This document shows, in pieces, positions 1-64,000 of a DNA stretch of 64,000 nt. The stretch is taken from NCBI GenBank assembly GCA_000961655.1, contig LADR01000053.1, forward strand, positions 62,001-126,000, read 5' to 3'. The stretch comes from Desulfatitalea sp. BRH_c12. Lineage in GTDB: Bacteria > Desulfobacterota > Desulfobacteria > Desulfobacterales > Desulfosarcinaceae. The first letter of the stretch is position 1; each line of letters begins with the position of its first letter. A model generated the notes under the pieces. It ran no database searches. It saw only the letters and a list, made by a program, of their open reading frames with translations, and was not told where the DNA came from. A program made the position numbers and the translations under genes.

Positions 1-159
1 CGGTCGATTCGCTGGCTGGCCGGAATGGCGGGCACGGGGTTGGGCATGCGGGAGGTCGGCCGTATTATTCATGCCGACAGCCACGTTGCGCCGGCCTCCC
101 AAAATGAGGCCTTGCTGCGGGAGGCCGAGGCCATCGGCCGGCGGTTGGCCGGGCAGTGA
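1..159 (+). CDS. C-terminal fragment of an unknown protein (gene starts before the window)
   Basis: An open frame runs from the first base to a TGA and encodes the last 52 residues of a protein. The end is a helical tail rich in Ala, Glu, Arg and Leu (ALLREAEAIGRRLAG), of the kind that closes flavodoxin-fold NADPH-dependent FMN reductases, but this is only a resemblance. No catalytic motif is in view. Confidence that it is coding rests on GC-rich codon usage and the gap to the next gene. Confidence 0.45.
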   Translation, partial: RSIRWLAGMAGTGLGMREVGRIIHADSHVAPASQNEALLREAEAIGRRLAGQ

Positions 160-306
160 TTCGCTGCGCCACCGGCCAGCGGCGCAGCGCGCCGAAGGGG
201 CTTGATCGCCGCCGCGTGTGTCAGGGGCGCCTGCCTCTTGGCACGGCGGTTCACCCACAAAAAATTGCCATGCCTTACGTCCGGGGTAATGGTTGCGAGG
301 TAAACA

Positions 307-1053
307 ATGACGACTGTAAAAGTGGAATCGCATGAAAATGTAACGGTTTTGCGGCTGGACAATGGCGTGACCAATGCCATTGGTCCGCTGATGGTCGATG
401 CGCTTTGCGCGGCCATCGATGCCATCGACGACCGGACAGGGGCCGTGGTTCTGGCCGGAAACCCGAAATTCTTTTCGATGGGCTTAGATTTGCCCCATCT
501 CCTGACGTTGAACAGAGCGCGGATGTCCGATTTTTTCTTCAGGTTCAATGATGTGGCCTGCACATTGCTCACGCTGCCCCTGCCCACGGTATGCGCCATG
601 GCCGGGCACGCCGTCGCAGGCGGCAATATTCTTGCGTTGACGTGCGACTACCGTCTGGGTGTAGCCGGGAAGAAAATCGGTCTGAATGAAATCCAACTGG
701 GCGTTCCGGTGCCCTACCTGGCCGGCCTGATGCTCGGCCAACTCGCCGGCGATCGCGTGGTCAAGAAAATGCTCTACGAAGGGTGCATTATGGCAACCGA
801 CGAGGCCCGGCAGGTTGGGCTGATCGATGCGGTTTACCCTCTGGAAAGCGTCGAGGCGCAGGCCATCGCAAAAGCTACCGAAATGGCTGCGCTTTCTCCA
901 GCCGCATTTGCCGCCATGAAGGCCGTCCGCGTCGGAATGCTTCAGCAGCAGTACAAAAGCAATGGCTGGCAGAAGAATGAACAATTTCTCGACTGCTGGT
1001 TCAGCAAACAGGCGCAGGCGCTGCTAAACGAGGCATCCCGGAAATTCCGATAG
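307..1053 (+). CDS. enoyl-CoA hydratase/isomerase (crotonase) family protein
   Basis: A 248-aa protein of typical crotonase length. The CoA-pocket and oxyanion-hole signatures are visible: FFSMGLDL near residues 55-62 and HAVAGGN at 101-107, the Gly105-Gly106 pair being the usual oxyanion hole. NEIQLGVPVP (127-136) carries one acidic residue, Glu128, in the region of the catalytic glutamates, so hydratase or isomerase chemistry on an acyl-CoA is plausible. The substrate cannot be told. It stands 35 nt ahead of a sensor kinase gene on the same strand and may be cotranscribed with it. Confidence 0.85.
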   Translation: MTTVKVESHENVTVLRLDNGVTNAIGPLMVDALCAAIDAIDDRTGAVVLAGNPKFFSMGLDLPHLLTLNRARMSDFFFRFNDVACTLLTLPLPTVCAMAGHAVAGGNILALTCDYRLGVAGKKIGLNEIQLGVPVPYLAGLMLGQLAGDRVVKKMLYEGCIMATDEARQVGLIDAVYPLESVEAQAIAKATEMAALSPAAFAAMKAVRVGMLQQQYKSNGWQKNEQFLDCWFSKQAQALLNEASRKFR

Positions 1054-1088
1054 ACACGCCGCGCCAGTCACTTGGAAGATGGATAAGC

Positions 1089-2210
1089 ATGCATGATCAA
1101 GAATTGCTGCAAGAACGCGCCAAACTGATCGAACGCAACAAGGAACTGACCTGTCTGTACGAAATCGCCAAAATCGCTGCAGATACGGGCAAGCCCTTTC
1201 CGGAGGTGTTGCGGGCGATTCTGGCCGTGTTGCCGCCGGCATTTCAGCACCCGGACAAGACGGGTGCCCGGATCACGGTGGGCGATCTGACGTTTGCGAC
1301 CGAAGGTTTTGCGGCCTCACCCCATACGATCCGTGAAGCGTTGATCATACATGGCCGCTCGCAAGGGGCCATTGAAGTGGTGTATCGCCGCGCCATCGAC
1401 ACAGGCGACCATTTTTTGCCGGAAGAGCGCGAACTGCTGAAAACCATTGCCCGCCAGAGCGCCCTGATGATCGAAAAAAAGCTGGCCAATGACAAACAGC
1501 TCGAGCTCGAAAGCCAACTGCGCCATGCCGATCGCCTGGCCAAGATCGGTCAACTGACGGCCGGTGTCGCGCATGAGCTGAACGAGCCGTTAGCGAGCAT
1601 TCTCGGATTTGCCCAGTTAGCGGTCAAAAAAATCGATTCGTCTGAAGTCGCGGCAGGGTACCTGGACCGGATTATTCACGCCTGCCTGCATGCACGCGAG
1701 ACCATCCGGAAAATGATGCTTTTCAGCAGCCCCATGCCTCACCACAAAGCCGAGGTGGATCTGAACCAACTCATCGCAGAGGGAATGTCATTCATCGAAC
1801 CACGCTTTGCCCAGTCGGGCATCCGCTTTGAATGCGCCTTTGATCCGGATCTGCCCACGATCATCGCGGATGCCGCCCAGATCACCCAGGTGTTGGTCAA
1901 CCTGGTCATCAACGCGATTCACGCAATGCCCGCCGGCGGCACCCTGACGTTGAAAACGGTTGCTGTCCCGGACAAGGCGCGCATGATTGTGCAAGATACG
2001 GGTATCGGCATGGATGCGCAGACCATCGATCAGATTTTTTTGCCGTTTTTCACGACCAAGGACGTGGATCAGGGAACAGGGCTGGGACTGTCAGTCGTGC
2101 ATGGCATCGTGGCCGCCCATTGCGGCACGATCGATGTCCAAAGCCAACAAGGGCAGGGGGCGGCTTTTATCATCACATTGCCAGCCTATGGCGAGAAGCA
2201 AGCGCAATGA
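1089..2210 (+). CDS. sensor histidine kinase, soluble, with GAF-like N-terminus
   Basis: A 373-aa kinase with no membrane segment. Residues about 1-25 are a coiled coil, about 25-135 look like a GAF sensor domain, then a HisKA dimerisation helix with the H-box VAHELNEP and an HATPase_c domain (N-box LVINAIHAMP, G1 VQDTGIGMD, G2 GTGLGLSVVHG). It should autophosphorylate on the H-box His and pass phosphate to the response regulator whose start codon overlaps its stop (ATGA). The signal is unknown; a soluble GAF domain suggests a small cytoplasmic ligand or redox signal. Confidence 0.9.
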   Translation: MHDQELLQERAKLIERNKELTCLYEIAKIAADTGKPFPEVLRAILAVLPPAFQHPDKTGARITVGDLTFATEGFAASPHTIREALIIHGRSQGAIEVVYRRAIDTGDHFLPEERELLKTIARQSALMIEKKLANDKQLELESQLRHADRLAKIGQLTAGVAHELNEPLASILGFAQLAVKKIDSSEVAAGYLDRIIHACLHARETIRKMMLFSSPMPHHKAEVDLNQLIAEGMSFIEPRFAQSGIRFECAFDPDLPTIIADAAQITQVLVNLVINAIHAMPAGGTLTLKTVAVPDKARMIVQDTGIGMDAQTIDQIFLPFFTTKDVDQGTGLGLSVVHGIVAAHCGTIDVQSQQGQGAAFIITLPAYGEKQAQ

Positions 2211-3550
2211 ACGCAGGCAAAAACAGAGACAAAAACTTGGAAGCATTCAAGATCCTGGTCGTCGATGATGCCGCAGATTCACGCGAAGTGATCCAGGCGC
2301 ATCTTGCGGAAGAAGGGTACCTGGTGCGCACCTGCGCGAGCGTGGAGCAGGCTTTGCAAATCCTGTCGCACGCCGCCTTCGACGTGATTATCACCGATCT
2401 GAGGATGCCGAAAACCAGCGGTTTGGAGCTGGTCCGGCATGTGCGCCAGAACCTGGACGATGTCGAAATAATGATGATCACCGGCTATCCGTCGATCGAA
2501 GGAGCCGTGGAAGCGGTCAAGACAGGCGCCGAGCATTACCTGGCCAAGCCGTTTACCGACACGGAATTGTTGTCGGCTGTGCGCGCGATCATCGAAAAGC
2601 TACTCCGCAAGCGGTTGGCCGCCGGTGCCCAAAGCGCAGCCAGCGATTATGGCATCATCGGTGAGTCGCGCGCCATGCAAAACGTTTTCAAACTGATCGG
2701 CAAAGCCGGCGACAGCAATGCCAACGTGCACATTTCCGGGGAAAGCGGCACCGGCAAAGAGTTGGTGGCGCGTGCGGTGCACTATGCCGGCGCGCGCCGC
2801 TCGGCGCCGTTTGTCTCGGTCAACTGCACTGCGATTCCAGAAAGCCTGATCGAAAGCGAGCTGTTCGGGCATGTAAAAGGCGCCTTTACGGGTGCCGGCG
2901 ATACGCGCACCGGTTTTTTTCAAATAGCCGACGGGGGTACTTTGTTCCTGGATGAAATCGGCGATGCGAGCCTGGCCATGCAGGGCAAGCTCCTGCGCGC
3001 AATCCAGGAGAAAACCATCTATAAGGTAGGCTCCAGCAGACCTACCCATGTGAACACGCGCCTGATTTGCGCCACAAACAAAAACCTGCTGCAACTGATT
3101 GGCAAAGGCCTGTTCCGGGAAGATTTGTATTATCGGATCAATGTGATCGATATTCCCGTACCGCCGCTGCGCGAGCGGGGCCAGGACCTTTTACTGCTGG
3201 TCAGTCACTTTCATGCGAAATTTGCCAAAGAACTTGGGCGGCCGGTGCCCTTCTTCAGCGACGATGCATTGCGGCAGATGATGGCCTATCACTGGCCGGG
3301 CAATGTGCGTGAGCTTGAGAATACGGTTCAAAAAATGGTGCTGGTAGCTGAAGGTCAAAAAATCGAACTGGCGGATTTGCCGGCGACAATGAAATTCTGC
3401 GCCACGCCGGCCAAAAGGCTGGATCGCAGCTTGGCTGAGTTCGAATCCGAGTACGTCCGCGACGTGCTGGCCAGCGTCAGTGGCAATAAAACCAAGGCGG
3501 CCGCCATTCTTAAAATCGATCGCAAAACCCTGCGCGACAAGCTGAAATAG
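2207..3550 (+). CDS. sigma-54-dependent response regulator (NtrC family)
   Basis: 447 aa from the ATG that overlaps the kinase stop codon; a longer frame upstream is antisense-free but lies inside the kinase gene and is rejected. Order: receiver domain (FKILVVDDA, ITDLRMP with the phospho-acceptor Asp, Lys in YLAKPF), AAA+ domain with Walker A GESGTGKE, the sigma-54 contact loop GAFTGA and Walker B TLFLDEIG, and a C-terminal Fis-type helix-turn-helix (GNKTKAAAILKIDRKTLRDKL). It activates RNA polymerase-sigma-54 at unknown promoters. It forms a two-component pair with the preceding kinase. Confidence 0.93.
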   Translation: MNAGKNRDKNLEAFKILVVDDAADSREVIQAHLAEEGYLVRTCASVEQALQILSHAAFDVIITDLRMPKTSGLELVRHVRQNLDDVEIMMITGYPSIEGAVEAVKTGAEHYLAKPFTDTELLSAVRAIIEKLLRKRLAAGAQSAASDYGIIGESRAMQNVFKLIGKAGDSNANVHISGESGTGKELVARAVHYAGARRSAPFVSVNCTAIPESLIESELFGHVKGAFTGAGDTRTGFFQIADGGTLFLDEIGDASLAMQGKLLRAIQEKTIYKVGSSRPTHVNTRLICATNKNLLQLIGKGLFREDLYYRINVIDIPVPPLRERGQDLLLLVSHFHAKFAKELGRPVPFFSDDALRQMMAYHWPGNVRELENTVQKMVLVAEGQKIELADLPATMKFCATPAKRLDRSLAEFESEYVRDVLASVSGNKTKAAAILKIDRKTLRDKLK

Positions 3551-3875
3551 GAGCGCGCAAAAGTAACTACTCAGCAGAGCATACACGTGGGTGAGACCGG
3601 CAACCGAGCGGGGAAATATTCCCCGCCGGACGAAATTTCCTCGCCCCGACCCCCTGCACTTGGCAGATGCCCAGCGGTGCCACACCGGCGCAAAGACCGC
3701 TTAATCCCGCTATACGAATTGGTGGCGTAAGACCTCCCGCGCGCTCGCTGCGCACGGTTCCCGGTTTCCGGCTGTCGGCACGGCTCTTGCTCTCGTTTAC
3801 GGTAAGCCATGGATGCTTTCCCAGCGGACCGGGCGATGCGAAGCAGGAGAGCGCACGACTACCAGGAGCCGGCCG
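3551..3875. other. intergenic gap with one short inverted repeat
   Basis: This 325-nt GC-rich gap has no convincing gene; overlapping frames on both strands have no start signal and no recognisable motif. It holds a perfect 8-bp inverted repeat (GCGGGGAA, 3-nt loop, TTCCCCGC) at 3608-3626, 58 nt after the regulator stop. It has no U-tract on either side, so it is not a clear intrinsic terminator. Confidence 0.5.
3608..3626. repeat. perfect short inverted repeat, possible operator or hairpin
   Basis: Arms GCGGGGAA and TTCCCCGC with a 3-nt spacer. It lies between the NtrC-type regulator and the rnk-like gene. It could be a transcript-end hairpin or a binding site; nothing in the sequence decides. 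Confidence 0.35.
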
Positions 3876-4307
3876 ATGCAGCGCAAGACGATTTACATTA
3901 CTGAAAACGACAAGGCACGACTCGATTGGCTGATGTTGTTCAGCGATCTTTTCAAAGAACGGGATCGTAAAACAATGCGAAAGCTTAATTACGAGATATC
4001 CCAAGGCTGTGTGGTGCGTGCCGAGCAAATCCCCCCCGATGTGGTGACGACGCATTCGCGGGTCGTTCTGCAGGAGATCGGCGGCGATGCTGAATTTACC
4101 ACCACTTTGGTTTTTCCCGAAGAAGCGGACGACAGCGAGAACCGGGTATCCATTCTGACGGCTATCGGAACCGCGTTGATTGGATGCAAGACGGGAGACA
4201 TTATTGAGTGCGGGGCCGCCGGCGGCGTTCGCAGACTGATGGTTAAAAAAACATCCTATGCCCATAGCGCAGTCCCGCAAGAGCAAGACAATGCCCATGG
4301 CGCATAG
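3876..4307 (+). CDS. rnk: Rnk-like/GreA C-terminal domain protein (nucleoside diphosphate kinase regulator type)
   Basis: 143 aa from an ATG preceded by CAGGAG. The N-terminal stretch (RKTIYITENDKARLDWLM) and the C-terminal FKBP-like fold (VSILTAIGTALIGCKTGDIIEC) match the Rnk/GreA-C arrangement, in which a short N-terminal helical part replaces the long GreA coiled coil. Such proteins bind RNA polymerase near the secondary channel. In this protein the tail after the fold is short and polar. The next genes follow at close spacing, so it may head a small operon that ends with the transhydrogenase-like gene. Confidence 0.75.
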   Translation: MQRKTIYITENDKARLDWLMLFSDLFKERDRKTMRKLNYEISQGCVVRAEQIPPDVVTTHSRVVLQEIGGDAEFTTTLVFPEEADDSENRVSILTAIGTALIGCKTGDIIECGAAGGVRRLMVKKTSYAHSAVPQEQDNAHGA

Positions 4308-4365
4308 GGGGCGCCGAATCGAATCGCGCGACGCGTGTCAAAAGATCACCACGGGAAGGAGAACA

Positions 4366-4620
4366 ATGATGAAGTTATACAAGAACGTGGCCTCAGGCCG
4401 TCTTTTTATCGGCATCAACGAAGATATAGAGGATATCGGGGAGGATGACAGCTTGTTGCTGATCACCCCGGAAGGCAAAATCAAACGTCTCGAGGAACAT
4501 CTTTTCGAGTCGGTAGACGGCAGCGACTCGTCCGAAGGTGCCCGCTTTGTAGCCCAGTTGACCGACGCACAGCGCGCGAAGCACCAGGAAGTATTGGGCA
4601 GTCTGCTGCGTACCGAATAA
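4366..4620 (+). CDS. small hypothetical acidic protein
   Basis: 84 aa, starting at an ATGATG preceded by GAAGGAGA. It is acidic and begins with a beta-rich segment (MMKLYKNVASGRLFIG) followed by a run of Asp and Glu. No family is recognised. The good ribosome-binding site, the position in a row of four same-strand genes and the bacterial codon usage support it as real. No membrane segment or cysteine is present. Confidence 0.65.
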   Translation: MMKLYKNVASGRLFIGINEDIEDIGEDDSLLLITPEGKIKRLEEHLFESVDGSDSSEGARFVAQLTDAQRAKHQEVLGSLLRTE

Positions 4621-4660
4621 AAATGATGTTGGAAGATCAAAAGGCGCAAAGGAGATTATC

Positions 4661-5125
4661 GTGAAACAAGACCCTTTCGAAAATTTAAAGGAATGGGGAA
4701 CGGTTCTCGATCTTTTGAACCAGTTGGATCAAAAAGGCATGTTGGGTGAATGCCAGAAGGGCATGATCCGCGTTTTACGCTACAAGGACAACTGGCGTTT
4801 GCGTGAAGAGGTGCTCAAACGGATCGGTACGATCGAAAACCCCTCGTACGATCTGATCGAACAAGTCGTTGCCATGGTAGCGGATGAAAAAGTATACTAT
4901 AGAACTCGGATTATGGCATTGAACGCTCTGGAAAAATTGGCAAAAGCGGGTTGTCGTCTTCCCGAAAGGAGCGCTGTGGCCGACCGGCCGAAGTGGACAG
5001 CGGTCTTGCAAGGCGTGCTGAAGAAGCATCAGCCGCCGATTTTGGCCAATGCGCTGATTGCGTGTCTGCACTCTCTTGAAGCGCCGCTTCAAGCCCGCAC
5101 CGTTTTACATGAAAGCGCAATGTGA
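4661..5125 (+). CDS. hypothetical alpha-helical protein (HEAT-repeat-like)
   Basis: 154 aa from a GTG with AAAGGAG nine nt upstream. Almost entirely helical by composition, with repeated helix pairs such as LREEVLKRIGTIENPSYDLI and RIMALNALEKLAKAG, which resembles HEAT-type solenoids that adapt proteins to each other. No enzyme motif is visible. It ends one base before the start of the transhydrogenase-like gene, so the two are probably translated together. Function unknown. Confidence 0.65.
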   Translation: MKQDPFENLKEWGTVLDLLNQLDQKGMLGECQKGMIRVLRYKDNWRLREEVLKRIGTIENPSYDLIEQVVAMVADEKVYYRTRIMALNALEKLAKAGCRLPERSAVADRPKWTAVLQGVLKKHQPPILANALIACLHSLEAPLQARTVLHESAM

Positions 5126-5126
5126 C

Positions 5127-5864
5127 ATGATCTTAAAAACCTCGAAAGCAATCATGCATCGTGCGAAGCACGTCGCGGCCGCGATGCCCCAATGGTTCAT
5201 GCGTTTTCTCCAGCCGCTGGCCGAGGAATTACAGGCCCTGCGCCGGGCGAAGAGGCCCGCCCAGGATGGACGGTTGAAAAACCTGTTGGCTGCGATCACC
5301 GCCCTGCGCGATGCCCGGCATATCACCATCATTCCCGGGCACGGCACGGCACTGTCCAAAGCCCAGTTCAAGGCGATCGTGCTATCCGCCGGCCTGCGCG
5401 AATGGGGCAAGACCGTGCAGTTCGCCATCCATCCGGCTGCCGGTCGACTGCCCGGACAGATGCTGGCGCTTTTAGGTCAGACCGATGGCCTGCTGACCAC
5501 CCTACAGTCGATGGATGATGCCCTGGCCAGGACCGATGTCGCCTTGATCATCGGCGCTTGCGATATCGTCAATCCGGCCCTGGCACAGGTCGAAGGCGCG
5601 CATCAGCGCACCTACCGGGTCCTTGCGGCCGAATGCGCTCCGGCCATCGTGGTTTGCAACCAAGACCGTACACCCGGCCCTTCCGGCATCGAAAACCCGC
5701 TGTATGACAATCCCCGCACAACATTTCTGGGCGGCGACGCATGGCAAACCCTCGCGGTCCTGATCGACAACCTCGGCGCACCCGACGACGATAGCAGCGG
5801 CCAGGCCATCCTGGCAAACGGAGCCGACGCTTTCAAGACGGCGCCGCGCGTGCTCGGGCACTAA
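5127..5864 (+). CDS. orphan PntB domain III-like protein (NADP-binding domain of transhydrogenase)
   Basis: 245 aa. Residues about 50-225 follow the domain III order of the transhydrogenase beta subunit: IIPGHGTALSKAQ (PGYGMAVAQAQ in PntB), HPAAGRLPGQM, GACDIVNPA and NPLYDN followed by LGGDA. The membrane domain II and the NAD domain I are absent, and no pntA is nearby. The Lys-Arg-Ser stretch that grips the 2'-phosphate of NADP in known PntB is replaced by NQDRTPG, so nucleotide preference may differ. It is a soluble protein translated with the HEAT-like gene ahead of it. It may act as a nucleotide sensor rather than a proton pump (inference). Confidence 0.8.
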   Translation: MILKTSKAIMHRAKHVAAAMPQWFMRFLQPLAEELQALRRAKRPAQDGRLKNLLAAITALRDARHITIIPGHGTALSKAQFKAIVLSAGLREWGKTVQFAIHPAAGRLPGQMLALLGQTDGLLTTLQSMDDALARTDVALIIGACDIVNPALAQVEGAHQRTYRVLAAECAPAIVVCNQDRTPGPSGIENPLYDNPRTTFLGGDAWQTLAVLIDNLGAPDDDSSGQAILANGADAFKTAPRVLGH

Positions 5865-5923
5865 TCCTGCGCAGACGGCAATCGCATTGCAGGACAAGTC
5901 TCCCTGGAACATAGACCCCCATG

Positions 5924-6988
5924 TCACAAGTCTTCTGAAAGCGTTTCCGCATTCCTGAATCGCGTGTACACAGTTTTGTTAAGGGGATAATCCCATGAGC
6001 CGCTGCGATGCAGGATTTCGCCGCCAAAACCGGTCTTGAAGCGATAAAGCCCGAAAAATCGGTGTCTGGGATCCTTGCTGGGCGAAACTGCGCCCATGTC
6101 GTATGTCCGGCATCGCCGGGATCGCGCGTATCGGATTGCTTCCCAATGCAGCGCATACGGCCCCATGAGATTTCGGTGTTTACTGGATGACGCCCCATGC
6201 AGAAAAATGGCTCCCTTTTCTGAGATGGCAATGATCGCGCCCGCCAGGACTTCCCGGTTGTGCGTAGCCAACAGAAGGACGATTTCCGACCCGGATCGAC
6301 TCTGAGCGCCGGCAGAGAAAAGTGCCAAAAAATTGCGGTATTCGCCCATGAAAAAACCATTGCGCAGAGCGGTTTCACGGTAAAGTCGATAAAAAACCGG
6401 CAGGGCATCAACGGTTGCGACGCAGACGCGTATCCCTTTCTGCCGGGCAAGCTTGATATTGTATCGGGTCTTGGGTTTCATACGCGCAAGTATTTGTTCT
6501 TCGCTGTCTCTGATATCGACGATGGAACTGTGGGTTACCGTCATGTCCACCGGCGCTTTTCTCAGATTCCAGTTTTTTGTGCCGAAGTTCATCCGCATTT
6601 CGCGAATTCGGGATTCAGGGTAGTCATGCCATTGCTTTTCCCGCAACTCACGTGCATAGGGCGATTCCCATGGAAGATCGTACCGGATGAAGGCCAGTGT
6701 CGATTCCAACTGTTCGGCCATTTCCTCAGAAAGCGCCTCCAGAAAAGTCCCCTGGTTTTCCTCGTGGGGTACGAACTCGGGACCCTGGGGAACATAGGCA
6801 GCCGAAAAATTTCCACCAAGAGATTTGATCAACACGAGCACATCGCCCCCGGAAAGCGATGAACCGATATCAAAAGCATAGGGTTTCCATCCCAGGCGCG
6901 TTTTTACCTCACCCCAGTATTCGGTTTGAAAAAGGATATCGGTGGGGTCAAGCCTGCGCAGGTTTTTAGGCGTAAGACGTAAATTCAC
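5924..6988 (-). CDS. FemAB/GNAT-type aminoacyl- or acyltransferase
   Basis: 354 aa when started at the GTG at 6988-6986, which has AAGGAG six nt upstream; the frame is open for 12 more codons but those codons contain that Shine-Dalgarno. The fold order is that of the FemABX family (peptidoglycan interpeptide bridge enzymes and related acyltransferases): two GNAT-like halves, with KPKTRYNIKLARQKGI near the middle and a late YDMGAVSP...HRFFGLYRFKTGFGG block typical of the family. It lies convergent with the transhydrogenase-like gene. Substrate not predictable. Confidence 0.8.
   Translation of the reverse strand: MNLRLTPKNLRRLDPTDILFQTEYWGEVKTRLGWKPYAFDIGSSLSGGDVLVLIKSLGGNFSAAYVPQGPEFVPHEENQGTFLEALSEEMAEQLESTLAFIRYDLPWESPYARELREKQWHDYPESRIREMRMNFGTKNWNLRKAPVDMTVTHSSIVDIRDSEEQILARMKPKTRYNIKLARQKGIRVCVATVDALPVFYRLYRETALRNGFFMGEYRNFLALFSAGAQSRSGSEIVLLLATHNREVLAGAIIAISEKGAIFLHGASSSKHRNLMGPYALHWEAIRYARSRRCRTYDMGAVSPSKDPRHRFFGLYRFKTGFGGEILHRSGSWDYPLNKTVYTRFRNAETLSEDL
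6978..6983 (-). promoter_or_regulatory. start-deciding Shine-Dalgarno of the FemAB-like gene (approximate)
   Basis: On the minus strand AAGGAG occurs just before the internal GTG (codon 13 of the longest frame), in the region 6988-7000. It favours the GTG start over the upstream ATG, which has no such signal. Confidence 0.4.
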
Positions 6989-7163
6989 AACACTCTCCTT
7001 GTGTACAATTTTCTGCAAGGACACATTCCGTGGTTCAATAAAAACCTCATGTGTCCCTGGTCACCCAATAAGAGCAACTATCGTGCCTGGTGTAAAAAAA
7101 GACCATATCTTCCTGCGGACCATACGCGAACCCTTTTCACCTTTTTATAGCAGGGGGTTTCAC

Positions 7164-7194
7164 CTGTAGGGGCGACCGGCGGTCGCCCCTACAG
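7164..7194. repeat. 31-bp REP-like palindrome (GGGGCGACCG family)
   Basis: Arms CTGTAGGGGCGACCG and CGGTCGCCCCTACAG. The same palindrome, with small changes, recurs at 7583-7606, 10930-10956, 16454-16478, 16571-16594 and 37594-37617. Confidence 0.85.
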
Positions 7195-7277
7195 CGAGCA
7201 TCGTGCCCCATAAGCATGATGACCATACAGCGGGTATCGTGCCAATAAGCATTACGACTTAAGCCTCGTCAACCATA

Positions 7278-7559
7278 TCAGGGTGGACATCGCCCACCAT
7301 TTATTTGCAAAAGGTCATAGGTGATCTGTGGTGCGGATGGCTTTGAATGACACGATGGCAGGCAACGCGCCGCCCTATCCATAAATGTTGATGAAAAATC
7401 ATGTCGGATTATCGCCAGCGCCAATACCAAAGGTGCGACTTACTTTTTTATCGTGCTAACTTACCGGCCGCCAGAAATTCCTTATCCTGCCGAAAAACCG
7501 GCATGCTTTGCGAATCCCTTCAATCCAGCGCCTATGGTGGTGGGCAATGCCCACCCTAC
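7278..7559 (+). mobile_element. MITE-like element, copy 1 (282 bp)
   Basis: Bounded by terminal inverted repeats that are themselves palindromic: left AGGGTGGACATCGCCCACCAT, right GGTGGGCAATGCCCACCCTAC. The interior is about 90% like the copy 370 bp downstream and like the inverted copy at 55122-55400. It carries no gene, so it would depend on a transposase elsewhere, if mobile at all. Confidence 0.75.
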
Positions 7560-7582
7560 AACTGCTAAATACAGAGGTTTGC

Positions 7583-7606
7583 GTGGGCGAGCGCCGGTCG
7601 CCCCTA
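7583..7606. repeat. REP-like palindrome, degenerate copy
   Basis: GTGGGCGAGCGCCGGTCGCC followed by CCTAC. It opens the second tandem unit; the bases that follow it (AGCGAGCATCGTGCCCC) are identical to those that follow the copy at 7164-7194. Confidence 0.7.
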
Positions 7607-7648
7607 CAGCGAGCATCGTGCCCCATAAGCATGATGACCATAAGCCAT

Positions 7649-7927
7649 GTAGGGTGGGCATCGCCCACCATTTATTTGCAAAAGGTCATAGGTGATCTGT
7701 GGTGCGGATAGCTATGAATGACACGGTGGCAGGCAACGCGCCGCCCTATCCATAAATGTTGATGAAAAATCATGTCGGATTATCGTCGCGCCAATACCAA
7801 GGTGCGACTTGCTTTTTTATCGTGCTAACTTACCGGCGCCAGAAATTCCTTACCCTGCCGGAAAACCGGCATGCTATGCGAATCTCTTCAATCCAGCGCA
7901 TATGGTGGTGGGCAATGCCCACCCTGC
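7649..7927 (+). mobile_element. MITE-like element, copy 2 (279 bp)
   Basis: Starts GTAGGGTGGGCATCGCCCAC and ends GGTGGGCAATGCCCACCCTGC. Interior nearly identical to copy 1, with a few small indels. It is in direct orientation to copy 1. Confidence 0.75.
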
Positions 7928-8102
7928 AACTGGCGATTTTTATGCCAATGCTACATGCGATAGCTGAAAATTATATGCATGGGGGTTGGGAGCGAAAGGA
8001 GGCTGCCACCGGTTGGGTTTGCATCTTCGCCGCAAATTGGGTATATGCCGAGCTGCGCATCACTTAAACTGAAACACGCCGACGCAGCGGGTCAGGGGTA
8101 CT

Positions 8103-8555
8103 GTGGAAACGATTTTCTCAGCATGGCTGATATGGTTTTTACTGGGTGCGGGACTGGCGCTGTTGGAATTGCAGATGCCCGGGTTCATTGTGCTTTTTTT
8201 CGGCCTCGGCTGTTGGATAACGGCCGCAGCGCTTTTACTGTGGGATCTTTCGGCGACACAGCAGGTCACGGTTTTCATCATCGGCAGCGTGTCTTCGATT
8301 GTTCTGTTGCGTCGCCTGCTGATGCGCATGTTCCAGGGGCGCGCCTCCGGCACGAGCGTGGATTACGATGATTTCCCCAAAGGCGCGCATGTCCAGGTGG
8401 CCCAGCGCATCACCCCCCAGGTCAACGGACGCGTTCACTACCGCGGAACGCTTTGGTATGCCACGGCCGACGAGGAGATCGAAGTTGGCGAAACAGCCGA
8501 AATTCTGCGTTTTGCGGACAACTCCCGCCAAATCTATTTCGTCCGAAAAATTTGA
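8103..8555 (+). CDS. NfeD-family membrane protein
   Basis: 150 aa from a GTG start. Residues about 5-75 hold two to three membrane helices (WLIWFLLGAGLALLELQMPGF is typical of the short NfeD form), followed by a soluble OB-fold-like C-terminal domain (about 85-150) containing GRVHYRGTLWYA. Short NfeD proteins pair with SPFH/stomatin-type proteins, and the next gene is exactly such a protein, 88 nt away, so the two likely form a membrane-microdomain complex. Confidence 0.88.
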   Translation: METIFSAWLIWFLLGAGLALLELQMPGFIVLFFGLGCWITAAALLLWDLSATQQVTVFIIGSVSSIVLLRRLLMRMFQGRASGTSVDYDDFPKGAHVQVAQRITPQVNGRVHYRGTLWYATADEEIEVGETAEILRFADNSRQIYFVRKI

Positions 8556-8643
8556 TCCATTCACATAGAAGTTTCATCGATGCGTGGCGCGATCATGCGC
8601 TGAGCATTTTTTGGTGTTCACGATTCAACAGTAAGGAGATGTC

Positions 8644-9576
8644 ATGAGTGCGACGCTGATTGCCATTTTGGTATTGGCTGCCTTGGTAATCCTGGTGGTT
8701 GCTAAAACAGCCGTAATCGTCCCGCAAAAAAGCGAATACATCATCGAACGGCTTGGCAAATACAACAAAACCCTGGGGGCCGGATTCCATATTCTTTTTC
8801 CCTTTATCGACCGTGTGGCCTACCGGTTCTCCTTGAAAGAGGAAGTTTTCGATATTCCAAGCCAGACCTGTATCACCAAGGACAATGTGACCGTCGAGGT
8901 GGATGGTCTGATCTATTTGCAGGTCATGGACAGCAAGTTGTCGGCGTATGGCATCAACGACTATCGCATGGCTTCATCCCAGCTTGCCCAGACAACGCTG
9001 CGCTCGACCGTTGGTAAAATCGATCTGGATAAAACGTTTGAAGAGCGCGAAACCATCAATAGCCAGGTTGTGGATTCCATCGATCAAGCGGCCCAGGCCT
9101 GGGGCGTCAAGGTGCTGCGTTACGAGGTCAAGGACATCCTGCCGCCGCAATCGGTCAAAAACGCCATGGAAGCGCAAATGACGGCCGAACGTGAAAAGCG
9201 CGCGGCGATCGCCAAATCCGAAGGTGAACGTCAATCCACCATCAATCGGGGCGAAGGCGAACGCCAGAATGCCATTTTACGTTCCGAAGGTGAAAAACAG
9301 CGCCGAATTAATGAAGCCGAAGGCCGGGCCGAGGAAATTCTGGCCGTGGCCCGGGCGACCGCCGAAGGGTTGAAATCGATTGCTGAACAGCTTCAAATGA
9401 AAGGCGGCCAGGAGGCGGCCAACCTGCGGGTGGCTGAGCAGTATGTCAATGAATTCGGAAAACTGGCCAAGACCAGCAACACGTTGATCATTCCGAGCAA
9501 CGTCAGCGACTTGTCCGGCATGGTGACCACGGCGATGACAGCTTTGAAGCATGTCGCCCCCCCAGCAAAACCATAA
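8644..9576 (+). CDS. qmcA: SPFH/stomatin-family protein, paraslipin (QmcA type)
   Basis: 310 aa, with TAAGGAG seven nt before ATG. One N-terminal membrane helix (about 3-24) is followed by an SPFH domain (VPQKSEYIIERLGKYNKTL, then VFDIPSQTCITKDNVTVEVD) and a long Glu/Arg/Ala coiled coil (about 175-245, repeated SEGE/GEGE units), ending in LSGMVTTAMTAL. It should form large oligomeric cages on the inner membrane. The NfeD gene next to it is the standard partner. Confidence 0.92.
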   Translation: MSATLIAILVLAALVILVVAKTAVIVPQKSEYIIERLGKYNKTLGAGFHILFPFIDRVAYRFSLKEEVFDIPSQTCITKDNVTVEVDGLIYLQVMDSKLSAYGINDYRMASSQLAQTTLRSTVGKIDLDKTFEERETINSQVVDSIDQAAQAWGVKVLRYEVKDILPPQSVKNAMEAQMTAEREKRAAIAKSEGERQSTINRGEGERQNAILRSEGEKQRRINEAEGRAEEILAVARATAEGLKSIAEQLQMKGGQEAANLRVAEQYVNEFGKLAKTSNTLIIPSNVSDLSGMVTTAMTALKHVAPPAKP

Positions 9577-9633
9577 GCGGTTGAAGCGGTCAGGCGAGAC
9601 TCGGCCCAACCTGCGTTGAAATGCGGGAATGGT

Positions 9634-10746
9634 TCACGGTTCGTGTTGGCCGTAGGCGGCGGATTCGTCGATAGGCGTATCCGCCGCTGAATGCAACGTG
9701 TCCGGTCCTCCGGGCCATGCTCTGATGATTGCCTGAATCAACGTGGCCAGGGGAATCGCGAAGAAAATGCCCCAAAATCCCCAAAGTCCTCCGAAGGCCA
9801 GAATCGAAGCGATAACCGCCACTGGATGAATATTGACCACCTCGGACAAGAGCAGGGGGGCCAGGATATTGCCGTCGATAATCTGGATAATGGCGTACGC
9901 CACCAGCACCCACACAAACTCCGGCCCCACACCCATGTGGAAATAAGCGACCACGGCAATGGGAATGGTGGCTATGGCCGCGCCGACGTAGGGGAACAAT
10001 ACGGACAGGCCGACGACCAACCCCAACAGCATGGCGTATTCCAGGCTGAGCAGTGAGAAAACCACATAGGTGCCCACCCACACGAAAATGATTTCCCAGG
10101 TTTTGCCGCGGATATAATTGGCGATCTGCGCATTGACATCATTCCACACCCGCACTGCAAGCGAGCGGTCCTTGGGGAGAAAGCCTGTCAGCCAGGTGAG
10201 TATTTTGTCTTTGTCCTTGAGAAAGAAGAAAACCAGCATGGGGACGATGATCAGGTACACCAAAAGAGTGATCAGGCCAACGACCGAAGCCACCGATATG
10301 GACAAGATGTTTTGCGCCAGGCGGGTGAATTCTCGGCGTATAACCGTGTTTAATTCATATACCTGGTCCAGGGAGATCAATCGGGGATATTGTTCGGGCA
10401 ATTGAAGCAGCAATTGCTGGGCGGCTGCGATCATGGTCGGCAATTGCTGCACCAATTGGGTCAGCTGTCGGATGAGCAACGGGACCAGCCAGAATATCGT
10501 GAACACCAACAACAACATGAACAGCAGGGAGAAGCCCACTACCGCCAAAATCCGCGGAAACCTTCGACTCACAAGGGGTTTGATCATGCCATCCAGCAGG
10601 TAGGCGATAATCAAGGCGGCAAACAAAGGCACCAACATTCTTCCGAAGAAATAGATGACCGCGAAACCCGATAGCAGAATAACGGCCAGAATGACCACCT
10701 GGGGGTTGTCGAGATGACGTTGAAGCCAGGATTTGATCAAGTTCAT
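9634..10746 (-). CDS. AI-2E family transporter (PerM/TqsA-like)
   Basis: 370 aa with about eight membrane helices: an N-terminal pair (residues about 16-50), one at about 65-85, a central amphipathic region (residues 90-140) and a C-terminal helical bundle with the family's glycine-rich LLGLVVGLSVLFPYVGAAIA. Members export or exchange small solutes, including autoinducer-2 in some cases, or act as Na+/H+ antiporters; the substrate here is open. It is convergent with the qmcA gene. Confidence 0.88.
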   Translation of the reverse strand: MNLIKSWLQRHLDNPQVVILAVILLSGFAVIYFFGRMLVPLFAALIIAYLLDGMIKPLVSRRFPRILAVVGFSLLFMLLLVFTIFWLVPLLIRQLTQLVQQLPTMIAAAQQLLLQLPEQYPRLISLDQVYELNTVIRREFTRLAQNILSISVASVVGLITLLVYLIIVPMLVFFFLKDKDKILTWLTGFLPKDRSLAVRVWNDVNAQIANYIRGKTWEIIFVWVGTYVVFSLLSLEYAMLLGLVVGLSVLFPYVGAAIATIPIAVVAYFHMGVGPEFVWVLVAYAIIQIIDGNILAPLLLSEVVNIHPVAVIASILAFGGLWGFWGIFFAIPLATLIQAIIRAWPGGPDTLHSAADTPIDESAAYGQHEP

Positions 10747-10929
10747 GGGGATGTGGATCCTATGTTTGAAGTTGGCGATTCTTTACCAAAAGGTCTGCAA
10801 ATAGTAAAGCTATCTCGCGGCATTGTGCAGGGCAACCGCATTTGCGTGGCGTGATCATAGAAACGGAACATCGTGGTACTCGTAACTGCGCACCCGACAT
10901 GACTTTGTTTTATCGCAGGGGCATCACCT

Positions 10930-10956
10930 GGAGGGGCGACCGCCGGTCGCCCCTAC
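10930..10956. repeat. REP-like palindrome (GGGGCGACCG family)
   Basis: GGAGGGGCGACCGCCGGTCG then CCCCTAC. Same family as 7164-7194. Confidence 0.8.
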
Positions 10957-11146
10957 ACCGGTTTCCATCGCCATGGCCGCTTGCCCATCGGCGCCATTTT
11001 CACGGTAACTGCGGACCCACCGTGAAGGCGATTATCGCAGGTGAACGGGACCCTATGCGGTTACCCTGCGGCATTGTGCATCAAAGGGGACAAAGGAGGG
11101 TGCCGGGGAAACAAGGCATCGTCGCGGGCTAAAGATATAATAGTGT

Positions 11147-11193
11147 CAGGTCGAATCCTTATGAAGGGGTCGGCAGCGATGGGATTCGACCTG
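11147..11193 (+). terminator. terminator-like hairpin, possibly bidirectional
   Basis: Arms CAGGTCGAATCC and GGATTCGACCTG enclose a 23-nt loop; on the plus strand the second arm is followed directly by TCTTTTTT. It lies just past the stop of the minus-strand membrane protein gene, where the other side carries only an AT-rich stretch. It may end plus-strand read-through as well as the minus-strand gene. Confidence 0.5.
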
Positions 11194-11207
11194 TCTTTTT
11201 TGGGGGT

Positions 11208-11576
11208 CTATACCCAACTCAGGATAGCGGTTCCGAAGATGACGCCGATGATACCGAACAAGCGCTGCGTCTGGTCGGAAACCTTCATAAAATACCATTC
11301 CAGCATACGGCTGTAGATCTTTTGAGGATTGAAAAAGGCCAGGAGCGCCTCCAGAAGGCATAGCAGACCGATGATTCTGAAAAACCATGGATAAGTGGTG
11401 ATCGGCGCGGCTATCAAGAAAAAAAGCCCGAATACTGCTGCAATCGCGGCAATATAGGAGAGGGGGTATTTCTGATACAGGCCCCTGTACAGATCGATTG
11501 TGGCCCTTGGGTAGAGAATCAGGCAAGAACTGATTGCAATGCTCCCGAAACCCAGTAAATAGACGATGATTTGCAT
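11208..11576 (-). CDS. small four-helix membrane protein, unknown function
   Basis: 122 aa from an ATG at 11576 with AAAGGAG eight to nine nt upstream; longer frames upstream (to 11636 or 11655) lack a site and are rejected. It has four membrane helices (starting MQIIVYLLGFGSIAISS, then IAAIAAVFGLFFLIAAP, then FRIIGLLCLLEALLAF, then FGIIGVIFGTAILSWV). It resembles small DUF-type inner membrane proteins but no family is assigned. Confidence 0.75.
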   Translation of the reverse strand: MQIIVYLLGFGSIAISSCLILYPRATIDLYRGLYQKYPLSYIAAIAAVFGLFFLIAAPITTYPWFFRIIGLLCLLEALLAFFNPQKIYSRMLEWYFMKVSDQTQRLFGIIGVIFGTAILSWV

Positions 11577-11903
11577 GTTCCGGCTCCTTTGGTGGGGGTG
11601 AGGGTGTGCCAAAAAAGTTTTTCTCATCCATGGCAACGATCTGTCGTCGTGTCAAGAGCTTCGACAGTTCTGACGCGACAACAGGGGCGTGCCGGAATTG
11701 TTTTGGGGATGACCGCCTGGCATCGCAGGCATTACCATGACCGGCACGACAGGTTCGCCGGACCCCTGTGCGTTATACTGCTTTTAAATACGGCGATCTA
11801 AACGCAACACCTTACTTCCATCCGCATCAACGCGATCTATATTTTGCTGCAAGCGATTCACGAAAAGGCAGTCGCATCAAATCAACATGCAGGAGAAATA
11901 ACC
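11577..11903. other. intergenic gap, nothing recognised
   Basis: A 327-nt stretch between divergent genes. It must hold promoters for both, but no convincing -35/-10 pair or operator stands out. A TATACT at 11774-11779 is a possible -10 box without a matching -35. Confidence 0.4.
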
Positions 11904-12020
11904 ATGGCAACTTGTGGTGTTTGCAAATCCGAAGTAAAGAGTCAACCGCATGTAAAAACGGATGGCACATGCAGTGTATGCAGTGAAAAATTGAAAATGG
12001 AACAGGAAAAGAAAAAATAA
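11904..12020 (+). CDS. 38-aa Cys-rich zinc-ribbon-like miniprotein
   Basis: ATG preceded by AGGAGA at the right distance. The short product has two CxxC pairs (CGVC and CSVC) separated by 16 residues, then a Lys-rich tail ending EKKK. The spacing suits a single zinc ribbon or knuckle. It is followed at once by a strong hairpin, which supports a small independent transcript. Similar tiny double-CxxC proteins are common in Desulfobacterota, but the role is unknown. Confidence 0.7.
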   Translation: MATCGVCKSEVKSQPHVKTDGTCSVCSEKLKMEQEKKK

Positions 12021-12027
12021 GATCAGC

Positions 12028-12054
12028 AAGCACCGGTTCATTGAGCCGGTGCTT
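12028..12054 (+). terminator. hairpin after the Cys-rich miniprotein gene
   Basis: Stem AAGCACCGG / CCGGTGCTT with a 9-nt loop, eight nt after the stop codon. No U-tract follows, so termination may be factor-aided or the stem may protect the transcript. Confidence 0.6.
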
Positions 12055-12102
12055 GTCATGCCATCTGTTCTCCCATTGACTTTCAACCGTACGAGGCTGT
12101 CC

Positions 12103-12825
12103 ATGCGCACCGAAAGAATGGTCATTTCCAATCGCTTTTGCGGGCCGACGAACTCCGGTAATGGCGGATATGTATGCGGGCGTGTGGCCGCGCTGCTGCC
12201 TGGCCCGGTCACTGTTCGCCTGATGGCCCCGCCGCCTTTAGAGACAACGCTTCACTTGGACGTTTCCGATGACCGCGTGACATTGCGGCAAGAATCGTCG
12301 GTCATTGCACAAGCCAGATCGGCCGATCCTGACCTGACACCGCCCGACCCGCCGTCGTTTGCGGCGGCGGAACAAGCCACGCCATCGTATCCCGGATTCG
12401 AACATCATCCTTTCCCGCGCTGTTTTGTCTGCGGACCGCAGCGGGCCGCGGGGGATGGTTTGCGGATTTTTCCGGGAGCGGTTCCCGGACGAGCGATCGT
12501 GGCCGCGCCCTGGGTGCCTGACGCATCCCTGTCCGTGGATACCGGATGGGTGCGGCCTGAGTTTCTGTGGGCCGCGCTGGACTGCACAAGTGCTTTCGCG
12601 GTTTGGTCGATCCCGCCGGGCAAGGCGATCGTGTTGGGAGAGCTTTGCGCGCGCATTGATCACACCATTGCACCGGGTGAACGGTGTGTGGTGGTTGGAT
12701 GGCCTCTGAGCGTGGAAGGACGCAAACGTTTCGCCGCCTCGAGCGTCTATTCCGAATCGGGCTACCCGGTTGCCGTGGGTCGTGCTACGTGGATCGAGGT
12801 GCCGGCGGAGGCTTTTTCCGTGTGA
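12103..12825 (+). CDS. hotdog-like protein of unknown function
   Basis: 240 aa from the ATG with GAGG about eight nt upstream (another in-frame ATG is 15 nt later). The protein seems to have two hotdog-like halves: NSGNGGYVCGRVAALL near the start and RPEFLWAALDCTSAFAVW at about 145-165, the latter resembling thioesterase-like HotDog domains of the acyl-CoA family. A central CFVCGP motif (about residue 107) is unusual. Possible acyl thioester binding; not a confirmed enzyme. Confidence 0.55.
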   Translation: MRTERMVISNRFCGPTNSGNGGYVCGRVAALLPGPVTVRLMAPPPLETTLHLDVSDDRVTLRQESSVIAQARSADPDLTPPDPPSFAAAEQATPSYPGFEHHPFPRCFVCGPQRAAGDGLRIFPGAVPGRAIVAAPWVPDASLSVDTGWVRPEFLWAALDCTSAFAVWSIPPGKAIVLGELCARIDHTIAPGERCVVVGWPLSVEGRKRFAASSVYSESGYPVAVGRATWIEVPAEAFSV

Positions 12826-12973
12826 ATATTCATCAGGTGATCATGGCGCGACCGGCAGTAAAAAGTACAATTCAACTTTCGAGTTCCAAACGGAGGTGAG
12901 CCGGGCGTGTTGTCCGCGCCACACGCCATTTCGCTCAAGTCAAACGCCCGCCTCACCTCACTACCTGCCAATC

Positions 12974-15900
12974 CTATACATACCGCTTCATGGCTTCCAA
13001 GTAGTGCGGATAGCTGGAAAGATAGAATGAAAGCGCCTTGGCGAAGTCGTCGCCCAGTACGCCGTCGATAAACATCTGGCTGATATCGCGCTGGCGCATG
13101 AGTGTGAACTGGGATGTAACCAGCAGGTGCCGTTCTTCTTCGTTGATGGTTTTGAGCAGTTGATCAAGAGCACTGCGGGCGCGCGGTTGATACATCCAAA
13201 AATAGAGCAGGTCCAGCGCATGGATGGTAATGATCCGCTCAAGGTCACGGGCTTCCACGGTGACGTTTGGCCGGCAGCTTTTCGGATGCTCTAACAATTC
13301 GTAGGCGCTGGTTTCCGGGTACAGCAATTCCAGTTGGGCGTATATGCCGAGCAGTTCGGCCAGTTTTTTGCGGTAATCCCTGAAACGCGTGCGGATGTTG
13401 TTGTAGCGGTCGGCGGTTCCTTCAATGATGCCAGCCACCATGTCCGAAGCGGTTTTCGAGATGATCGCGGCCCATTTTTGCAGCGCATCGGTCACGGCGG
13501 CCACGCCGGCGGCGGCCAGGAAATGTCCGGCGGCGAAGTTGATGGCCACGGCAATGGGAATAGAGAGCGCGCTGCGGAAAAAGTTGCCGTATATCGCTGC
13601 CCTGGGTAAACCGCGAAAGGCATTGTGGGCGGAGAGGTAAACCCCGTTGATCAACGCCATGATGGTGTACAGCAGCACGGGGTGCGTGGCGGTGGTGATG
13701 GCGAACATCCGTTCGAGTACAACCGTTTTGGTCAGGTAATCGAGCAGTGGGACGGAAAATCCGGTAAACAGCAGTGAGTCGGCGATTCGATCCCAGCTGA
13801 CATATGCATTCCAGCGCAGCAGGGGCGAGCGTCTCAGGCCCCCGCCGCCTAGCACCGACTGCAGGATATTGCGCACGCCGGTGATGCCAAACCAGATGAA
13901 GGCGCCGAAATAGGCCAGCAGCCACCAGTCCTTGGTGAGCAGAAAAGTGGCGAAAGCGGGTATGAAGCCGATCAGGACCTTGAGCAGATTGCGCAGATGA
14001 GAGTTGATATAGCGTCCCATGCGCCCATCGCCAGGATAGCCCGCTGCTTGGGGTATGAGTTTCAGATCGTTGCACACGGTATTTTGAATCCCGCCCAAGG
14101 TGACCACATTGCCCGTGGGGGACATTCGCGTGGTGTGGCCCTGCACGGCCCAGTCCACCGTTTTGGCGGCACCGATCGGTAAGGCCATGCGCGCCCAGGT
14201 CATAAGCTTTGTCCAGGCACCCGCTGCGGTGTGGTTTACAGCCTCCGGCCGGACGAACGTATAACGCTTGTGGACGGTCATCTGGATGGGGATGCGCTCG
14301 CGGCCCGAGCCGATATCTTTTATGATCTGCCGCTGCGCCCGGGGGGGCAGGGTGTCGATTACGGCCAGGCCCATGCCGTGAAAGCGTGGTGATCGTCCGG
14401 TGGAGTCGCTACCCAGGCGTGCCTTGAGTGGTTTGGCTTTGTACATGGCCTGCAGCGCAAGAATATCGTGCAAAATGGTCTTGAGCTTGGCGATTCGCTC
14501 GGCTTTGTACGGATGGTCTTGTTCTTCGACCCTTTGGAGGTTTTCAAGGATCACCCGTTTGAGTTTGATAGGGTTCTGGCCATTGATGGCCTCCTGCAGC
14601 CGGCTGATGTCCGCAAGATGTCCGGTGTGGCCGTCGGCCCAATCCTTGAGATTGAACAGCTCCAGGCGCGTGATCATGCCGCAACTGTCATAGATCAGTT
14701 CTAATACATCTTCAGCGCCAAGGTTGGACAGGTTCAGCGTAATGCGGTAGCCCGATTGCAGCGATGCCAGCCGATTGATCAGGTCGACCGGGGACAGCCG
14801 CAGCAGGTCGGGGACATTGGTATCTTCGCGTGGTTGTGTATGGTTGGGAATGTCGGCATTGCGGTCCGGTTTGAGGTAAGCGGCTGCAATGCTGTCCAGG
14901 TCCAGGCAGTCCATCTCCTCGAACCAGGCGGCGATGCTTTTTTGCTCTTGCGGGTCGGCGGTTGCGTGCGCGGCGCGCAGGTGATCGGCTTTTACGCGCA
15001 GGGCGGCCAGCACGTTTTCCTGGATGAATTTTTCCAGGTGCAGAATGGACTTTTGTCCGATACCCACAAACGCAAGGAATTTTGCCGGGTCGACCGGCGC
15101 CATGGCGATGTCGAAGCGCCGGTTCAGATCAGATAGGTGGCGCTCATTAAAGGCCTGCAACAATTGCATGACATGGGCCTGCTGGTAGGTCGATGCGCGG
15201 CGTCCATCCTGCATCAGCGCCGCCACGGCAGGCTCTTCCAGAAAGCACAGAAACGCCTGTGAGTCGGGGAACCCCCTGGGGACCCAGATCAGGTTGATGT
15301 ATTGACCGCGGAAGCTGGCGTAGAACTCGATGCCGATACGGACATCGATTTCCATGATGCGTGCGGCTTCGAGCAACTCGGCCGCGAAGCGCGGTTCGAT
15401 ATAGTTGTAGTGGACCACGCGCAAGCGCCGGATGCCTTTGATCCAGGCGTCCATAATGAGGTGGGTGGACGACTTGCGTCCCTTGGTGTTGGCATCATGC
15501 ACATGATCGTCGAAAGAGATCTGGTTCCACTCTTCCGGCATTTCTAGCAGGTGGTAGTTGCGCAGCTGTTCACGGACTCTGCGCGGCTTGCCTGAGGCAG
15601 TGATACGGAAATCGTGGGCCAGTTCGAGTTGCCGGCGCGGGTTATTGCGCGTGCGTACCACCTCTTTCATAATGTGCATCAACACCCGGGCGGTATTCTT
15701 GGGCATTGGGCCTTCGGCCGTATCCAGCATTTCGGCACGCAGCGACCGCAAGGCCCCCAGGCGGTCTTCCATGCCCCCGATTTCAAGGGAGGTCAGCAGG
15801 CGCACCATGGCGTAGGCGATGCGCAGGCTGCGGGATTCCGCCATCTCCTTGATGCCATGCGGGTGAAAAAACGTGTAGTACTGCCGACGGATGTAATCCA

Positions 15901-16123
15901 GGTCGCGGTACCGGGCGGACATATCGTTTATGATTCGAATCAGCTCGTGATCGCGCCGGTCGAAAAGAAATCTGGAAATGCGCTGGGCAGCCGCCGCCGC
16001 GGGTGTGATACGGCCGGTCGTCGTCGTTCCGGATGGATCAAAGTAGGGCGCGCTGGAAGTCATGAGGACACATGCGATTACGGTTTGGGAATTTGTACGA
16101 ACAACTTCGGAAATCCGTTTCAA
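12974..16123 (-). CDS. large unknown membrane protein with PHP-like metal-binding region
   Basis: 1049 aa (TTG start; an ATG 20 codons in is also possible, and neither has a good Shine-Dalgarno). Residues about 200-290 resemble a PHP (polymerase/histidinol-phosphatase-like) metal phosphoesterase: DDHVHDANTKGRKS (206-219), then RRLRVVHYN and MEIDVRIGIEFYASF. Residues about 690-880 hold four or five membrane helices (for example LLKVLIGFIPAFATFLL and SIPIAVAINFAAGHFLAAA). The C-terminal 170 residues are soluble and helical. A phosphatase coupled to membrane transport is possible; no family name is certain. Confidence 0.6.
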   Translation of the reverse strand: MKRISEVVRTNSQTVIACVLMTSSAPYFDPSGTTTTGRITPAAAAAQRISRFLFDRRDHELIRIINDMSARYRDLDYIRRQYYTFFHPHGIKEMAESRSLRIAYAMVRLLTSLEIGGMEDRLGALRSLRAEMLDTAEGPMPKNTARVLMHIMKEVVRTRNNPRRQLELAHDFRITASGKPRRVREQLRNYHLLEMPEEWNQISFDDHVHDANTKGRKSSTHLIMDAWIKGIRRLRVVHYNYIEPRFAAELLEAARIMEIDVRIGIEFYASFRGQYINLIWVPRGFPDSQAFLCFLEEPAVAALMQDGRRASTYQQAHVMQLLQAFNERHLSDLNRRFDIAMAPVDPAKFLAFVGIGQKSILHLEKFIQENVLAALRVKADHLRAAHATADPQEQKSIAAWFEEMDCLDLDSIAAAYLKPDRNADIPNHTQPREDTNVPDLLRLSPVDLINRLASLQSGYRITLNLSNLGAEDVLELIYDSCGMITRLELFNLKDWADGHTGHLADISRLQEAINGQNPIKLKRVILENLQRVEEQDHPYKAERIAKLKTILHDILALQAMYKAKPLKARLGSDSTGRSPRFHGMGLAVIDTLPPRAQRQIIKDIGSGRERIPIQMTVHKRYTFVRPEAVNHTAAGAWTKLMTWARMALPIGAAKTVDWAVQGHTTRMSPTGNVVTLGGIQNTVCNDLKLIPQAAGYPGDGRMGRYINSHLRNLLKVLIGFIPAFATFLLTKDWWLLAYFGAFIWFGITGVRNILQSVLGGGGLRRSPLLRWNAYVSWDRIADSLLFTGFSVPLLDYLTKTVVLERMFAITTATHPVLLYTIMALINGVYLSAHNAFRGLPRAAIYGNFFRSALSIPIAVAINFAAGHFLAAAGVAAVTDALQKWAAIISKTASDMVAGIIEGTADRYNNIRTRFRDYRKKLAELLGIYAQLELLYPETSAYELLEHPKSCRPNVTVEARDLERIITIHALDLLYFWMYQPRARSALDQLLKTINEEERHLLVTSQFTLMRQRDISQMFIDGVLGDDFAKALSFYLSSYPHYLEAMKRYV

Positions 16124-16800
16124 AGGCCAAGCCCGATGTACGGTCAGGTTGTCCGCGACACACGTCGATGACGCTCAATGGCGCCGGCGGTCGGGAGCAT
16201 GGCTGACGGAAATGCCGTTGTGCCGTATCGGCCCAAAGATAATGAGCCGTTACTATGACAGAAAAGCCTCACCAAAATCAACAAGGATCGCCTGATTGGC
16301 TGCCAATCAGGTCAGGGTAACCGCATTTGCGTATGGCCGCATTTCAGAAATGGAACATCGTTCTTCCTCGGGAGCGAACCTTGTGCTCGCCCGTTGCGTA
16401 AACGTAGGTCAATCCCGTGGCGAATGGACACCGTGATAGTCACGGTGCCCGTTGTAGGGGCGACCGGCGGTCGCCCACGCGAACCACTGAATTTGGGTCA
16501 TCGCACAGGCTGGCGGGGCCTTTTTCTCCCGCACCCATGATTGGCTGGGGTGGTGGCTTTGCACCCGTATCGGGCGACCGCCGGTCGCCCCTACAGGTGA
16601 AAGCCCCTGCGATTAGCACGGCGACGAGGATTTGCGTAAGGCCCGCAGAAAGGTACGCACCCCTCTTTGGATCTCGCCTTGCCTTGTCGGTCCCAGCTGG
16701 TGTATTACATCCGACGGTCTCGCTTTATATACGGGCGGTATATGCCGATACAGGATTGAGACTCAGCTTTTAACATTCCGGCCAAGCCGGCTTAGGTACG
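16124..16800. other. 677-nt gap with a palindrome-bounded element
   Basis: No gene is supported; the 118-aa frame at 16417-16773 runs through palindromic repeats and is rejected. The main content is the 141-bp unit at 16454-16594 flanked by inverted palindromes. Confidence 0.6.
16454..16594. mobile_element. palindrome-bounded 141-bp repeat unit
   Basis: Left end GTAGGGGCGACCGGCGGTCG, right end CGGTCGCCCCTAC, both members of the GGGGCGACCG family. The interior is unlike the other copies, so the ends, not the core, are conserved. Confidence 0.55.
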
Positions 16801-17211
16801 ATGATGCGCAAAAGTTGTGATGTCCGCTTGAAAGTCGCTTTTCACGATCTGGATCCCCTGCAGGTGGTCTGGCATGGCAATTATTTGAAATATTTCGATA
16901 TCGCACGGTTTACCCTGTTCGAGTCGGTCGGTGTCGATCTGTATGCTTACATGCTGGAGAAAAAATACACTTTTCCGGTCACCCGTTCCGCGATCAAACA
17001 CATTCAACCCTTGCGGGCCTTTGACGAATTCATCTGCACGGCCACCGTTACGGAGGCCCAGTACAAAATCGGCATGACTTTCGAGATCCGCAAAACGGAT
17101 GGCGGCGTCCTTTGCGCGCGCGGCAACAGCGAGCAACTGGCGGTCCGGTTCCCGGAAATGGTTATGGAGTTCCTGATTCCGGATGACATCCGAAAGGCAC
17201 TTGGATTTTGA
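16801..17211 (+). CDS. 4-hydroxybenzoyl-CoA-thioesterase-type hotdog thioesterase
   Basis: 136 aa, a single hotdog domain. The signature FHDLDPLQVVWHGNYLKYFD (residues 14-33) is the YbgC/4HBT active-site pattern with the catalytic Asp (DLDP). The rest (PVTRSAIKHIQPLRAFDE, GMTFEIRKTDG) is also typical. It hydrolyses acyl-CoA or acyl-ACP thioesters. It is the first gene of the lipid locus on the plus strand and is followed after about 110 nt by the FakA-FakB fusion, so it may release or proofread acyl chains for that enzyme. Confidence 0.85.
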   Translation: MMRKSCDVRLKVAFHDLDPLQVVWHGNYLKYFDIARFTLFESVGVDLYAYMLEKKYTFPVTRSAIKHIQPLRAFDEFICTATVTEAQYKIGMTFEIRKTDGGVLCARGNSEQLAVRFPEMVMEFLIPDDIRKALGF

Positions 17212-17324
17212 TATCCAGTTTGCTTTTTAAGTGCCCTGAATCATCCAGCCTGACAGAATAGCTGTTAAATGAATTCTGTGTTGTGGGTGGCGCTTTTTTC
17301 TCAACACAGCTGCATCGGATCTCA

Positions 17325-19070
17325 ATGGATCGGATTTTCAGTATGGACCGAAACTACGACAGTGCCCTGATTCAGGGCTACGAGCGCATGGCGGCCTGGT
17401 CGGATTTGCTCGATACCATCAATGTCTTTCCCGTGGCCGATGCGGACACCGGGCGCAACCTGAAAATCAGCCTGGCCCCATTGCGCCGGTTGACCAATGA
17501 TCCCAAAACAGTGCCGCATCATTTGATTCGGGCGGCTACCGGCAATTCGGGCAACATCGCGGCCGGTTTTTTTTCGGAACTGTTGGCCGTGCGCACGGGC
17601 GTTCAGCTGCCGGATGCCATCCGTAGCGGCTTGCATAAAGCGCGTCAGGCGGTGGCCGAGCCCAAGGCGGGCACCATGCTGTCTGTTTTTGAAGCCTTGG
17701 CGCTGGCAGCGTCGCAGCAGGATCTGACACCGCCCGGGTGGGATTTGGACACGATCATGCGGCACCTGGAAAAAACGGTCAGCGATACCAGTGTCATTCT
17801 GCCGCAGCTCAAGGCGGCCGGCGTGGTAGACTCAGGCGCGCTGGGGATGTTCATCTTCCTGGAAGGTTTTTTGTGCGGCTTGGCGGGAAAAAGCACCCAC
17901 GGCCGTCCGGTCACCGAAACTTTCCGCGGCAGCCTCAAAATTGCCGATGGCTGGCGGCCCGCCGCCGACATCGATGCTGACGATTACTGCGTCAGCGCCG
18001 TGATTCGGCCCGAGGGCTCCCTGGACCAGGCACGCCAGAGCCTGGAATCCTGCGGAACGAGTCTCGTGGTGACGACGGATGCCGATTGCCTGAAGGTGCA
18101 CCTGCATACCGGCGACCGGAAGGCGCTTAAATCCGATCTGGCGGACATTGGCTGTGTGGTCGGATGGTCCGAGGAGCGCATCGAAACCGTCCAGCCGGAA
18201 CACGCCCCGGCCATCGGCGCCATGCATGTCATGACCGACGCGGCCGGCTCGATCACGGTGGACGATGCCCGTGAACTGGGGATGACCCTGCTGAACAGCT
18301 ACTTGTTGGTCGGTGAGCAGGTGTGCCCCGAAACCCTGTATGCCCCTCAAAAGCTCTACAGCGCCATGTCCGGTGGCACGCGCGTGTCCACCGCCCAGGC
18401 CTCTGCATTCGAGCGGCACCAGTGCTACTTGAGCGCCGTCAGTCGGTTCGATCGCGTGCTCTACCTGTGCGTGGGATCGGTGTATACCGGCAATTACGAC
18501 ACTGCCGTGGCCTGGAAGGCCCAAAACGATCCGGATGACCGCCTGACCATCATCGACACCGGTGCCGCTTCGGGGCGCTTGGGCATCATGGCCCTGGCCG
18601 CAGCGCGGTATGCCCAACGGGTCCGCGACCCGCAAGCTGTGGTGCATTTCGCGCGTGAAGCGGTGGCGCACAGTGGTGAACTGGTCTTTCTGGACCAGCT
18701 TAAATATTTGGCAGCCGGGGGCCGTATTTCCAAAACCAAAGGTTTTTTTGGCGATCTGTTGCACAAGAAGCCCATCATCACGCCCACGGCCCAGGGGGCT
18801 GCCAAAGTGGGCATCGTTCGCAATCGCGGCGAACAACTCGCCTTTGCCCTCGAACGCCTGCAGCACACCTTCGAAAAAACGGCGGCGCCGTTCATTCTGC
18901 TGCAATACTCAGATAATCAGCAATGGGTGGAAGAAACCGCGGCCGCGAGGGTTCGTGCGTTGCTGCCGGCGGCCCGAATCTGGTTCCGTCCGCTTTCATT
19001 AACCTCCGGGGCCCACATGGGACCCGGCACATGGGCGGTGGCCTATCTGCCCGCAACCTTTTACGATTAG
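17325..19070 (+). CDS. FakA-FakB fusion (DAK2 kinase domain plus DegV fatty-acid-binding domain)
   Basis: 581 aa. Residues 1-200 are a DhaL/DAK2 kinase (NVFPVADADTGRN at 33-45 and GNSGNIAAGFFSE). Residues about 215-285 match the FakA middle domain (LKVHLHTGDR). Residues about 300 to the end are a DegV domain (HVMTDAAGSITVDDA, LYLCVGSVYTGNYDTA, LKYLAAGGRISKTKG, KPIITPTAQG). In the Fak system FakB binds a fatty acid and FakA phosphorylates it to acyl-phosphate, the substrate of PlsY. A single chain is unusual. The motif ADADTG in place of PDGDTG is a small change. A longer GTG start at 17283 is possible. Confidence 0.82.
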   Translation: MDRIFSMDRNYDSALIQGYERMAAWSDLLDTINVFPVADADTGRNLKISLAPLRRLTNDPKTVPHHLIRAATGNSGNIAAGFFSELLAVRTGVQLPDAIRSGLHKARQAVAEPKAGTMLSVFEALALAASQQDLTPPGWDLDTIMRHLEKTVSDTSVILPQLKAAGVVDSGALGMFIFLEGFLCGLAGKSTHGRPVTETFRGSLKIADGWRPAADIDADDYCVSAVIRPEGSLDQARQSLESCGTSLVVTTDADCLKVHLHTGDRKALKSDLADIGCVVGWSEERIETVQPEHAPAIGAMHVMTDAAGSITVDDARELGMTLLNSYLLVGEQVCPETLYAPQKLYSAMSGGTRVSTAQASAFERHQCYLSAVSRFDRVLYLCVGSVYTGNYDTAVAWKAQNDPDDRLTIIDTGAASGRLGIMALAAARYAQRVRDPQAVVHFAREAVAHSGELVFLDQLKYLAAGGRISKTKGFFGDLLHKKPIITPTAQGAAKVGIVRNRGEQLAFALERLQHTFEKTAAPFILLQYSDNQQWVEETAAARVRALLPAARIWFRPLSLTSGAHMGPGTWAVAYLPATFYD

Positions 19071-19154
19071 AACCCTTTATCGGAAACAGTCACCCTGAAC
19101 GTGTACATTTTTCACTCACCTTTCAGCTCCGGCGAGGCCGGTAAGGAAGACAAC

Positions 19155-19457
19155 ATGCACTCATTCAAGAACTGGACTTGGCTTGTCGTGGTCATCATAG
19201 GGATCAGTTTGACCGGTTGCGCCTATGTGCATACCAAAACCCCCTTTGATACGAACCTCAACAATACCGATCTGGGAACCAAAGTGGGCATCGCCGAAAC
19301 CCGCAGCGTCTTGTGGCTCGTGGCCTGGGGCGATGCCAGCTACGAGGCGGCTGCGCGCAACGGCGATATCAAGGTGCTCAAACATGCGGACCAGGAAACA
19401 TTCCAGGTCCTGCTTGGTCTATATACCCGCATTCGCGTCATCGTCTATGGGGATTGA
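19155..19457 (+). CDS. TRL-like lipoprotein 1
   Basis: 100 aa with AAGGAAG before ATG. A type II signal with the lipobox LTGC at residues 17-20 marks an outer-membrane or periplasmic lipoprotein. The rest is a TRL-type fold (NLNNTDLGTKVGIAETRSVLWLVAWGDASYEAAARNG), named after the tRNA-linked gene family. A paralogue follows directly. Confidence 0.8.
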   Translation: MHSFKNWTWLVVVIIGISLTGCAYVHTKTPFDTNLNNTDLGTKVGIAETRSVLWLVAWGDASYEAAARNGDIKVLKHADQETFQVLLGLYTRIRVIVYGD

Positions 19458-19460
19458 TCC

Positions 19461-19826
19461 ATGAAAACCTCCACACAGCGTTGCCCCTCTGTGCGCCGGG
19501 TGCTGTTTTCAGGTGCGATCTGTGCGTTTCTGGCGCTCAGCGCATGCGCCCCCCGGCCGATCGGATTGATTTACACGAATATACGGCTGCCGCTGACCAA
19601 GGATCTGGATAACACACCCGTTGCCAGCCGGCTGCCCGATAGTGGGCGGGTCTTCGAAGTGAAGGAACCCTTCAGCGGGGTCGGCATCTATGCCAGGGTC
19701 AACTCCAATGCCCTCGGCGACATCGCCAAACACAACGGCATGCGGACCCTTTATTTTGCCGACCAGCAGATTTTCAGTGTCCTGGGGGTCTACAAAGTTA
19801 ACAAGACGATTCTGTATGGTGAATGA
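19461..19826 (+). CDS. TRL-like lipoprotein 2
   Basis: 121 aa, 3 nt after lipoprotein 1. Lipobox LSAC (residues 26-29) after a hydrophobic stretch. It keeps the TRL pattern (IGLIYTNIRLPLTKDL, then GDIAKHNGMRTLYFADQQIF) but is divergent from its neighbour. Its stop overlaps the start of the GT2 gene (ATGA), so the pair is cotranslated with it. Confidence 0.78.
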   Translation: MKTSTQRCPSVRRVLFSGAICAFLALSACAPRPIGLIYTNIRLPLTKDLDNTPVASRLPDSGRVFEVKEPFSGVGIYARVNSNALGDIAKHNGMRTLYFADQQIFSVLGVYKVNKTILYGE

Positions 19827-20548
19827 TGGCCCTCGACCCCGGCGATAAAGGGCGATTTGCCGTCATCATTCCGGTGTTCAATCATGGGCGCACGGTGCAG
19901 GATGTCGTGCGCGCCGCCCTGGATCTGGCACTGCCGGTCTACGTGGTGGATGACGGATCCACCGACGGCGGTGTTCCGATGGTTCCGGCCTTTCCGGGCG
20001 TGCACCATCTGCGGCATGCCGTCAACCGCGGCAAGGGCGCCGCTCTGCTGACCGGTTTCCGGCAAGCCGCGCGCGTGGCCGACTGGGCCATCAGCCTGGA
20101 TGCCGACGGCCAGCACGCCCCGCAGGATGCGCTGAGCCTGATGCGGGCAATCGCGCCAGGAACGCGGCCGGTCGTCGTCGGGTGCAGGCAGCACATGCAG
20201 GCCCAAGGCGCCCCCTGGACCAGCCGATCCGGCCGGGCGTTTTCCAATTTCTGGGTTCGGACCGCCGGCGGCCCGCGTGTTTGCGACAGCCAGAGCGGGA
20301 TGCGCATCTACCCGTTGCCCGAGGTGCTGCACTTGGGTGTCCAGGCCATGCGCTATCAGTTCGAGGTGGAAGTCCTCGTCCGCGCGGCCTGGCAGGGCTT
20401 GCCGGTCATCGAAGCGCCGATTCGCGTGACCTACCAGTCCAAGGAGGAACGCATTTCGCATTTCCGGCCGTTTGCGGATTTCGTGCGCAATTCGACCACC
20501 TTCACGCGGTTGATTGTGCGGCGGATTTTCGGGGGGCCGTGGCGGTAA
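19823..20548 (+). CDS. family 2 glycosyltransferase (ApeJ-like)
   Basis: 241 aa with a short GT-A domain. FAVIIPVFNHGRTVQDVV (residues 12-29) is the usual N-terminal nucleotide-sugar motif, with VVDDGSTDGG (about 47) and DADGQHAP (about 95) supplying the acidic metal ligands. No membrane segment is clear. It overlaps the lipoprotein gene by four bases and precedes the LpxL-like acyltransferase, as GT2 does in aryl polyene clusters. Likely sugar or lipid headgroup transfer. Confidence 0.85.
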   Translation: MMALDPGDKGRFAVIIPVFNHGRTVQDVVRAALDLALPVYVVDDGSTDGGVPMVPAFPGVHHLRHAVNRGKGAALLTGFRQAARVADWAISLDADGQHAPQDALSLMRAIAPGTRPVVVGCRQHMQAQGAPWTSRSGRAFSNFWVRTAGGPRVCDSQSGMRIYPLPEVLHLGVQAMRYQFEVEVLVRAAWQGLPVIEAPIRVTYQSKEERISHFRPFADFVRNSTTFTRLIVRRIFGGPWR

Positions 20549-20592
20549 GGTACGTAAAAGCGTCCAACATAGAGAGGTGAACATATCAATCG

Positions 20593-20657
20593 ACAGAATG
20601 CCTCCCTTTACACTTTAAACTTTACACTTAACACTTCGCCAATAGTCACTTGAGCGA
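20593..20657 (-). repeat. 63-bp dispersed repeat, copy a
   Basis: The minus strand of this copy reads TTCGCTCA, then GAAGTGTTAAGTGTAAAGTT and ends GGCATTCTGT. The plus-strand copy at 28682-28744 is nearly identical over the whole length. It lies upstream of the LpxL-like gene. Confidence 0.7.
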
Positions 20658-20724
20658 ACAGCATAACCAAATTGAATTACTTGTAAAATATTGCCCACAG
20701 CCAGCGGGCAACGGAACAACGGAC

Positions 20725-21633
20725 ATGCGCAAACGTTTCTACATCATCCTGACAGCGCTCTCCAACATGTTGGGCAGTTGGTTTTTCGCGTGGTCCGCGC
20801 GGGTTATTGCGGCCGGTTATTACGTGCTGTTTCCGAGCCGCACGCTGGCCAGCGTGCGTTTTTACCGGGCGCTGTTTCCCGGACGCGGCCGTCTGTACCC
20901 GTTCGGGTGCGCCTGGCGCCAGTTTCAGAATTTCACGTCGGTTTTTCTGGACCGCTTCCTCGTGCAGGACAGCAGTGCCGTCAGTTACACCTTCGAGGGC
21001 CGCGACCACCTCTTGCACGCGCTGCGGCACGGCAGCGGCGGTATTTTGCTCATGTCCCACATCGGTAACTGGGAAGTCGGTGCGCGCCTGCTCAAGAAGA
21101 GCACATCCGATCTGCGCCTGATGCTGTACATGGGCCGCCGCGCGCGCGATCAGATTGAACGGCTGCAAAAAGACGATTTGACCGCCGATGGCATCCGCAT
21201 CGTCGCGGTGGATCAGAACGGCGGATCGCCCTTGGAGCTTGTCGAAGGTGTCGGCTTTATCAAATCAGGCGGTTTTGTCTCCATGGCCGGTGATATGGTT
21301 TGGCACCCCGGGCAACGGTCCGTGGCGGCACGTTTTCTGGGGCACCGGGTGATGCTGCCGGAAGCGCCGTTCATGCTCGCGATGGTGACCGGTGCGCCCT
21401 TGTATGTGTTTTTCGCCGCGCGTACCGCCGCGCGCCAGTATCATTTCACCTTGTCAGCCCCCGTCGCCGTGCGGGCCGACACCCGTGCCCAACGCCGGGA
21501 GGCCGTCCGGCAAGCGGCTCAGGCCTATGTCGATCAGATCGAGCGCCATTTGCGGCGCTCGCCGTTCGAATGGTATCATTTCAGTCCCTTTTTGGGGCCG
21601 GCCATCGACGAGGAGGTATCGGACGCTGTTTAA
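20725..21633 (+). CDS. LpxL/HtrB-family lipid acyltransferase
   Basis: 302 aa from ATG; a TTG start 25 codons upstream is possible and neither has a strong Shine-Dalgarno. Membrane-associated N-terminus, then the catalytic HxxxxE motif in LLMSHIGNWEVGARLL (His at about 113) and downstream GDMVW and FFAARTA. LpxL enzymes use acyl-ACP to acylate lipid A or other lipids; in aryl polyene loci the ApeD-type homologue attaches the chain. Here it precedes the ACP gene, so an ACP-bound product as donor is likely. Confidence 0.85.
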   Translation: MRKRFYIILTALSNMLGSWFFAWSARVIAAGYYVLFPSRTLASVRFYRALFPGRGRLYPFGCAWRQFQNFTSVFLDRFLVQDSSAVSYTFEGRDHLLHALRHGSGGILLMSHIGNWEVGARLLKKSTSDLRLMLYMGRRARDQIERLQKDDLTADGIRIVAVDQNGGSPLELVEGVGFIKSGGFVSMAGDMVWHPGQRSVAARFLGHRVMLPEAPFMLAMVTGAPLYVFFAARTAARQYHFTLSAPVAVRADTRAQRREAVRQAAQAYVDQIERHLRRSPFEWYHFSPFLGPAIDEEVSDAV

Positions 21634-21705
21634 AAACCCTTTGAATCCACCGCTTTTTGTAGTAGAACCCAAGGACTTCAAATAGGAACGAGGATATGCA
21701 TCGGT

Positions 21706-21960
21706 ATGACCCGAGATGAGATCTGCAGTAGAATATTAGCGATATTTTCGGAAAAATTCGAGATCGACAACCCCGGCCTGGACGATGATTTACGCGAAGA
21801 GCACGAGTTCGACAGCATCGATGCCATCGAACTGCTGCGCGAAATCGAGGTGATGCTTGACAGTCAATTGACCCAGGAAGAAAAAAAATCGGCCATGACC
21901 ATCCGTACGATCAACGATATCGTTGCGTACGTCATCGACATGGCGGCTGTCAGAGCCTGA
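21706..21960 (+). CDS. acyl carrier protein 1
   Basis: 84 aa, four helices. The phosphopantetheine-binding Ser is Ser37 in EFDSIDAIELL. Acidic composition and length fit a free-standing carrier of type II FAS or PKS. It lies between the acyltransferase and ketosynthase genes (16 nt to the latter's start), so it is likely the carrier used by both. The phosphopantetheinyl transferase domain at 51731-53266 is a candidate for its activation. Confidence 0.9.
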   Translation: MTRDEICSRILAIFSEKFEIDNPGLDDDLREEHEFDSIDAIELLREIEVMLDSQLTQEEKKSAMTIRTINDIVAYVIDMAAVRA

Positions 21961-21976
21961 CGTTCAGCGGGGTATT

Positions 21977-23215
21977 ATGGATCGAAGAGTTGTGATCACC
22001 GGGTGCGCGGCCATTACGCCGATCGGCAATACCAAAGCCGAGATGGTAAGGCATTTGACACAGGGGATATCGGGCGTCAAGGCCATGCGAAGTGACGGAT
22101 TGCTCACCGAGCAGATCCACTCCGGCGTTTTCGGAACGGTCGACTATCCCATCGATTATGCATTCAACCGCCATCACCGCAAGACCATGGGGCCGGTGGC
22201 CTATTACGCCTGCCAGGTGGCCAAGGAGGCGCTGGACGGCGCCGGCCTGGAAGAGGCGTTCGTCACCTCGGGACGCATGGGCGTGGCCTTCGGGTCGACC
22301 CACGGCAGCCCCACTGTTCAGCGCGAGATATACCGCACCTTTTTTGGGCAGAGCGAGCAAAAGCTGCGCAATATCGGGGCCGTGGATTATCTCAAATCCA
22401 TGGTACACACCACGGCGGTGAATATCACCAAAATGTTCGGCATCACGGGCCGGGTGATTTCCTCGTCGACCGCCTGCACCACCAGCAGCCAATCCATCGG
22501 GTATGGGTACGAGGCCGTCAAGTTCGGACTGCAGGATGCCATGTTATGCGGCGGCGCGGACGAATACGACACCACCACGGTCGCGGTGTTCGATAACCTG
22601 CTGGCCTGTTCGACCGCTTTCAACGCCACCCCGCATTTGACCCCGCGGCCCTTCGATGTGCGCCGCGATGGGCTGGTCGTCGGAGAAGGCGCCGGGGCCG
22701 TTGTCCTGGAGGAGTATGAAAGGGCCCGGCGACGCGGGGCCGTTATTCTGGGCGAGGTGCTGGGGTTTGCCTGCAACAACAACGGCGGCGACATGATTCT
22801 GCCCAACATGAACGGGATCGAGCAAACCCTGCGCCTGGGTCTCGACAGTGCGCAGATCGGCCCCGATCGGGTCGATCTGATCAGCGCCCATGCCACCGCC
22901 ACCAAGATGGGCGACGTGATCGAGGCGCAGGCCATTGGCAAGGTCTACGGCACCGGGCCGCTGGTCACCGGTCTGAAAAGCTACATGGGCCATACCATGG
23001 GGTCGTGCGGCGTTATCGAAACCATACTGGCGCTGCACATGATGCACGAAAGGTTTGTGGCCCCCACCTTGCATTTGGACGACGTGGATGAACGCTGCGC
23101 CATGATCCGGCACGCCCGCCAATTGACTGAAACCGCCGTGCAGGTCGCGGCGATCGAGAATTTCGCCTTTGGCGGCGTCAATACAAGCCTGATTATCCGG
23201 AAACCGCTGGAATGA
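21977..23215 (+). CDS. beta-ketoacyl-ACP synthase 1 (FabF/ApeO-like)
   Basis: 412 aa from ATG. The catalytic triad is complete: Cys167 in SSSTACTTSSQS, His305 in SAHATATKMGD and His339 in SYMGHTMGSCG. It should condense malonyl-ACP with an acyl-ACP. It overlaps the next gene by four bases (ATGA), which implies translational coupling with PlsC. It is one of four ketosynthase units in the locus. Confidence 0.93.
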   Translation: MDRRVVITGCAAITPIGNTKAEMVRHLTQGISGVKAMRSDGLLTEQIHSGVFGTVDYPIDYAFNRHHRKTMGPVAYYACQVAKEALDGAGLEEAFVTSGRMGVAFGSTHGSPTVQREIYRTFFGQSEQKLRNIGAVDYLKSMVHTTAVNITKMFGITGRVISSSTACTTSSQSIGYGYEAVKFGLQDAMLCGGADEYDTTTVAVFDNLLACSTAFNATPHLTPRPFDVRRDGLVVGEGAGAVVLEEYERARRRGAVILGEVLGFACNNNGGDMILPNMNGIEQTLRLGLDSAQIGPDRVDLISAHATATKMGDVIEAQAIGKVYGTGPLVTGLKSYMGHTMGSCGVIETILALHMMHERFVAPTLHLDDVDERCAMIRHARQLTETAVQVAAIENFAFGGVNTSLIIRKPLE

Positions 23216-24024
23216 GTCACTCCGAAAGCACCCGCGCCGCCGCATTCCAATCCGGTCGCGCCTGGTGGACAAAAGCCGTCGATCTGACGGCCACCGTGCT
23301 CTTGTGGGCCTACTTTACGCTTGGCTTTGCCGTTTTTTTCGGTCCTTTTTACCTGGTCGCGGCGGTTTTCGCACCCGACCGGCGCCGCGCTTTTCAGTGG
23401 CTCAATCATCTGTTCTATCGCGGTTTTTTTCTGCTGTGCCGGCTGATGATGCCCCGGCAACACTGGTGCATCGATCCTTCGGTCAGAAATCTGCGCTCGT
23501 CCGTCATCGTGTGCAATCATGTGTCCTATATCGATTCGATTTTGCTGGTGTCGCTGTTTGCCAGGCATACGACAATCGTCAAGAACCGCCTGTTCCGTTT
23601 CCCCTTTTTAAACTGGGTCATGATGGGGGCCGGATATCTGCCGTCGGCCTCCGAAGGACGTATGGCCGCGCTGATGGTCGAGCGTCTGGAGTCGTTGCCC
23701 GCATTTCTATCCGGCGGGGGCAACCTGATCGTATTTCCCGAGGGCACGCGCAGTCGTACCGGGGCGATTGGCCCACTTAACAGCGGCGCCTTCAAAATCG
23801 CCAAAATGGGCCGCGCGCCTCTGGCGGTCTGTCGGGTGCGCAATACGGACAGGCTTTTCAGGCCGGGCCGTTTCCTGTTCAATACCTGCCAAGCCAATAG
23901 GATCACCGTGGATCTTCTGGCCTGCTGGACACCGGACTACAATAGCGAGCAATTTTCGCTCAAAAAGGTGATCGAACGCGTGCGTATGTTGCTCGAAGAA
24001 GATAGTGGAAAGAAGAAAGTATAA
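23212..24024 (+). CDS. 1-acyl-sn-glycerol-3-phosphate acyltransferase (PlsC family)
   Basis: 270 aa. An N-terminal membrane helix (about 22-55) is followed by the HX4D motif NHVSYIDSI (about residue 102) and FPEGTRSRTG (about 177). This is the classical acyltransferase signature for adding an acyl group to lysophosphatidic acid. Overlapping the ketosynthase start suggests a dedicated role, for example placing the product chain on a phospholipid. Aryl polyene loci also contain such acyltransferases. Confidence 0.9.
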   Translation: MSHSESTRAAAFQSGRAWWTKAVDLTATVLLWAYFTLGFAVFFGPFYLVAAVFAPDRRRAFQWLNHLFYRGFFLLCRLMMPRQHWCIDPSVRNLRSSVIVCNHVSYIDSILLVSLFARHTTIVKNRLFRFPFLNWVMMGAGYLPSASEGRMAALMVERLESLPAFLSGGGNLIVFPEGTRSRTGAIGPLNSGAFKIAKMGRAPLAVCRVRNTDRLFRPGRFLFNTCQANRITVDLLACWTPDYNSEQFSLKKVIERVRMLLEEDSGKKKV

Positions 24025-24102
24025 AGAAAGAGTTAAGACGTTCTGTCTGTTTGACAGGTTGCGGGTCTGTTTTTGATCGATAATCCGATTGAGAGGAGTA
24101 AG

Positions 24103-25587
24103 ATGAAGGTAGTCCTCATTTCCATGCCGGATGTGGCGGCGGTCATCATGCATGAGGCGGCTTTTCACATGCCCAATCTGGGTATCGCCAGCCTGGCGGG
24201 TAACATCGATGACGGTCATGACGTCTATCTGATCGACCTGATCCGCAAACGCAACTCTGTGCGCCGCTATTTAACCCGGACGCTGCTGAAGATCCAACCG
24301 GACCTGGTTGGTCTGTCTTCGATGACCTGGCAGTTCGGTACCTGTCTGAAGGTGGCGCGCCTGATCAAACAACTGCTGCCAGGGGCGCGCATCGCCATCG
24401 GAGGCTACCATGCCACGTTGATGTACGAGGAGATCGGCGCGTCAGACGAAGGCCGGCCTATCGATTTCATCGTGCGCGGCGAAGGCGAAGAGGTCATGCG
24501 CCGACTGGTCAATGCCTTGCGCGACGGCGACGCGTTGTCCGACATCCCATCGCTCTCCTGGCGCGAGAACGGCGCATTCGTGCATAACGCCAGAGGAGAG
24601 CTGCTTGACCTGGCCCGCCTGAAATTGCCGGTTCGCGACAAGCGCCGGCTGACCTGGGGCTACCACATCATGAACCGCAGCGTGGAGGTCATCGAAACCT
24701 CGCGCGGGTGTACGCGTACCTGCAACTTCTGCAGCATCAGGCACATGTACGGTCAATTCTTCCGGCCTTTTCCCATCGTGCGGATCCTGGCCGACATCGA
24801 CGATATCTACTTCACCAAAAAATGCCGCCGGATTTTTGTTTCCGACGACAACATGGTGCTTTCCCCCGAGCGCGTCATGGAGGTGTGCACGGCAATCATC
24901 GCCCGCGGCTATCGCAACCTGCACTTCATCGTTCAGGCCGACTGCGTGACCATGTCGAGGAATGAAGAGATGGTCCGGACGATGGCCCAGGCCGGGTTCA
25001 AAAGCGTTTTTCTGGGAATCGAAAACGTTTCCAAAAAGAACCTGCAAGCCGCGAAAAAAGGCGATATCGTGCAGGCGGCGCGCAAAGCCATCGATCTTTG
25101 CCACAAACATGGCATCATGGTGGTCGGCGGCATGATCTTCGGGTTTCCCGACGACGGGGAGGCTGAAATCGTGGACAACTACCGCTTCCTCAAATCGACC
25201 GGCGTGGACTCACCTTACTGCCAGTTACTGACGCCTTATCCCAAAACCGGTATCCGGCAGGATCTTCTCGATGCGCAGCTGGTCACCAACCCGGACAACT
25301 ATTCGACTTACAACGGCATGTGGGCCAACGTGCGGACCCACCATCTGGATGCGGAAAAGCTGCAGTACCTGGTCTGGTACCACCGCCAGACCATCCTGGG
25401 CTGGTGGGAGCCATCCGCGCAAGTGCGCGCCCAGGGGAATTTATGGACCGGTATCTGGGTCTACCTGGTGCGTCCTTTTCTGGAAAAACGCCTCACCCGT
25501 GCGGTCCGGCGCCATGGTTGGGAAACCCTTTACGACCGGGAAATGGCCCGTTTGAAAACAGTCAACCAATTCCCCGATCTAAGCTGA
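24103..25587 (+). CDS. cobalamin-binding radical SAM enzyme A
   Basis: 494 aa from ATG with GAGAGGAG upstream. The N-terminus (residues 1-140) is a B12-binding-type domain (MPNLGIASLAGNI, LVGLSSMTWQFG, IAIGGYHATLM). The radical SAM cluster is CTRTCNFC (Cys203, Cys207, Cys210), followed by a TIM-barrel core with VFLGIENVSKKNLQ and GMIFGFPDDGE. The C-terminal 90 residues are extra and basic. Such enzymes do C-methylation or ring and C-C bond chemistry in lipids such as hopanoids; the exact reaction is not predictable. Confidence 0.9.
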   Translation: MKVVLISMPDVAAVIMHEAAFHMPNLGIASLAGNIDDGHDVYLIDLIRKRNSVRRYLTRTLLKIQPDLVGLSSMTWQFGTCLKVARLIKQLLPGARIAIGGYHATLMYEEIGASDEGRPIDFIVRGEGEEVMRRLVNALRDGDALSDIPSLSWRENGAFVHNARGELLDLARLKLPVRDKRRLTWGYHIMNRSVEVIETSRGCTRTCNFCSIRHMYGQFFRPFPIVRILADIDDIYFTKKCRRIFVSDDNMVLSPERVMEVCTAIIARGYRNLHFIVQADCVTMSRNEEMVRTMAQAGFKSVFLGIENVSKKNLQAAKKGDIVQAARKAIDLCHKHGIMVVGGMIFGFPDDGEAEIVDNYRFLKSTGVDSPYCQLLTPYPKTGIRQDLLDAQLVTNPDNYSTYNGMWANVRTHHLDAEKLQYLVWYHRQTILGWWEPSAQVRAQGNLWTGIWVYLVRPFLEKRLTRAVRRHGWETLYDREMARLKTVNQFPDLS

Positions 25588-25606
25588 TAGTTGCCCCGCA
25601 AAAATA

Positions 25607-27178
25607 TCAAGGACATGCCGGCAGGAGAATGTTTACAACCGTGCCGCGGCCGGGTTCGGAATCTATGAAAATATAGCCGCCATGATTTTTGATAATGCCA
25701 TATGCCGCGGCCATACCCAAGCCACGGCCAATGAACTTGGTTGAGAAAAAAGGCTCGAAAACGCGCGCACGGACAGACTCCGGCATGCCCTTGCCGTCGT
25801 CGGTAATGCTCAAGGCGGCATACCAGCCGGGGATCAAGCCCGTAAATGCGTCGGCGGCCGTCTCATCCATTTGGGCCGAAAAGGTTTCAATCCGGATATG
25901 GCCGGCCTTGGTGATAGCTTCGGCCGCATTGTTGATGACAGCGAGCAACACGGTGCGCAGTTGCAGTCTATCAGCCTCTACTTGCGGGGTATCAGCTGCA
26001 AAAACGGTTTCGATATGAACCTGCTTTTCGTCTTCGGACGGCATCAGCGACACCACCTCATCGATCAGCGCACTCAGGGATTGTTTTTCGGGCTGGTACT
26101 TGCCACCGCGGGCATATGCCACCAACTGCTGGGTCAGTCCTACCATCTCGTGGACGGATCTGAACACCGCCTCGCTGTACCGCTTGACGGCCGGATTGTC
26201 CGGCAAGGAATACTTCAATAAATCGGTGTTCCCGGTGATCCCGGCCAGGGCGTTATTGAATTTGTGGGCAATACCCCCGGCCAGAACCCCGATCGCGTCC
26301 ATCTTCTGAATCTGCCGGATGGTGGCTTCCAGTTTTTTGCGCGCCGAAATATCCCGCAGAAAATTAAGCGTCGCCATTTGGCCCTGCCATTGAATCAGTA
26401 CGGAATTGATTTCTACCCACAGGGTGCTTCCGTCGGCGGCGTGGATGCGAAAGGGATATGAGGCGGGCACCGGTTCACCTGCCAGGCGCTGCCGGTAGCG
26501 GTTCGTGACGAGTTCCCGGTCTTCGGGGTGGACCAGGCTCAAAAACGTGCCATCGGTAAACTGTTCGTTCGAATAGCCGGTTAGCGCCGTCAAGCCAGGG
26601 TTATGAAAACGTATCTGTTCCCCTTGGGCAATAAATATGGCTTCATTGGCATTGTCGAACAGCAGGCGGTACTGGTTTTCGGATTCACGCAGAGAGGAAT
26701 TGATTTTTTCACGTTCGGCAATTTCTTCGTGCAACTTGCGATTCGCAGCCATCAAGGCCTCGGTGCGCTCTCGCACAAGCTCTTCGAGTCGCACTTGGTA
26801 GCGGTTCAACTCGGCCCGCGCCTTCTCATGCGCGATGATCTGTTGTTGGAGCGCCGCTTCGGTGGACAGGATTTTTTCGCGTAAAGCGATCACTAAAACC
26901 GATACCACCACGAACAGCAAGGCCCTGAACAGATCATCGGCATTGAAGAGTGTTTTGGTATAAAGCCAATGGCTGACGACCAAAAAGAGGCTGAGAAACA
27001 ACGCTACGCTGATTCCGCGACGTCCCCACCACAAGGCACCCAGGATGATGGGGATGTAGAATAGATGTGTGAAGAGAACACTGCTGCCCAGCGTCCCGTG
27101 AAAATAAGCGGTCAGCAAGCCAGCGGCCACCAACATTGCCGCCATGACCGCTGATCTCGTGTGGCCCGAAGATGTCAT
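25607..27178 (-). CDS. PAS-domain sensor histidine kinase
   Basis: 523 aa. Several N-terminal membrane helices (about 10-110), a coiled coil (about 115-175), a PAS domain (about 175-290; ESENQYRLLFDNANEAIF and FLRDISARKKLEA), and a HisKA/HATPase_c pair with H-box GGIAHKFNNALAG and G1 ITDDGKGMPESV, ending EPGRGTVVNILLP. It is not next to a response regulator. It interrupts the plus-strand lipid genes on the opposite strand and may or may not be linked to them. Confidence 0.9.
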   Translation of the reverse strand: MTSSGHTRSAVMAAMLVAAGLLTAYFHGTLGSSVLFTHLFYIPIILGALWWGRRGISVALFLSLFLVVSHWLYTKTLFNADDLFRALLFVVVSVLVIALREKILSTEAALQQQIIAHEKARAELNRYQVRLEELVRERTEALMAANRKLHEEIAEREKINSSLRESENQYRLLFDNANEAIFIAQGEQIRFHNPGLTALTGYSNEQFTDGTFLSLVHPEDRELVTNRYRQRLAGEPVPASYPFRIHAADGSTLWVEINSVLIQWQGQMATLNFLRDISARKKLEATIRQIQKMDAIGVLAGGIAHKFNNALAGITGNTDLLKYSLPDNPAVKRYSEAVFRSVHEMVGLTQQLVAYARGGKYQPEKQSLSALIDEVVSLMPSEDEKQVHIETVFAADTPQVEADRLQLRTVLLAVINNAAEAITKAGHIRIETFSAQMDETAADAFTGLIPGWYAALSITDDGKGMPESVRARVFEPFFSTKFIGRGLGMAAAYGIIKNHGGYIFIDSEPGRGTVVNILLPACP

Positions 27179-27515
27179 CCACTATACCTTGCTGAAATCA
27201 CAATGCCCTCGTAACAGCGTTTCCATTGCACATTGCCCACATGCAATGCAATCGGTAAATATCTGCATCTATCTGCATATCTCAACTTTCCGGATGAACG
27301 CTCGGCCAGTCGCCGGTGCTCCCGTGCACGTAAAAATTATAATTTGGTTATGCAGTTCGCTCCAGTGCTCTCACAGCCCACCACCGGAATGGCCGATGGC
27401 GAGCAAATGCGTACATGGTTGACTTTGCCGGCAAAAACAATACTATCCAGCGACTTTTTACAGCGGCTGCGATTTCTTTCCGAGAGCGCGCCGTCAAACA
27501 GAATGGACCTGAATT
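27179..27515. other. divergent intergenic region, nothing recognised
   Basis: 337 nt between the kinase and the RNA methyltransferase genes. It must carry promoters for both; no clear motif is seen. Confidence 0.35.
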
Positions 27516-28664
27516 ATGCATCGTTTCGAATATCAAACAACGCAACGCTATTTTGCCCAAGTGGCGGAAGGGTTTGAGGCGCCGGCTGGCGCAGAGCTCG
27601 CATCCCTGGGGGCGACCGCCATCACGCCGGGATTTAGGGGGCTTCATTTTACGGCCGACCAGCCGGTTTTGTATGCCGTCAACTACCAAGCACGCTTGGT
27701 GACACGGGTGCTGGCGCCGCTGGTCTCTTTTTCTTGCCGGGATCGCAATGACCTTTACCAGGCGGCCCATGCCATCGAATGGTGGTCTTTTTTCAAAATG
27801 GAGCAGACCTTCGGAGTTTTCGCGAACGTCTCCGGCAACCCGGCCTTGACCCACTCCAATTTTGCAGCTTTGTGCATGAAAGATGCGGTAGTCGACGCGT
27901 TTCGCCGTAAGTTCGGCCAGCGTCCGAATGTCGATCGCGACCAACCGGACATCTGGCTCAACCTGTATATCGAAAAAGAGCGCGCCACCATCAGTGTGGA
28001 CACCTCTGGCGGTTCGCTGCACCGGCGCGGGTACCGGCGTGAAACCGTGGAGGCGCCCATGCAGGAGACCCTTGCGGCGGCCATCATTGCCATGAGCGGT
28101 TGGCAAGGCGAAAAGCCCTTGTACGATCCCATGTGCGGCAGCGGCACACTGTTGTGCGAGGCCATGATGCATCTGTGCGCTATTCCCGCCGGCTATCTGC
28201 GGCCGCATTTCGGATTCCAGGCGTTGCCCGATTTTAATCCGGATCAATGGGCGACGATCAAGCGCAACGCGGACGCGCGTATCCGCGCTTTGCCGCAGGG
28301 CATGCTCGCGGGCAGCGACAACGATCCGGCAGCTGTGCGCGCGGCCCGCGTCAACTGCAGTGTGCTCCCGGGCGGCGCTGGGATCCCCGTTGCCCGATCC
28401 TCGCTGCAGGACCTGCCGGAACTGGAAAACCGGGTCATCGTGTGCAATCCGCCCTATGGTATCCGACTCGATCAGGAACCATCGTTGGATGACTTTTACA
28501 AAGGCCTGGGCGATTTTCTGAAAAAGCGCTGCAAGGGGTCCGAGGCATACTTGTATTTCGGCAATCGCGACATGCTCAAGCGGATCGGCCTGCGGCCCGC
28601 CTGGAAAAAGCCCTTGCGCAATGCCGGTCTGGACGGACGCCTGGCCAAGTTTGAGATGTATTAA
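27516..28664 (+). CDS. rlmL: THUMP-domain RNA methyltransferase (RlmL N-terminal/YcbY type)
   Basis: 382 aa. N-terminal THUMP-like region (about 1-160) and a class I SAM methyltransferase with DPMCGSGTLLCEA (about 208) and the N6/N2-guanine type motif NPPYGIRL (about 309). This corresponds to the N-terminal, m2G2445-forming half of RlmL/YcbY; the C-terminal RlmK half is missing. It should modify 23S rRNA or another RNA and is probably unrelated to the lipid locus. Confidence 0.88.
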   Translation: MHRFEYQTTQRYFAQVAEGFEAPAGAELASLGATAITPGFRGLHFTADQPVLYAVNYQARLVTRVLAPLVSFSCRDRNDLYQAAHAIEWWSFFKMEQTFGVFANVSGNPALTHSNFAALCMKDAVVDAFRRKFGQRPNVDRDQPDIWLNLYIEKERATISVDTSGGSLHRRGYRRETVEAPMQETLAAAIIAMSGWQGEKPLYDPMCGSGTLLCEAMMHLCAIPAGYLRPHFGFQALPDFNPDQWATIKRNADARIRALPQGMLAGSDNDPAAVRAARVNCSVLPGGAGIPVARSSLQDLPELENRVIVCNPPYGIRLDQEPSLDDFYKGLGDFLKKRCKGSEAYLYFGNRDMLKRIGLRPAWKKPLRNAGLDGRLAKFEMY

Positions 28665-28681
28665 AGTTTTCTTTATGCACT

Positions 28682-28744
28682 TCGCTCAGTAGTATGGGCA
28701 AAGTGTTAAGTGTAAAGTTTGAAGTGTAAAGGGGGGCATTCTGT
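28682..28744 (+). repeat. 63-bp dispersed repeat, copy b
   Basis: TTCGCTCAGTAGTATGGGCA then AAGTGTTAAGTGTAAAGTTT and ending GGCATTCTGT, the inverse of the copy at 20593-20657. Confidence 0.7.
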
Positions 28745-28823
28745 GGCGCGCGAAGTCGTTTAGGTTTTTTGTTTTAGGTGATATGTATTGATTTAGGTAT
28801 TAAGCAAAGTGGGCGTTAGCCAG

Positions 28824-28994
28824 GTAGGGGGGCATCGCCCACCATTGTCTTATGTTAATCGCCTCTGTGATTGGCCGTGTTCAACGTTTCATCGCTATGT
28901 TCGATCCGGTGTCTTTCAATCGCTTGGTCGTGATCTGTGTCAGAAACCGATGATGCGGTTTGCGGGGAACAGTGGTGGGCAATGCCCACCCTAC
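28824..28994 (+). mobile_element. MITE-like element with a different core (171 bp)
   Basis: Starts GTAGGGGGGCATCGCCCACC and ends GGTGGGCAATGCCCACCCTAC, the same palindromic ends as the elements at 7278-7559, 7649-7927 and 55122-55400, but the interior shows no resemblance to theirs. Conserved ends around changeable cores suggest end-directed mobilisation. Confidence 0.6.
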
Positions 28995-29021
28995 TTTCGA
29001 GATAAACTCGGAGGAGGTGAT

Positions 29022-29051
29022 CCGGGTGGGTGGCGCGGACCACCCACCCGG
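29022..29051. repeat. 12-bp-stem hairpin upstream of uup
   Basis: Arms CCGGGTGGGTGG and CCACCCACCCGG with a 6-nt loop. No U-tract follows. It may affect mRNA folding of the downstream ABC-F gene or be a remnant of a repeat. Confidence 0.45.
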
Positions 29052-29182
29052 ACCGCCGGGGTTTGAACCCACCATGAGGCACATATATGACAGAATACCT
29101 GAAACTTTATTAATCTTTTAGATCCGAAAGTCAGTGAAAATCTCCTGATTCCGAAAAGCGGGTTCATAGAAAGCATATTTAA

Positions 29183-31075
29183 ATGGCATTGATCGGCATG
29201 CATGATGTCTGCTGGGGGTTTGGTGACCCCCATTTGTTGAATGGCATCTCCTTTCAAATCGAAAAAGGCGAGCGGGTCGGTTTGCTCGGACGCAATGGCG
29301 TGGGAAAATCGAGCCTGTTCCGTTTGTTGAATGGTGAGATGAAACCGGACGCCGGCGAGATCCGTCGTCAGCAAGGTGTGCGCGTGGCGCTCCTGGAACA
29401 GGAAGTCCCCCAGCAATGCGATGGAACGGTCTTCGAGGTCGTGGCGCAGGGTCTGGGCGATGTGGGTCAGGCACTGGCAGAGTACCATCGCCTGTGCACG
29501 GCCCTGGAAACATCGGACGACACCGCTTTGATTGTTCAGCGGGAAACTTTGCAACACCGCTTGGACAGCGAGGGCGGTTGGGGGCTGCAAAAGGTGGTCG
29601 AAAGTACGCTTTCGCGTACCGGACTCGACCGCGAGCAGCGTTTTGCCGATCTATCGGCGGGCATGAAGCGGCGCACGCTTTTCGCGCGCGCTTTGGCCCT
29701 ATCGCCGGATCTGCTGCTGCTCGATGAGCCCACCAACCACCTGGACATCGAAACGATTGTCTGGATGGAAGATTTCCTCTTGCGCAATGCCGTTACCTTG
29801 TTCTTCATTACCCACGACCGTGCTTTCCTGAGCCGCATCGCCACCCGCATCATGGAGCTGGACCGGGGCAAACTCGTGGCCTATAACTGCGATTATCCCA
29901 CCTATCTGCAGCGCCGCCAGGCGGATCTCGAAAGCGAAGCGCAGCAGCAGCGCAATTTCGATAAAAAACTTTCCCAGGAGGAGGCTTGGATCCGTCAAGG
30001 CGTCAAAGCCCGGCGCACACGCAACGAAGGGCGGGTGCGCGCCCTGCAAAAACTGCGCGCGGCCGCGCGGGAACGCCGCGCCCGGATCGGGCAGGTGCGC
30101 ATGCAGGTTCAGGAATCCGAACGCAGCGGAAAAATCGTCATTCACGCCGAAGGCCTGACCTATCGTTACGGAACGTTGCCGATCGTCGAGGATTTTTCCA
30201 CCACCTTTTTGCGCGGAGACAAGGTGGGCATCATCGGACCCAACGGCGTCGGCAAGACCACCCTGATTCAACTTCTGCTCAAAACCATCGTGCCGGATAC
30301 CGGCTCCGTCCGGCATGGTACACACTTGCAGGTGGCCTACTTCGACCAACTCAGGGCACAGCTGGATGAGCAGAAAACCGTTGTTCAAAATATTTCCGCC
30401 GACAATGATTTCATTGTTTTCAATGGGGAGAAACGGCACGTGATCAGTCATTTGCAGGATTTTCTCTTTTCACCCGAACGCTGCCGCACGCCCGTGCATG
30501 TGCTGTCGGGCGGCGAGCGCAACCGTTTGCTGTTGGCCAAGCTCTTCACCCAGCCCGCCAACCTGCTGGTCCTGGATGAACCGACCAATGATCTGGATGC
30601 CGAGACCTTGGAGCTGCTCGAAGAAGTACTGCTGGATTTCGATGGCACATTGTTGCTGGTCAGCCATGACCGCGCATTTTTGAACAATGTGGTCACCAGT
30701 ACCCTTGTGTTTGAAGGTCAAGGAAAAGTGATCGAGTACGCTGGCGGGTACGACGATTGGCTGCTGCAGCGTCCGCAGGCGGTCGATGCCCCGTCCGTCG
30801 ATGTGCCCACCAAAAAAAGCGCTGCACCCCGTCCGGCGTCCGCCAAACCCAAACGGCGCACTTTTGCCCAGGAACGCGAACTCAAAGAACTGCCGCCGCT
30901 GATTGAATCCCTGGAAAGCGAGCAGCGTGAATTGCAGGCGGCCATGACCGATCCCGCATTTTACAAACAAAGCAAAGAAGAGATTGTAAAGTCGCAGAAA
31001 CGCATGGAAGAAATTGAGGCCCTGATCGCGGCGGCTTATCGGCGCTGGGAAGAACTGGACGCCATAGAGCAGTAG
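29183..31075 (+). CDS. uup: ABC-F ATPase (Uup-like)
   Basis: 630 aa with two ABC cassettes and no membrane segment. First cassette: GRNGVGKSS, LSAGMKRR signature, LLLLDEPTNHLD; linker (about 240-305) helical and basic; second cassette: GPNGVGKTT, LSGGERNR, LLVLDEPTNDLD. The C-terminal 70 residues are a coiled coil (ELKELPPLIESLESEQREL). This domain set is that of Uup, an ABC-F factor acting on the ribosome or on branched DNA. It is a housekeeping gene inside the lipid region. Confidence 0.92.
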   Translation: MALIGMHDVCWGFGDPHLLNGISFQIEKGERVGLLGRNGVGKSSLFRLLNGEMKPDAGEIRRQQGVRVALLEQEVPQQCDGTVFEVVAQGLGDVGQALAEYHRLCTALETSDDTALIVQRETLQHRLDSEGGWGLQKVVESTLSRTGLDREQRFADLSAGMKRRTLFARALALSPDLLLLDEPTNHLDIETIVWMEDFLLRNAVTLFFITHDRAFLSRIATRIMELDRGKLVAYNCDYPTYLQRRQADLESEAQQQRNFDKKLSQEEAWIRQGVKARRTRNEGRVRALQKLRAAARERRARIGQVRMQVQESERSGKIVIHAEGLTYRYGTLPIVEDFSTTFLRGDKVGIIGPNGVGKTTLIQLLLKTIVPDTGSVRHGTHLQVAYFDQLRAQLDEQKTVVQNISADNDFIVFNGEKRHVISHLQDFLFSPERCRTPVHVLSGGERNRLLLAKLFTQPANLLVLDEPTNDLDAETLELLEEVLLDFDGTLLLVSHDRAFLNNVVTSTLVFEGQGKVIEYAGGYDDWLLQRPQAVDAPSVDVPTKKSAAPRPASAKPKRRTFAQERELKELPPLIESLESEQRELQAAMTDPAFYKQSKEEIVKSQKRMEEIEALIAAAYRRWEELDAIEQ

Positions 31076-31103
31076 AAGTGTAAATACCTTTGGTTTCCAA
31101 CCC

Positions 31104-31928
31104 CTATTTCATTACCGGCCGGCCTATCAGCGCAGCCAACGGTAGAACCGTCAGTCCCCGCTGACGGATGCCGGCCAGGATGAGGTCCACTTCAGTGTGC
31201 CAGCGACCAAGAAGGGCGTCATCCGGCGGTTTGATGTCGTGCAGCAGGATGATGTCGCCGTTGCGCAGTTGCCTGAGTATTTTTCTGGAAAGATGGTCTA
31301 CACGGCGGTTGCCGCAGTCGCGGGCCCGATTGCTGAAGTTGACGAGGTACATGCCCGTTTGCGCCAAAGCTCTGGGGAGACGCGAGTTGGTGATGCCCAC
31401 GGGCGGTCGGAAGGCCAGCGGGAAGACGCCGATCTGGCGAAATATCTGTTGGGCGGTTTCGATTTCAAGCACCAGCCGGCGATGGCTCCGCAGCATGAGA
31501 AAGTTGTCATGGTGGTAGGAGTGATTGCCGATCGTATGCCCACACGCCAAAATGTCGCGGATCAGCTGCGGGTATTGCCGGGCTCGTTGACCGGTGACGA
31601 AAAAGGTGGCCGGCGCCTGGTATTTAGCAAGCAGCGCGAGCAGCAGAGGGGTTGTAACCGGATCTGGACCGTCATCGAAGGTCAGGGCCACGGTTGGCGA
31701 GTCTGACCGGCCTTTGCTGATGATCGGCAGGAAAAATCCGAAATTCGGCAGCAAGGGGGCGATAGCGCACAGCAGCAGAAAAATAAACAAAGGCAGCGTG
31801 GCCAGCCAGGCGCTGAAAAGACCGAGCAGGGTAGCCAGTAGAATGGCCGCCAGACCAGTCCATTCCGCTGGAGAGAAGCGCGTCTTGAACCGGTGGGCGG
31901 TTGGTCGGCGGTGCAGGGGTCTAAACAT
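31104..31928 (-). CDS. polysaccharide deacetylase (NodB homology) with N-terminal membrane segments
   Basis: 274 aa. Two membrane helices (about 22-72) anchor a NodB domain: TFDDGPDP (Asp85, Asp86 metal/base), NHSYHH (His136, His140) and LHDIKPPDD. The signature predicts a metal-dependent deacetylase of an N-acetylated sugar polymer or lipid-linked sugar. It faces the uup gene tail to tail and follows the exporter gene on the minus strand, so it may modify the same product. The substrate is unknown. Confidence 0.88.
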   Translation of the reverse strand: MFRPLHRRPTAHRFKTRFSPAEWTGLAAILLATLLGLFSAWLATLPLFIFLLLCAIAPLLPNFGFFLPIISKGRSDSPTVALTFDDGPDPVTTPLLLALLAKYQAPATFFVTGQRARQYPQLIRDILACGHTIGNHSYHHDNFLMLRSHRRLVLEIETAQQIFRQIGVFPLAFRPPVGITNSRLPRALAQTGMYLVNFSNRARDCGNRRVDHLSRKILRQLRNGDIILLHDIKPPDDALLGRWHTEVDLILAGIRQRGLTVLPLAALIGRPVMK

Positions 31929-32050
31929 GTATTGGTCCTAAGCCGGCTGGGCGGGTTTGAAAAGGGAAAAGTGTCCCACCTGTCGCGAACCTTGTGTTGG
32001 CCCCTGCAGATGGTGATGTTCTTTTATCGTAAGGGTTTATTTTCAAGATG

Positions 32051-35000
32051 TTACGCGCTGCAGCGTGTGGCGGTGATCCAGGTCAGCTCCGGGTTGTTGC
32101 CGGATCCTGCCTGCTTGGTGATCCGAAAGCCGGCCGCTGCAATAATTGCGGCCACTTTATCGGCGGGGCGGTGGTAAGCGCGGAAACCGGCCAGTCGCAT
32201 GCGCAGCGCGTCGATGCGCCAATGCAGGGATCGGCGGCCGTCGGGTGCGGGCACCACGGTGCGGATGACCAGCAGGGCGCCGGGCGAAAGGGCTGCGTGC
32301 AGGCGCGTCAAAGTCGTTCGCAAGGCCTCTTCGTCGAGAAAATGGATCATGTCCAGCAGCAATGCCGCATCGGCCGGCTGCGGGGCTGCGGGGATGTTGG
32401 GGGCCAGGTCGCAAACCACCTCTCCGCGTCCATCAAACGCCAATCGGGCCACGCGCACGCGCTCGGGATCGGGTTCGATGGCATGGATGCGGGTTTCCGG
32501 ATGCGTTTCAAGAATCCAGCACCCGGGTACCCCATACCCGCAGCCGATATCCAGCACGGTTGCCAGCGATCGATCCCTCTCCAGAAAAAGCGGCAGTTCG
32601 GCAAAGAGCACATCTTTTTTCAGCTTGATCCGGGCGAACAACCTGGGATGCACCGTCAGATGACGGTAGCGGTTCAGAATGCGTTGATGAACGTCCAGGG
32701 AATGTTCCGCGCTGCTTGACGGGCGCCGGAAATGATGTTCGAGCAAGGGCGGCAAGAGGCCGAAAGCCCCAATCAACGAGAAGCTGATGCCCAGCGACGA
32801 GGTGACTCCGGCGCTGTACAGCAAGGCGTGTTCGGCCAGGCAAAGCACGCCGAAGCCGATCAGTGTGGATCCCGCCGCCATGGTGACCGCCATTTTGATG
32901 CGTGCGAAATCCGGTGTGTCCATTCCGCCGTAGCGCTGATAGGCGCATACCAGGTACAGAGAGTAGTCGATGCCCATGCCCATGACGATGATGCCGAGCA
33001 TCAGGGCCGGAATATCCAGCGGATGACCGATCAAATGAAAGGTGCCCAGCGTGCTGATCAAAGCAAACAGCACCGGCGCCAGGGTGATGGCAGTCAGTTT
33101 CAGATCGAGGAAGAAGAAAAAAATGATCAGGGCCACGCTGCCGCCAATGATCGCCAGCATTCGTATAAAGGTTTTAAAGAGCAGGCTACCCAATTTTTCT
33201 GAAAAATAGCTGGGATCGAAAGGCTTGGCCAGCGGACGGTAACGCTCCTGGAACTGCAGCGGATCATATGCCGGCCCAGGCGTTAGCGTAGCGAACTGCA
33301 TCCAGACCCCATCGTCGCGTTGGGCGATGCCCATCAAGGGGTAAAATTCATCCGGAATGGGTCCCAACACTGGGGGGACCGGCACCCGCACCATTTGCAT
33401 GAACGGCTCGAAGGCATCCGGTCGAAATCCGAGTTCCTCGGCCGCCTGGGACAATGCGCGGTCGAGGGCATCTGTTCTGTCGGGCGTCCAGAAGACCTGC
33501 CAGGCATCGAAGTTGGCCGCGGCGCGTTCCGGGCCGGGAAAGATCATCGACGACAGAAAACTCTCCGCCATTCGTCCGGCCCGCACATCCGCGCTAAAAC
33601 GGTCCAGGACACGATCGGCTTGCCGGCGCAACCGGCCGGGCGATTCGGCTTCGGTCATCAAAAAGAGTTTGTCGAAAATGGCGCCGCCCCACACGCGCGT
33701 CATCAAGGCTTCGGCGGCGGCTGTTTGCGTGCTGACCGTGTTCATGCTGCGTAGATCGGCATTGAAGACCGGCTTGGCAAAGAAAAGCATGATGCCCATG
33801 AAGGCCAGCAGAATCAGGGCCGTGATTTTGCCTGGCACCGGCAACTTGTCGAGCGCGTAGCGCAAGGGCAGAAAGCGCGGGCGCGCCGGCGGCAATTGCG
33901 GAAAGATTTTGGGAAATATGAAATGGACGTACAGGAACGCGGTCGCAATGCCGATTGCGGCAAACTGCCCGAGTTGTGCGAGCACCGGAAAGCCGGTCAG
34001 GTTCAAGGCGCAAAAAGCGCCGGTAGTGGTCAGGGCCGCAATCAGACCGATGGCCCGGATTTCCCTGGAAGCGGCTTTGCCGTGGGTGGTTTTAGACTGG
34101 TCCAGAAACAGCAGGTAGGCGATCCCATGATCGACGGTAATCGAAATGATCGCCCCGCCGAACCCGAGGGCCATAATCGAGATCGATTTGTGCAGCAGGG
34201 CCAGAATGAAAAAAGCGACCACAGTGCCGGCCGCCGCCGGTAAAAAAGCGAACAGACCAATCAGGGGACGCGGAAAAGCGAACACCAGCAGCAGGGCGAT
34301 GCCCAGCGTGGACAACACGATGGCTCTCTGCACGTCTTTACGGGCGATGCGTTCGTTATCCAACGCCGCCCGGTAGGCCCCCATAGGGGTCATGACCACC
34401 GGGCCAGCCCCACCAAAGCGCGTGGCCAGTTCTGTTTCTTGGGCGTGCAGGAATGCGGACAGGCGCGCGGCAAAAGCGGTGTCGGTGCCGGCCGCGACAG
34501 GCGTGGCGACGATCAGCAGGTGCGTGCGATCCGCAGAGAGCAGTCTGCCTTTGTGCATCTCGATATTGCGCGTTGGTGCCAGTTGCGCCAGTTGCGCCAT
34601 GACGATGTTGCGCAGGGCCAGCGGGTCGGGTGCGATGAACTCGGTCTGACCGATGGCTTCCAGGCCGAGCAACTGCTCCTGGAGAGAGCGCATCCGCGCA
34701 CTTACCTTCTCAGGGGCCAGCAACGGCAGTACCTGCGTGGTCAGCGCTTCGGAGGGGAACAGCACCGGCAGGGCATCCACGATGTGGCGTAGCAGTTCCG
34801 GCATCAAGGATTGCATTGCATCCATGCCCACGCTTTTGAAGAGATCGCTCTCCTGCAGGCGCTGTTCGAGCCATTGGCCGGCCGCAACCAGCCGTTCGGG
34901 ATCGGCGGTCGTCACCCCCAGGTCGATGGCCATCTGGCCCTGCATGGGATGATATTCGAATATGGTGCCGGCGTCCGCCAGCATGGGCTCGTTTTGGGGC

Positions 35001-35116
35001 AGAAAACGGATGATGTCGGTTTCGATATGTGTCAGGTGCAGGGCGGCGGCAAAAAGAACACCGATCGCGATCAGGTTCACAAGGACAAAAGGCAGATTGA
35101 GGCGCAACGATTTCAT
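32051..35116 (-). CDS. MMPL/RND exporter fused to a SAM methyltransferase (ApeM-ApeA-like)
   Basis: 1021 aa. Residues about 1-795 are a two-half MMPL transporter: helix 1, a periplasmic loop (about 30-245), membrane bundle 1 (about 250-440, with GFGGAIISITVDHGIAYLLF), a second loop and bundle 2 (about 640-795, with GIIVMGMGIDYSLYLV). Residues about 845-1021 are a class I methyltransferase (VLDIGCGYGVPG, DAALLLDMIHFL). Aryl polyene clusters have separate exporter and methyltransferase genes; here they are joined. It begins immediately after the GT25 stop codon (no gap), so the two form an operon. Predicted to move the lipid to the outer membrane and to methylate on the cytoplasmic side. Confidence 0.88.
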   Translation of the reverse strand: MKSLRLNLPFVLVNLIAIGVLFAAALHLTHIETDIIRFLPQNEPMLADAGTIFEYHPMQGQMAIDLGVTTADPERLVAAGQWLEQRLQESDLFKSVGMDAMQSLMPELLRHIVDALPVLFPSEALTTQVLPLLAPEKVSARMRSLQEQLLGLEAIGQTEFIAPDPLALRNIVMAQLAQLAPTRNIEMHKGRLLSADRTHLLIVATPVAAGTDTAFAARLSAFLHAQETELATRFGGAGPVVMTPMGAYRAALDNERIARKDVQRAIVLSTLGIALLLVFAFPRPLIGLFAFLPAAAGTVVAFFILALLHKSISIMALGFGGAIISITVDHGIAYLLFLDQSKTTHGKAASREIRAIGLIAALTTTGAFCALNLTGFPVLAQLGQFAAIGIATAFLYVHFIFPKIFPQLPPARPRFLPLRYALDKLPVPGKITALILLAFMGIMLFFAKPVFNADLRSMNTVSTQTAAAEALMTRVWGGAIFDKLFLMTEAESPGRLRRQADRVLDRFSADVRAGRMAESFLSSMIFPGPERAAANFDAWQVFWTPDRTDALDRALSQAAEELGFRPDAFEPFMQMVRVPVPPVLGPIPDEFYPLMGIAQRDDGVWMQFATLTPGPAYDPLQFQERYRPLAKPFDPSYFSEKLGSLLFKTFIRMLAIIGGSVALIIFFFFLDLKLTAITLAPVLFALISTLGTFHLIGHPLDIPALMLGIIVMGMGIDYSLYLVCAYQRYGGMDTPDFARIKMAVTMAAGSTLIGFGVLCLAEHALLYSAGVTSSLGISFSLIGAFGLLPPLLEHHFRRPSSSAEHSLDVHQRILNRYRHLTVHPRLFARIKLKKDVLFAELPLFLERDRSLATVLDIGCGYGVPGCWILETHPETRIHAIEPDPERVRVARLAFDGRGEVVCDLAPNIPAAPQPADAALLLDMIHFLDEEALRTTLTRLHAALSPGALLVIRTVVPAPDGRRSLHWRIDALRMRLAGFRAYHRPADKVAAIIAAAGFRITKQAGSGNNPELTWITATRCSA

Positions 35117-35821
35117 CTATTTCATCACCAGTGCCAGGAGCAGAACGGCCAGCATATGCGCCGCGAGGATGTACCACCGATGGCGGTGGTAGAACTCATT
35201 TTTCTTTTGCAAGTTGGCCAGACCGCCGAGAATTCGGCGCAATCGGTCCAGGGGCAGATAGCGGACGTTGTCTGACGGGGAATCGCTTTGAAACGCAAAG
35301 CAGGGGTGCACGGCGTAGCTGCGGTCGTCTTTCAGATCCCTGAGGAAATCGTCATAAGGCTTGCCCTGCCAGGGATGTTCCAGGATAAAGAGCGCAAAGC
35401 GCCGGTGAATGGCATACGCTTGGGTCAGGCTGCGATAGTTTATTTTGATGATCGATGGGTGAGGGGTCGGGTGGCTGCCCTTGACCATGCAGCCGAAAAA
35501 CAGCATGTGCCAGTCAGGATCGTGTGCAAGAAATGCGACGCTGTTTTTCAGGGTATCAGGCGAGAAGCGATCGAACAGGATGTCGTCTTCGAAAATCGCG
35601 ATATGCTCGGCGCCGGCTTGCAGGCCTTTGGTCATGCACAGCAGGTGCGACTCGTAAATGCCTTGTTCACAGTCCGTTGGGTGTTTGGCGACCAGGACGA
35701 ATTCAACTTTGTGCGCCAGTCCGACGCTGGCGAACTGCGCGCGCGCCTCCTGTTGCCGGTCCTGACGTTCGAGAAGCGAGATGCAGTAGATTTTATCGAA
35801 AAAGTCCCAGTCAGATGCCAT
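35117..35821 (-). CDS. family 25 glycosyltransferase (LPS-type)
   Basis: 234 aa with the GT25 pattern: a short N-terminal ISLLERQDRQ, the metal-binding AIFEDDILF (about residue 76) and a C-terminal membrane helix (about 215-234). GT25 members transfer galactose or similar sugars to lipopolysaccharide. The exporter-methyltransferase follows directly. Role with the lipid locus inferred from cotranscription. Confidence 0.85.
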   Translation of the reverse strand: MASDWDFFDKIYCISLLERQDRQQEARAQFASVGLAHKVEFVLVAKHPTDCEQGIYESHLLCMTKGLQAGAEHIAIFEDDILFDRFSPDTLKNSVAFLAHDPDWHMLFFGCMVKGSHPTPHPSIIKINYRSLTQAYAIHRRFALFILEHPWQGKPYDDFLRDLKDDRSYAVHPCFAFQSDSPSDNVRYLPLDRLRRILGGLANLQKKNEFYHRHRWYILAAHMLAVLLLALVMK

Positions 35822-36055
35822 TCGAACGGTTCCTCACGAGAGCCGGGCGGCGGAAAAAAGTCCTTCCCACGCGATCCGCGTGACTGTATAAGAGCGTGCG
35901 TACCTAATGCCTTCTACATGGGGAGCGCCAAAAATTCAACCCGATTGAGGGCAGCGAACCCAGCGATCACCAAAACCGTCCGACGATGTCGGGAGGGCAT
36001 TTTTCAACCCGGTTCCGGGGCGGTGGTCAAAACCTTGAGAGTAACAGGAATACCG
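35822..36055. promoter_or_regulatory. divergent promoter region of the GT25 and radical SAM B genes
   Basis: 234 nt between two divergent lipid-locus genes. It has to carry promoters for both sides. No operator or -35/-10 pair stands out by eye. Confidence 0.4.
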
Positions 36056-37498
36056 ATGCGCGTCGTTCTGGTTCACCCCGCTGGCTCCAACTTCATACCC
36101 GGCAAAAAAGATATTACCGCCACGGCCAACCGCATGGCGCCGCTGGGCCTGCTTTCGATTGCGGCCTATCTGGAAAGGGAGGGACATGCGCTTTTCCTTC
36201 AGGATTGCCTGGGACCGCACGCACCGGCCGGCATCGACGCCACTGTTCGGCAAATCCTCGGAAATAACCCGGATCTGGTTGGCTTTTCCGCGACGACCTC
36301 CGGGTTTTGGGATGGCTACGAGCTGGCAGCACGGATCAAACAGATCCGGCCCGAGGTGCAGGTTGTCTTCGGTGGGGTTCATGTGTCGGCCATTGGCGGC
36401 CGTCTGATCGACGATTTCGAGCATATTGACTATTTATGCCTGGGCGAAGGCGAACTGACGCTGTCCGAATTGGCCGCCGGTCGCCCCGCGCGGGAGATTG
36501 ACGGCCTGGTCTGGCGCGACAATGGCCGCGCGGTGGTCAATGCCGCCCGGGCGCATCTGCCGGACCTCGATGCCCTGCCGTTTCCGGCTTACGAAAAACT
36601 GGCCGGATTTCCGCGCGGGTACAGTTTGCCCTTATTCAGCTATATCCAGACGCCGGGCGCAACCATGGTCACCAGCCGCGGCTGTCCGTACCGGTGCTCG
36701 TATTGCGACCGTTCGGTGTTTCAGCAAGGGTTTCGCTACAACTCCCCCGAGTACATTTATGAGCACATGCGTTATATGAAAACGCGTTTCGGCGTGCGTC
36801 ACATCAATATATATGACGACCTGTTCACCTTGAACAGAAAACGCATCGCCGCTTTGTGCGAGCGGCTGGCCGCCCAGCCGCTGGGCGTGCATTTCAACTG
36901 CGCCGTGCGTGTGGGGCATGCCGATGACGAACTGCTGCAGATGCTCAAGGCGGCGGGTTGCCTGATGGTGTCATTGGGCATCGAGAGCGGCGACCCTGAT
37001 TTGCTCGAAGTGCATAAACCGGGGGTCTATCTGGACGATGTGCGGGACACGGTCCAGCGCATCCAGGCGGTGGGCCTGCGCGCCAAAGGGTTGTTCATGA
37101 TGGGCCTGCCGGGCGAAACGGTCGCCTCGATCCGCAAGACCAGCGATTTTGTGATGTCATTGGCCCTGGACGACATGAACATGACCAAGTTTACGCCGTT
37201 TCACGGGGCGCCGGTCTGGAAGACCATTTTCGAGGAGGGCACGGTCAAAGAGGATTGGCGCCGGATGAACTGTCTTAATTTCGTTTTCGTGCCCAAGACG
37301 ATCGATTCCAAAGAGACCCTGGATCAGCTCTACAACACACATGTCAAACGTTTCTACTCCGACCCTGCGTGGCGCAAGCGCTTCCGCAAACGGATCTGGG
37401 AACACCGCCGCAGTCTGTGGTATTTGTTTCGGCATCTGCCGGATTTTCTTTATGCGATGCGGAGTTTCGAGCCGGCCAAGCAAGGGGATCTTTCGTAG
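36056..37498 (+). CDS. cobalamin-binding radical SAM enzyme B
   Basis: 480 aa from ATG; a 256-codon open extension upstream is antisense to the GT25 gene and is rejected. Residues 1-140 are a B12-type domain (MAPLGLLSIAAYLEREGH, DLVGFSATTSG, VVFGGVHVSAIGG). Cluster CPYRCSYC (Cys210, Cys214, Cys217). The core carries LMVSLGIESGDPDLLE and GLFMMGLPGETV. The C-terminal 80 residues are Arg- and aromatic-rich. It differs clearly from radical SAM A in sequence. Confidence 0.9.
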   Translation: MRVVLVHPAGSNFIPGKKDITATANRMAPLGLLSIAAYLEREGHALFLQDCLGPHAPAGIDATVRQILGNNPDLVGFSATTSGFWDGYELAARIKQIRPEVQVVFGGVHVSAIGGRLIDDFEHIDYLCLGEGELTLSELAAGRPAREIDGLVWRDNGRAVVNAARAHLPDLDALPFPAYEKLAGFPRGYSLPLFSYIQTPGATMVTSRGCPYRCSYCDRSVFQQGFRYNSPEYIYEHMRYMKTRFGVRHINIYDDLFTLNRKRIAALCERLAAQPLGVHFNCAVRVGHADDELLQMLKAAGCLMVSLGIESGDPDLLEVHKPGVYLDDVRDTVQRIQAVGLRAKGLFMMGLPGETVASIRKTSDFVMSLALDDMNMTKFTPFHGAPVWKTIFEEGTVKEDWRRMNCLNFVFVPKTIDSKETLDQLYNTHVKRFYSDPAWRKRFRKRIWEHRRSLWYLFRHLPDFLYAMRSFEPAKQGDLS

Positions 37499-37593
37499 CG
37501 TACTTCTTGGGGCCACAATTACCATTTCCGGCAAGGTTGGTGCGTCCCCCACTGTTCTCGGCCATCATCCTATCCGTCCAATCCGTGCGGCGC

Positions 37594-37617
37594 GAGGGCG
37601 ACCGTCGGTCGCCCTGC
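37594..37617. repeat. REP-like palindrome (GGGGCGACCG family), degenerate
   Basis: GAGGGCGACCGTCGGTCGCC then CTGC, between radical SAM genes B and C (convergent ends). Confidence 0.6.
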
Positions 37618-37677
37618 AGATAAAGGCGTTTGCGAAAACGCCACGCTTGGAAGTGAGGCAACGCCGTACAAGCTGGT

Positions 37678-38955
37678 TTATAGCGCCATTCCGCCGGCTA
37701 ACGGTCGTCCGAACGCTTGCCCGCGCAACTCGCGGTTGCGTGGACGGAAGGTGTTGTCGGCCATCTCCTTGCGGATGACCTGGGCAAACAGCTTGGTCAT
37801 TTTGATTTCCTGCGGCTCGTCCGCGTAAAAGGTGTCCCAGGCGTAGGCCAAAAGCTCCTGGAGCCGCTCGGCGCTCATCTGCTTGGGATGGTAGACCACC
37901 GTATCGGCCGAATACTGGTTCCAATCGTAGGTGAAGATGCGTTTTTCCCCATGCAGGGCGTCCCAGGCCTTGGTGTGCGGAAAGGGCGTCAGAACGGTGA
38001 ACTCGGCCAGGTCCAGTTCGATCTCCAGCAGGAAATCGATCAGCCGTTTGATGTCGTCTTCCGAGTGTTCATCCAGCCCGAGCAAAATGGTGCCTTCGAC
38101 CCCGATGCCGTGATCGTGGTAGCGTTTGATGCGCTCGCGGATAAGATTCGAGGTGTCGAATACCGCCTGGTAGACATACCAGGCCCCGGCTTGCGCGGCC
38201 AGATCCAGCACCTTGGGATTGTCCTCGATCGGATGGCAGCACCATTTTTTCTTCAGGGGAATCATTTCGCGGAACAAGTCCATTTCCCACTGGGTGTCCT
38301 GGGCAAGGGAGTTGTCCACGACGAACATGCGGTTGTTGTCGATGGCGGCCATTTCGGCGATGGTTTTGTCGATGGGGCGCGGCCGGAAGCGGCGGCCGCC
38401 CAGGTAGGCCACCGCGCACGGGAAGCAGTGATAGCGGCAGCCGCGCGAGGCGTGCACCAGGTCGACCATCTGCACCCCTTTGTAGTTGTAAAGCTCGCGT
38501 TGCAGGATATCCCTGCGCGCCGTGCCGACCAGTTCGATGGGCGGCTGATCTTCCAGGTAATCGTACACTTTGCGCAGTCGGTTGTTGCGCAGGTCCTCAA
38601 ACACGGTTTCCATGCGGCCTTCGGCCTCACCCAGGAAGACCGCGTCGGCGTGCTGCATGGTATCTTCGGCGTGCAGCATGGTGGCGATGCCCCCGAAGAT
38701 GACGGGAATGCCCATTTTACGGTAGGTGTCGGCGATTTCCCAGCCGCGTTTGACCTGGATGGTGAGCATCATCGAAATGCCGACCACGTCCGGCCGGTCG
38801 TCAAAATTGATGGTTTGCAGGTTTTCGTCGGTAAAATCCACTTCTACATCGGAGGGCAGGGCGGCCGCAAAGACCACCGGACCATGGGGCGGCAGATGGA
38901 ATTCGGTCTGGCGCATCAATTTAGACCAGCGCGGATAAATCAGTTTGAGTCTCAT
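37678..38955 (-). CDS. cobalamin-binding radical SAM enzyme C
   Basis: 425 aa; the ATG has AAAGG seven nt upstream, while a TTG two codons earlier also exists. B12-type N-terminus (DVVGISMMLTIQVKRG, VIFGGIATMLHA), cluster CRYHCFPC (Cys173, Cys177, Cys180), then FVVDNSLAQDTQW and GTILLGLDEHSEDDI. It is convergent with radical SAM B. It may methylate or cyclise the chain; the function is not known from sequence. Confidence 0.88.
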   Translation of the reverse strand: MRLKLIYPRWSKLMRQTEFHLPPHGPVVFAAALPSDVEVDFTDENLQTINFDDRPDVVGISMMLTIQVKRGWEIADTYRKMGIPVIFGGIATMLHAEDTMQHADAVFLGEAEGRMETVFEDLRNNRLRKVYDYLEDQPPIELVGTARRDILQRELYNYKGVQMVDLVHASRGCRYHCFPCAVAYLGGRRFRPRPIDKTIAEMAAIDNNRMFVVDNSLAQDTQWEMDLFREMIPLKKKWCCHPIEDNPKVLDLAAQAGAWYVYQAVFDTSNLIRERIKRYHDHGIGVEGTILLGLDEHSEDDIKRLIDFLLEIELDLAEFTVLTPFPHTKAWDALHGEKRIFTYDWNQYSADTVVYHPKQMSAERLQELLAYAWDTFYADEPQEIKMTKLFAQVIRKEMADNTFRPRNRELRGQAFGRPLAGGMAL

Positions 38956-39080
38956 GTTCAACCTTTACATAAGCCGGCGTTACCGGAGTTGAAAGTGGAA
39001 AGCAGAAAGCGATGGACGCTTTCGTTTTTGTTTCTGATACGTCAACGACAGGTGCCAAGTGTCACTTGAGCACGACGCGT

Positions 39081-39731
39081 TTAATCATCCAGGGGCTCGA
39101 CTTCCAGCAGGGACATGGTCAATTGGTAGCCGAGCCACCCGTGAGCTTGTAGCACAAGCCGTGCAGGGAATCCAAGGGAAGATCCTTGCCCGTCCGATTC
39201 GCCGTGAACGGTGCGGGTCACGCGCTGCCAGGCGTTGTAGCGGCGCAGGGTCCAATCGCCGGTCGGTTGGATGGCAATATCCTGCGTGCCGCCGTCGGGC
39301 AAGCGGAAGCGGCAAATTCGGTCGCCGTTTTCGAGTTGACCGGATTGGGTGAGGGGCTGCTCGGGGGCGAAAAAGATCAGCAGCAGATCGCGGATCAGTC
39401 CTTCGCCCAGCCCCGGGCGATCCAGGGGCGGCACGGCCCTTTGAATGTGGACGGCACCATCGTAATAAGCTTCGAACAGCACTAATCCTTCCACGGTCAA
39501 CATGACGCAGCGGATGGTTCTATCCGACGGTGAAAGCTGGAGTACGCCCAGCATGGTCTGGCGGGAGCCGTCCGGCGGCGTCGCTTCGATGCTGTGTACG
39601 AACTGCCAGCGGCCCTGGGGAAAGATGTCGCACCCTGCCGGCATCCGACCCAAATCAGGCTGGCGAATATCGGGCAAATGTCCGCAAGCCGCCAGAAACA
39701 CAAAGCAAAGAAGGTACAGACCCTTTTTCAT
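39081..39731 (-). CDS. DUF3261-type outer-membrane lipoprotein
   Basis: 216 aa. Signal peptide with lipobox LAAC (residues 13-16). The mature part is beta-rich (QTMLGVLQLSPSDRTIRC, LVLFEAYYDG, RPGLGEGLIRDLLLIFF). DUF3261 lipoproteins are constant members of aryl polyene and related clusters and are thought to help transport to the outer membrane. It overlaps the LolA-like gene by four bases. Confidence 0.85.
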   Translation of the reverse strand: MKKGLYLLCFVFLAACGHLPDIRQPDLGRMPAGCDIFPQGRWQFVHSIEATPPDGSRQTMLGVLQLSPSDRTIRCVMLTVEGLVLFEAYYDGAVHIQRAVPPLDRPGLGEGLIRDLLLIFFAPEQPLTQSGQLENGDRICRFRLPDGGTQDIAIQPTGDWTLRRYNAWQRVTRTVHGESDGQGSSLGFPARLVLQAHGWLGYQLTMSLLEVEPLDD

Positions 39732-40342
39732 GGCACCTTCTGAAAGACGGCGCTGTCGATGGGCTGATTCAGGCGCATATTGCGGAAGGTCATGCGGGTA
39801 TATGCATCCTTGCCCTCGTAAATCAGGACGCTTTCGATGGCACCTGGCTGCTCGGCCAGATTGAGGACGATGCGCTCGATGATTTTTTGCATGGATGCCT
39901 CACGGGGGGTGAGCACGATACGTCCGTCGGGCGATAATTGGGCTTGAAACACCTTGCTTTCATCAAAATGGCCGCTCAGCCATTGGCTGATCTCCTGCAT
40001 GACGAACTGCATGGCGTCAATGCCGCCGCCCTTCTCCTCGCTCCAGCCCGCGGGGCCGGACACAAACCGCCTGAGCCGTCCGTCGTGCATGACCATGAGA
40101 CTTCGCAGGGGCGTGCGGTATTCCCAACGCAATGACTGCGGCGACTGGTAATAAAAGACGCCCTCGGAGCGCAGGGGGCGCGCCAAAATCGGCAGATGCT
40201 TTTCCTGCACAAAATCGGCTTGCACCGCAGTGACCTCGCCGGCCGCCGCCCGCAGTGCCTCCCAACTCTCGGCCCAGCCGATACAAAGGAAAGAGAGCAA
40301 CGGCAGCGCCCACAGGCACACTTTATGGATGGGTTTTGACAT
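39728..40342 (-). CDS. LolA-like periplasmic lipoprotein/lipid carrier
   Basis: 204 aa from the ATG that has AAGG nine nt upstream. N-terminal signal sequence (KVCLWALPLLSFLCIGWA), then a LolA-type half-barrel (AVQADFVQEKHLPILARPL near residue 40, GVFYYQSPQSLRWEY, FRNMRLNQPIDSAVF). Such carriers bring hydrophobic cargo across the periplasm and are present in aryl polyene clusters. It overlaps the DUF3261 start codon. Confidence 0.87.
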   Translation of the reverse strand: MSKPIHKVCLWALPLLSFLCIGWAESWEALRAAAGEVTAVQADFVQEKHLPILARPLRSEGVFYYQSPQSLRWEYRTPLRSLMVMHDGRLRRFVSGPAGWSEEKGGGIDAMQFVMQEISQWLSGHFDESKVFQAQLSPDGRIVLTPREASMQKIIERIVLNLAEQPGAIESVLIYEGKDAYTRMTFRNMRLNQPIDSAVFQKVP

Positions 40343-40359
40343 GTCGGGATACCTTAGGG

Positions 40360-40395
40360 GTAAGTTTAAAGTGTTAAGTTCAAAACATCCCCCCA
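40360..40395 (-). repeat. partial copy of the 63-bp dispersed repeat
   Basis: GTAAGTTTAAAGTGTTAAGT then TCAAAACATCCCCCC, a degenerate third copy. It touches the end of the ketoreductase gene. Confidence 0.4.
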
Positions 40396-41120
40396 TTAAC
40401 GCTGATCACCTGTCCGGTCACATACGCGGCATCCTCCGAGCACAGGAAGCGCACTACGCGGGCGACCTCTTCGGCGGTGCCCAGGCGCGCCATGGGGATA
40501 AGACCCTTGATTTTCTGCACCGGAGCGTCATGGATCATGTCGGTTTGAATCAGCCCGGGGGCCACCACGTTGACCCGGATGCCCAGACGGGCCACTTCGG
40601 ACGCCACCGAGCGACTGGCACCGATCAATCCGGCTTTGGCAGCGGCATAATTGGCCTGGCCGCGGTTGCCCATGATGCCGGCCACCGAGGCGATGGAGAC
40701 CACCGCGCCGCGTTTTTGCACGACCATTTTTTCAAGCACCGGCCGGGTGACATTGTAGAATCCCTGCAGGGTGAGGTCGATGACGCTGCGCCACTTGTCC
40801 TGCGTCATCATGATGAACAGTTCGTCGGCAATGCGCCCGGCATTGTTAACCAGCACGTCCATGGACGGAAAGGTGCTGAAAATCGTTTGCAGGGCGGTCT
40901 GGCTGGCCGCATAGTCGGATACGTCGAACTGGGCGCATATGCCGTTGCCCCCTACCTGCGAGACCTGGGCCAGCGTTTCGCGGGCGCCGTCCGTATCCGA
41001 AAGATAGTTGATGACAACCTGATAGCCGCTTTTGGCCATCTCCACGCAAATAGCCCGGCCGATGCCCTTGCTGCCGCCGGTCACCAGGGCCACCGGCTTG
41101 TTTGTTGTTCCCATTGTCAT
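40380..41120 (-). CDS. fabG: 3-oxoacyl-ACP reductase (FabG/ApeQ-like)
   Basis: 246 aa; the ATG at 41120 has GAAGG eight nt upstream, and the longer frame to 41222 is rejected. NADPH-binding TGGSKGIGRA (residues 14-23), NNAGR, the catalytic SxnYxxxK set (SVAGIMGNRGQANYAAAKAG) and the C-terminal PG/NGG ends are intact. It should reduce the ketosynthase products to 3-hydroxyacyl-ACP. It is the only reductase of the locus and lies between a LolA-like and a dehydratase gene on the same strand. Confidence 0.92.
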   Translation of the reverse strand: MTMGTTNKPVALVTGGSKGIGRAICVEMAKSGYQVVINYLSDTDGARETLAQVSQVGGNGICAQFDVSDYAASQTALQTIFSTFPSMDVLVNNAGRIADELFIMMTQDKWRSVIDLTLQGFYNVTRPVLEKMVVQKRGAVVSIASVAGIMGNRGQANYAAAKAGLIGASRSVASEVARLGIRVNVVAPGLIQTDMIHDAPVQKIKGLIPMARLGTAEEVARVVRFLCSEDAAYVTGQVISVNGGMF

Positions 41121-41226
41121 GACAGTAACCTTCGTTGAATTTTTTTTAGGAGTTTGTGACCATATGAACGGCGCACACCCAAATAGGATACCCCGGCTCA
41201 GACGGCGAACAAACGGGCTCACGGGC

Positions 41227-41685
41227 TCACGGGCTCACGGCAACCGGCGGGTCAACCGATTTTGCCTGCATCAACTGCAATGTCACTTCCGCCGCCACCT
41301 GGCCGTCGATGCGCGCCGTGCCGTGGATCTCGCGCAGGCTGTCGTAGGCGAATGTGTTTTCGGAAGAGACCTCGACAATCGTGCCTATCGGCAGCGTCTC
41401 TAAGAAAAGACGGGACGCCTTGATGCCCACGATCCAGCCGCGATGGTCCACTTCCGGTCCTCGGTCGCGCGTCAAAGTCCATCCATTGTTCACCGCGGCG
41501 GTCTGGGCGACCAGTTCGATGAGCACCAAAGCATTGGCGTGTCTCTGATCGACCAGGGGCCACTGTTCGGATACGACCGAGCGGGTCACGGCCTTGTGCC
41601 CGTCAAAGGAAAGGATCTCGCCGATCAACAGCATCCGTCCACGATGCGGGAGCAAGCTTTCGATAGTGATGGTAGTGTCGTGCAT
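41227..41685 (-). CDS. hotdog 3-hydroxyacyl-ACP dehydratase (ApeP-like)
   Basis: 152 aa, a single hotdog domain. LLPHRGRMLLI (residues 11-21) holds the His used by FabZ-type dehydratases, and LIELVAQTAAVNNGW (about 55-69) is the helix with the acidic residue and AQT that is conserved in ApeP-type enzymes. It likely pairs with the other hotdog protein at 45700-46062. It heads the minus-strand run of ketoreductase, LolA and DUF3261 genes. Confidence 0.85.
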   Translation of the reverse strand: MHDTTITIESLLPHRGRMLLIGEILSFDGHKAVTRSVVSEQWPLVDQRHANALVLIELVAQTAAVNNGWTLTRDRGPEVDHRGWIVGIKASRLFLETLPIGTIVEVSSENTFAYDSLREIHGTARIDGQVAAEVTLQLMQAKSVDPPVAVSP

Positions 41686-41718
41686 ATCAACTCTTTACAG
41701 ATGACGCAAAATGATGGA

Positions 41719-41755
41719 AAAGGAGGTCCGTTGCATTTTGCTAAGTATTTTGCAA
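41719..41755 (+). promoter_or_regulatory. stranded perfect Shine-Dalgarno and TTG, ahead of ACP 2
   Basis: AAAGGAGG at 41719-41726 is followed four nt later by a TTG in the same frame as the ACP gene, opening a 40-residue extension (HFAKYFAMVRMV at its start). The ACP's own ATG 120 nt later has no site. See the finding. Confidence 0.45.
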
Positions 41756-41850
41756 TGGTGCGGATGGTACTACAAAACAGGGTTGGTGTAAACGTCCCCC
41801 GATGGCGGCATGGGGCCTACAATCTTAAGGATGCGATTGCGATAATTGCC

Positions 41851-42117
41851 ATGGAAAATCTGATTCAAGAGTTGAAGGTTAAAATCGTTGAGATTCTGAA
41901 TTTGCCGGACGTTTCGCCGGACGATATCGAGGTGGACGGGCAACTGGTTGGCGGAGACTTGGGAATCGACTCCATCGATGTGCTCGAAATGGTCATCATG
42001 ATCGAAAAGGATTACGGTGTATCGATCGACAACAAAGAGTTGGGCACTAAGGTTTTTGCCACATTGAGAACTCTGGCCATTCATATCCAGGAACGCTCGC
42101 AGAGGCTGCCCAATTGA
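41851..42117 (+). CDS. acyl carrier protein 2
   Basis: 88 aa from the ATG at the start of the carrier fold; Ser41 in LGIDSIDVLEM is the pantetheine site. A longer form with an extra 40 residues is possible because of a strong Shine-Dalgarno upstream. Its stop codon overlaps the start of the KS-CLF gene (TTGA), so the carrier and ketosynthase are cotranslated. Confidence 0.88.
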   Translation: MENLIQELKVKIVEILNLPDVSPDDIEVDGQLVGGDLGIDSIDVLEMVIMIEKDYGVSIDNKELGTKVFATLRTLAIHIQERSQRLPN

Positions 42118-44270
42118 GTGGTGTGTCGATTTACGTGGCCGGGTCGGGCGTTGTCAGCGCCCTGGGCTGTGGTGTGGCCGAAACACTCGCGGCGCTCGAG
42201 AACAACCAGCGCGCCATGCGATCGATCTCCCTTTTCCCGGTAAGTGCCACCCAGTCCCTGAAGGTCGGGTCAGTGGACTTGGCCAATGACGACCCCGTAT
42301 TGCCGCGTACGCACCAGTTGGCCCGGATAGCGGCTGACCAGGCGATGGCCCAATGTCGGCAGGCGCCGGATGCGGTCGTTCTGGGCAGCACCACCGGCGG
42401 GATTTTCACCACCGAAAGCCTTCTTGAAAAAGGCGGGAGTGACCCCCAGGCGTATGCCTGCCACGCGGTTGGTTCAGTGGCCGATGACTTGGCCCGCCGC
42501 TACGGCTGCAAAGGTCCGGTCCTGAGCGTTTCAACGGCCTGTTCGTCCGGTTCTGTGGCCATCACATTGGCCTTGGCGATGCTGCGCAGCGGTAAGGCCG
42601 CGCGGGTTCTGGTCGGTGGGGCTGACGCATTGTGCCGTCTGACCTACTTCGGGTTCAAATCCCTGCAACTCATCGATCCGTCCGGCGCGCGCCCATTTGA
42701 CAGGGAACGGCGTGGCATGTCGGTGGCCGAAGGGGCGGCCATGCTCTTGCTGACCACCGAAGCGCCGGCCGGCGAGCGCATTCAGATCCTGGGTGCAGGG
42801 CTGTCATGTGACGCCCACCATGCCACGGCCCCGCATCCCGAGGGCGCAGGGGCCCGGGCCGCCATGCAAGCTGCGTTGGACGATGCCGGCCTGCCGATCG
42901 ATGCCATCGACTATATCAACCTGCACGGCACCGGTACCAAAGACAACGATCTGGCCGAAGCCAGGGCCGTGCGCGCCCTTTTCGGCGATCGGCTGCCACT
43001 GCTCTCGTCGACCAAAGGCGCTACCGGCCATACCCTGGCCGCAGCCGGGGCCATTGAAGCGGTGATTGCGGCGATCGCCATCCGTCACGGCCTGGCACCG
43101 GCCAATACGGGATTGGACACACCGGACCCGGACTTGAATCTGGCCCCCCTGCGCACCCCAAGGAAGACGCCTCTGACCACCGTTATGTCCAACTCTTTCG
43201 GTTTTGGTGGCAATAACGCGGCCTTGATCATAGGCGCGGCCCGACCCGACGCACGAACGGACGCGGGCTGCTTGCCGCCGTTGATCGTGCGCGGTTGGGC
43301 CTGCATCAGCGGGGCCGGGCACGGGCCCCAGAGCCGCGACGCTTTCAGGGCCGGAAAGTCACTTTGCGGCTGCCTGGACGACGCGACAATGGCGTTGGGG
43401 CTGCCCGTGCGCACCATACGCCGGCTGAAACGGCTGCCCCAAATGGCCTTGGCCCTGGCCACCCATTCCTGCCAGGGAATAACCGCTGATCGGATGCCGG
43501 TCGCGGTGAGCCTGGGCACCGGTTGGGGCGCCTTGTCCGAAACCCACGATTTTCTCCAACGGCTGTTCGAGACCGGGCAGGAGTATCCCTCCCCGACCGA
43601 TTTCGTCGGTTCCGTGCACAATGCGCCGGCCGGCCAGGTGGCCATGCTGTTGGGCGCCAAAGGGGCCAATTTGACGACCTCGGGCGGCGATTACTCCTTT
43701 GAGCAGGCCTTGGTCAGCGCCGAGTTGGTGACCGCAAACAGTGACCCTGTGCTGGTTATAGGCGCTGATGAAGCGCATGCCCGGCTTTCGCCCTTATTCG
43801 ATGCTTCAGTACGCGCGGCCGGCGTTGCGGCGGACGGCGGCGGCGCCCTGTTGTTGCAGCGGTCGACTGACCCGGGAATTGCAGTCGCCTTGATAAGCTA
43901 CCGTTCCGCTCGCGAACCGGAGGCCATGTCCGATCTGATTGCGCGCCTGGGGGGTGCGCAAGAACTGTGCGGCCATTACGGGGCCGTTTTGGCCGGCTGC
44001 CCGGCGGCCTGCCGCACGCAGGCCGATGCGCAACTGTCCGAGTTCCTGTCCCTGAGCCATTTCAAGGGCCCGGTCATTGACTACCGCCGACTGACCGGTG
44101 AATTCGCCGCCGCTTCGGCCCTGGCGGCCGTTTTGGGCGTGCAGATGGTTGAACAGGCAAGCGTTCCCGGTGCGTTTGCCGGCGGCGCTGATCGGCCCAT
44201 CGATGGTCAAAGCGTTTTGGTGATAGGTTTGGGACCGTACCTGACGGCTGTAAGGATCGGTGTGTCATGA
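42114..44270 (+). CDS. ketosynthase-chain length factor fusion (ApeO-ApeC-like in one chain)
   Basis: 718 aa from a TTG overlapping the ACP stop. N-terminal ketosynthase: Cys143 in VSTACSSGSVA, His271 in NLHGTGTKDND, His306 in KGATGHTLAA. After about residue 385 a second, shorter ketosynthase-like half begins (LIVRGWACISGAGHG). In it the active-site Cys is replaced (TTSGGDYSFE, 521-530), as in chain length factors. In aryl polyene synthesis these two proteins form a heterodimer; here they are fused. Chain length is likely set by this protein. It overlaps the next gene by four bases. Confidence 0.9.
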   Translation: MSGVSIYVAGSGVVSALGCGVAETLAALENNQRAMRSISLFPVSATQSLKVGSVDLANDDPVLPRTHQLARIAADQAMAQCRQAPDAVVLGSTTGGIFTTESLLEKGGSDPQAYACHAVGSVADDLARRYGCKGPVLSVSTACSSGSVAITLALAMLRSGKAARVLVGGADALCRLTYFGFKSLQLIDPSGARPFDRERRGMSVAEGAAMLLLTTEAPAGERIQILGAGLSCDAHHATAPHPEGAGARAAMQAALDDAGLPIDAIDYINLHGTGTKDNDLAEARAVRALFGDRLPLLSSTKGATGHTLAAAGAIEAVIAAIAIRHGLAPANTGLDTPDPDLNLAPLRTPRKTPLTTVMSNSFGFGGNNAALIIGAARPDARTDAGCLPPLIVRGWACISGAGHGPQSRDAFRAGKSLCGCLDDATMALGLPVRTIRRLKRLPQMALALATHSCQGITADRMPVAVSLGTGWGALSETHDFLQRLFETGQEYPSPTDFVGSVHNAPAGQVAMLLGAKGANLTTSGGDYSFEQALVSAELVTANSDPVLVIGADEAHARLSPLFDASVRAAGVAADGGGALLLQRSTDPGIAVALISYRSAREPEAMSDLIARLGGAQELCGHYGAVLAGCPAACRTQADAQLSEFLSLSHFKGPVIDYRRLTGEFAAASALAAVLGVQMVEQASVPGAFAGGADRPIDGQSVLVIGLGPYLTAVRIGVS

Positions 44271-45619
44271 AGGTATTGTTGATTTCGGCCAATACGCTCC
44301 GCGAACCCTACCCGGTGTATCCGTTGGGTTTGGATTATGTGGCCGGCGCCCTGCGTTCCCAACACCAGGTGCACCGCCTGGATATGAACGGCACGGCCGG
44401 TCAGGAGAGCGTGATCAGCGCGATTCATGCGTTCAAGCCCGATGTGGTCGGTATCTCCCTGCGCAATATCGACAACACCGATGTGCTGCATCCGCAAGGG
44501 TTCTTGGCACAGTATCGCGATTTGACCCGCAGCGTGCGCCGGGCGACCGGCGCCCCGATTGTGTTGGGCGGCAGCGGCTTCACTATCTTTCCCCATGAAA
44601 CCATGCAATTGCTGCAGGCCGACTATGGTATCGTGGGCGAGGGCGAGCGCATGGGCGATCTGCTCGCGGCGATTGTGGCCGGCGAAGATCCTGCTGCCAT
44701 CCCCGGTGTGATCGGCCGCACGCGGTCGCCGGTAAAAGAAAGCCAGCCCTGGTCGCAGGTGGTGCTCCGCGATTTCGATCCGCAGGCGCCGCACGTGGCC
44801 TTCTATCTGAAAAACGGCGGCATGCTCAACCTGCAGACCAAGCGCGGATGTCCTTTCCGGTGCGTCTACTGCAGCTATCCGCATCTCGAAGGACCTGTTT
44901 TGCGGTGCGAATCCCCCGAGCAGGTGGCGCGCACCGCCAAACAGCTCGAGGAGGCCGGCGCCAAATACATATTTCTCACGGATTCGGCTTTCAATGCCGA
45001 TATCGATCACAGTCTGGCCGTGGCGCGGGCTTTTCGTGCGGCGCAGGTGTCGATTCCGTGGGGCGGTTTTTTCGCGCCCACGCACATGCCGGAAGATTAT
45101 TTCAGGGTTATGGCCGACTGCGGCCTCAAGCATGTGGAGTTCGGCACGGAGTCCATGGCCGATGCGGTCCTGCAAGTATATCGCAAACCGTTCAAAACGG
45201 ACCATGTCCTGCAGGCCCATCGGGCGGCGGTCGCGGCAGGTTTGCACGTGGCCCACTATTTTTTGTTCGGCGGTCCGGGCGAGACCCCGCAGACCCTGGA
45301 AGAGACGTTTTCCAACGTTGACAAGCTTGAAAAAACAGTTTTATTCCTCTTCTGCGGCATGCGGATTTACCCCCATACCGGTTTGTACGACATTGCCCTG
45401 CGGCAAGGCCAGATTATGGCCGGGCAAAGTATCGTCGAGCCGGTTTTCTATCGATCGCCGGCGCTGCGCAGCGAAGACCTTCCTGCACGCATTGAACGGC
45501 AAGCGCAGGGCCGCGACAACTGGGTAATCGCAGCCGGGGGCGATAAGGTGGTTAAAATAATGAACCGGATGTATCGCAGGGGCCACACCGGACCGTTGTG
45601 GGAGTATCTGATTCGGTGA
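44267..45619 (+). CDS. cobalamin-binding radical SAM enzyme D (lipid-biosynthesis type)
   Basis: 450 aa. Begins with the B12-type domain (YPLGLDYVAGALRSQH, VVGISLRNIDNTD, IVLGGSGFTIFP). Cluster CPFRCVYC (Cys195, Cys199, Cys202), with YIFLTDSAFNADI and HYFLFGGPGETPQT. Four-base overlap with the KS-CLF gene means tight coupling, so its substrate is likely on the same carrier proteins. This type is known next to FAS-like genes in other clusters. Confidence 0.9.
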   Translation: MKVLLISANTLREPYPVYPLGLDYVAGALRSQHQVHRLDMNGTAGQESVISAIHAFKPDVVGISLRNIDNTDVLHPQGFLAQYRDLTRSVRRATGAPIVLGGSGFTIFPHETMQLLQADYGIVGEGERMGDLLAAIVAGEDPAAIPGVIGRTRSPVKESQPWSQVVLRDFDPQAPHVAFYLKNGGMLNLQTKRGCPFRCVYCSYPHLEGPVLRCESPEQVARTAKQLEEAGAKYIFLTDSAFNADIDHSLAVARAFRAAQVSIPWGGFFAPTHMPEDYFRVMADCGLKHVEFGTESMADAVLQVYRKPFKTDHVLQAHRAAVAAGLHVAHYFLFGGPGETPQTLEETFSNVDKLEKTVLFLFCGMRIYPHTGLYDIALRQGQIMAGQSIVEPVFYRSPALRSEDLPARIERQAQGRDNWVIAAGGDKVVKIMNRMYRRGHTGPLWEYLIR

Positions 45620-45699
45620 CCTTCGTGGACAGATTCATCACGGACGGTTCAACTCTGAAGTTGCGATCTTGTTTATAGAGATTTACAAAGAAAAGCGCG

Positions 45700-46062
45700 A
45701 TGTGGTACGACTTATCGATTCAAAAACGCCTTGAAGGCGAGTCTTTGTCGGCTGATGTCCATGTTCCTGGCGGCTCAGCCTGGTTCGACGGGCATTTTCC
45801 CGGAGCACCGGTGCTGCCGGGCATCGCTCAGCTGGCCATGGTTTTTGATCTGGTGCGGCAGGCATTCCAAGACCCTGTGCGGGTCAAAGAGGTCAGCCGG
45901 GTCCGGTTTAAGCAGATGATCATGCCCGAGGATCGCCTGGTCGTGGTGGCTGAACCGCGTCCGGGACGCGTCGGGACATACGCATTTCGCATTACGAAAA
46001 ACGAGGAGTTGGTTTGCAGCGGCACGATGACCGTTGTACCCATCAACTCCGCTGAAAAATAG
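45700..46062 (+). CDS. hotdog dehydratase (FabA/FabZ fold, ApeI-like)
   Basis: 120 aa. The signature WFDGHFPGAPVLPGIAQLA (residues 28-46) matches the ApeI/FabA/FabZ pattern with catalytic His32. It is short and probably works as a heterodimer with the hotdog protein on the minus strand. It is followed 26 nt later by ACP 3. Confidence 0.88.
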   Translation: MWYDLSIQKRLEGESLSADVHVPGGSAWFDGHFPGAPVLPGIAQLAMVFDLVRQAFQDPVRVKEVSRVRFKQMIMPEDRLVVVAEPRPGRVGTYAFRITKNEELVCSGTMTVVPINSAEK

Positions 46063-46088
46063 AATGGGCTTTAAAGGAGAGGATACTC

Positions 46089-46370
46089 ATGCGGGTTGGA
46101 ACGGATCTGGACACTATTGTTCTGCACATTGCGCAAGTCATGATCAGCGAACTCAAGCTGGAGGATGTCACCGCCGATACATTCGACCCGGATATTGATC
46201 TGGTCGACGAGGTGGGCATCGACAGCATGGACCTGGCGACCGTCGCCCTGGTGCTGCGCGATGAATATGGCGTGCGCATCGATGAGGACGACTATCCCAA
46301 GTTGACCACCATCCGCCTGATTTCGGAGTACATTCAGCGGAAGCTGGCGCAAGGACCCGAGTCGGCCTGA
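46089..46370 (+). CDS. acyl carrier protein 3
   Basis: 93 aa, with AAAGGAG before the start. Pantetheine-binding Ser46 in GIDSMDLATVA. It is distinct in sequence from the other two carriers, which suggests each carrier serves a different stage. It lies between the hotdog dehydratase and the first of the two paired radical SAM genes. Confidence 0.9.
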   Translation: MRVGTDLDTIVLHIAQVMISELKLEDVTADTFDPDIDLVDEVGIDSMDLATVALVLRDEYGVRIDEDDYPKLTTIRLISEYIQRKLAQGPESA

Positions 46371-46453
46371 TACGCGCATTGGGAACAATTCCTGTTAAAT
46401 CGGGTTAGCATACATGACCGGTCCTGCCACAGGGCCGGTAACGGGAGCGGAAC

Positions 46454-47551
46454 GTGGACGGTAAGCACTCTTCTTCAATGGCTGTAGAGCAGGATATTCC
46501 TCCGGTGCAGTGGAAATTCGCGGATCTGACCGCCGATCCGCGCGTGCGTCGGCGCTGGGAGCGGGTTCGGCGCTACTTTTTTTTACGTGAATCCACCTAT
46601 GATATGACCTGCCGCTGCAATATCCGTTGCGAAGGATGCTACTACTTCGAAGGCGACAAGCAGCATGTCACGGAATCCTGTGACCCGCGGGCATGGCGCG
46701 CCCTGATGCAGGCCGAAAAAGCGCGCGGCATCACCTTCGTGGTACTGGCCGGCGCCGAACCCTCCCTGGTACCCGAGTTGTTGTCGGTATGTCACGCCGA
46801 GTTGCCTCTGGGCGCCATTGCGACCAACGGCCTCAAGCGCATTTCCGAGGATATCGGTTACCGAATCCATATCTCCGTGTGGGGCAACGATGACACCAGT
46901 CTGCACATCCGCAAGGCCAAGGATATGCTGCGGCGGCAGATCGACAACTACCACAACGATCCGCGGGCGGTGTTCGTTTACACCTTTACACCCCACAATG
47001 TGGCCCAGGCCGAGCAGGTGACGCGCATCCTGACCCAGGAAGGGTGCAAGATTACGTTCAACATGTTTTCAGCCCCTGTGGGTTACGCCGGAGATCTTTG
47101 CCACACACCCCTTTCTTTGCGCCAGACGCGCCAGACCATGCTTGATTTGCTGAACCGGTATCCCCAGACCGTGCTGTATTCGCCTTACAATGCGGTAGCG
47201 CATACGCATCGCATGGGGTTGCATGCGTTGTTCGGCTGCTCGTATCCGCGCTGCAACACGTCGACGGACATCGGGTTGGGGCGTTCGTTCCGGCAGTACC
47301 GGACCGACCTGAGCTGGAATCGCGATGCCGCTTGCTGCGTGCCCGATACCGACTGCGCCGACTGCCGCCATTATGCCGCCGGCAGTGCGGTGGTGACCGC
47401 ACGCCTTTTCCGGCATGCCGTCGACCCGGACACTTTCAACTCCTGGCTTGATTATGTGGATACCTACCTGTCCGTGTGGGTCAGCGGGTATACCAAAGGG
47501 GACAATCTGTGCGACAAACCCGTGCCGCCTCCCGGGTTCGATCTATATTAA
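46454..47551 (+). CDS. radical SAM enzyme E (with extra Cys clusters)
   Basis: 365 aa from a GTG. Cluster CNIRCEGC (Cys55, Cys59, Cys62). No B12-type domain. The C-terminal third holds a second Cys group (CSYPRCN and CCVPDTDCADC), which may bind an auxiliary iron-sulfur cluster as in SPASM enzymes. The middle (RIHISVWGNDD) resembles the next gene's MIGISLWGDED, so the two are paralogues. No known family is recognised. Confidence 0.85.
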   Translation: MDGKHSSSMAVEQDIPPVQWKFADLTADPRVRRRWERVRRYFFLRESTYDMTCRCNIRCEGCYYFEGDKQHVTESCDPRAWRALMQAEKARGITFVVLAGAEPSLVPELLSVCHAELPLGAIATNGLKRISEDIGYRIHISVWGNDDTSLHIRKAKDMLRRQIDNYHNDPRAVFVYTFTPHNVAQAEQVTRILTQEGCKITFNMFSAPVGYAGDLCHTPLSLRQTRQTMLDLLNRYPQTVLYSPYNAVAHTHRMGLHALFGCSYPRCNTSTDIGLGRSFRQYRTDLSWNRDAACCVPDTDCADCRHYAAGSAVVTARLFRHAVDPDTFNSWLDYVDTYLSVWVSGYTKGDNLCDKPVPPPGFDLY

Positions 47552-47566
47552 TGTGAGGAGTGCTGA

Positions 47567-48565
47567 ATGAAGACCGTCAGCTCGCTGCTGGATGCGCATT
47601 GGTACGAGCGTTACACGAAAATTTCCAAGCTCAACATCCGCAGCTCTATTTATGATGTGACCAATCGCTGCAACCTGCGTTGCAAGGGATGCTTTTTCTT
47701 TTCTTCGGACGAGCACAAAGTCGCCGCCGAGCAGATGGACATCGCCCAGTGGGGGTCGTTCATCGATGCTGAAATGGCGCGTGGCGTGAACCTGGCTATC
47801 CTGATCGGCGGCGAGCCGACCTTGTGTCTGGATCGCATGGAAGCCTTTTACAAACGTCTGCCGACTTTCTGCGCCACCAACGGGCTGATCCGGGTGCCGC
47901 GCGATCGTTTTCCCGACATGATGATCGGCATTTCCCTGTGGGGTGACGAAGACGACGAACGGATGCTGCGCGGCAAAAACACTTTTGCCATTTCGAGCAA
48001 ACACTATGCCGGCGATCCGTATACCTACTATCTTTTCACCATCACGCCCAAGCAGATCGGCCGGACCGAAGGTATTATACGCAAGATCCGCGATGTCGGT
48101 CTGAAGGTGCACATGCAGCTGCTCTCCAATGATGAGGGCGTATCGGGTTTTAATTGGCAGCCCGCGGAGCTGATCGCTATCCGGTCGGAAATGGATGCCA
48201 TGCTCGACGCCTATCCCCAGACGGTGATCTCCTCAAAATACTACCACGAGATTATCACCACCGGCACCATGCTGGGGCGCCCGTTCGGCTGGATGGAGTG
48301 CCCGTCGGTCACGCAACCGATGGATCACCGCCAGCCCCCACCCAAGCGCCTGACCAACTTTATTCGCTGGGCCTCCGATTTAAAGACGATGCACCGTTGT
48401 TGTACCTCGGAAACCCGCGACTGCAAAACCTGTAAGGATGGCGCGGCGCACATGAGCTGGGTGATGGTCAACAAGCGGGCCCATATGGGCACGGCCAAGG
48501 ACCTGCAGAATTGGATCGAAGTGTACGAGATGTTTGCCAAGCTCTACCAATTTTTGCCGTGGTGA
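47567..48565 (+). CDS. radical SAM enzyme F (paralogue of E)
   Basis: 332 aa, 15 nt after enzyme E. Cluster CNLRCKGC (Cys35, Cys39, Cys42). It shares with E the order CxxxCxxC, GE, WG[ND][DE]D, F[TS]x[ST]P and a late Cys set (CCTSETRDCKTC). The pair may act in succession or as a heterodimer. They are probably specific to this kind of locus. Confidence 0.85.
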   Translation: MKTVSSLLDAHWYERYTKISKLNIRSSIYDVTNRCNLRCKGCFFFSSDEHKVAAEQMDIAQWGSFIDAEMARGVNLAILIGGEPTLCLDRMEAFYKRLPTFCATNGLIRVPRDRFPDMMIGISLWGDEDDERMLRGKNTFAISSKHYAGDPYTYYLFTITPKQIGRTEGIIRKIRDVGLKVHMQLLSNDEGVSGFNWQPAELIAIRSEMDAMLDAYPQTVISSKYYHEIITTGTMLGRPFGWMECPSVTQPMDHRQPPPKRLTNFIRWASDLKTMHRCCTSETRDCKTCKDGAAHMSWVMVNKRAHMGTAKDLQNWIEVYEMFAKLYQFLPW

Positions 48566-48730
48566 GTTTGTGGGTTCGTTAAATTGTTGTATCGTCGGTT
48601 CGTCCGTTCGGGGAAACAGCTGGCCTCCGGGTACGGTGCGTAATTGGATGGGATGTAAAATGGAGCGTATCAGGAATCGCAAAACCGAATTAACCGATCG
48701 ACCATTTGCCGGATCGACGTCCCCCTTGCC

Positions 48731-49981
48731 ATGAACCCAAAACGCGCCGTCATCATCGGTTATGATGCTGTATCCCCCCTGGGCCTGGATCTGGAGGAGC
48801 AGTGGCAAAACGCCTTGCAGGGTATAAGCGGTATCGGTCCACTGACCCGTTTTGCAGTCAATGATGCTTTTCCGGTCAAAATCGCCGGTCAGGCGCCGTC
48901 GATCGACCATCTGCCGTATGCGTTTCTAAAGCCGCGCGAACAAGCACGCTGGATATCGCCGATTTATAAATTTGCCATGCTGACCGTGCAGCGCGCGCTC
49001 GAGCGCAGCGGGCTGCGCATCACGCCTGAAATTGCGCCGCGCGTGGCCGTCACCTACAGCACGGCCGTCGGCGGTCTGGATGCGCTGCTCGGCGCCGATC
49101 GCAGCTTGATCGCGCATGGTACCTTGCCGCTACCCTGTATCAATCCCAATTCCTGTATCAATATGGTCAGCGGTAAAGTGTCCATGTTGACGGGTGCTAC
49201 CGGTCCGATTGTCACCACCATCACAGCTTGTGCCACCGGTTTGACCTCCATCCTCATGGGCGCCATGCTGCTGGCCCAGAATCGCGCGGACGTCGTCTTG
49301 TGCGGTGCGGTCGATTTTGCTCTGGTGGAACCCATCGTGGCCGGGTTCGCCACGATGAACGGGGCCTATGTGCCCAAAGAGGGCGCAGGGCCGGAAGACC
49401 CTGCCGAGGCCAGCCGGCCTTTTTCGGTCAATCGTCGCGGGTTTGTCATCTCCGAGGGGGCCGGCTGCATCATTCTGGCGACAGAGGATTTCGCGCGTGC
49501 CCATGGGTTGGCCCATCCGATCGCCATTAAAGGCTGGAGCATGACCTCGGATGCACATCATTTTGTCGCCCCCCATTTCGAAACGGTGCGCCGCTGCATC
49601 CAGGAGAGCATCGACCAGGCGGGCATCCCGCCCGAAGCTATCGACGCGGTCAACGCGCATGCCGCTTCCACGCGTGTCGGTGACAAGGTGGAGTTCGACG
49701 CGTTGCGGTCGGTATTCGGGTCGCATCTGCCGCCGGTGAGCGCCAATAAATCGCTGCTCGGGCATGTCATGGGCGCTTCGAGTGCCATTGAATCCATATT
49801 GTCGTTCAAGGGTATGCTCGATGAAATGCTGCCGCCGACCATCAACTACCAGGCCGATCCCGAGATGCCGATCGACTGCATCCCCGAAGGCTGCCGCGCC
49901 CTCGGTCAGACCCATGTACTCAAGAATGCGTTTGGTTTTGGGGGGTGTAATGCGTGTGTGGTCTTCGAGAGACTGCAATAA
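48731..49981 (+). CDS. beta-ketoacyl-ACP synthase 2
   Basis: 416 aa. Cys167 in TTITACATGLT, His310 in VNAHAASTRVGD and His345 in SLLGHVMGASS complete the triad. N-terminal MNPKRAVIIGYDAVSPLG is typical. It follows the radical SAM pair after a 165-nt gap and precedes ketosynthase 3, both probably cotranscribed. Sequence differs enough from ketosynthase 1 to suggest a different chain stage. Confidence 0.92.
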   Translation: MNPKRAVIIGYDAVSPLGLDLEEQWQNALQGISGIGPLTRFAVNDAFPVKIAGQAPSIDHLPYAFLKPREQARWISPIYKFAMLTVQRALERSGLRITPEIAPRVAVTYSTAVGGLDALLGADRSLIAHGTLPLPCINPNSCINMVSGKVSMLTGATGPIVTTITACATGLTSILMGAMLLAQNRADVVLCGAVDFALVEPIVAGFATMNGAYVPKEGAGPEDPAEASRPFSVNRRGFVISEGAGCIILATEDFARAHGLAHPIAIKGWSMTSDAHHFVAPHFETVRRCIQESIDQAGIPPEAIDAVNAHAASTRVGDKVEFDALRSVFGSHLPPVSANKSLLGHVMGASSAIESILSFKGMLDEMLPPTINYQADPEMPIDCIPEGCRALGQTHVLKNAFGFGGCNACVVFERLQ

Positions 49982-50005
49982 CGATAGGGAAAAACATATT
50001 TAGCT

Positions 50006-51271
50006 ATGCGACCTCCTCAAAACCGAAAAGTCTACGTCGTCGGCTACGACGCGATCACCCCATTGGGCAATACATTTGAATCGACTTGGCGGCGGGCGGT
50101 GTCTGGCGAGGCCGGTTTCCGGCGTGTTACGCGCTGCGAGACCACGTCGCGCAGCAACGTGGTCGGCGAAATTCCCGACTGGAATCCGCAGGGTCTGGAT
50201 TTTGTCGATCGCAAGGATGCCTACAACTGGAACGCCGATTTTGTGTTTCTGACCATGGCATTGTGCAAGCGCGCCCTGCAGCATGCCCGCTTGGAGATGG
50301 GGCCCCGCAACGGTCCGCGCACGGCTTGCCTGATTGGGTCGGCCTTGAACGGCAGTGATGCCCTGCGGGTCGCTGTCCGTAACTTGGGCCAACTGGGTCC
50401 GACCAAAGTCAGTCCCTATCTTCTGCCCAACCTGTGCGCCAATCTGCCTTCCGGAAAGGCGGGCATGATGCTTGATTTCACCGGCCCTATTTTTTCGCCG
50501 CAGGGCGCCTGCGCTTCGGGCAACCACGCCATCGGCATTGGCGCCCGCATGATCCGAGACGGCGATTGCGATTTTGTGCTGGCCGGCGGCGTCGACACCT
50601 GTCTGTTGCCGGAAATTATCCAGGGGTTTGCCAATATGTGGGCGACCATCAAAGTCGAACCGGGCGACCGCGCCTATGCCGACCCGACGCAGGCCTCGCG
50701 GCCGTTCAGTATCGACCGCAAAGGGTTCGTGCTCTCCGAGGGCGGCGGGGTGGTCGTACTGGCTGCGGACGAGATGGTGGCTTCTTTGGGGCTGACGCCC
50801 AAAGCTGAAGTATTGGGGGTGGGCTGGACGTCGGATGCCCATCATTTCACCATGCCGCACGCCCCGACGATCGTACGCGCTATTCAGGACGCCATCGGCG
50901 ATGCCGGCCTGCAGCCCGAGGATATCCAGTATGTCAGTGCGCATGGCACCTCGACCCCCAAGGGGGATCGGGCCGAGGTTGAATGCCTGCGCACGGTATT
51001 CGGCAGCGCCATCGAAAACATCCCCATTTCGTCAAATAAATCCCAGATGGGTCATACCCTGGGCGCTGCCGCAGCTATCGAAGCGGCTCTGGGGATCGAG
51101 GCGATGCAGCAGGGTATCGTGCTGCCGACCGTGAACCATATGCCCGACCCGGAGTTTGCCGATATCGACGTGGTGCCCAACCAGGCCCGCAGGCATACCT
51201 ATGAATTCTTCTTGTCCAATGCGTTCGGTTTCGGCGGAACCAACTGCTGCATTGTTTTCAGGGGAGTGTGA
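50006..51271 (+). CDS. beta-ketoacyl-ACP synthase 3
   Basis: 421 aa, 24 nt after the previous one. Triad: Cys169 in PQGACASGNHA, His313 in SAHGTSTPKGD, His350 in SQMGHTLGAAAA. It resembles ketosynthase 2 most. One base separates its stop from the thioesterase start, giving a tightly packed operon. Confidence 0.92.
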   Translation: MRPPQNRKVYVVGYDAITPLGNTFESTWRRAVSGEAGFRRVTRCETTSRSNVVGEIPDWNPQGLDFVDRKDAYNWNADFVFLTMALCKRALQHARLEMGPRNGPRTACLIGSALNGSDALRVAVRNLGQLGPTKVSPYLLPNLCANLPSGKAGMMLDFTGPIFSPQGACASGNHAIGIGARMIRDGDCDFVLAGGVDTCLLPEIIQGFANMWATIKVEPGDRAYADPTQASRPFSIDRKGFVLSEGGGVVVLAADEMVASLGLTPKAEVLGVGWTSDAHHFTMPHAPTIVRAIQDAIGDAGLQPEDIQYVSAHGTSTPKGDRAEVECLRTVFGSAIENIPISSNKSQMGHTLGAAAAIEAALGIEAMQQGIVLPTVNHMPDPEFADIDVVPNQARRHTYEFFLSNAFGFGGTNCCIVFRGV

Positions 51272-51272
51272 C

Positions 51273-51752
51273 ATGCGTCCCAAGCCTTTTGTTCCCGAAC
51301 CCCTCGATGACGACCGCCCTTACGTGCGCGATAAAACCACTGGTCTGGTCTGGCATCGATGTCATCTGCGAACGCTCTATGCGGATACCGATCGTTCGCA
51401 AGTGGTGTATCACGCCAACTATCTGCGGTATTTCGAATTCGGCCGGGCGTCTCTGATGCGTGATGCGGCCTACGCCTATCGTGAAATCGAGGAGAGCGGG
51501 TATGTTTACCCGATCATCGCCACCGCGCTCGACTACTTCCGTCCGCTGCATTACGATGACGCCATGCGCATTCACACCCGTCCGGGGGACCGGGAACGGG
51601 TCAAGCTGCGCTTCGACTACGTGATCACCCACGATCCCAGCGGAGATATCGTTTGCACCGGATTCACCCGCCACTGCGCGATCAACGCCAAAGGCACACC
51701 CGTGGCCATCGACGACAAGACCGTGCATCTATGGGAAATTTTTCCGAAATAG
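51273..51752 (+). CDS. hotdog thioesterase (4HBT type, ApeK-like)
   Basis: 159 aa from ATG with GGGGAG upstream. TLYADTDRSQVVYHANYLRY (residues 34-53) is the active-site signature. It is a second thioesterase of the locus and, like ApeK in aryl polyene clusters, sits among the synthase genes. It likely releases or clears chains from the carriers. Confidence 0.88.
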   Translation: MRPKPFVPEPLDDDRPYVRDKTTGLVWHRCHLRTLYADTDRSQVVYHANYLRYFEFGRASLMRDAAYAYREIEESGYVYPIIATALDYFRPLHYDDAMRIHTRPGDRERVKLRFDYVITHDPSGDIVCTGFTRHCAINAKGTPVAIDDKTVHLWEIFPK

Positions 51753-53266
51753 GGGCCACTGTGCGCCACGATGTGACTTTCGTGGTCGCACCGCACTGGG
51801 GCGACCATCACTTCCAGGGGCGCGCCGTGCTGCCGGCTGTCGAAGCAATGCAACTGCTGGCCCATTGCTGCGGCCGTGCGCTGCCTGGGACGCCGGTGCG
51901 TCATATCGCGCAAGCCGCTTTCGAAAAATTTCTGGAACTGCCACCGGCCGGCCACAGCGTGGCGGCCTTTTGCGATCTGACCGCCTTGCCTGATGGCGGC
52001 GTGCAGGCCGTGCTGCTGACGCGCACGCAGACTGGCGCAACTGGGATCAGGCGCACCAAGACACACGCCCGGGTCGTGTTCAAACCTGGGCCGCTGTCCG
52101 AACCCGCTATAGCACTGGACTTGGCCGCGGCACTGGCCGGACCGGTTTTCAGGGTGGTCCCTGAACGGGTATACGACGAACTCGTCCCTTTCGGTCCGGC
52201 CTTTCACACGATCACGCAACCGGTGCAACTCAGCCGGGATGGCGCACTCGCTGCTTTGAAAGCTGCCGACCGGCCGGATGTGCTGACGGGCATGCCCTTG
52301 GGATCGCCACTCGTCCTGGATGGCGCCATGCATGCCGCCTGTGTCTGGGCGCAGCGTTTCGCCAACGTCGTCGCTTTCCCGCTGGGCATTGACGAACGCC
52401 TGATCTTGCGTCCGACCTGCGCGGGCGAAACGTATTGGGCCCGTATTTTTTCCGTGAAGACGGACGGGGCCGGACTGGTGTTCGATATCTGGATAATAGA
52501 CGCGCTGGGCCGCTTGCGCGAGTGGCTCAAAGGGGTGCGCATGCGCGATATGAGCGGCGGCCGCCTGCACCCTCCCGAGTGGATCGGCTGCGGCCGCGAT
52601 GCCGATGGGTTGGACGCGCTCCGGCCGCATTGTGCCGCACTGACACTCATCGATCGTGACGGACTGCTGCCGTTTTCCGACGGCTGCCTTTCCGCGGATG
52701 AGCGCCAGCGTGTCATGAAAATGGGCCCGCGCCGCCGTCAGGGATTCATGGCTGTGCGTTTGGCCTGCAAGCGCTTGGCGCGCGATCTCTCCGGAGACCG
52801 GACGATGCCGGCCGGTGACTTGTCCACCGTTCGTACGCAAGACGGCCGCCCCGCGTGCCCCTTGCCCGAGGGTGCACCATCCTACACGTGCGCCGCCGCC
52901 CATGATCGTCGTTTCGCGCTCGCGGCGGCCGATCAGCAGCCTGTCGGAGTGGATGTGGAAACCGTAGCTGCCCGCCTGCTTGCATCCTTGCATCTCTTTG
53001 CGAACGCCTGCGAGCAAGCGCGCGTGAATGCCTCGCCTTTGGGTGCCAGCCAGGCTGCCACGCGGGTGTGGTCGATCAAGGAGGCCGTTGCCAAAGCCCT
53101 GCGCATCACCCTGGCGGATGCCTGGCAGCGGACGGAAGTCAGCGCCCTGGGAAAAACGCAAAGCCAGTTGCGGATAGATGCCGGACACGTCGTCGAGGCT
53201 TTTCACCAGACGCTGGGTGAGCATCTGGTCACCCTGGTGGTGCTGCGGAAAGACGGGGCGCTATAA
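51731..53266 (+). CDS. double-hotdog dehydratase fused to a 4'-phosphopantetheinyl transferase
   Basis: 511 aa. Residues about 1-280 are a PKS-type dehydratase: the HxxxGxxxxP motif is seen as H26-H27-F-Q-G30 to P35, and the second half has LDGAMHA with Asp197 and His201, so the His/Asp pair seems present. Residues about 320-511 are a Sfp-type transferase: VGVDVE at 405-410 and WSIKEA at 447-452. It would dehydrate chains and also activate the ACPs. A GTG 30 nt later (51761, with AGGGG upstream) may be the true start. It overlaps the thioesterase gene. Confidence 0.85.
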   Translation: MGNFSEIGATVRHDVTFVVAPHWGDHHFQGRAVLPAVEAMQLLAHCCGRALPGTPVRHIAQAAFEKFLELPPAGHSVAAFCDLTALPDGGVQAVLLTRTQTGATGIRRTKTHARVVFKPGPLSEPAIALDLAAALAGPVFRVVPERVYDELVPFGPAFHTITQPVQLSRDGALAALKAADRPDVLTGMPLGSPLVLDGAMHAACVWAQRFANVVAFPLGIDERLILRPTCAGETYWARIFSVKTDGAGLVFDIWIIDALGRLREWLKGVRMRDMSGGRLHPPEWIGCGRDADGLDALRPHCAALTLIDRDGLLPFSDGCLSADERQRVMKMGPRRRQGFMAVRLACKRLARDLSGDRTMPAGDLSTVRTQDGRPACPLPEGAPSYTCAAAHDRRFALAAADQQPVGVDVETVAARLLASLHLFANACEQARVNASPLGASQAATRVWSIKEAVAKALRITLADAWQRTEVSALGKTQSQLRIDAGHVVEAFHQTLGEHLVTLVVLRKDGAL

Positions 53267-53267
53267 C

Positions 53268-53867
53268 TTGAAAAATTTGGACTTATTCGCCGATCCCGCG
53301 CACATCGCGGTCTTTTTTATCGGACTGCTCGCCGCCTATCTGGCTGGTTCGGTCAACTTCTCGATCTTTTTGTTCCGGGTATTGGGCAAAGGGGATCCGC
53401 GCTCTCAGTTCAGCGGCAATCCTGGCGTTACAAACGTCTATCGGCAGGCGGGTTGGGCGTTGGCCGCCCTGGTGCTGGTGCTGGACGTAGGGCGCGCGGC
53501 GGCCGTGGCCCTGCTTGCTCAAACGTTCTGGGCGGACCCGCTGGTACCCTGGGCCGGTTTCGGACTGATCCTGGGCAACCACTTTCCCTGTCTGCATGGG
53601 TTCAAGGGGGGCAAGGGGGTGGCCAACTTTCTGGGGTTTTATGCTGTTCTGGTGCCGGTAGGCGCGCTTTGGGCGCTGGGCGCCTATCTTGCGGTGTTCG
53701 CCATGGCGCGCATACCGTTTATCGCATCGTTCGGAATGCTGGCCGTGTTAACGGGTTTCGGCATCCTGCGCTGGCAGTCCGACCCCGTGGGCATCGCAGG
53801 CATCGTCATCACGGCCGGCTGCATCGTCTGGTTTCACCGGGGGAATATAAGTGCGTTGATGCGTTAA
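53268..53867 (+). CDS. PlsY-like glycerol-3-phosphate acyltransferase
   Basis: 199 aa from TTG. Membrane protein with about six helices and the three PlsY motifs: GSVNFSIFLFRVLGKGD (about 21-37), SGNPGVTNVYRQAGW, and GNHFPCLHGFKGGKGVANF. PlsY takes an acyl group from acyl-phosphate to glycerol-3-phosphate. A dedicated copy at the end of the synthase operon suggests that the product is placed on glycerolipid. Works with acyl-phosphate from the FakA-FakB fusion (inference). Confidence 0.87.
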   Translation: MKNLDLFADPAHIAVFFIGLLAAYLAGSVNFSIFLFRVLGKGDPRSQFSGNPGVTNVYRQAGWALAALVLVLDVGRAAAVALLAQTFWADPLVPWAGFGLILGNHFPCLHGFKGGKGVANFLGFYAVLVPVGALWALGAYLAVFAMARIPFIASFGMLAVLTGFGILRWQSDPVGIAGIVITAGCIVWFHRGNISALMR

Positions 53868-53906
53868 TTGGCAGAGCGTTGATGCGTGGGACTGGCGAAA
53901 TCCTAT

Positions 53907-55007
53907 TTACCCGCAACGCAATTGGGTTTGGAACAGGCGCTGGTTGTGCCAGCAGAGTGGATCGGATGCAAGGGGGTCACCGGTAATCTGAAAGGCGGCG
54001 CCTCTGCACCCATAACATTCATCCGCGCGCTCGCAGTCATGGCAATGGCCCTTGATGGTCTGGCGGTGGTTTTTCAGATCTCTCAGCAACTGACTCTCGG
54101 CCAAGATGGCGGCCAGGGGTTTTTGCCGGATGTTGCCAAGGGAAAGCGTCACTCCCACGCAGGGTCGGACCTCGCCTTGGGCGGTCACTAAGCAGGAGAA
54201 CTTGTGCCGCATGCATTTGTTGCCTACCAGCGGCGGTTGAACGTCCCAGGTCTGACCGAACAGGTGCTTGTCCAGATCGGCGATGGTGGTGAAAAAAGTT
54301 TCAAGTTCGAGCGGCTCTACGAAGAGCCATTCGTTTAATCGCGCATTGGCCTGAGGCGTGATGATTTCAAAATAGGGTGCGATTCCCTGCTCGCGCAGCC
54401 ACTGCCACATGCGCGGCAGTTCGCCGATATTCTGGCGGCAGATAATCGAACTGACGGCCAGAAAATGCGTCTGAGAGGGGTACCCGGCCGCTTTGAGATG
54501 GCCAAGGGCCGACTGGATGATGCGGAAGGCGCCCGGATGACCGGAGAGCTCGTTCTGCAGGACCGCATCGAAAGAGTTCATCTTCATCACAACCCGCACC
54601 TGCTGCTCGTAAAGCTGACGGGCGAAATCGGCCGTAATGCCCGACCCGTTGGTAAACATCTCCACAATCAGGCCGTGTCCCCGCATGAAACGGATCATCT
54701 CGAGGGTGTGTGGATAAATGGAAGGTTCGCCGCCCAGAACAATAATTTTGACGGCACCCAGGGCTTTGGCCTGCAGGATGGCGTCGCGGATTTCGTCCAG
54801 GGACAGTTCGTCTTTGAGCTGATCTTCGTGCGGCACGTAACAATAGGGGCATCTGAAGTTGCAGCGCAGGCTGAATTCAATCTCCATGGAGAGCAGTCGG
54901 CCTTTACGGACCGCCTCGGCAATAGCTTCTTTAGAGAATTCGAAATTGGTAATTGGAGCAGGATGTCTGTTCACAGGGCTATTCAATCGATCCGAAATGG
55001 GTGGCAA
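53907..55007 (-). CDS. radical SAM/SPASM-type enzyme G
   Basis: 366 aa. Cluster CNFRCPYC (Cys49, Cys53, Cys56), LGGEPSIYP, and a C-terminal SPASM-like Cys pattern (CVGVTLSLGN, then CHDCERADECYGCRGA). This is the common form of SPASM maturases and of the MoaA-like group. It is convergent with the PlsY-like gene and closes the cluster. It may act on a peptide or on a small substrate of the pathway; no partner peptide is seen. Confidence 0.87.
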   Translation of the reverse strand: MPPISDRLNSPVNRHPAPITNFEFSKEAIAEAVRKGRLLSMEIEFSLRCNFRCPYCYVPHEDQLKDELSLDEIRDAILQAKALGAVKIIVLGGEPSIYPHTLEMIRFMRGHGLIVEMFTNGSGITADFARQLYEQQVRVVMKMNSFDAVLQNELSGHPGAFRIIQSALGHLKAAGYPSQTHFLAVSSIICRQNIGELPRMWQWLREQGIAPYFEIITPQANARLNEWLFVEPLELETFFTTIADLDKHLFGQTWDVQPPLVGNKCMRHKFSCLVTAQGEVRPCVGVTLSLGNIRQKPLAAILAESQLLRDLKNHRQTIKGHCHDCERADECYGCRGAAFQITGDPLASDPLCWHNQRLFQTQLRCG

Positions 55008-55584
55008 GGCAATAGAATATCGTCCTACATAGATAAAATGACGGCAGCTGTCAAGACGCTGTCGAGGTTATAGCAGGGCCCATCGCATGTAAACCTTGGC
55101 CGTAGCGTGCTGTTATGAGTTGCAGGGTGGGCATTGCCCACCACCATAGCGCTGGATTGAAGGGATTCGCATAGCATGCCGGTTTTCCGGCAGGGTAAGG
55201 AATTTCTGGCGCCGGTAAGTTAGCACGATAAAAAAGCAAGTCGCACCTTTGGTATTGGCGCGACGATAATCCGACATGATTGTTCATCAACACTTATGGA
55301 CAGGGCGGGGCGTTGCCAGCCATCGTGTCATTCAAAGCCATCCGCACCACAGATCACTTATGACCATTTGCAAATAAATGGTGGGCAATGCCCACCCTAC
55401 CTGGCTAGGGAAAATTTCGGGATCCTGCGCCCCATGGCGGTTAACCTGCATCCCTAAAAGGCGGTTTACAAACCAAACGCCTGAAAGCAGTTCCAACGGC
55501 GGCGCCGGCCACAAAATATTCCTCAACTCGGAGGCATGTGCTTCCGATAAGGGGTATGAGGTATGGGATTCATAGGAGGTCGTT
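55008..55584. other. intergenic gap with an inverted MITE-like copy
   Basis: 577 nt between divergent genes. Apart from the 279-bp element nothing is recognised. Promoters for the CheY gene should lie in the last 180 nt. Confidence 0.55.
55122..55400 (-). mobile_element. MITE-like element, copy 3, inverted (279 bp)
   Basis: Starts GCAGGGTGGGCATTGCCCAC and ends GGTGGGCAATGCCCACCCTAC. The interior is the reverse complement of the copies at 7278-7559 and 7649-7927, 48 kb away, about 90% alike. Confidence 0.75.
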
Positions 55585-55965
55585 ATGCTCATTTTGGTTG
55601 TGGATGACTCGATGGTTGCGCGGAATATCCTCAAAAACGTCCTCGAGCCCATGGGGCATGAGGTCATTGAGGCTTCCAACGGGCGAGAGGCCCTGAAAAT
55701 TTTGGAAAAGCTGGCCAAAGAGGTCGGTTGTGTGCTGCTGGACTGGAATATGCCCGTCATGAATGGTTTTGAAACCCTGCAGGCGATTCGAAGCGACAAG
55801 GACTGCGGTCATATTTTGATTCTGATGGTTTCTACGGAGTCGGAAGATGAGTTTATCGAGCGTGCGATTGCGGCCGGCGCGAACGGCTATCTGGCCAAGC
55901 CCTTTTCGGCTGAGGAGTTGAAGGCCAAAATGGCCGACATTCTCAAAGCGGCTAAGCCCAGGTAA
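55585..55965 (+). CDS. cheY: CheY-like single-domain response regulator
   Basis: 126 aa, a stand-alone receiver: VVDDS, phospho-acceptor Asp53 in LLDWNMP, VSTES and the Lys in YLAKPF. No output domain. It is the first of three signal genes ending in a kinase, and may be the target of the phosphatase-like protein next to it. Confidence 0.92.
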   Translation: MLILVVDDSMVARNILKNVLEPMGHEVIEASNGREALKILEKLAKEVGCVLLDWNMPVMNGFETLQAIRSDKDCGHILILMVSTESEDEFIERAIAAGANGYLAKPFSAEELKAKMADILKAAKPR

Positions 55966-56044
55966 GTGCAAAATGCCGCATCTCGGATTCCGCATACGTT
56001 TTCGCCATGCACCCCGGGGAAGGGCCCCTCATCGGAGATGAATA

Positions 56045-56890
56045 ATGAACAAAATAGTGCTTATAGATTGCAGTTCGGAAGTCACCAGTGCTTTGGCGGA
56101 ATTGTTGGGTGAGCAATGCAGCCTGTCGAATATTTCGTCCGAGGACCGGATTGTTCCTGAAGAGAACAGGATGATCGTCTTGGAAGCCGATGCCAGCCCG
56201 GATGCGATCTACTTGAAAATCTCCAGAATCCGGGCGGCCTGCAAATTCAAAGACATTCCCATTATCGTGATCAAGCGACGTGAAGATCGGATTCCCCTCG
56301 AACATTTTCTCAGCTCGGGGGCCACCGAAGTGCTGTCCCTGGATGCCCCTCCGGGAGCCTGCCGGCAGATTCTGCGAGGGCACCTGATTCCCAACCGCAA
56401 GCCGTTGGAAAAAGAGATGGCTTATCTTGTGCCTTTCATCGAAAACACCGTGCAGGTGCTCAAAACAACGGCTTCGCTGGAAGTGGCTTTTCGTGAAGTG
56501 TATTTTTCAAATACCTTCAGAATTTTCGGAGACATCTCAGGCATTATCGGGCTCTCCGGTGAATCCGAAGGAACAGTAGCTGTCACGCTATATTGGCGCC
56601 TGGCGCGAAATATTATCGCAAGGATGATGAATGTGCAGGAAGAGCGGATCAACGCCGAGTATATTCACGATGGGGTCGGCGAACTGATCAATGTGATCAG
56701 TGGCAGCACCAAAAAGAGATTCAAAGGAACGCCTTTTCACTTTGAATTATCGCTGCCGACGGTCGTGGTGGGCTCGGGCCACCAATTGGGACACCCGGAA
56801 GGATCGAGCATTGCCGTGCTGATCTTCGATGTCGATGATTCGGCTTTCGTGCTCCAGGTGTGTCTCAAACCCAAAAAGCATCTCATCTGA
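56045..56890 (+). CDS. pseudo-receiver plus CheX-type phosphatase domain
   Basis: 281 aa. The first 120 residues look like a receiver fold but lack the acidic pocket and phospho-acceptor. The second half (about 130-281) is a CheX domain with the catalytic E..N pair in VGELINVISG, so it could dephosphorylate a CheY-like protein. It lies between the CheY gene and a receiver-PilZ kinase, both possible partners. Confidence 0.75.
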   Translation: MNKIVLIDCSSEVTSALAELLGEQCSLSNISSEDRIVPEENRMIVLEADASPDAIYLKISRIRAACKFKDIPIIVIKRREDRIPLEHFLSSGATEVLSLDAPPGACRQILRGHLIPNRKPLEKEMAYLVPFIENTVQVLKTTASLEVAFREVYFSNTFRIFGDISGIIGLSGESEGTVAVTLYWRLARNIIARMMNVQEERINAEYIHDGVGELINVISGSTKKRFKGTPFHFELSLPTVVVGSGHQLGHPEGSSIAVLIFDVDDSAFVLQVCLKPKKHLI

Positions 56891-56913
56891 CGCATAGCTA
56901 TAGATACGCCGCC

Positions 56914-58683
56914 ATGTCTGAAAAGATCATTCTTTTAATCAACCGGGACAGTGCGTTTCTCGCGCATACGGCAGAAACCCTGCGCCTGGCCGGCTATCGT
57001 ACCCATACGGCCATGGATATGCGCGGCGCTTTATCCGTGCTTTCCAGCGAGCGCACTGGTTTGATTATCTGTGATAAAACCTTGCAGGATGTCAGTGGAT
57101 ACGATTTGTTGAATTTCATCAAAAAGGATCCGTTGCGCGATTGTATTCCCTTCATGTTCCTGGTGTCGGCCAAGGAGCAGGGGCACGCCTTAAAAGCTTT
57201 CGAGATGGGTGCTCTCGATTTTTTGGTGTATCCGTTGGCGCCGGAACTCCTGGTCGAGCGTGTCGATGAGGTTTTCGAAACCACTCGGAAATCCGATCCG
57301 CCCGTGGCCCATCCACCAGTAGCCGAACCACCAGTGACCGAACCGCCGGCGCCGGTGCATCCGCACGATAACGGCAGCACAGATGAGGCGACCGTTGTGG
57401 CCGTGCGCCGCGTCGATATCTCCCGGGATGGGGTGATCTGGCTGCCGGGCAAGGTCGGTAAGTTTCGCGGCAGCACGCTTTTTGTCGAAACCGCTCTGTT
57501 TGGAAAGCCGGGCGTTACTTTGATGATGCGTTTCCAGCTGGATGACGGCATCTTCGTCCTCAATGGTCATATCAAAGATATTCGCTACGACGATTTTCAA
57601 AAACCGGCCTGGATAGAAATGGTGGTCCGGGAGGATGAAGCCTGGCATCGCATCCATCGCTATCTTCAGGACAATACCGGCATGCCCTCCGCGGAACCGG
57701 CACAGACCCCTGATGATACTTTTTTACTCCATCCTGGCGCGCTCGAAAAGACGGCTTTCCGCACCGGCCCCATGGAATCGGTGGAAGTCCGCGATCCTTC
57801 GTACGATCAGCGTTTTTATCACAGTTTGATCGGCAAACAGCTGGATAATTACAGGGCGATTACCCTGATCGGTTCGGGCAGTATGGGGGGTGTGATGCAG
57901 GGCTGGGATGTGGCTCTGGAGCGTGAAGTGGCTTTGAAGGTCATCTCCTATGAGCTTTCATCCAAGGAAAAATTTCGTGAAATGTTCATCAAGGAGGCCC
58001 GCGTGGTCTCCCGGCTGAATCACCTCAATATTGCTCAGATTTACTACATCGGTACCAGCAACGATATCTTCTATTACGCAATGGAGTTTGTCGACGGCAA
58101 AACCCTCAAGGAACTGATCGATCAAGAAAGCCGGCTGAATGTGCTCAAGGGGCTGGAATATTTGATTACGGTGTGCGAGGCGCTTTATTATGTGCACCAG
58201 AATAGCATTGTCCATCGGGACATCAAGCCGGCCAATATCATGATCAACACAGCGGGTCTCATCAAGGTCGTGGATTTCGGGGTGGCCAAAACGAGTGATT
58301 CGAAAACCAAAGGCGAAAAAAGCATGATTATCGGTTCGCCTCTGTATATGTCGCCCGAGCAGATAGCCGGCCTCACGCTGGATTACCGCAGTGATATATA
58401 TTCCTTAGGGGCGACCTTTTATCACGCGCTTACCGGATCGCCGCCCTTCGAAGCCGATGACTACAAGGATATCATGGCGCAGCATATTGCAAGGCCGCTG
58501 CCGCCCATGAAAGAAAAAAATCCGCGGATTCCGACCCCATTGGCGGCCATCATAGAAAAGATGATGGCCAAGGACCCTTTCGATCGCTACAAGGATTGTC
58601 AGACGATCGCAAACGAACTCAAATCTTTGCAGACCCGTATTCTAAAACGGTTGCGTCAGAGTTCGGAAGAGAAAGCAGGCTGA
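56914..58683 (+). CDS. receiver-PilZ-Ser/Thr protein kinase
   Basis: 589 aa. Receiver (1-125; phosphorylation site Asp in IICDKTLQDVSG), a Pro-rich linker with repeats of PPVAEPP, a PilZ-like region (about 160-245; RRVDISRDG, a c-di-GMP binding type of motif) and a eukaryotic-type kinase: glycine loop IGSGSMGGV, catalytic HRDIKPAN and DFGVAK. The C-terminus ends soon after the kinase. It links a two-component input and c-di-GMP to Ser/Thr phosphorylation; targets unknown. Confidence 0.87.
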   Translation: MSEKIILLINRDSAFLAHTAETLRLAGYRTHTAMDMRGALSVLSSERTGLIICDKTLQDVSGYDLLNFIKKDPLRDCIPFMFLVSAKEQGHALKAFEMGALDFLVYPLAPELLVERVDEVFETTRKSDPPVAHPPVAEPPVTEPPAPVHPHDNGSTDEATVVAVRRVDISRDGVIWLPGKVGKFRGSTLFVETALFGKPGVTLMMRFQLDDGIFVLNGHIKDIRYDDFQKPAWIEMVVREDEAWHRIHRYLQDNTGMPSAEPAQTPDDTFLLHPGALEKTAFRTGPMESVEVRDPSYDQRFYHSLIGKQLDNYRAITLIGSGSMGGVMQGWDVALEREVALKVISYELSSKEKFREMFIKEARVVSRLNHLNIAQIYYIGTSNDIFYYAMEFVDGKTLKELIDQESRLNVLKGLEYLITVCEALYYVHQNSIVHRDIKPANIMINTAGLIKVVDFGVAKTSDSKTKGEKSMIIGSPLYMSPEQIAGLTLDYRSDIYSLGATFYHALTGSPPFEADDYKDIMAQHIARPLPPMKEKNPRIPTPLAAIIEKMMAKDPFDRYKDCQTIANELKSLQTRILKRLRQSSEEKAG

Positions 58684-58753
58684 ACCATTGACACGTTCCT
58701 GACGTCACTATAAAGTGCTGTCCTTAAAGTCCTGACGCTCAGTGGAGATGGAA

Positions 58754-60151
58754 ATGTTGGTTACAGTGGATGAGACCCGGCGTGCGATCGGTTGCGGAAT
58801 CGACAGTGATTTGGAACGATGGATCCAACGGCTTCTTGCAGGTCCAGGCGATTCTCGCAAAGCATTTGTTCCCAATAGGGCCAGTTTCGGCGATTTGTAC
58901 GCAATGGCCGCGGATCTCGGTGCGTATTTCCGAACACACGTCACAGAACCCTTTGTGTGTTTGTGCGCCGAAGACAAAGCGGTCGTGGGTGCCGCCCTTT
59001 TGGCATCCATGGCCGGTGGTCCGGCCCTGATCGTGCCGTATAGCCTGAATGCGTCTGTTCTGGCCGAACTGCAACAATGGACCGGCTACAACCATGCCAT
59101 CGTGGACGGCACCCGGCCGGTGCCGGCGGGCGTCCATTGCGTTGAACCGAGACCTGCCGGAAACGCCTGGTTGGCCGGTGGGGCGTCCCCCAGGCAGCCG
59201 CAGACAGAATGGGTTCGGGTGTTCACTGGCGGTAGCACGGGTGCGCCTAAGATGTGGACCAAGACGGTGCGCAACCTGTTGGCCGAAACGATCGCTATCA
59301 TCGGCCATTACCAAGTCGACGCGCAGGATCGCCTGCTGGCCACCGTCAGTCCCAACCACATCTACGGGCTGCTTTATTCGGTTCTGGTACCAATGCTGGC
59401 CTCGGCCTCGGTGGCGGCTCCGACGCCGTCGTTTCCCGGTGAAATCGAAAGTGCGGCGCGCCTCCACGAGGCCACCCTCCTCATCAGCGTGCCGGCGCAT
59501 TATCGGGCCTTGAACGGCCATTCGTTTGCCAAATCGTCCTTGCGCCTGGCGTTTTCATCGGCCGGCATGCTGGCCGCCGAAGATGCGGCCGCCTTCAGCG
59601 CACAGACCGGCGTGGGGATAGCCGAAATTTACGGTTCCACTGAAACCGGCGGCATTGCGGCGCGGGTCAGGGCTGCGGGAGAAGTCGATTTCAAGCCATA
59701 CGCCAACATCTCTGTAAAGATCGTGGGCGAGCGGCTCAATGTGCGTTCCGACTATCTTTCGCCCGGCCTGGCGATGCAGGCGGACGGCTATTTTTGCATC
59801 GGCGATCGTGTGGCATCCACGCCGGGCGGTCGTTTCGAGCTGCTCGGACGTGCCGATGGCATCGTGAAGGTCGGCGGTCGGCGGGTCGATCTGGAAATGG
59901 TACGCCAGGCGCTTAAAAAGCTGCCCGCGGTGCGCGAGGCGGTGGCCGTGTCCCTGCCTGTTAACAATGGGCGGCAGAATCAAATCGTGGCTGTTGTCGA
60001 AGGGCCCATGGGATCTGCCGCTGTGAATCGCATGCTGCTGGAGGGCCTGGAACCGTACGCGCGGCCGCGCAGCATCCGCGTCGTCGACAAAATCCCGTTG
60101 ACTGCGGCCGGTAAATTCGACCGTAAAACCATTGTGGGACTTTTCAGTTAG
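58754..60151 (+). CDS. acyl-AMP ligase (ApeH-like)
   Basis: 465 aa from the ATG at 58754 that has GGAG six nt upstream (two other in-frame starts are upstream). Motifs: TGGSTGAPKMW (about 167-177), YGSTETGG (about 300), GRADGIVKVGGRRVDLE and the catalytic Lys in TAAGKFDRK near the end. This small class of AMP ligases loads a carboxylic acid on a carrier protein, as ApeH loads 4-hydroxybenzoate in aryl polyene synthesis. It lies 4.9 kb from the synthase operon, after signal genes, but is the best candidate for starter loading. Confidence 0.83.
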   Translation: MLVTVDETRRAIGCGIDSDLERWIQRLLAGPGDSRKAFVPNRASFGDLYAMAADLGAYFRTHVTEPFVCLCAEDKAVVGAALLASMAGGPALIVPYSLNASVLAELQQWTGYNHAIVDGTRPVPAGVHCVEPRPAGNAWLAGGASPRQPQTEWVRVFTGGSTGAPKMWTKTVRNLLAETIAIIGHYQVDAQDRLLATVSPNHIYGLLYSVLVPMLASASVAAPTPSFPGEIESAARLHEATLLISVPAHYRALNGHSFAKSSLRLAFSSAGMLAAEDAAAFSAQTGVGIAEIYGSTETGGIAARVRAAGEVDFKPYANISVKIVGERLNVRSDYLSPGLAMQADGYFCIGDRVASTPGGRFELLGRADGIVKVGGRRVDLEMVRQALKKLPAVREAVAVSLPVNNGRQNQIVAVVEGPMGSAAVNRMLLEGLEPYARPRSIRVVDKIPLTAAGKFDRKTIVGLFS

Positions 60152-60214
60152 GCGTTTAGCTGACCTATGCGCATTACCGCGCAACGTTTTGTCTTAGGGT
60201 GCGCGGGTTGATGC

Positions 60215-61252
60215 TTAGCGGCGGGTCGGAGCCAGGCGGTATCGCGTGCTCGCCGCGTCGATGACCTGCCGCAACAAGTCACGGTAAGCAATGCCGGCCG
60301 CGCGCGCCGACATGGGAAAATATGATGTCGTGGATATCTCGGGCGGAATGATCCCCGGAGGCGAATTGACATCAAGTACATACATGTTCCCGTCACGGTC
60401 GCAGCGCAAGTCGATGCGGCACCAATCCTTGATTTGAAGTGCATCCCACGTTCGGCGCACCAGTGTTGCGATCCGCTGGCCGGTATGTGCATCGATATCG
60501 GCCGGACAGACCAGATGGTGCGTTTCCGCCTGCTCTTCGAAGATCCACTTGATTTCCAGGGAGTCCAACCGGGCATAGCCGTCCGGTAGTTTGTTGAAGT
60601 CCGGTTCGATCGCCGGCAGGATGCACGGTGGATTGCCCAGCATGGGCACCGAAAATTCTCGTCCCTCCAGAAATGGTTGAACCAGGGCTGGTTCGCTGAA
60701 CGCGCGGAGTGTTTCCGAGACCCTGTCGGCTAATTCCACCGCATTGTGGACCACACTTTTGGACGTGATGCCGGCCGAGGAGCCTTGGGCCAGTGGCTTG
60801 ACGATCAAGGGATAAGTCAATGCAGCGCGCAAAGCGTCATCCGGAGTGAGAAAAACCTGCGAAGGCAGCACTGCTATGCCATTGGCCGCCAAAACTTCCT
60901 GCATTTTGCCCTTGTTCATCACCAAAGCTTGTGTGAGCGGATCGGAACCCGTGTAGGGCAAGCGCAGCATTTCCAGCATGGCCGGCAATTGCGCGTAGCG
61001 TGCCGCGCCGTGAATGCCCATCGAATAATTGAAAACGAGATCGATGTCCGCAGTGCGGGCCTGCAGGGCCAGGTAGGCCTGCGGGTCGGCTTCAATGGGG
61101 ATTACCGAATATCCGCAGCCCTCGAGATGGCCGATGATACATTCGATCGTTTGTGGATCATCGAAATCCGTTTCCACCTGCGATGCCGGATCGTCCGGGT
61201 CCGGGTAGTGGTGACGCACGTTGTATAAGAAGGCAAGATTTTTTACAGGCAT
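60215..61252 (-). CDS. D-alanine-D-alanine ligase-like ATP-grasp enzyme
   Basis: 345 aa from ATG. Ddl pattern: LPYTGSDPLTQALVMNKGK (about 97), VKPLAQGSSAGI, and RIDLRCDRDGNMYVLDVNSP (about 291). These match the ATP-grasp core. Compared with Ddl, the end of the last motif has NSPPGI instead of NPPGM or NTNPGM, and the N-terminal part is atypical. It may be a variant Ddl or a dipeptide/amide ligase. It is convergent with the AMP ligase. Confidence 0.8.
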   Translation of the reverse strand: MPVKNLAFLYNVRHHYPDPDDPASQVETDFDDPQTIECIIGHLEGCGYSVIPIEADPQAYLALQARTADIDLVFNYSMGIHGAARYAQLPAMLEMLRLPYTGSDPLTQALVMNKGKMQEVLAANGIAVLPSQVFLTPDDALRAALTYPLIVKPLAQGSSAGITSKSVVHNAVELADRVSETLRAFSEPALVQPFLEGREFSVPMLGNPPCILPAIEPDFNKLPDGYARLDSLEIKWIFEEQAETHHLVCPADIDAHTGQRIATLVRRTWDALQIKDWCRIDLRCDRDGNMYVLDVNSPPGIIPPEISTTSYFPMSARAAGIAYRDLLRQVIDAASTRYRLAPTRR

Positions 61253-61318
61253 CGTTTGAATTCTCTTTTGCTTCAATTGGAAAGAATCGCATATACGTGA
61301 AACCTGCGCCTTGGGCAA

Positions 61319-62125
61319 ATGGTAATTTGTGGATTGTTACATTTGTTAATGCCCCGTTTCGCTCCTACAGACGGCGGCATCTCCTCGCATGGTCCGGATG
61401 CGGTTCTGCTTCCCACTAAGTATGCGGAGTTCAGCTGTTGCTACCATCCGGGCAACTTTCACGGGGATGAGCGGTTGATAGCGGTAGCGGCCAGCCATCA
61501 CCGCCTGGTCTGGATGCACCCCTTCCGGGACGGCAACGGGCGGGTGGCCCGGCTCTTTTCCGGCCTTTACATGGCTCATATCGGCATCAATCGCAGCAAC
61601 TTGTGGTCGCTGTCCAGAGGGTTTTCACGTGACAAGCAGTGGTATATGACCAATTTGCAATCCGCCGATTCACCCGATCCGCATGGCCGGTGTTTCGACC
61701 AAGCCTTTTTTGCCGATTTTTGCCTCTATTTTCTAGAAGTATGCCTGGATCAGATCCGGTTTATGGAAAAAATACTGGGGTTAAATCGCATCGATGCCCG
61801 AATCGAGGGATACATCAGGGATCGCGATAAGGCCCGCGGCGCGTTGCACCCCCTTGATCAACGCGCCGGCAAGCTCCTAAAGGCGCTCTTCCTGCAAGGC
61901 GCGGTACAGCGGGGCGAAGCCCGCTCGATCATGGGCATGGACAATCAGAGCGAGCGCCATGCGAGACGCCTCGTCAGCCAGTTGGTGCAAGAGGGGCTGG
62001 TGTGCTCCGAAACACACAGGGCCCCATTGACGATAGGGTTTCCAGCCAAAGTCCTGCGCTATTATTTTCCGGACCTGTTCGATCCCTCGGTATTGGGTGA
62101 GGACCCGCAAGCGGCGGCGCACTGA
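61319..62125 (+). CDS. Fic-family protein, possibly N-terminally truncated
   Basis: 268 aa from ATG; no strong ribosome site. The Fic core HPFRDGNGRVAR (residues 66-77) is complete, so AMP transfer to a protein is possible. The part ahead of the motif is only about 65 residues, shorter than in usual 350-380-aa relatives, and has no inhibitory helix ([ST]xxxE[GN]) before it. A C-terminal winged-helix-like segment follows (RSIMGMDNQSERHARRL). Active protein or remnant, open. Confidence 0.6.
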   Translation: MVICGLLHLLMPRFAPTDGGISSHGPDAVLLPTKYAEFSCCYHPGNFHGDERLIAVAASHHRLVWMHPFRDGNGRVARLFSGLYMAHIGINRSNLWSLSRGFSRDKQWYMTNLQSADSPDPHGRCFDQAFFADFCLYFLEVCLDQIRFMEKILGLNRIDARIEGYIRDRDKARGALHPLDQRAGKLLKALFLQGAVQRGEARSIMGMDNQSERHARRLVSQLVQEGLVCSETHRAPLTIGFPAKVLRYYFPDLFDPSVLGEDPQAAAH

Positions 62126-62138
62126 CTCTTTTGAAAAC

Positions 62139-62738
62139 TCAACGCGGCCCTGCGCTCCGGCGCAAGGCTCTGAATTGCGCAAAGTAGGTATGCGGCCCCA
62201 GTTCCACGACGGCGCCGAAGCGTATCAATCCAAGCGGCAGCAACCGGATGCTGACTTCTTGTAAAGACAGACGCACCGCCTTGGGCGGACCGGGCGGGCC
62301 GTCTTGCTTGATGAATTCCACAATAGATAGAATACCGGCCGGCTTCAGCACGCGTGCAACTTCGGCGAGGGCTTTGGCATCGCTGTCGTCTTCTGCGAGA
62401 TCGTGCAGCACGGTCGCCATCAGGCAAAGATCGATGCTGCCGGAAGCGACCGGAAGCGTTTCGGCGGCATCGGCCACATGGGTTTCGATGGGGATGTCGT
62501 GAGGGGAGTTCTGTGCGGCGGCACGCACCTGTTCGATGCCTTCGGCCCACAAGTCCACGGCGATCACCCGTCCGTCGGGCCGGACTTTGTCCCGCAGAGG
62601 CAGCGTGTAGCGGCCGCTGCCGCATGCAAGATCCAGCACGGTCATGCCGGGCGCCACCGCCAAAACCTCCCAAAAACGATCGGTATCGATGAGATCATAG
62701 CTGCTTTTGCCGGCCGCGGTCGGTTGCGGGGAATTCAT
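62139..62738 (-). CDS. class I SAM-dependent methyltransferase
   Basis: 199 aa from the ATG with AGGA upstream. VLDLACGSGRYTLPL (motif I) and VADAAETLPVASGSIDLCLM (motif II), HDLAEDD, and VLKPAGILSIVEF. UbiE-like fold. Substrate unknown; the locus is convergent with the Fic gene. Confidence 0.87.
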   Translation of the reverse strand: MNSPQPTAAGKSSYDLIDTDRFWEVLAVAPGMTVLDLACGSGRYTLPLRDKVRPDGRVIAVDLWAEGIEQVRAAAQNSPHDIPIETHVADAAETLPVASGSIDLCLMATVLHDLAEDDSDAKALAEVARVLKPAGILSIVEFIKQDGPPGPPKAVRLSLQEVSIRLLPLGLIRFGAVVELGPHTYFAQFRALRRSAGPR

Positions 62739-62939
62739 GGGGCATTTTCCTATGCCGGCTGTGCCGGAGCTGAAAGGTGAAAGAAGCACCCCTTAGGGAC
62801 ATCTTGTTTCGGCCGGGGTGCGCGTTGCGAACGATAGATAGTATAAGGGCATCCGCTCATAGAGCAATGCCGCTGTTGTTTTTTGTTTTTCGTTGCAAGG
62901 CGACCGGGCGGACTGCGCCTATGGTGCGATGGCCCCTGC

Positions 62940-63115
62940 TGGTCGGGGTGACTTTGGTGTCGATGACCTGACAGCTAAGCGTGCCCGCAAGAAGTCCGCC
63001 GTGCCTTTCATGGCATGGCAGGCATTGGTGCACAGATTCATAACGATCTGATTAAACTTGGCGGGCCGGCCAGGATCGCGCCCACCGGCTCAACGTCACA
63101 TGCGATCGCTATTTT
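62940..63115 (-). pseudogene. histidine kinase N-box fragment with frameshifts
   Basis: Read on the minus strand from 63115, one frame gives KIAIACDVEPVGAILAGP and a second frame continues as FNQIVMNLCTNACHAMK, the N-box of a hybrid-type histidine kinase. A frame change near 63060 and the loss of the G boxes show a pseudogene. Confidence 0.65.
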
Positions 63116-63287
63116 ATAGCTCTGCGATGTTTTGGACGTGGTCGGCCTTTGGATCGATCAGCAGATCGCCGCTGCGATAGGTAATGAAGGCATTGCCCGA
63201 TTGGCCGAAGCGCAAGGAGAGAACAGTAGACCGCCGATCGTCAATATTGGCCGGATTTGTAAACTCGTCCCGATAACTGTTTTTACG
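63114..63287 (-). pseudogene. unrecognised minus-strand open fragment
   Basis: 57 open codons between stop codons, no start codon, ending NIAEL. It reads TYRSGDLLIDPKADHV near the end. Bacterial-like codon usage suggests a remnant, but no family is recognised. Confidence 0.35.
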
Positions 63288-63361
63288 CTAAACATCATTG
63301 TGAACGCGACCCGCTTGCAGTATGGAAGCGCTTGACTTAACTCCGGCTATGGAATTCGACG

Positions 63362-64000
63362 ATGACCTATTTGCGGACCTTGCTTCTGCTGGCCCTGCTG
63401 GCGGCTTTCCCACCCATGTCCACCGATATGTATCTGCCCGCCCTGCCAATGCTGCAAGCTATCTGGGGTGTGGACCTGGCTACCATAAACTTGACCCTGG
63501 TGCTGTTTTTCGTCGCGTTCAGCGTCGCGCTGCTGGCCTATGGGCCGATTTCAGACAGTTATGGCCGCCGGCCCTTACTGATGATCGGCATCGCTGTTTT
63601 CGTGACCGCCAGTCTTTTGTGTGGTATGGCTCCCGGTGTCGAATACCTGATCGCTTTTCGCATTTTGCAGGCCTTCGGCGCCGCTTCGGCGTCGGCGCTC
63701 TCGATGGCGATCGCCAAAGACTTGTTCCTGGCCCGTGAACGTCAGCAATTGCTGGCGCATTTGGGCGTTATTGTGGCCCTGGCGCCCATGCTGGCGCCTG
63801 TCGTGGGGGGCTGGATGCTCAAATGGTTGAACTGGCATTGGATTTTTTTCATCCAGGCCCTGTGGGGCGTCATTGCCTGGATAGGCGTCCTGCGCATGCG
63901 CGAACCCTTGCAAAAGAAAGTGCCGGCCAGCATCGGGCAGATCATGGGACGCTATGTGCGCCTGTTCAAAAACAGACGCTTTATGACCCTCAATACCCTC
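63362..64000 (+). CDS. Bcr/CflA-type multidrug MFS transporter, cut by the window end
   Basis: Open to the end of the window (213 codons). The frame starting at ATG 63362 gives STDMYLPALP near the start and GPISDSYGRRPLL, the loop 2-3 motif of the Bcr/CflA drug exporter branch of the 12-helix MFS. A different frame with start at 63322 overlaps but has no such motifs and is a shadow. The 3' part is missing. Confidence 0.88.
   Translation, partial: MTYLRTLLLLALLAAFPPMSTDMYLPALPMLQAIWGVDLATINLTLVLFFVAFSVALLAYGPISDSYGRRPLLMIGIAVFVTASLLCGMAPGVEYLIAFRILQAFGAASASALSMAIAKDLFLARERQQLLAHLGVIVALAPMLAPVVGGWMLKWLNWHWIFFIQALWGVIAWIGVLRMREPLQKKVPASIGQIMGRYVRLFKNRRFMTLNTL

Follow-up and report, generated by a model that had tools for sequence, protein, structure and literature searches.

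In E. coli, according to the accessible part of PMC8253772, deletion mutants in most of the core and transport genes no longer formed the aryl polyene pigment, ApeLMN are proposed to serve export, and ApeB is the likely methylase of the polyene head group. It should be noted that ApeB is a different kind of methylase from the B12 radical SAM enzymes. Ladderane-type clusters, for their part, have already been published in Desulfobacterota (PMC2649909, accessible part; PMC9902471). Here, we compared both systems with a locus of the sulfate reducer Desulfatitalea sp. BRH_c12 (GCA_000961655.1, contig LADR01000053.1, positions 62,001–126,000, forward strand) that unites machinery resembling that of aryl polyene pigments with radical enzymes of a type suspected in anammox ladderane synthesis. 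Coordinates are positions in this 64,000-nt stretch (the window), of which 16801–60151 was the span studied.

The E. coli reference consisted of the 18 genes apeA–R of strain CFT073, and the anammox reference of G612 C1:209–234 kb, a stretch whose Kuste numbering derives from the gene order in PMC4790861 rather than from Kuenenia sequences. Synteny was considered in seven relatives. A survey of the radical SAM gene g39 kept 80 named loci, all chosen by the presence of g39, and counts refer to the 35 loci of at least 19.9 kb. From the same phylum, we included two ladderane-type loci that resemble the D. psychrophila type (G318 and G205; 20 and 13.7 kb fetched) and four aryl-polyene-like loci (G032, G340, G251 and G257; 20–35 kb fetched).

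Gene content of the locus

Gene assignments rest on Pfam and NCBIfam scans together with a search for the CxxxCxxC motif, and other evidence is given in brackets.

g13, 16801–17211, +: 4HBT thioesterase (Pfam 4HBT_2)
g14, 17283–19070, +: DAK2-DegV fusion, fatty-acid-kinase-like FakA+FakB (Pfam Dak2, FakA-like_M, DegV)
g17, 19823–20548, +: GT2 glycosyltransferase
g18, 20650–21633, +: LpxL-type acyltransferase (25% to the C-part of ApeJ)
g19, 21706–21960, +: ACP (ApeF homologue)
g20, 21923–23215, +: ApeR-type ketosynthase (39% to ApeR), true start probably about 21977
g21, 23212–24024, +: PlsC-type acyltransferase (ApeD homologue)
g22, 24073–25587, +: B12-binding radical SAM protein (CTRTCNFC)
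g26, 31104–31928, −: NodB-like carbohydrate deacetylase (NodB 122 bits, below the cut-off of 240)
g27, 32051–35116, −: MMPL exporter fused to a methyltransferase domain
g27b, 35117–35821, −: GT25-like glycosyltransferase, immediately upstream of g27 (Pfam GT25, E 3e-7, short stretch)
g28, 36059–37498, +: B12-binding radical SAM protein
g29, 37678–38961, −: B12-binding radical SAM protein (CRYHCFPC)
g30, 39081–39731, −: lipoprotein with DUF3261-like domain, putative LolB-like ApeN role (PF11659, below cut-off)
g31, 39728–40396, −: LolA-type carrier (28% to ApeL)
g32, 40380–41222, −: FabG/ApeQ ketoreductase (44% to ApeQ, 44% to FabG)
g33, 41851–42117, +: ACP, ORF opening at 41443
g34, 42114–44270, +: fused ApeO-type ketosynthase and ApeC-type chain-length factor (37% to ApeO)
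g35, 44267–45619, +: B12 radical SAM protein, TIGR04072 rSAM_ladder_B12 (419 bits, cut-off 360), Kuste3342 homologue
g36, 45700–46062, +: ApeI/FabZ-type dehydratase (ApeI homologue)
g37, 46089–46370, +: ACP
g38, 46454–47551, +: radical SAM protein, pair member 1 (CNIRCEGC)
g39, 47567–48565, +: radical SAM protein, pair member 2 (CNLRCKGC)
g40, 48731–49981, +: FabF-like ketosynthase, paired with g41 (Cys-His-Lys-His retained)
g41, 50006–51271, +: FabF-like ketosynthase (Cys-His-Lys-His retained)
g42, 51273–51752, +: 4HBT thioesterase (31% to ApeK)
g43, 51653–53266, +: polyketide-type dehydratase fused to phosphopantetheinyl transferase (Pfam PS-DH, ACPS), start uncertain as the ORF overlaps g42
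g44, 53178–53867, +: PlsY-type acyltransferase, true start probably later
g45, 53907–55007, −: radical SAM/SPASM protein, Kuste3343 homologue (43% to the G612 gene)
g49, 58742–60151, +: AMP-dependent acyl ligase, ApeH-like (26% to ApeH)

All seven radical SAM genes of the original prediction, four of B12 type (24073, 36059, 37678, 44267) and three others (46454, 47567, 53907), were recovered with their CxxxCxxC motifs, as were the ACPs, KS-CLF, FabG, AMP ligase, GT2, LpxL-type, MMPL and LolA genes, three extra ketosynthases (21923, 48731, 50006) and the PlsC and PlsY enzymes (23212 and 53178). Some entries had to be amended: the single thioesterase is in fact two (16801, 51273), the methyltransferase is present as the C-terminal domain of the MMPL protein, and the second of the two dehydratases (45700, 51653) is the one fused to a phosphopantetheinyl transferase. 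The predicted DUF3261 domain of g30 scores 17.9 bits against a Pfam cut-off of 22.3, with 5 of 18 family members matching at E ≤ 0.1 (best 5.7e-5), and Cys16 is invariant across 18 aligned sequences. The GT25-like gene g27b was missing from the earlier gene list. The ORF of g28 opens at 35288, its 5′ part lying antisense to g27b.

Among the synthase genes, g20 scores 264 bits against ApeR and 188 against FabF and retains Cys-His-Lys-His, while g33, whose homology begins at ORF residue 130–137 in 5/7 relatives, scores 58 bits against ApeE and 28 against AcpP. The first half of g34 is nearer to ApeO than to FabF, and about equally close to ApeO (174–197 bits) and to two anammox ketosynthases (155–189 bits). 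The second half best matches ApeC (37 bits, 30%), with Asp replacing Cys, and the fusion was seen in 13/13 sequences aligned, out of 19 strong matches. By sequence comparison, the resemblance of g40/g41 is not aryl-polyene-like. In g38, five further Cys are retained in 77/77 aligned sequences, and 153 of 332 columns of g39, which has a radical SAM fold (Z up to 17.8), are invariant over 81 sequences; the Pfam and NCBIfam scans gave no B12 domain match for either protein. For g14, the NCBIfam DegV match lies above the cut-off and those of YloV/FakA/FakB1 below it. No aryl-starter supply gene was recognised in the locus, nor any enoyl-reductase Pfam family except for the SDR match of the FabG protein g32.

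Conservation of the locus

The genes at 37678–53266 recur in 7/7 relatives, and this core is also kept in two purple sulfur bacteria, Allochromatium and Thiorhodococcus, where even the gene order of the eight-gene kernel g36–g43 (45700–53266) is unchanged. The kernel, including both g38 and g39, is present in 35/35 full-length loci, all of which were selected by g39; for g43, several relatives match the dehydratase part only. Invariance does not extend to the polyene synthase. As g34 lies within 10 kb of the kernel in 23/35 loci and g35 in 27/35, a different acyl chain may be the substrate of the kernel.

Around the kernel, conservation is graded. While g29 is found at 74–88% in 7/7 relatives and g49 in 6/7, five of the seven carry g26 (19/35 named loci), full-length g27 (24/35), g27b (25/35) and 64–76% homologues of g13, which g14 adjoins in 5/7. 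Counts are lower for g44 (4/7 relatives, 7/35 loci), g45 (3/7) and full-length g28 (1/7). The genes might have proved to be scattered unrelated operons in relatives, and one coherent locus was found instead. The idea that 16801–60151 forms one set holds for this locus, but probably not for 25607–31075 and 55585–58683, which mostly lack conservation alongside the cluster in the seven relatives; an exception is the RlmL-like gene at 27516–28664, which in G002 has a 67% homologue lying about 1 kb away from g22.

PF04055 matches in 24073–55007 number 5 of the genome's 48, where 0.25 would be expected (Poisson P ~6e-6), a count that omits two of the seven radical SAM genes as too divergent for the model. 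Co-location is expected anyway for genes of one pathway.

Comparison with aryl polyene and ladderane clusters

Homologues of 13 of the 18 E. coli aryl polyene products are found in the locus, a fourteenth (DUF3261) being matched weakly. The shared set comprises ApeR, ApeO, ApeC, ApeQ, ApeI, ApeE/F, ApeD, ApeH, ApeJ, ApeK (29% to g13), ApeL and ApeM, the GT2, ligase and acyltransferase matches being given with no control against housekeeping relatives. The predicted aryl-polyene likeness extends to synthase and transport genes. ApeJ is split into a GT2 gene (g17, 36% to its N-part) and an acyltransferase gene, KS and CLF are fused, the DUF3261-like protein would fill the ApeN role (among export genes, ApeL and ApeM are matched and the ApeN counterpart lies below the Pfam cut-off), and the methyltransferase domain is fused to MMPL and is not an ApeB match. 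ApeP, ApeG, ApeB and ApeA have no match in the locus; for ApeP, blastp and phmmer gave none at E ≤ 0.01, nor did hhalign against the g43 family, a weak test with a single-sequence template. In addition, the locus contains seven radical SAM genes, a second KS pair, the PKS-type dehydratase with PPTase, and PlsY, GT25-like and deacetylase genes. The lack of an ammonia lyase, noted in the original prediction, is little informative because the annotated 18-gene E. coli cluster is without one too. For flexirubin/DAR, two matches fall below cut-off, an FlxB-like reductase at 289 bits (cut-off 340) and LolA2_flexi, the best NCBIfam model for g31, at 96 bits (cut-off 125), these being single-model scores rather than a gene-by-gene cluster comparison.

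The link to ladderane clusters exists and is closer than had been claimed, two of the radical SAM genes being homologous to Kuste3342/3343. With the anammox locus (kuste3335–3352), the Desulfatitalea locus shares the TIGR04072 B12 radical SAM (35% to g35), the SPASM protein (g45) and another B12 radical SAM (30% to g29), as well as KS, Cys-less KS, ACP, AMP ligase, GT2 (33% to g17), MMPL, LolA, LpxL, PlsC and deacetylase genes. Since LolA, MMPL, GT2 and LpxL also occur there, the transport genes fail to separate the two kinds of cluster: their ape homology stands, but not their use as a distinction from ladderane clusters. The G612 stretch, in turn, is without g38/g39, the fused KS-CLF and a best match to g40/g41/g43, and contains a phytoene-desaturase-like flavoprotein and stand-alone methyltransferases, both of which the Desulfatitalea locus is without. 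Domain scans found no phytoene-desaturase-like gene in the locus, and the genome's sole match (E ≤ 0.001) to the anammox protein lies on another contig (32%).

Gene order in G612 is largely that of kuste3335–3351, from which the Desulfatitalea locus differs, whereas in G318 and G205 it is retained across the fetched parts. These two share with Desulfatitalea the phylum and the TIGR04072 and SPASM genes, are collinear with the anammox locus at 29–62%, and show no g36–g43 match in 20 and 13.7 kb. The aryl-polyene-like loci carry g29 at 59–62%, g28 at 41–47% (G340, G251, G257) and g35 at 36–37% in three, the G251 gene being nearer to the anammox protein (35%). ApeR/ApeQ/ApeK/LolA/MMPL/GT2 homologues occur in most; G032, G340 and G251 encode KS and CLF in separate genes, unlike the fused g34, and there is no g38/g39 match in the 20–35 kb fetched. 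In a midpoint-rooted tree of g35, the Desulfatitalea type forms a separate 100/100 clade with the aryl-polyene-like loci as its sister group, outside the anammox-locus clade. This sister type, aryl-polyene-like with ladderane-type radical SAM genes, fits the predicted remodelling. Judged by these comparisons, three kinds of locus form a series in the phylum: the anammox-like kind, the aryl-polyene-like kind equipped with ladderane-type radical SAM genes, and the Desulfatitalea type. The last fits neither family because of its fused KS-CLF, its strongly conserved radical SAM pair at 46454–48565, which none of the compared stretches (aryl polyene, anammox and anammox-like) contains, and the missing phytoene-desaturase-like gene. 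In agreement with a separate pathway, it exactly matches neither the E. coli cluster nor the anammox locus compared.

Proposed pathway and alternatives

From gene content, homology, synteny and catalytic residues, we lean towards an anaerobic type II PKS/FAS pathway dedicated to making an outer-membrane lipid, a polyene remodelled by radical chemistry. The most likely route would lead from an ACP-bound polyene acyl chain through radical remodelling and glyco- or glycerolipid coupling to outer-membrane export. By homology, the AMP ligase and ApeR-type ketosynthase would begin the chain, the fused ApeO-ApeC-type KS/CLF would elongate it on the cluster ACPs, and FabG and two dehydratases would process it to an ACP-bound polyene. 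We propose that the double bonds stay, as the locus contains no recognised enoyl reductase, although one encoded at another site of the genome might act on the chain. The radical SAM enzymes, above all g38/g39 with g35 and g29, may then remodel the chain by C–C bond formation (ring closure) and/or C-methylation, and the second ketosynthase pair g40/g41 may lengthen it by a further stretch. Thioesterases would free the acid, which could be re-activated via the fatty-acid-kinase-like fusion and PlsY/PlsC and LpxL-type enzymes and coupled to a head group of glycerol or sugar (GT2, GT25-like, deacetylase). MMPL, LolA and DUF3261-like proteins, by homology to ApeLMN, would deliver the lipid to the outer membrane.

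Methylases are numerous among the B12 radical SAM enzymes characterised so far, and it is conceivable, though doubtful, that those of the locus branch an aryl-polyene-like chain into a C-methylated, glycosylated polyene with no ring. Indeed, g22 and g28 match the HpnR and HpnJ models, albeit far below cut-off; a further sub-cut-off match of both is to the oxidative cyclase model BchE, g38/g39, as the radical SAM pair with the highest conservation, shows no B12 domain match, and the TIGR04072 lineage is shared with ladderane-candidate loci. Rather unlikely is an anaerobic PUFA or hydrocarbon pathway (e.g. C31:9), in which the FAS part makes a polyunsaturated chain, double bonds are set or shifted by the radical SAM enzymes, no rings form and the chain enters phospholipid or is converted to hydrocarbon. 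The kernel's FabA-like and PKS-type dehydratases would suit it, and for Desulfotalea psychrophila, where a related cluster occurs, the accessible part of Rattray 2009 (PMC2649909) reports the hydrocarbons C31:8 and C31:9 but no ladderanes and proposes anaerobic PUFA synthesis. That cluster, however, has phytoene-desaturase-like genes, of which none was recognised in the Desulfatitalea locus, and the glycosyltransferases, deacetylase and outer-membrane transport genes suggest a decorated, exported lipid.

We consider it improbable that 16801–25587, the core and the ligase seem one pathway through proximity only. Foreign genes do lie in between, the full block 16801–25587 (g13–g22) is near the core in only 4/7 relatives, some being without it, and no more than 2–4 of 35 loci have g18–g22 at 10 kb or less from the kernel. 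Nonetheless, the interposed genes mostly differ among relatives while block, core and ligase recur together, and g45 and parts of g18–g22 adjoin the kernel again in L052, L059 and L088. True ladderanes or other cyclobutane lipids in sulfate reducers are very improbable products: g35 and g45 are homologous to Kuste3342/3343, and g29, MMPL, LolA, deacetylase, GT2, LpxL and AMP ligase have anammox counterparts, but g35 falls outside the anammox-locus clade, g38/g39 are absent from the anammox loci compared, the Desulfatitalea locus has neither the phytoene-desaturase-like gene nor stand-alone methyltransferases, and D. psychrophila had no ladderanes detected in that same accessible account.

Within the favoured reading of a radically remodelled outer-membrane polyene lipid, we tentatively suggest that g38/g39 might be a new two-protein radical SAM system joining carbons of the ACP-bound polyene, and that these clusters might make an unknown class of ring-bearing outer-membrane glycolipids in anaerobes. 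To our knowledge, no chemistry has been established for these families of radical SAM proteins. If true, aryl polyene, Desulfatitalea-type and ladderane-type clusters would be stages of one family, and cultured non-anammox members would offer a workable system for ladderane-like ring chemistry; as cultured relatives carry the cluster, this chemistry is open to testing. Across 297 genomes of the phylum, TIGR04072 matched at 1e-70 in 21/21 g39-positive genomes versus 94/276 others, kinship being uncorrected.

Gene content of the locus and its conservation in close relatives

The stretch analyzed covers positions 62001-126000 of contig 82 in a 6.0-Mb genome. Pfam and NCBIfam scans of its open reading frames, together with a motif search, bore out the originally predicted gene list, including its seven radical SAM genes, although several entries needed correction. 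The thioesterase is present but is not the only one; the methyltransferase exists as a domain fused to the MMPL exporter rather than as a separate gene; and the second dehydratase carries a fused phosphopantetheinyl transferase. A GT25-like gene adjoining the exporter had been overlooked. The features on which the analysis centers are:

37678-53266, core of the locus, genes g29 to g43
45700-53266, kernel within the core, genes g36 to g43
46454-47551, g38, radical SAM gene
47567-48565, g39, radical SAM gene paired with g38
51273-51752, second thioesterase gene
35117-35821, minus strand, g27b, GT25-like gene

Two further readings were rejected. An apparent N-terminal domain on g28 is antisense to the conserved g27b, and the stops that might have pointed to selenocysteine or recoding in g29 are ordinary terminal ones, plus one TAG in genome G037. 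This in-frame TAG lies at codon 10 of the g29 homologue (L040, 14010-15644), where the others have Trp.

To judge whether the genes belong together, we compared 40-60 kb around the fused ketosynthase-chain length factor (KS-CLF) gene, g34, in seven relatives that carry it on a long contig (the G003 region was fetched as 40 kb only and is cut). The locus behaves as one unit in these relatives, with g29 to g43 matched in all seven. Around this core, ligase g49 was matched in six relatives, the deacetylase and MMPL genes in five, PlsY in four, the SPASM radical SAM gene g45 in three and full-length g28 in one, while block A (g13-g22) was matched in five for g13-g14 and in four for the rest, g17-g22. 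The KS-CLF gene itself was found (E ≤ 1e-150) in 11/11 genus genomes, though some have just a fragment of it at the end of a contig.

The segment at 25607-31075, between block A and the core, holds a histidine kinase, an RlmL-like methyltransferase (27516-28664) with a close counterpart adjoining g22 in G002, and an ABC-F protein. Between g45 and the AMP ligase, at 55585-58683, lie a response regulator, a CheX-like protein and a receiver-Ser/Thr kinase. These signaling genes, the histidine kinase and the ABC-F protein are without close counterpart at the loci of the seven relatives. Two neighboring small lipoprotein-like reading frames at 19101-19826, the first of the TRL family, are kept only in G002 among the seven.

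At the edge of the locus, g12 (12974-16123, minus strand) encodes a 1049-residue protein without Pfam match that is 66-76% identical in the ten other genus members. It occurs in 35/60 relatives, many of them without a strong KS-CLF match, and shares a contig with the core, at a distance of up to about 31 kb, in five of the 11 genus genomes (G000, G001, G002, G003 and G008). It adjoins g13 in G002 and lies 14 kb from a related locus in G032; in the remaining genomes compared, it lies far off or on a different contig. Owing to this wide occurrence and frequent distance from the core, g12 was left out of the cluster, to which it could nonetheless be linked to some degree.

The radical SAM pair and its kernel among anaerobes

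The two proteins of the pair, g38 and g39, share 29% identity. The three radical SAM cysteines are kept in 97% of 77 aligned g38 sequences and in 100% of 81 aligned g39 sequences, and five further cysteines are kept in 100% of both alignments, which suggests that the proteins bind an auxiliary iron-sulfur cluster. Of the 332 columns of the g39 alignment, 153 are invariant among the 81 sequences. The g39 model (pLDDT 81, with the C-terminal cysteine region poorly modeled) has a radical SAM fold, with its best match to SkfB (Z 17.8), followed by many SPASM-type proteins. Matches to SkfB, SuiB, BlsE, anSME and viperin at Z of about 15-18 point to radical SAM/SPASM proteins in general and indicate no specific reaction; GDGT-MAS, a radical SAM enzyme that joins lipids, reaches only Z 13.

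Scanning named genomes with the g39 alignment gave at least 266 relatives, of which the best 80 were used. Among these, 35 loci are full, each of at least 19.9 kb, and were scored within 10-kb flanks using our own bit-score thresholds. All 35 contain the kernel, which comprises a dehydratase, an ACP, the two radical SAM proteins, two ketosynthases, a thioesterase and a dehydratase. As at least five of these loci (L045, L049, L070, L072 and L084) are also among the seven relatives, the 7/7 and 35/35 counts are not independent. Within 10 kb of the kernel in the 35 loci, we found the B12 radical SAM gene g35 (27 loci), FabG g32 (26), MMPL g27 (24), KS-CLF g34 (23) and g29 (23). When all of the best 80 loci are counted, many of them truncated, g38 has a match in every one, g36 in 72 and g43 in 58.

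Two purple sulfur bacteria, Allochromatium palmeri and Thiorhodococcus mannitoliphagus, present the order g29 to g43, then g27 and g26, with g27b probably between them, as an antisense match implies. This suggests transfer; g39 was found in only these two of 116 genomes searched in the A. palmeri family.

In a phylum sample of 297 genomes, 21, including the window's own, carry g39 at 69% identity or more over full length; the next-best matches are g38 paralogues (25-31%), one match of 36% over half the length, and otherwise short or weak ones. G141 holds two full-length copies (C330 and C183; 73-74%). A Planctomycetota MAG, NIOZ-UU13 (L119), has kernel genes (g39 at 80%) on a contig of 5.8 kb, reflecting either transfer or misbinning. 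Ten planctomycete genomes (2.3-5.9 Mb) have a g39-like gene whose neighbors include no further gene of the window cluster. Four planctomycete genomes (G540, G379, G512 and G412; L150-L153; 56-70% GC at the locus) have a near full-length g39 homologue at 30-33%, with no such neighbor found.

Relation to aryl polyene and ladderane clusters

For aryl polyene clusters, the 18 genes of the E. coli CFT073 cluster served as reference (blastp and phmmer, E ≤ 0.01), lettered as in excerpts of PMC8253772. Thirteen were matched (ApeR, Q, O, M, L, K, J, I, H, F, E, D and C), and the DUF3261-like g30 is, at lower confidence, a fourteenth homologue: hhalign against a single E. coli DUF3261 protein gave a probability of 1.4, and the Pfam model later matched weakly. 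ApeP, ApeG, ApeA and ApeB are without match in the locus by the same searches; g27 has a methyltransferase domain, but does not match ApeB. Nothing was matched when g43 was compared with ApeP and ApeI by hhalign.

Bit-score controls covered g20, g34N (the ketosynthase half of g34), g33, g32, g40 and g41, so that the GT2, ligase, thioesterase and acyltransferase matches stand outside them. Ketosynthase g20 scores 264 bits to ApeR versus 188 to FabF, and g34N 174-197 bits to ApeO, 149-157 to FabF and 155-189 to two anammox ketosynthases. ACP g33 scores 58 bits to ApeE, 53 to an anammox ACP and 28 to AcpP, and g32 is as near to FabG as to ApeQ. Ketosynthases g40 and g41 resemble each other and FabF more than they do the aryl polyene enzymes. 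The Cys, His, Lys and His residues are kept in g20, g34N, g40 and g41, and the second half of g34 is a CLF with Asp replacing the catalytic Cys. PDB sequence searches with g37, g36, g27, g40, g41 and g34 returned general fatty acid synthase relatives; 6qsp, which we take to be ApeO, ranks second for g34. The locus was not classed as an aryl polyene cluster, because ApeP and ApeG are missing from the matches, the DUF3261 match is weak, and an aryl starter and polyene product would be predictions.

Hydrazine synthase alpha (PF18582) is present in seven of the ten planctomycete genomes with a g39-like gene, and these seven were thus taken as anammox; two of the seven, G612 and G688, are the only ones of the ten with TIGR04072, the family of g35, above cut-off. 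The G612 locus (C1:209-234 kb) runs from LpxL, LolA, a VTT protein, radical SAM/SPASM, B12 radical SAM, ATP-grasp and deacetylase through ketosynthases, methyltransferase, AMP ligase, radical SAM/SPASM, the TIGR04072 protein, ACP and a FabA-like protein to methyltransferase, MMPL, an amine-oxidase-type flavoprotein, GT2 and a PlsC-like protein. This order agrees with the kuste3335-3351 list in excerpts of PMC4790861, save FabG (3341) and one ACP (3350), which were not found in the G612 stretch. Window g35 and g45 are 35% and 43% identical to the G612 neighbors corresponding, by gene order, to Kuste3342 and Kuste3343. A further gene there has 30% identity to window g29, and no g38, g39 or g42-g43 is among the matches listed (tblastn E ≤ 1e-3, best per place). 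The locus was not filed as a ladderane cluster either, because defining features of such clusters were looked for in it and not found. The TIGR04072-like proteins of G612, G507, G724 and G732 (L167, L171-L173) group in a separate clade (100/100) that does not include the ladderane-locus protein, and no other genes of a lipid cluster were recognized beside them.

In the phylum sample, TIGR04072 was found at 1e-70 in 115/297 genomes (63 above cut-off), and in all 21 g39 carriers versus 94 of 276 non-carriers (Fisher 6.6e-10, kinship ignored); in G316, G190 and G141 the two genes are on different contigs. Seven TIGR04072 loci were compared. Those of G318 and G205 show collinearity with the anammox locus at 29-62% identity. 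The loci of G032, G340, G251 and G257 resemble aryl polyene clusters and contain g29 (59-62%) and a g35 relative, three of them also g28; none has a g38/g39 match. The G271 locus is mixed and was left unclassified. In a g35 tree of 36 rows (19 of the 48 available window-type rows, 13 others, the window g35 and three outgroups, rooted for drawing only), window-type g35 forms a clade with 100/100 support that is joined to the G032-type clade at 99/95, and the G612/G688 and G318/G205 rows stand apart from both. Homologues of the ladderane-candidate radical SAM proteins thus occur in aryl-polyene-type clusters too. Within one phylum, aryl-polyene-like and ladderane-type clusters appear to form a series, and the strongly conserved radical SAM pair marks a third type, whose carriers include two purple sulfur bacteria and cultured sulfate reducers such as Desulfatitalea alkaliphila and Desulfosarcina widdelii. 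As these carriers can be grown, extracted and perhaps mutated, the effect of such radical SAM enzymes on a polyene becomes testable.

Published record and proposed pathway

Rattray 2009 (excerpts of PMC2649909) reported the K. stuttgartiensis clusters, synteny between them and Desulfotalea psychrophila, and the C31 polyunsaturated hydrocarbons of that bacterium. According to excerpts of PMC4790861, no new fatty acids appeared when the anammox candidates were expressed in E. coli. A Cariaco Basin study (excerpts of PMC9902471) reported antiSMASH 'ladderane' clusters of unknown function in Desulfobacterota and other phyla, some of which could be of the window type. No description of the g36-g43 kernel or the g38/g39 pair was found among the papers listed in literature searches that covered few subscription journals.

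In the pathway that we propose, an ApeO/ApeC-type ketosynthase and two dehydratases would make an ACP-bound polyene. A polyene is inferred from these families together with the finding that no enoyl reductase was recognized in the locus, although housekeeping reductases encoded elsewhere could still act on the chain. That there are two sets of ketosynthases suggests elongation in two phases. PlsY enzymes use acyl phosphate, and g14, which fuses fatty-acid-kinase-like domains, adjoins a thioesterase gene in a locus that also holds PlsY; this suggests a route by which a free acid would enter a glycerolipid through g14 and PlsY. Against such a route, PlsY lies within 10 kb of the kernel in only 7 and g14 in only 1 of the 35 full loci among the best 80 of at least 266. 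Judging from the GT2, GT25-like and NodB-like genes, the head group would be a sugar, and the MMPL, LolA and DUF3261-like proteins may transport the lipid, by analogy with the ApeLMN model proposed in excerpts of PMC8253772.
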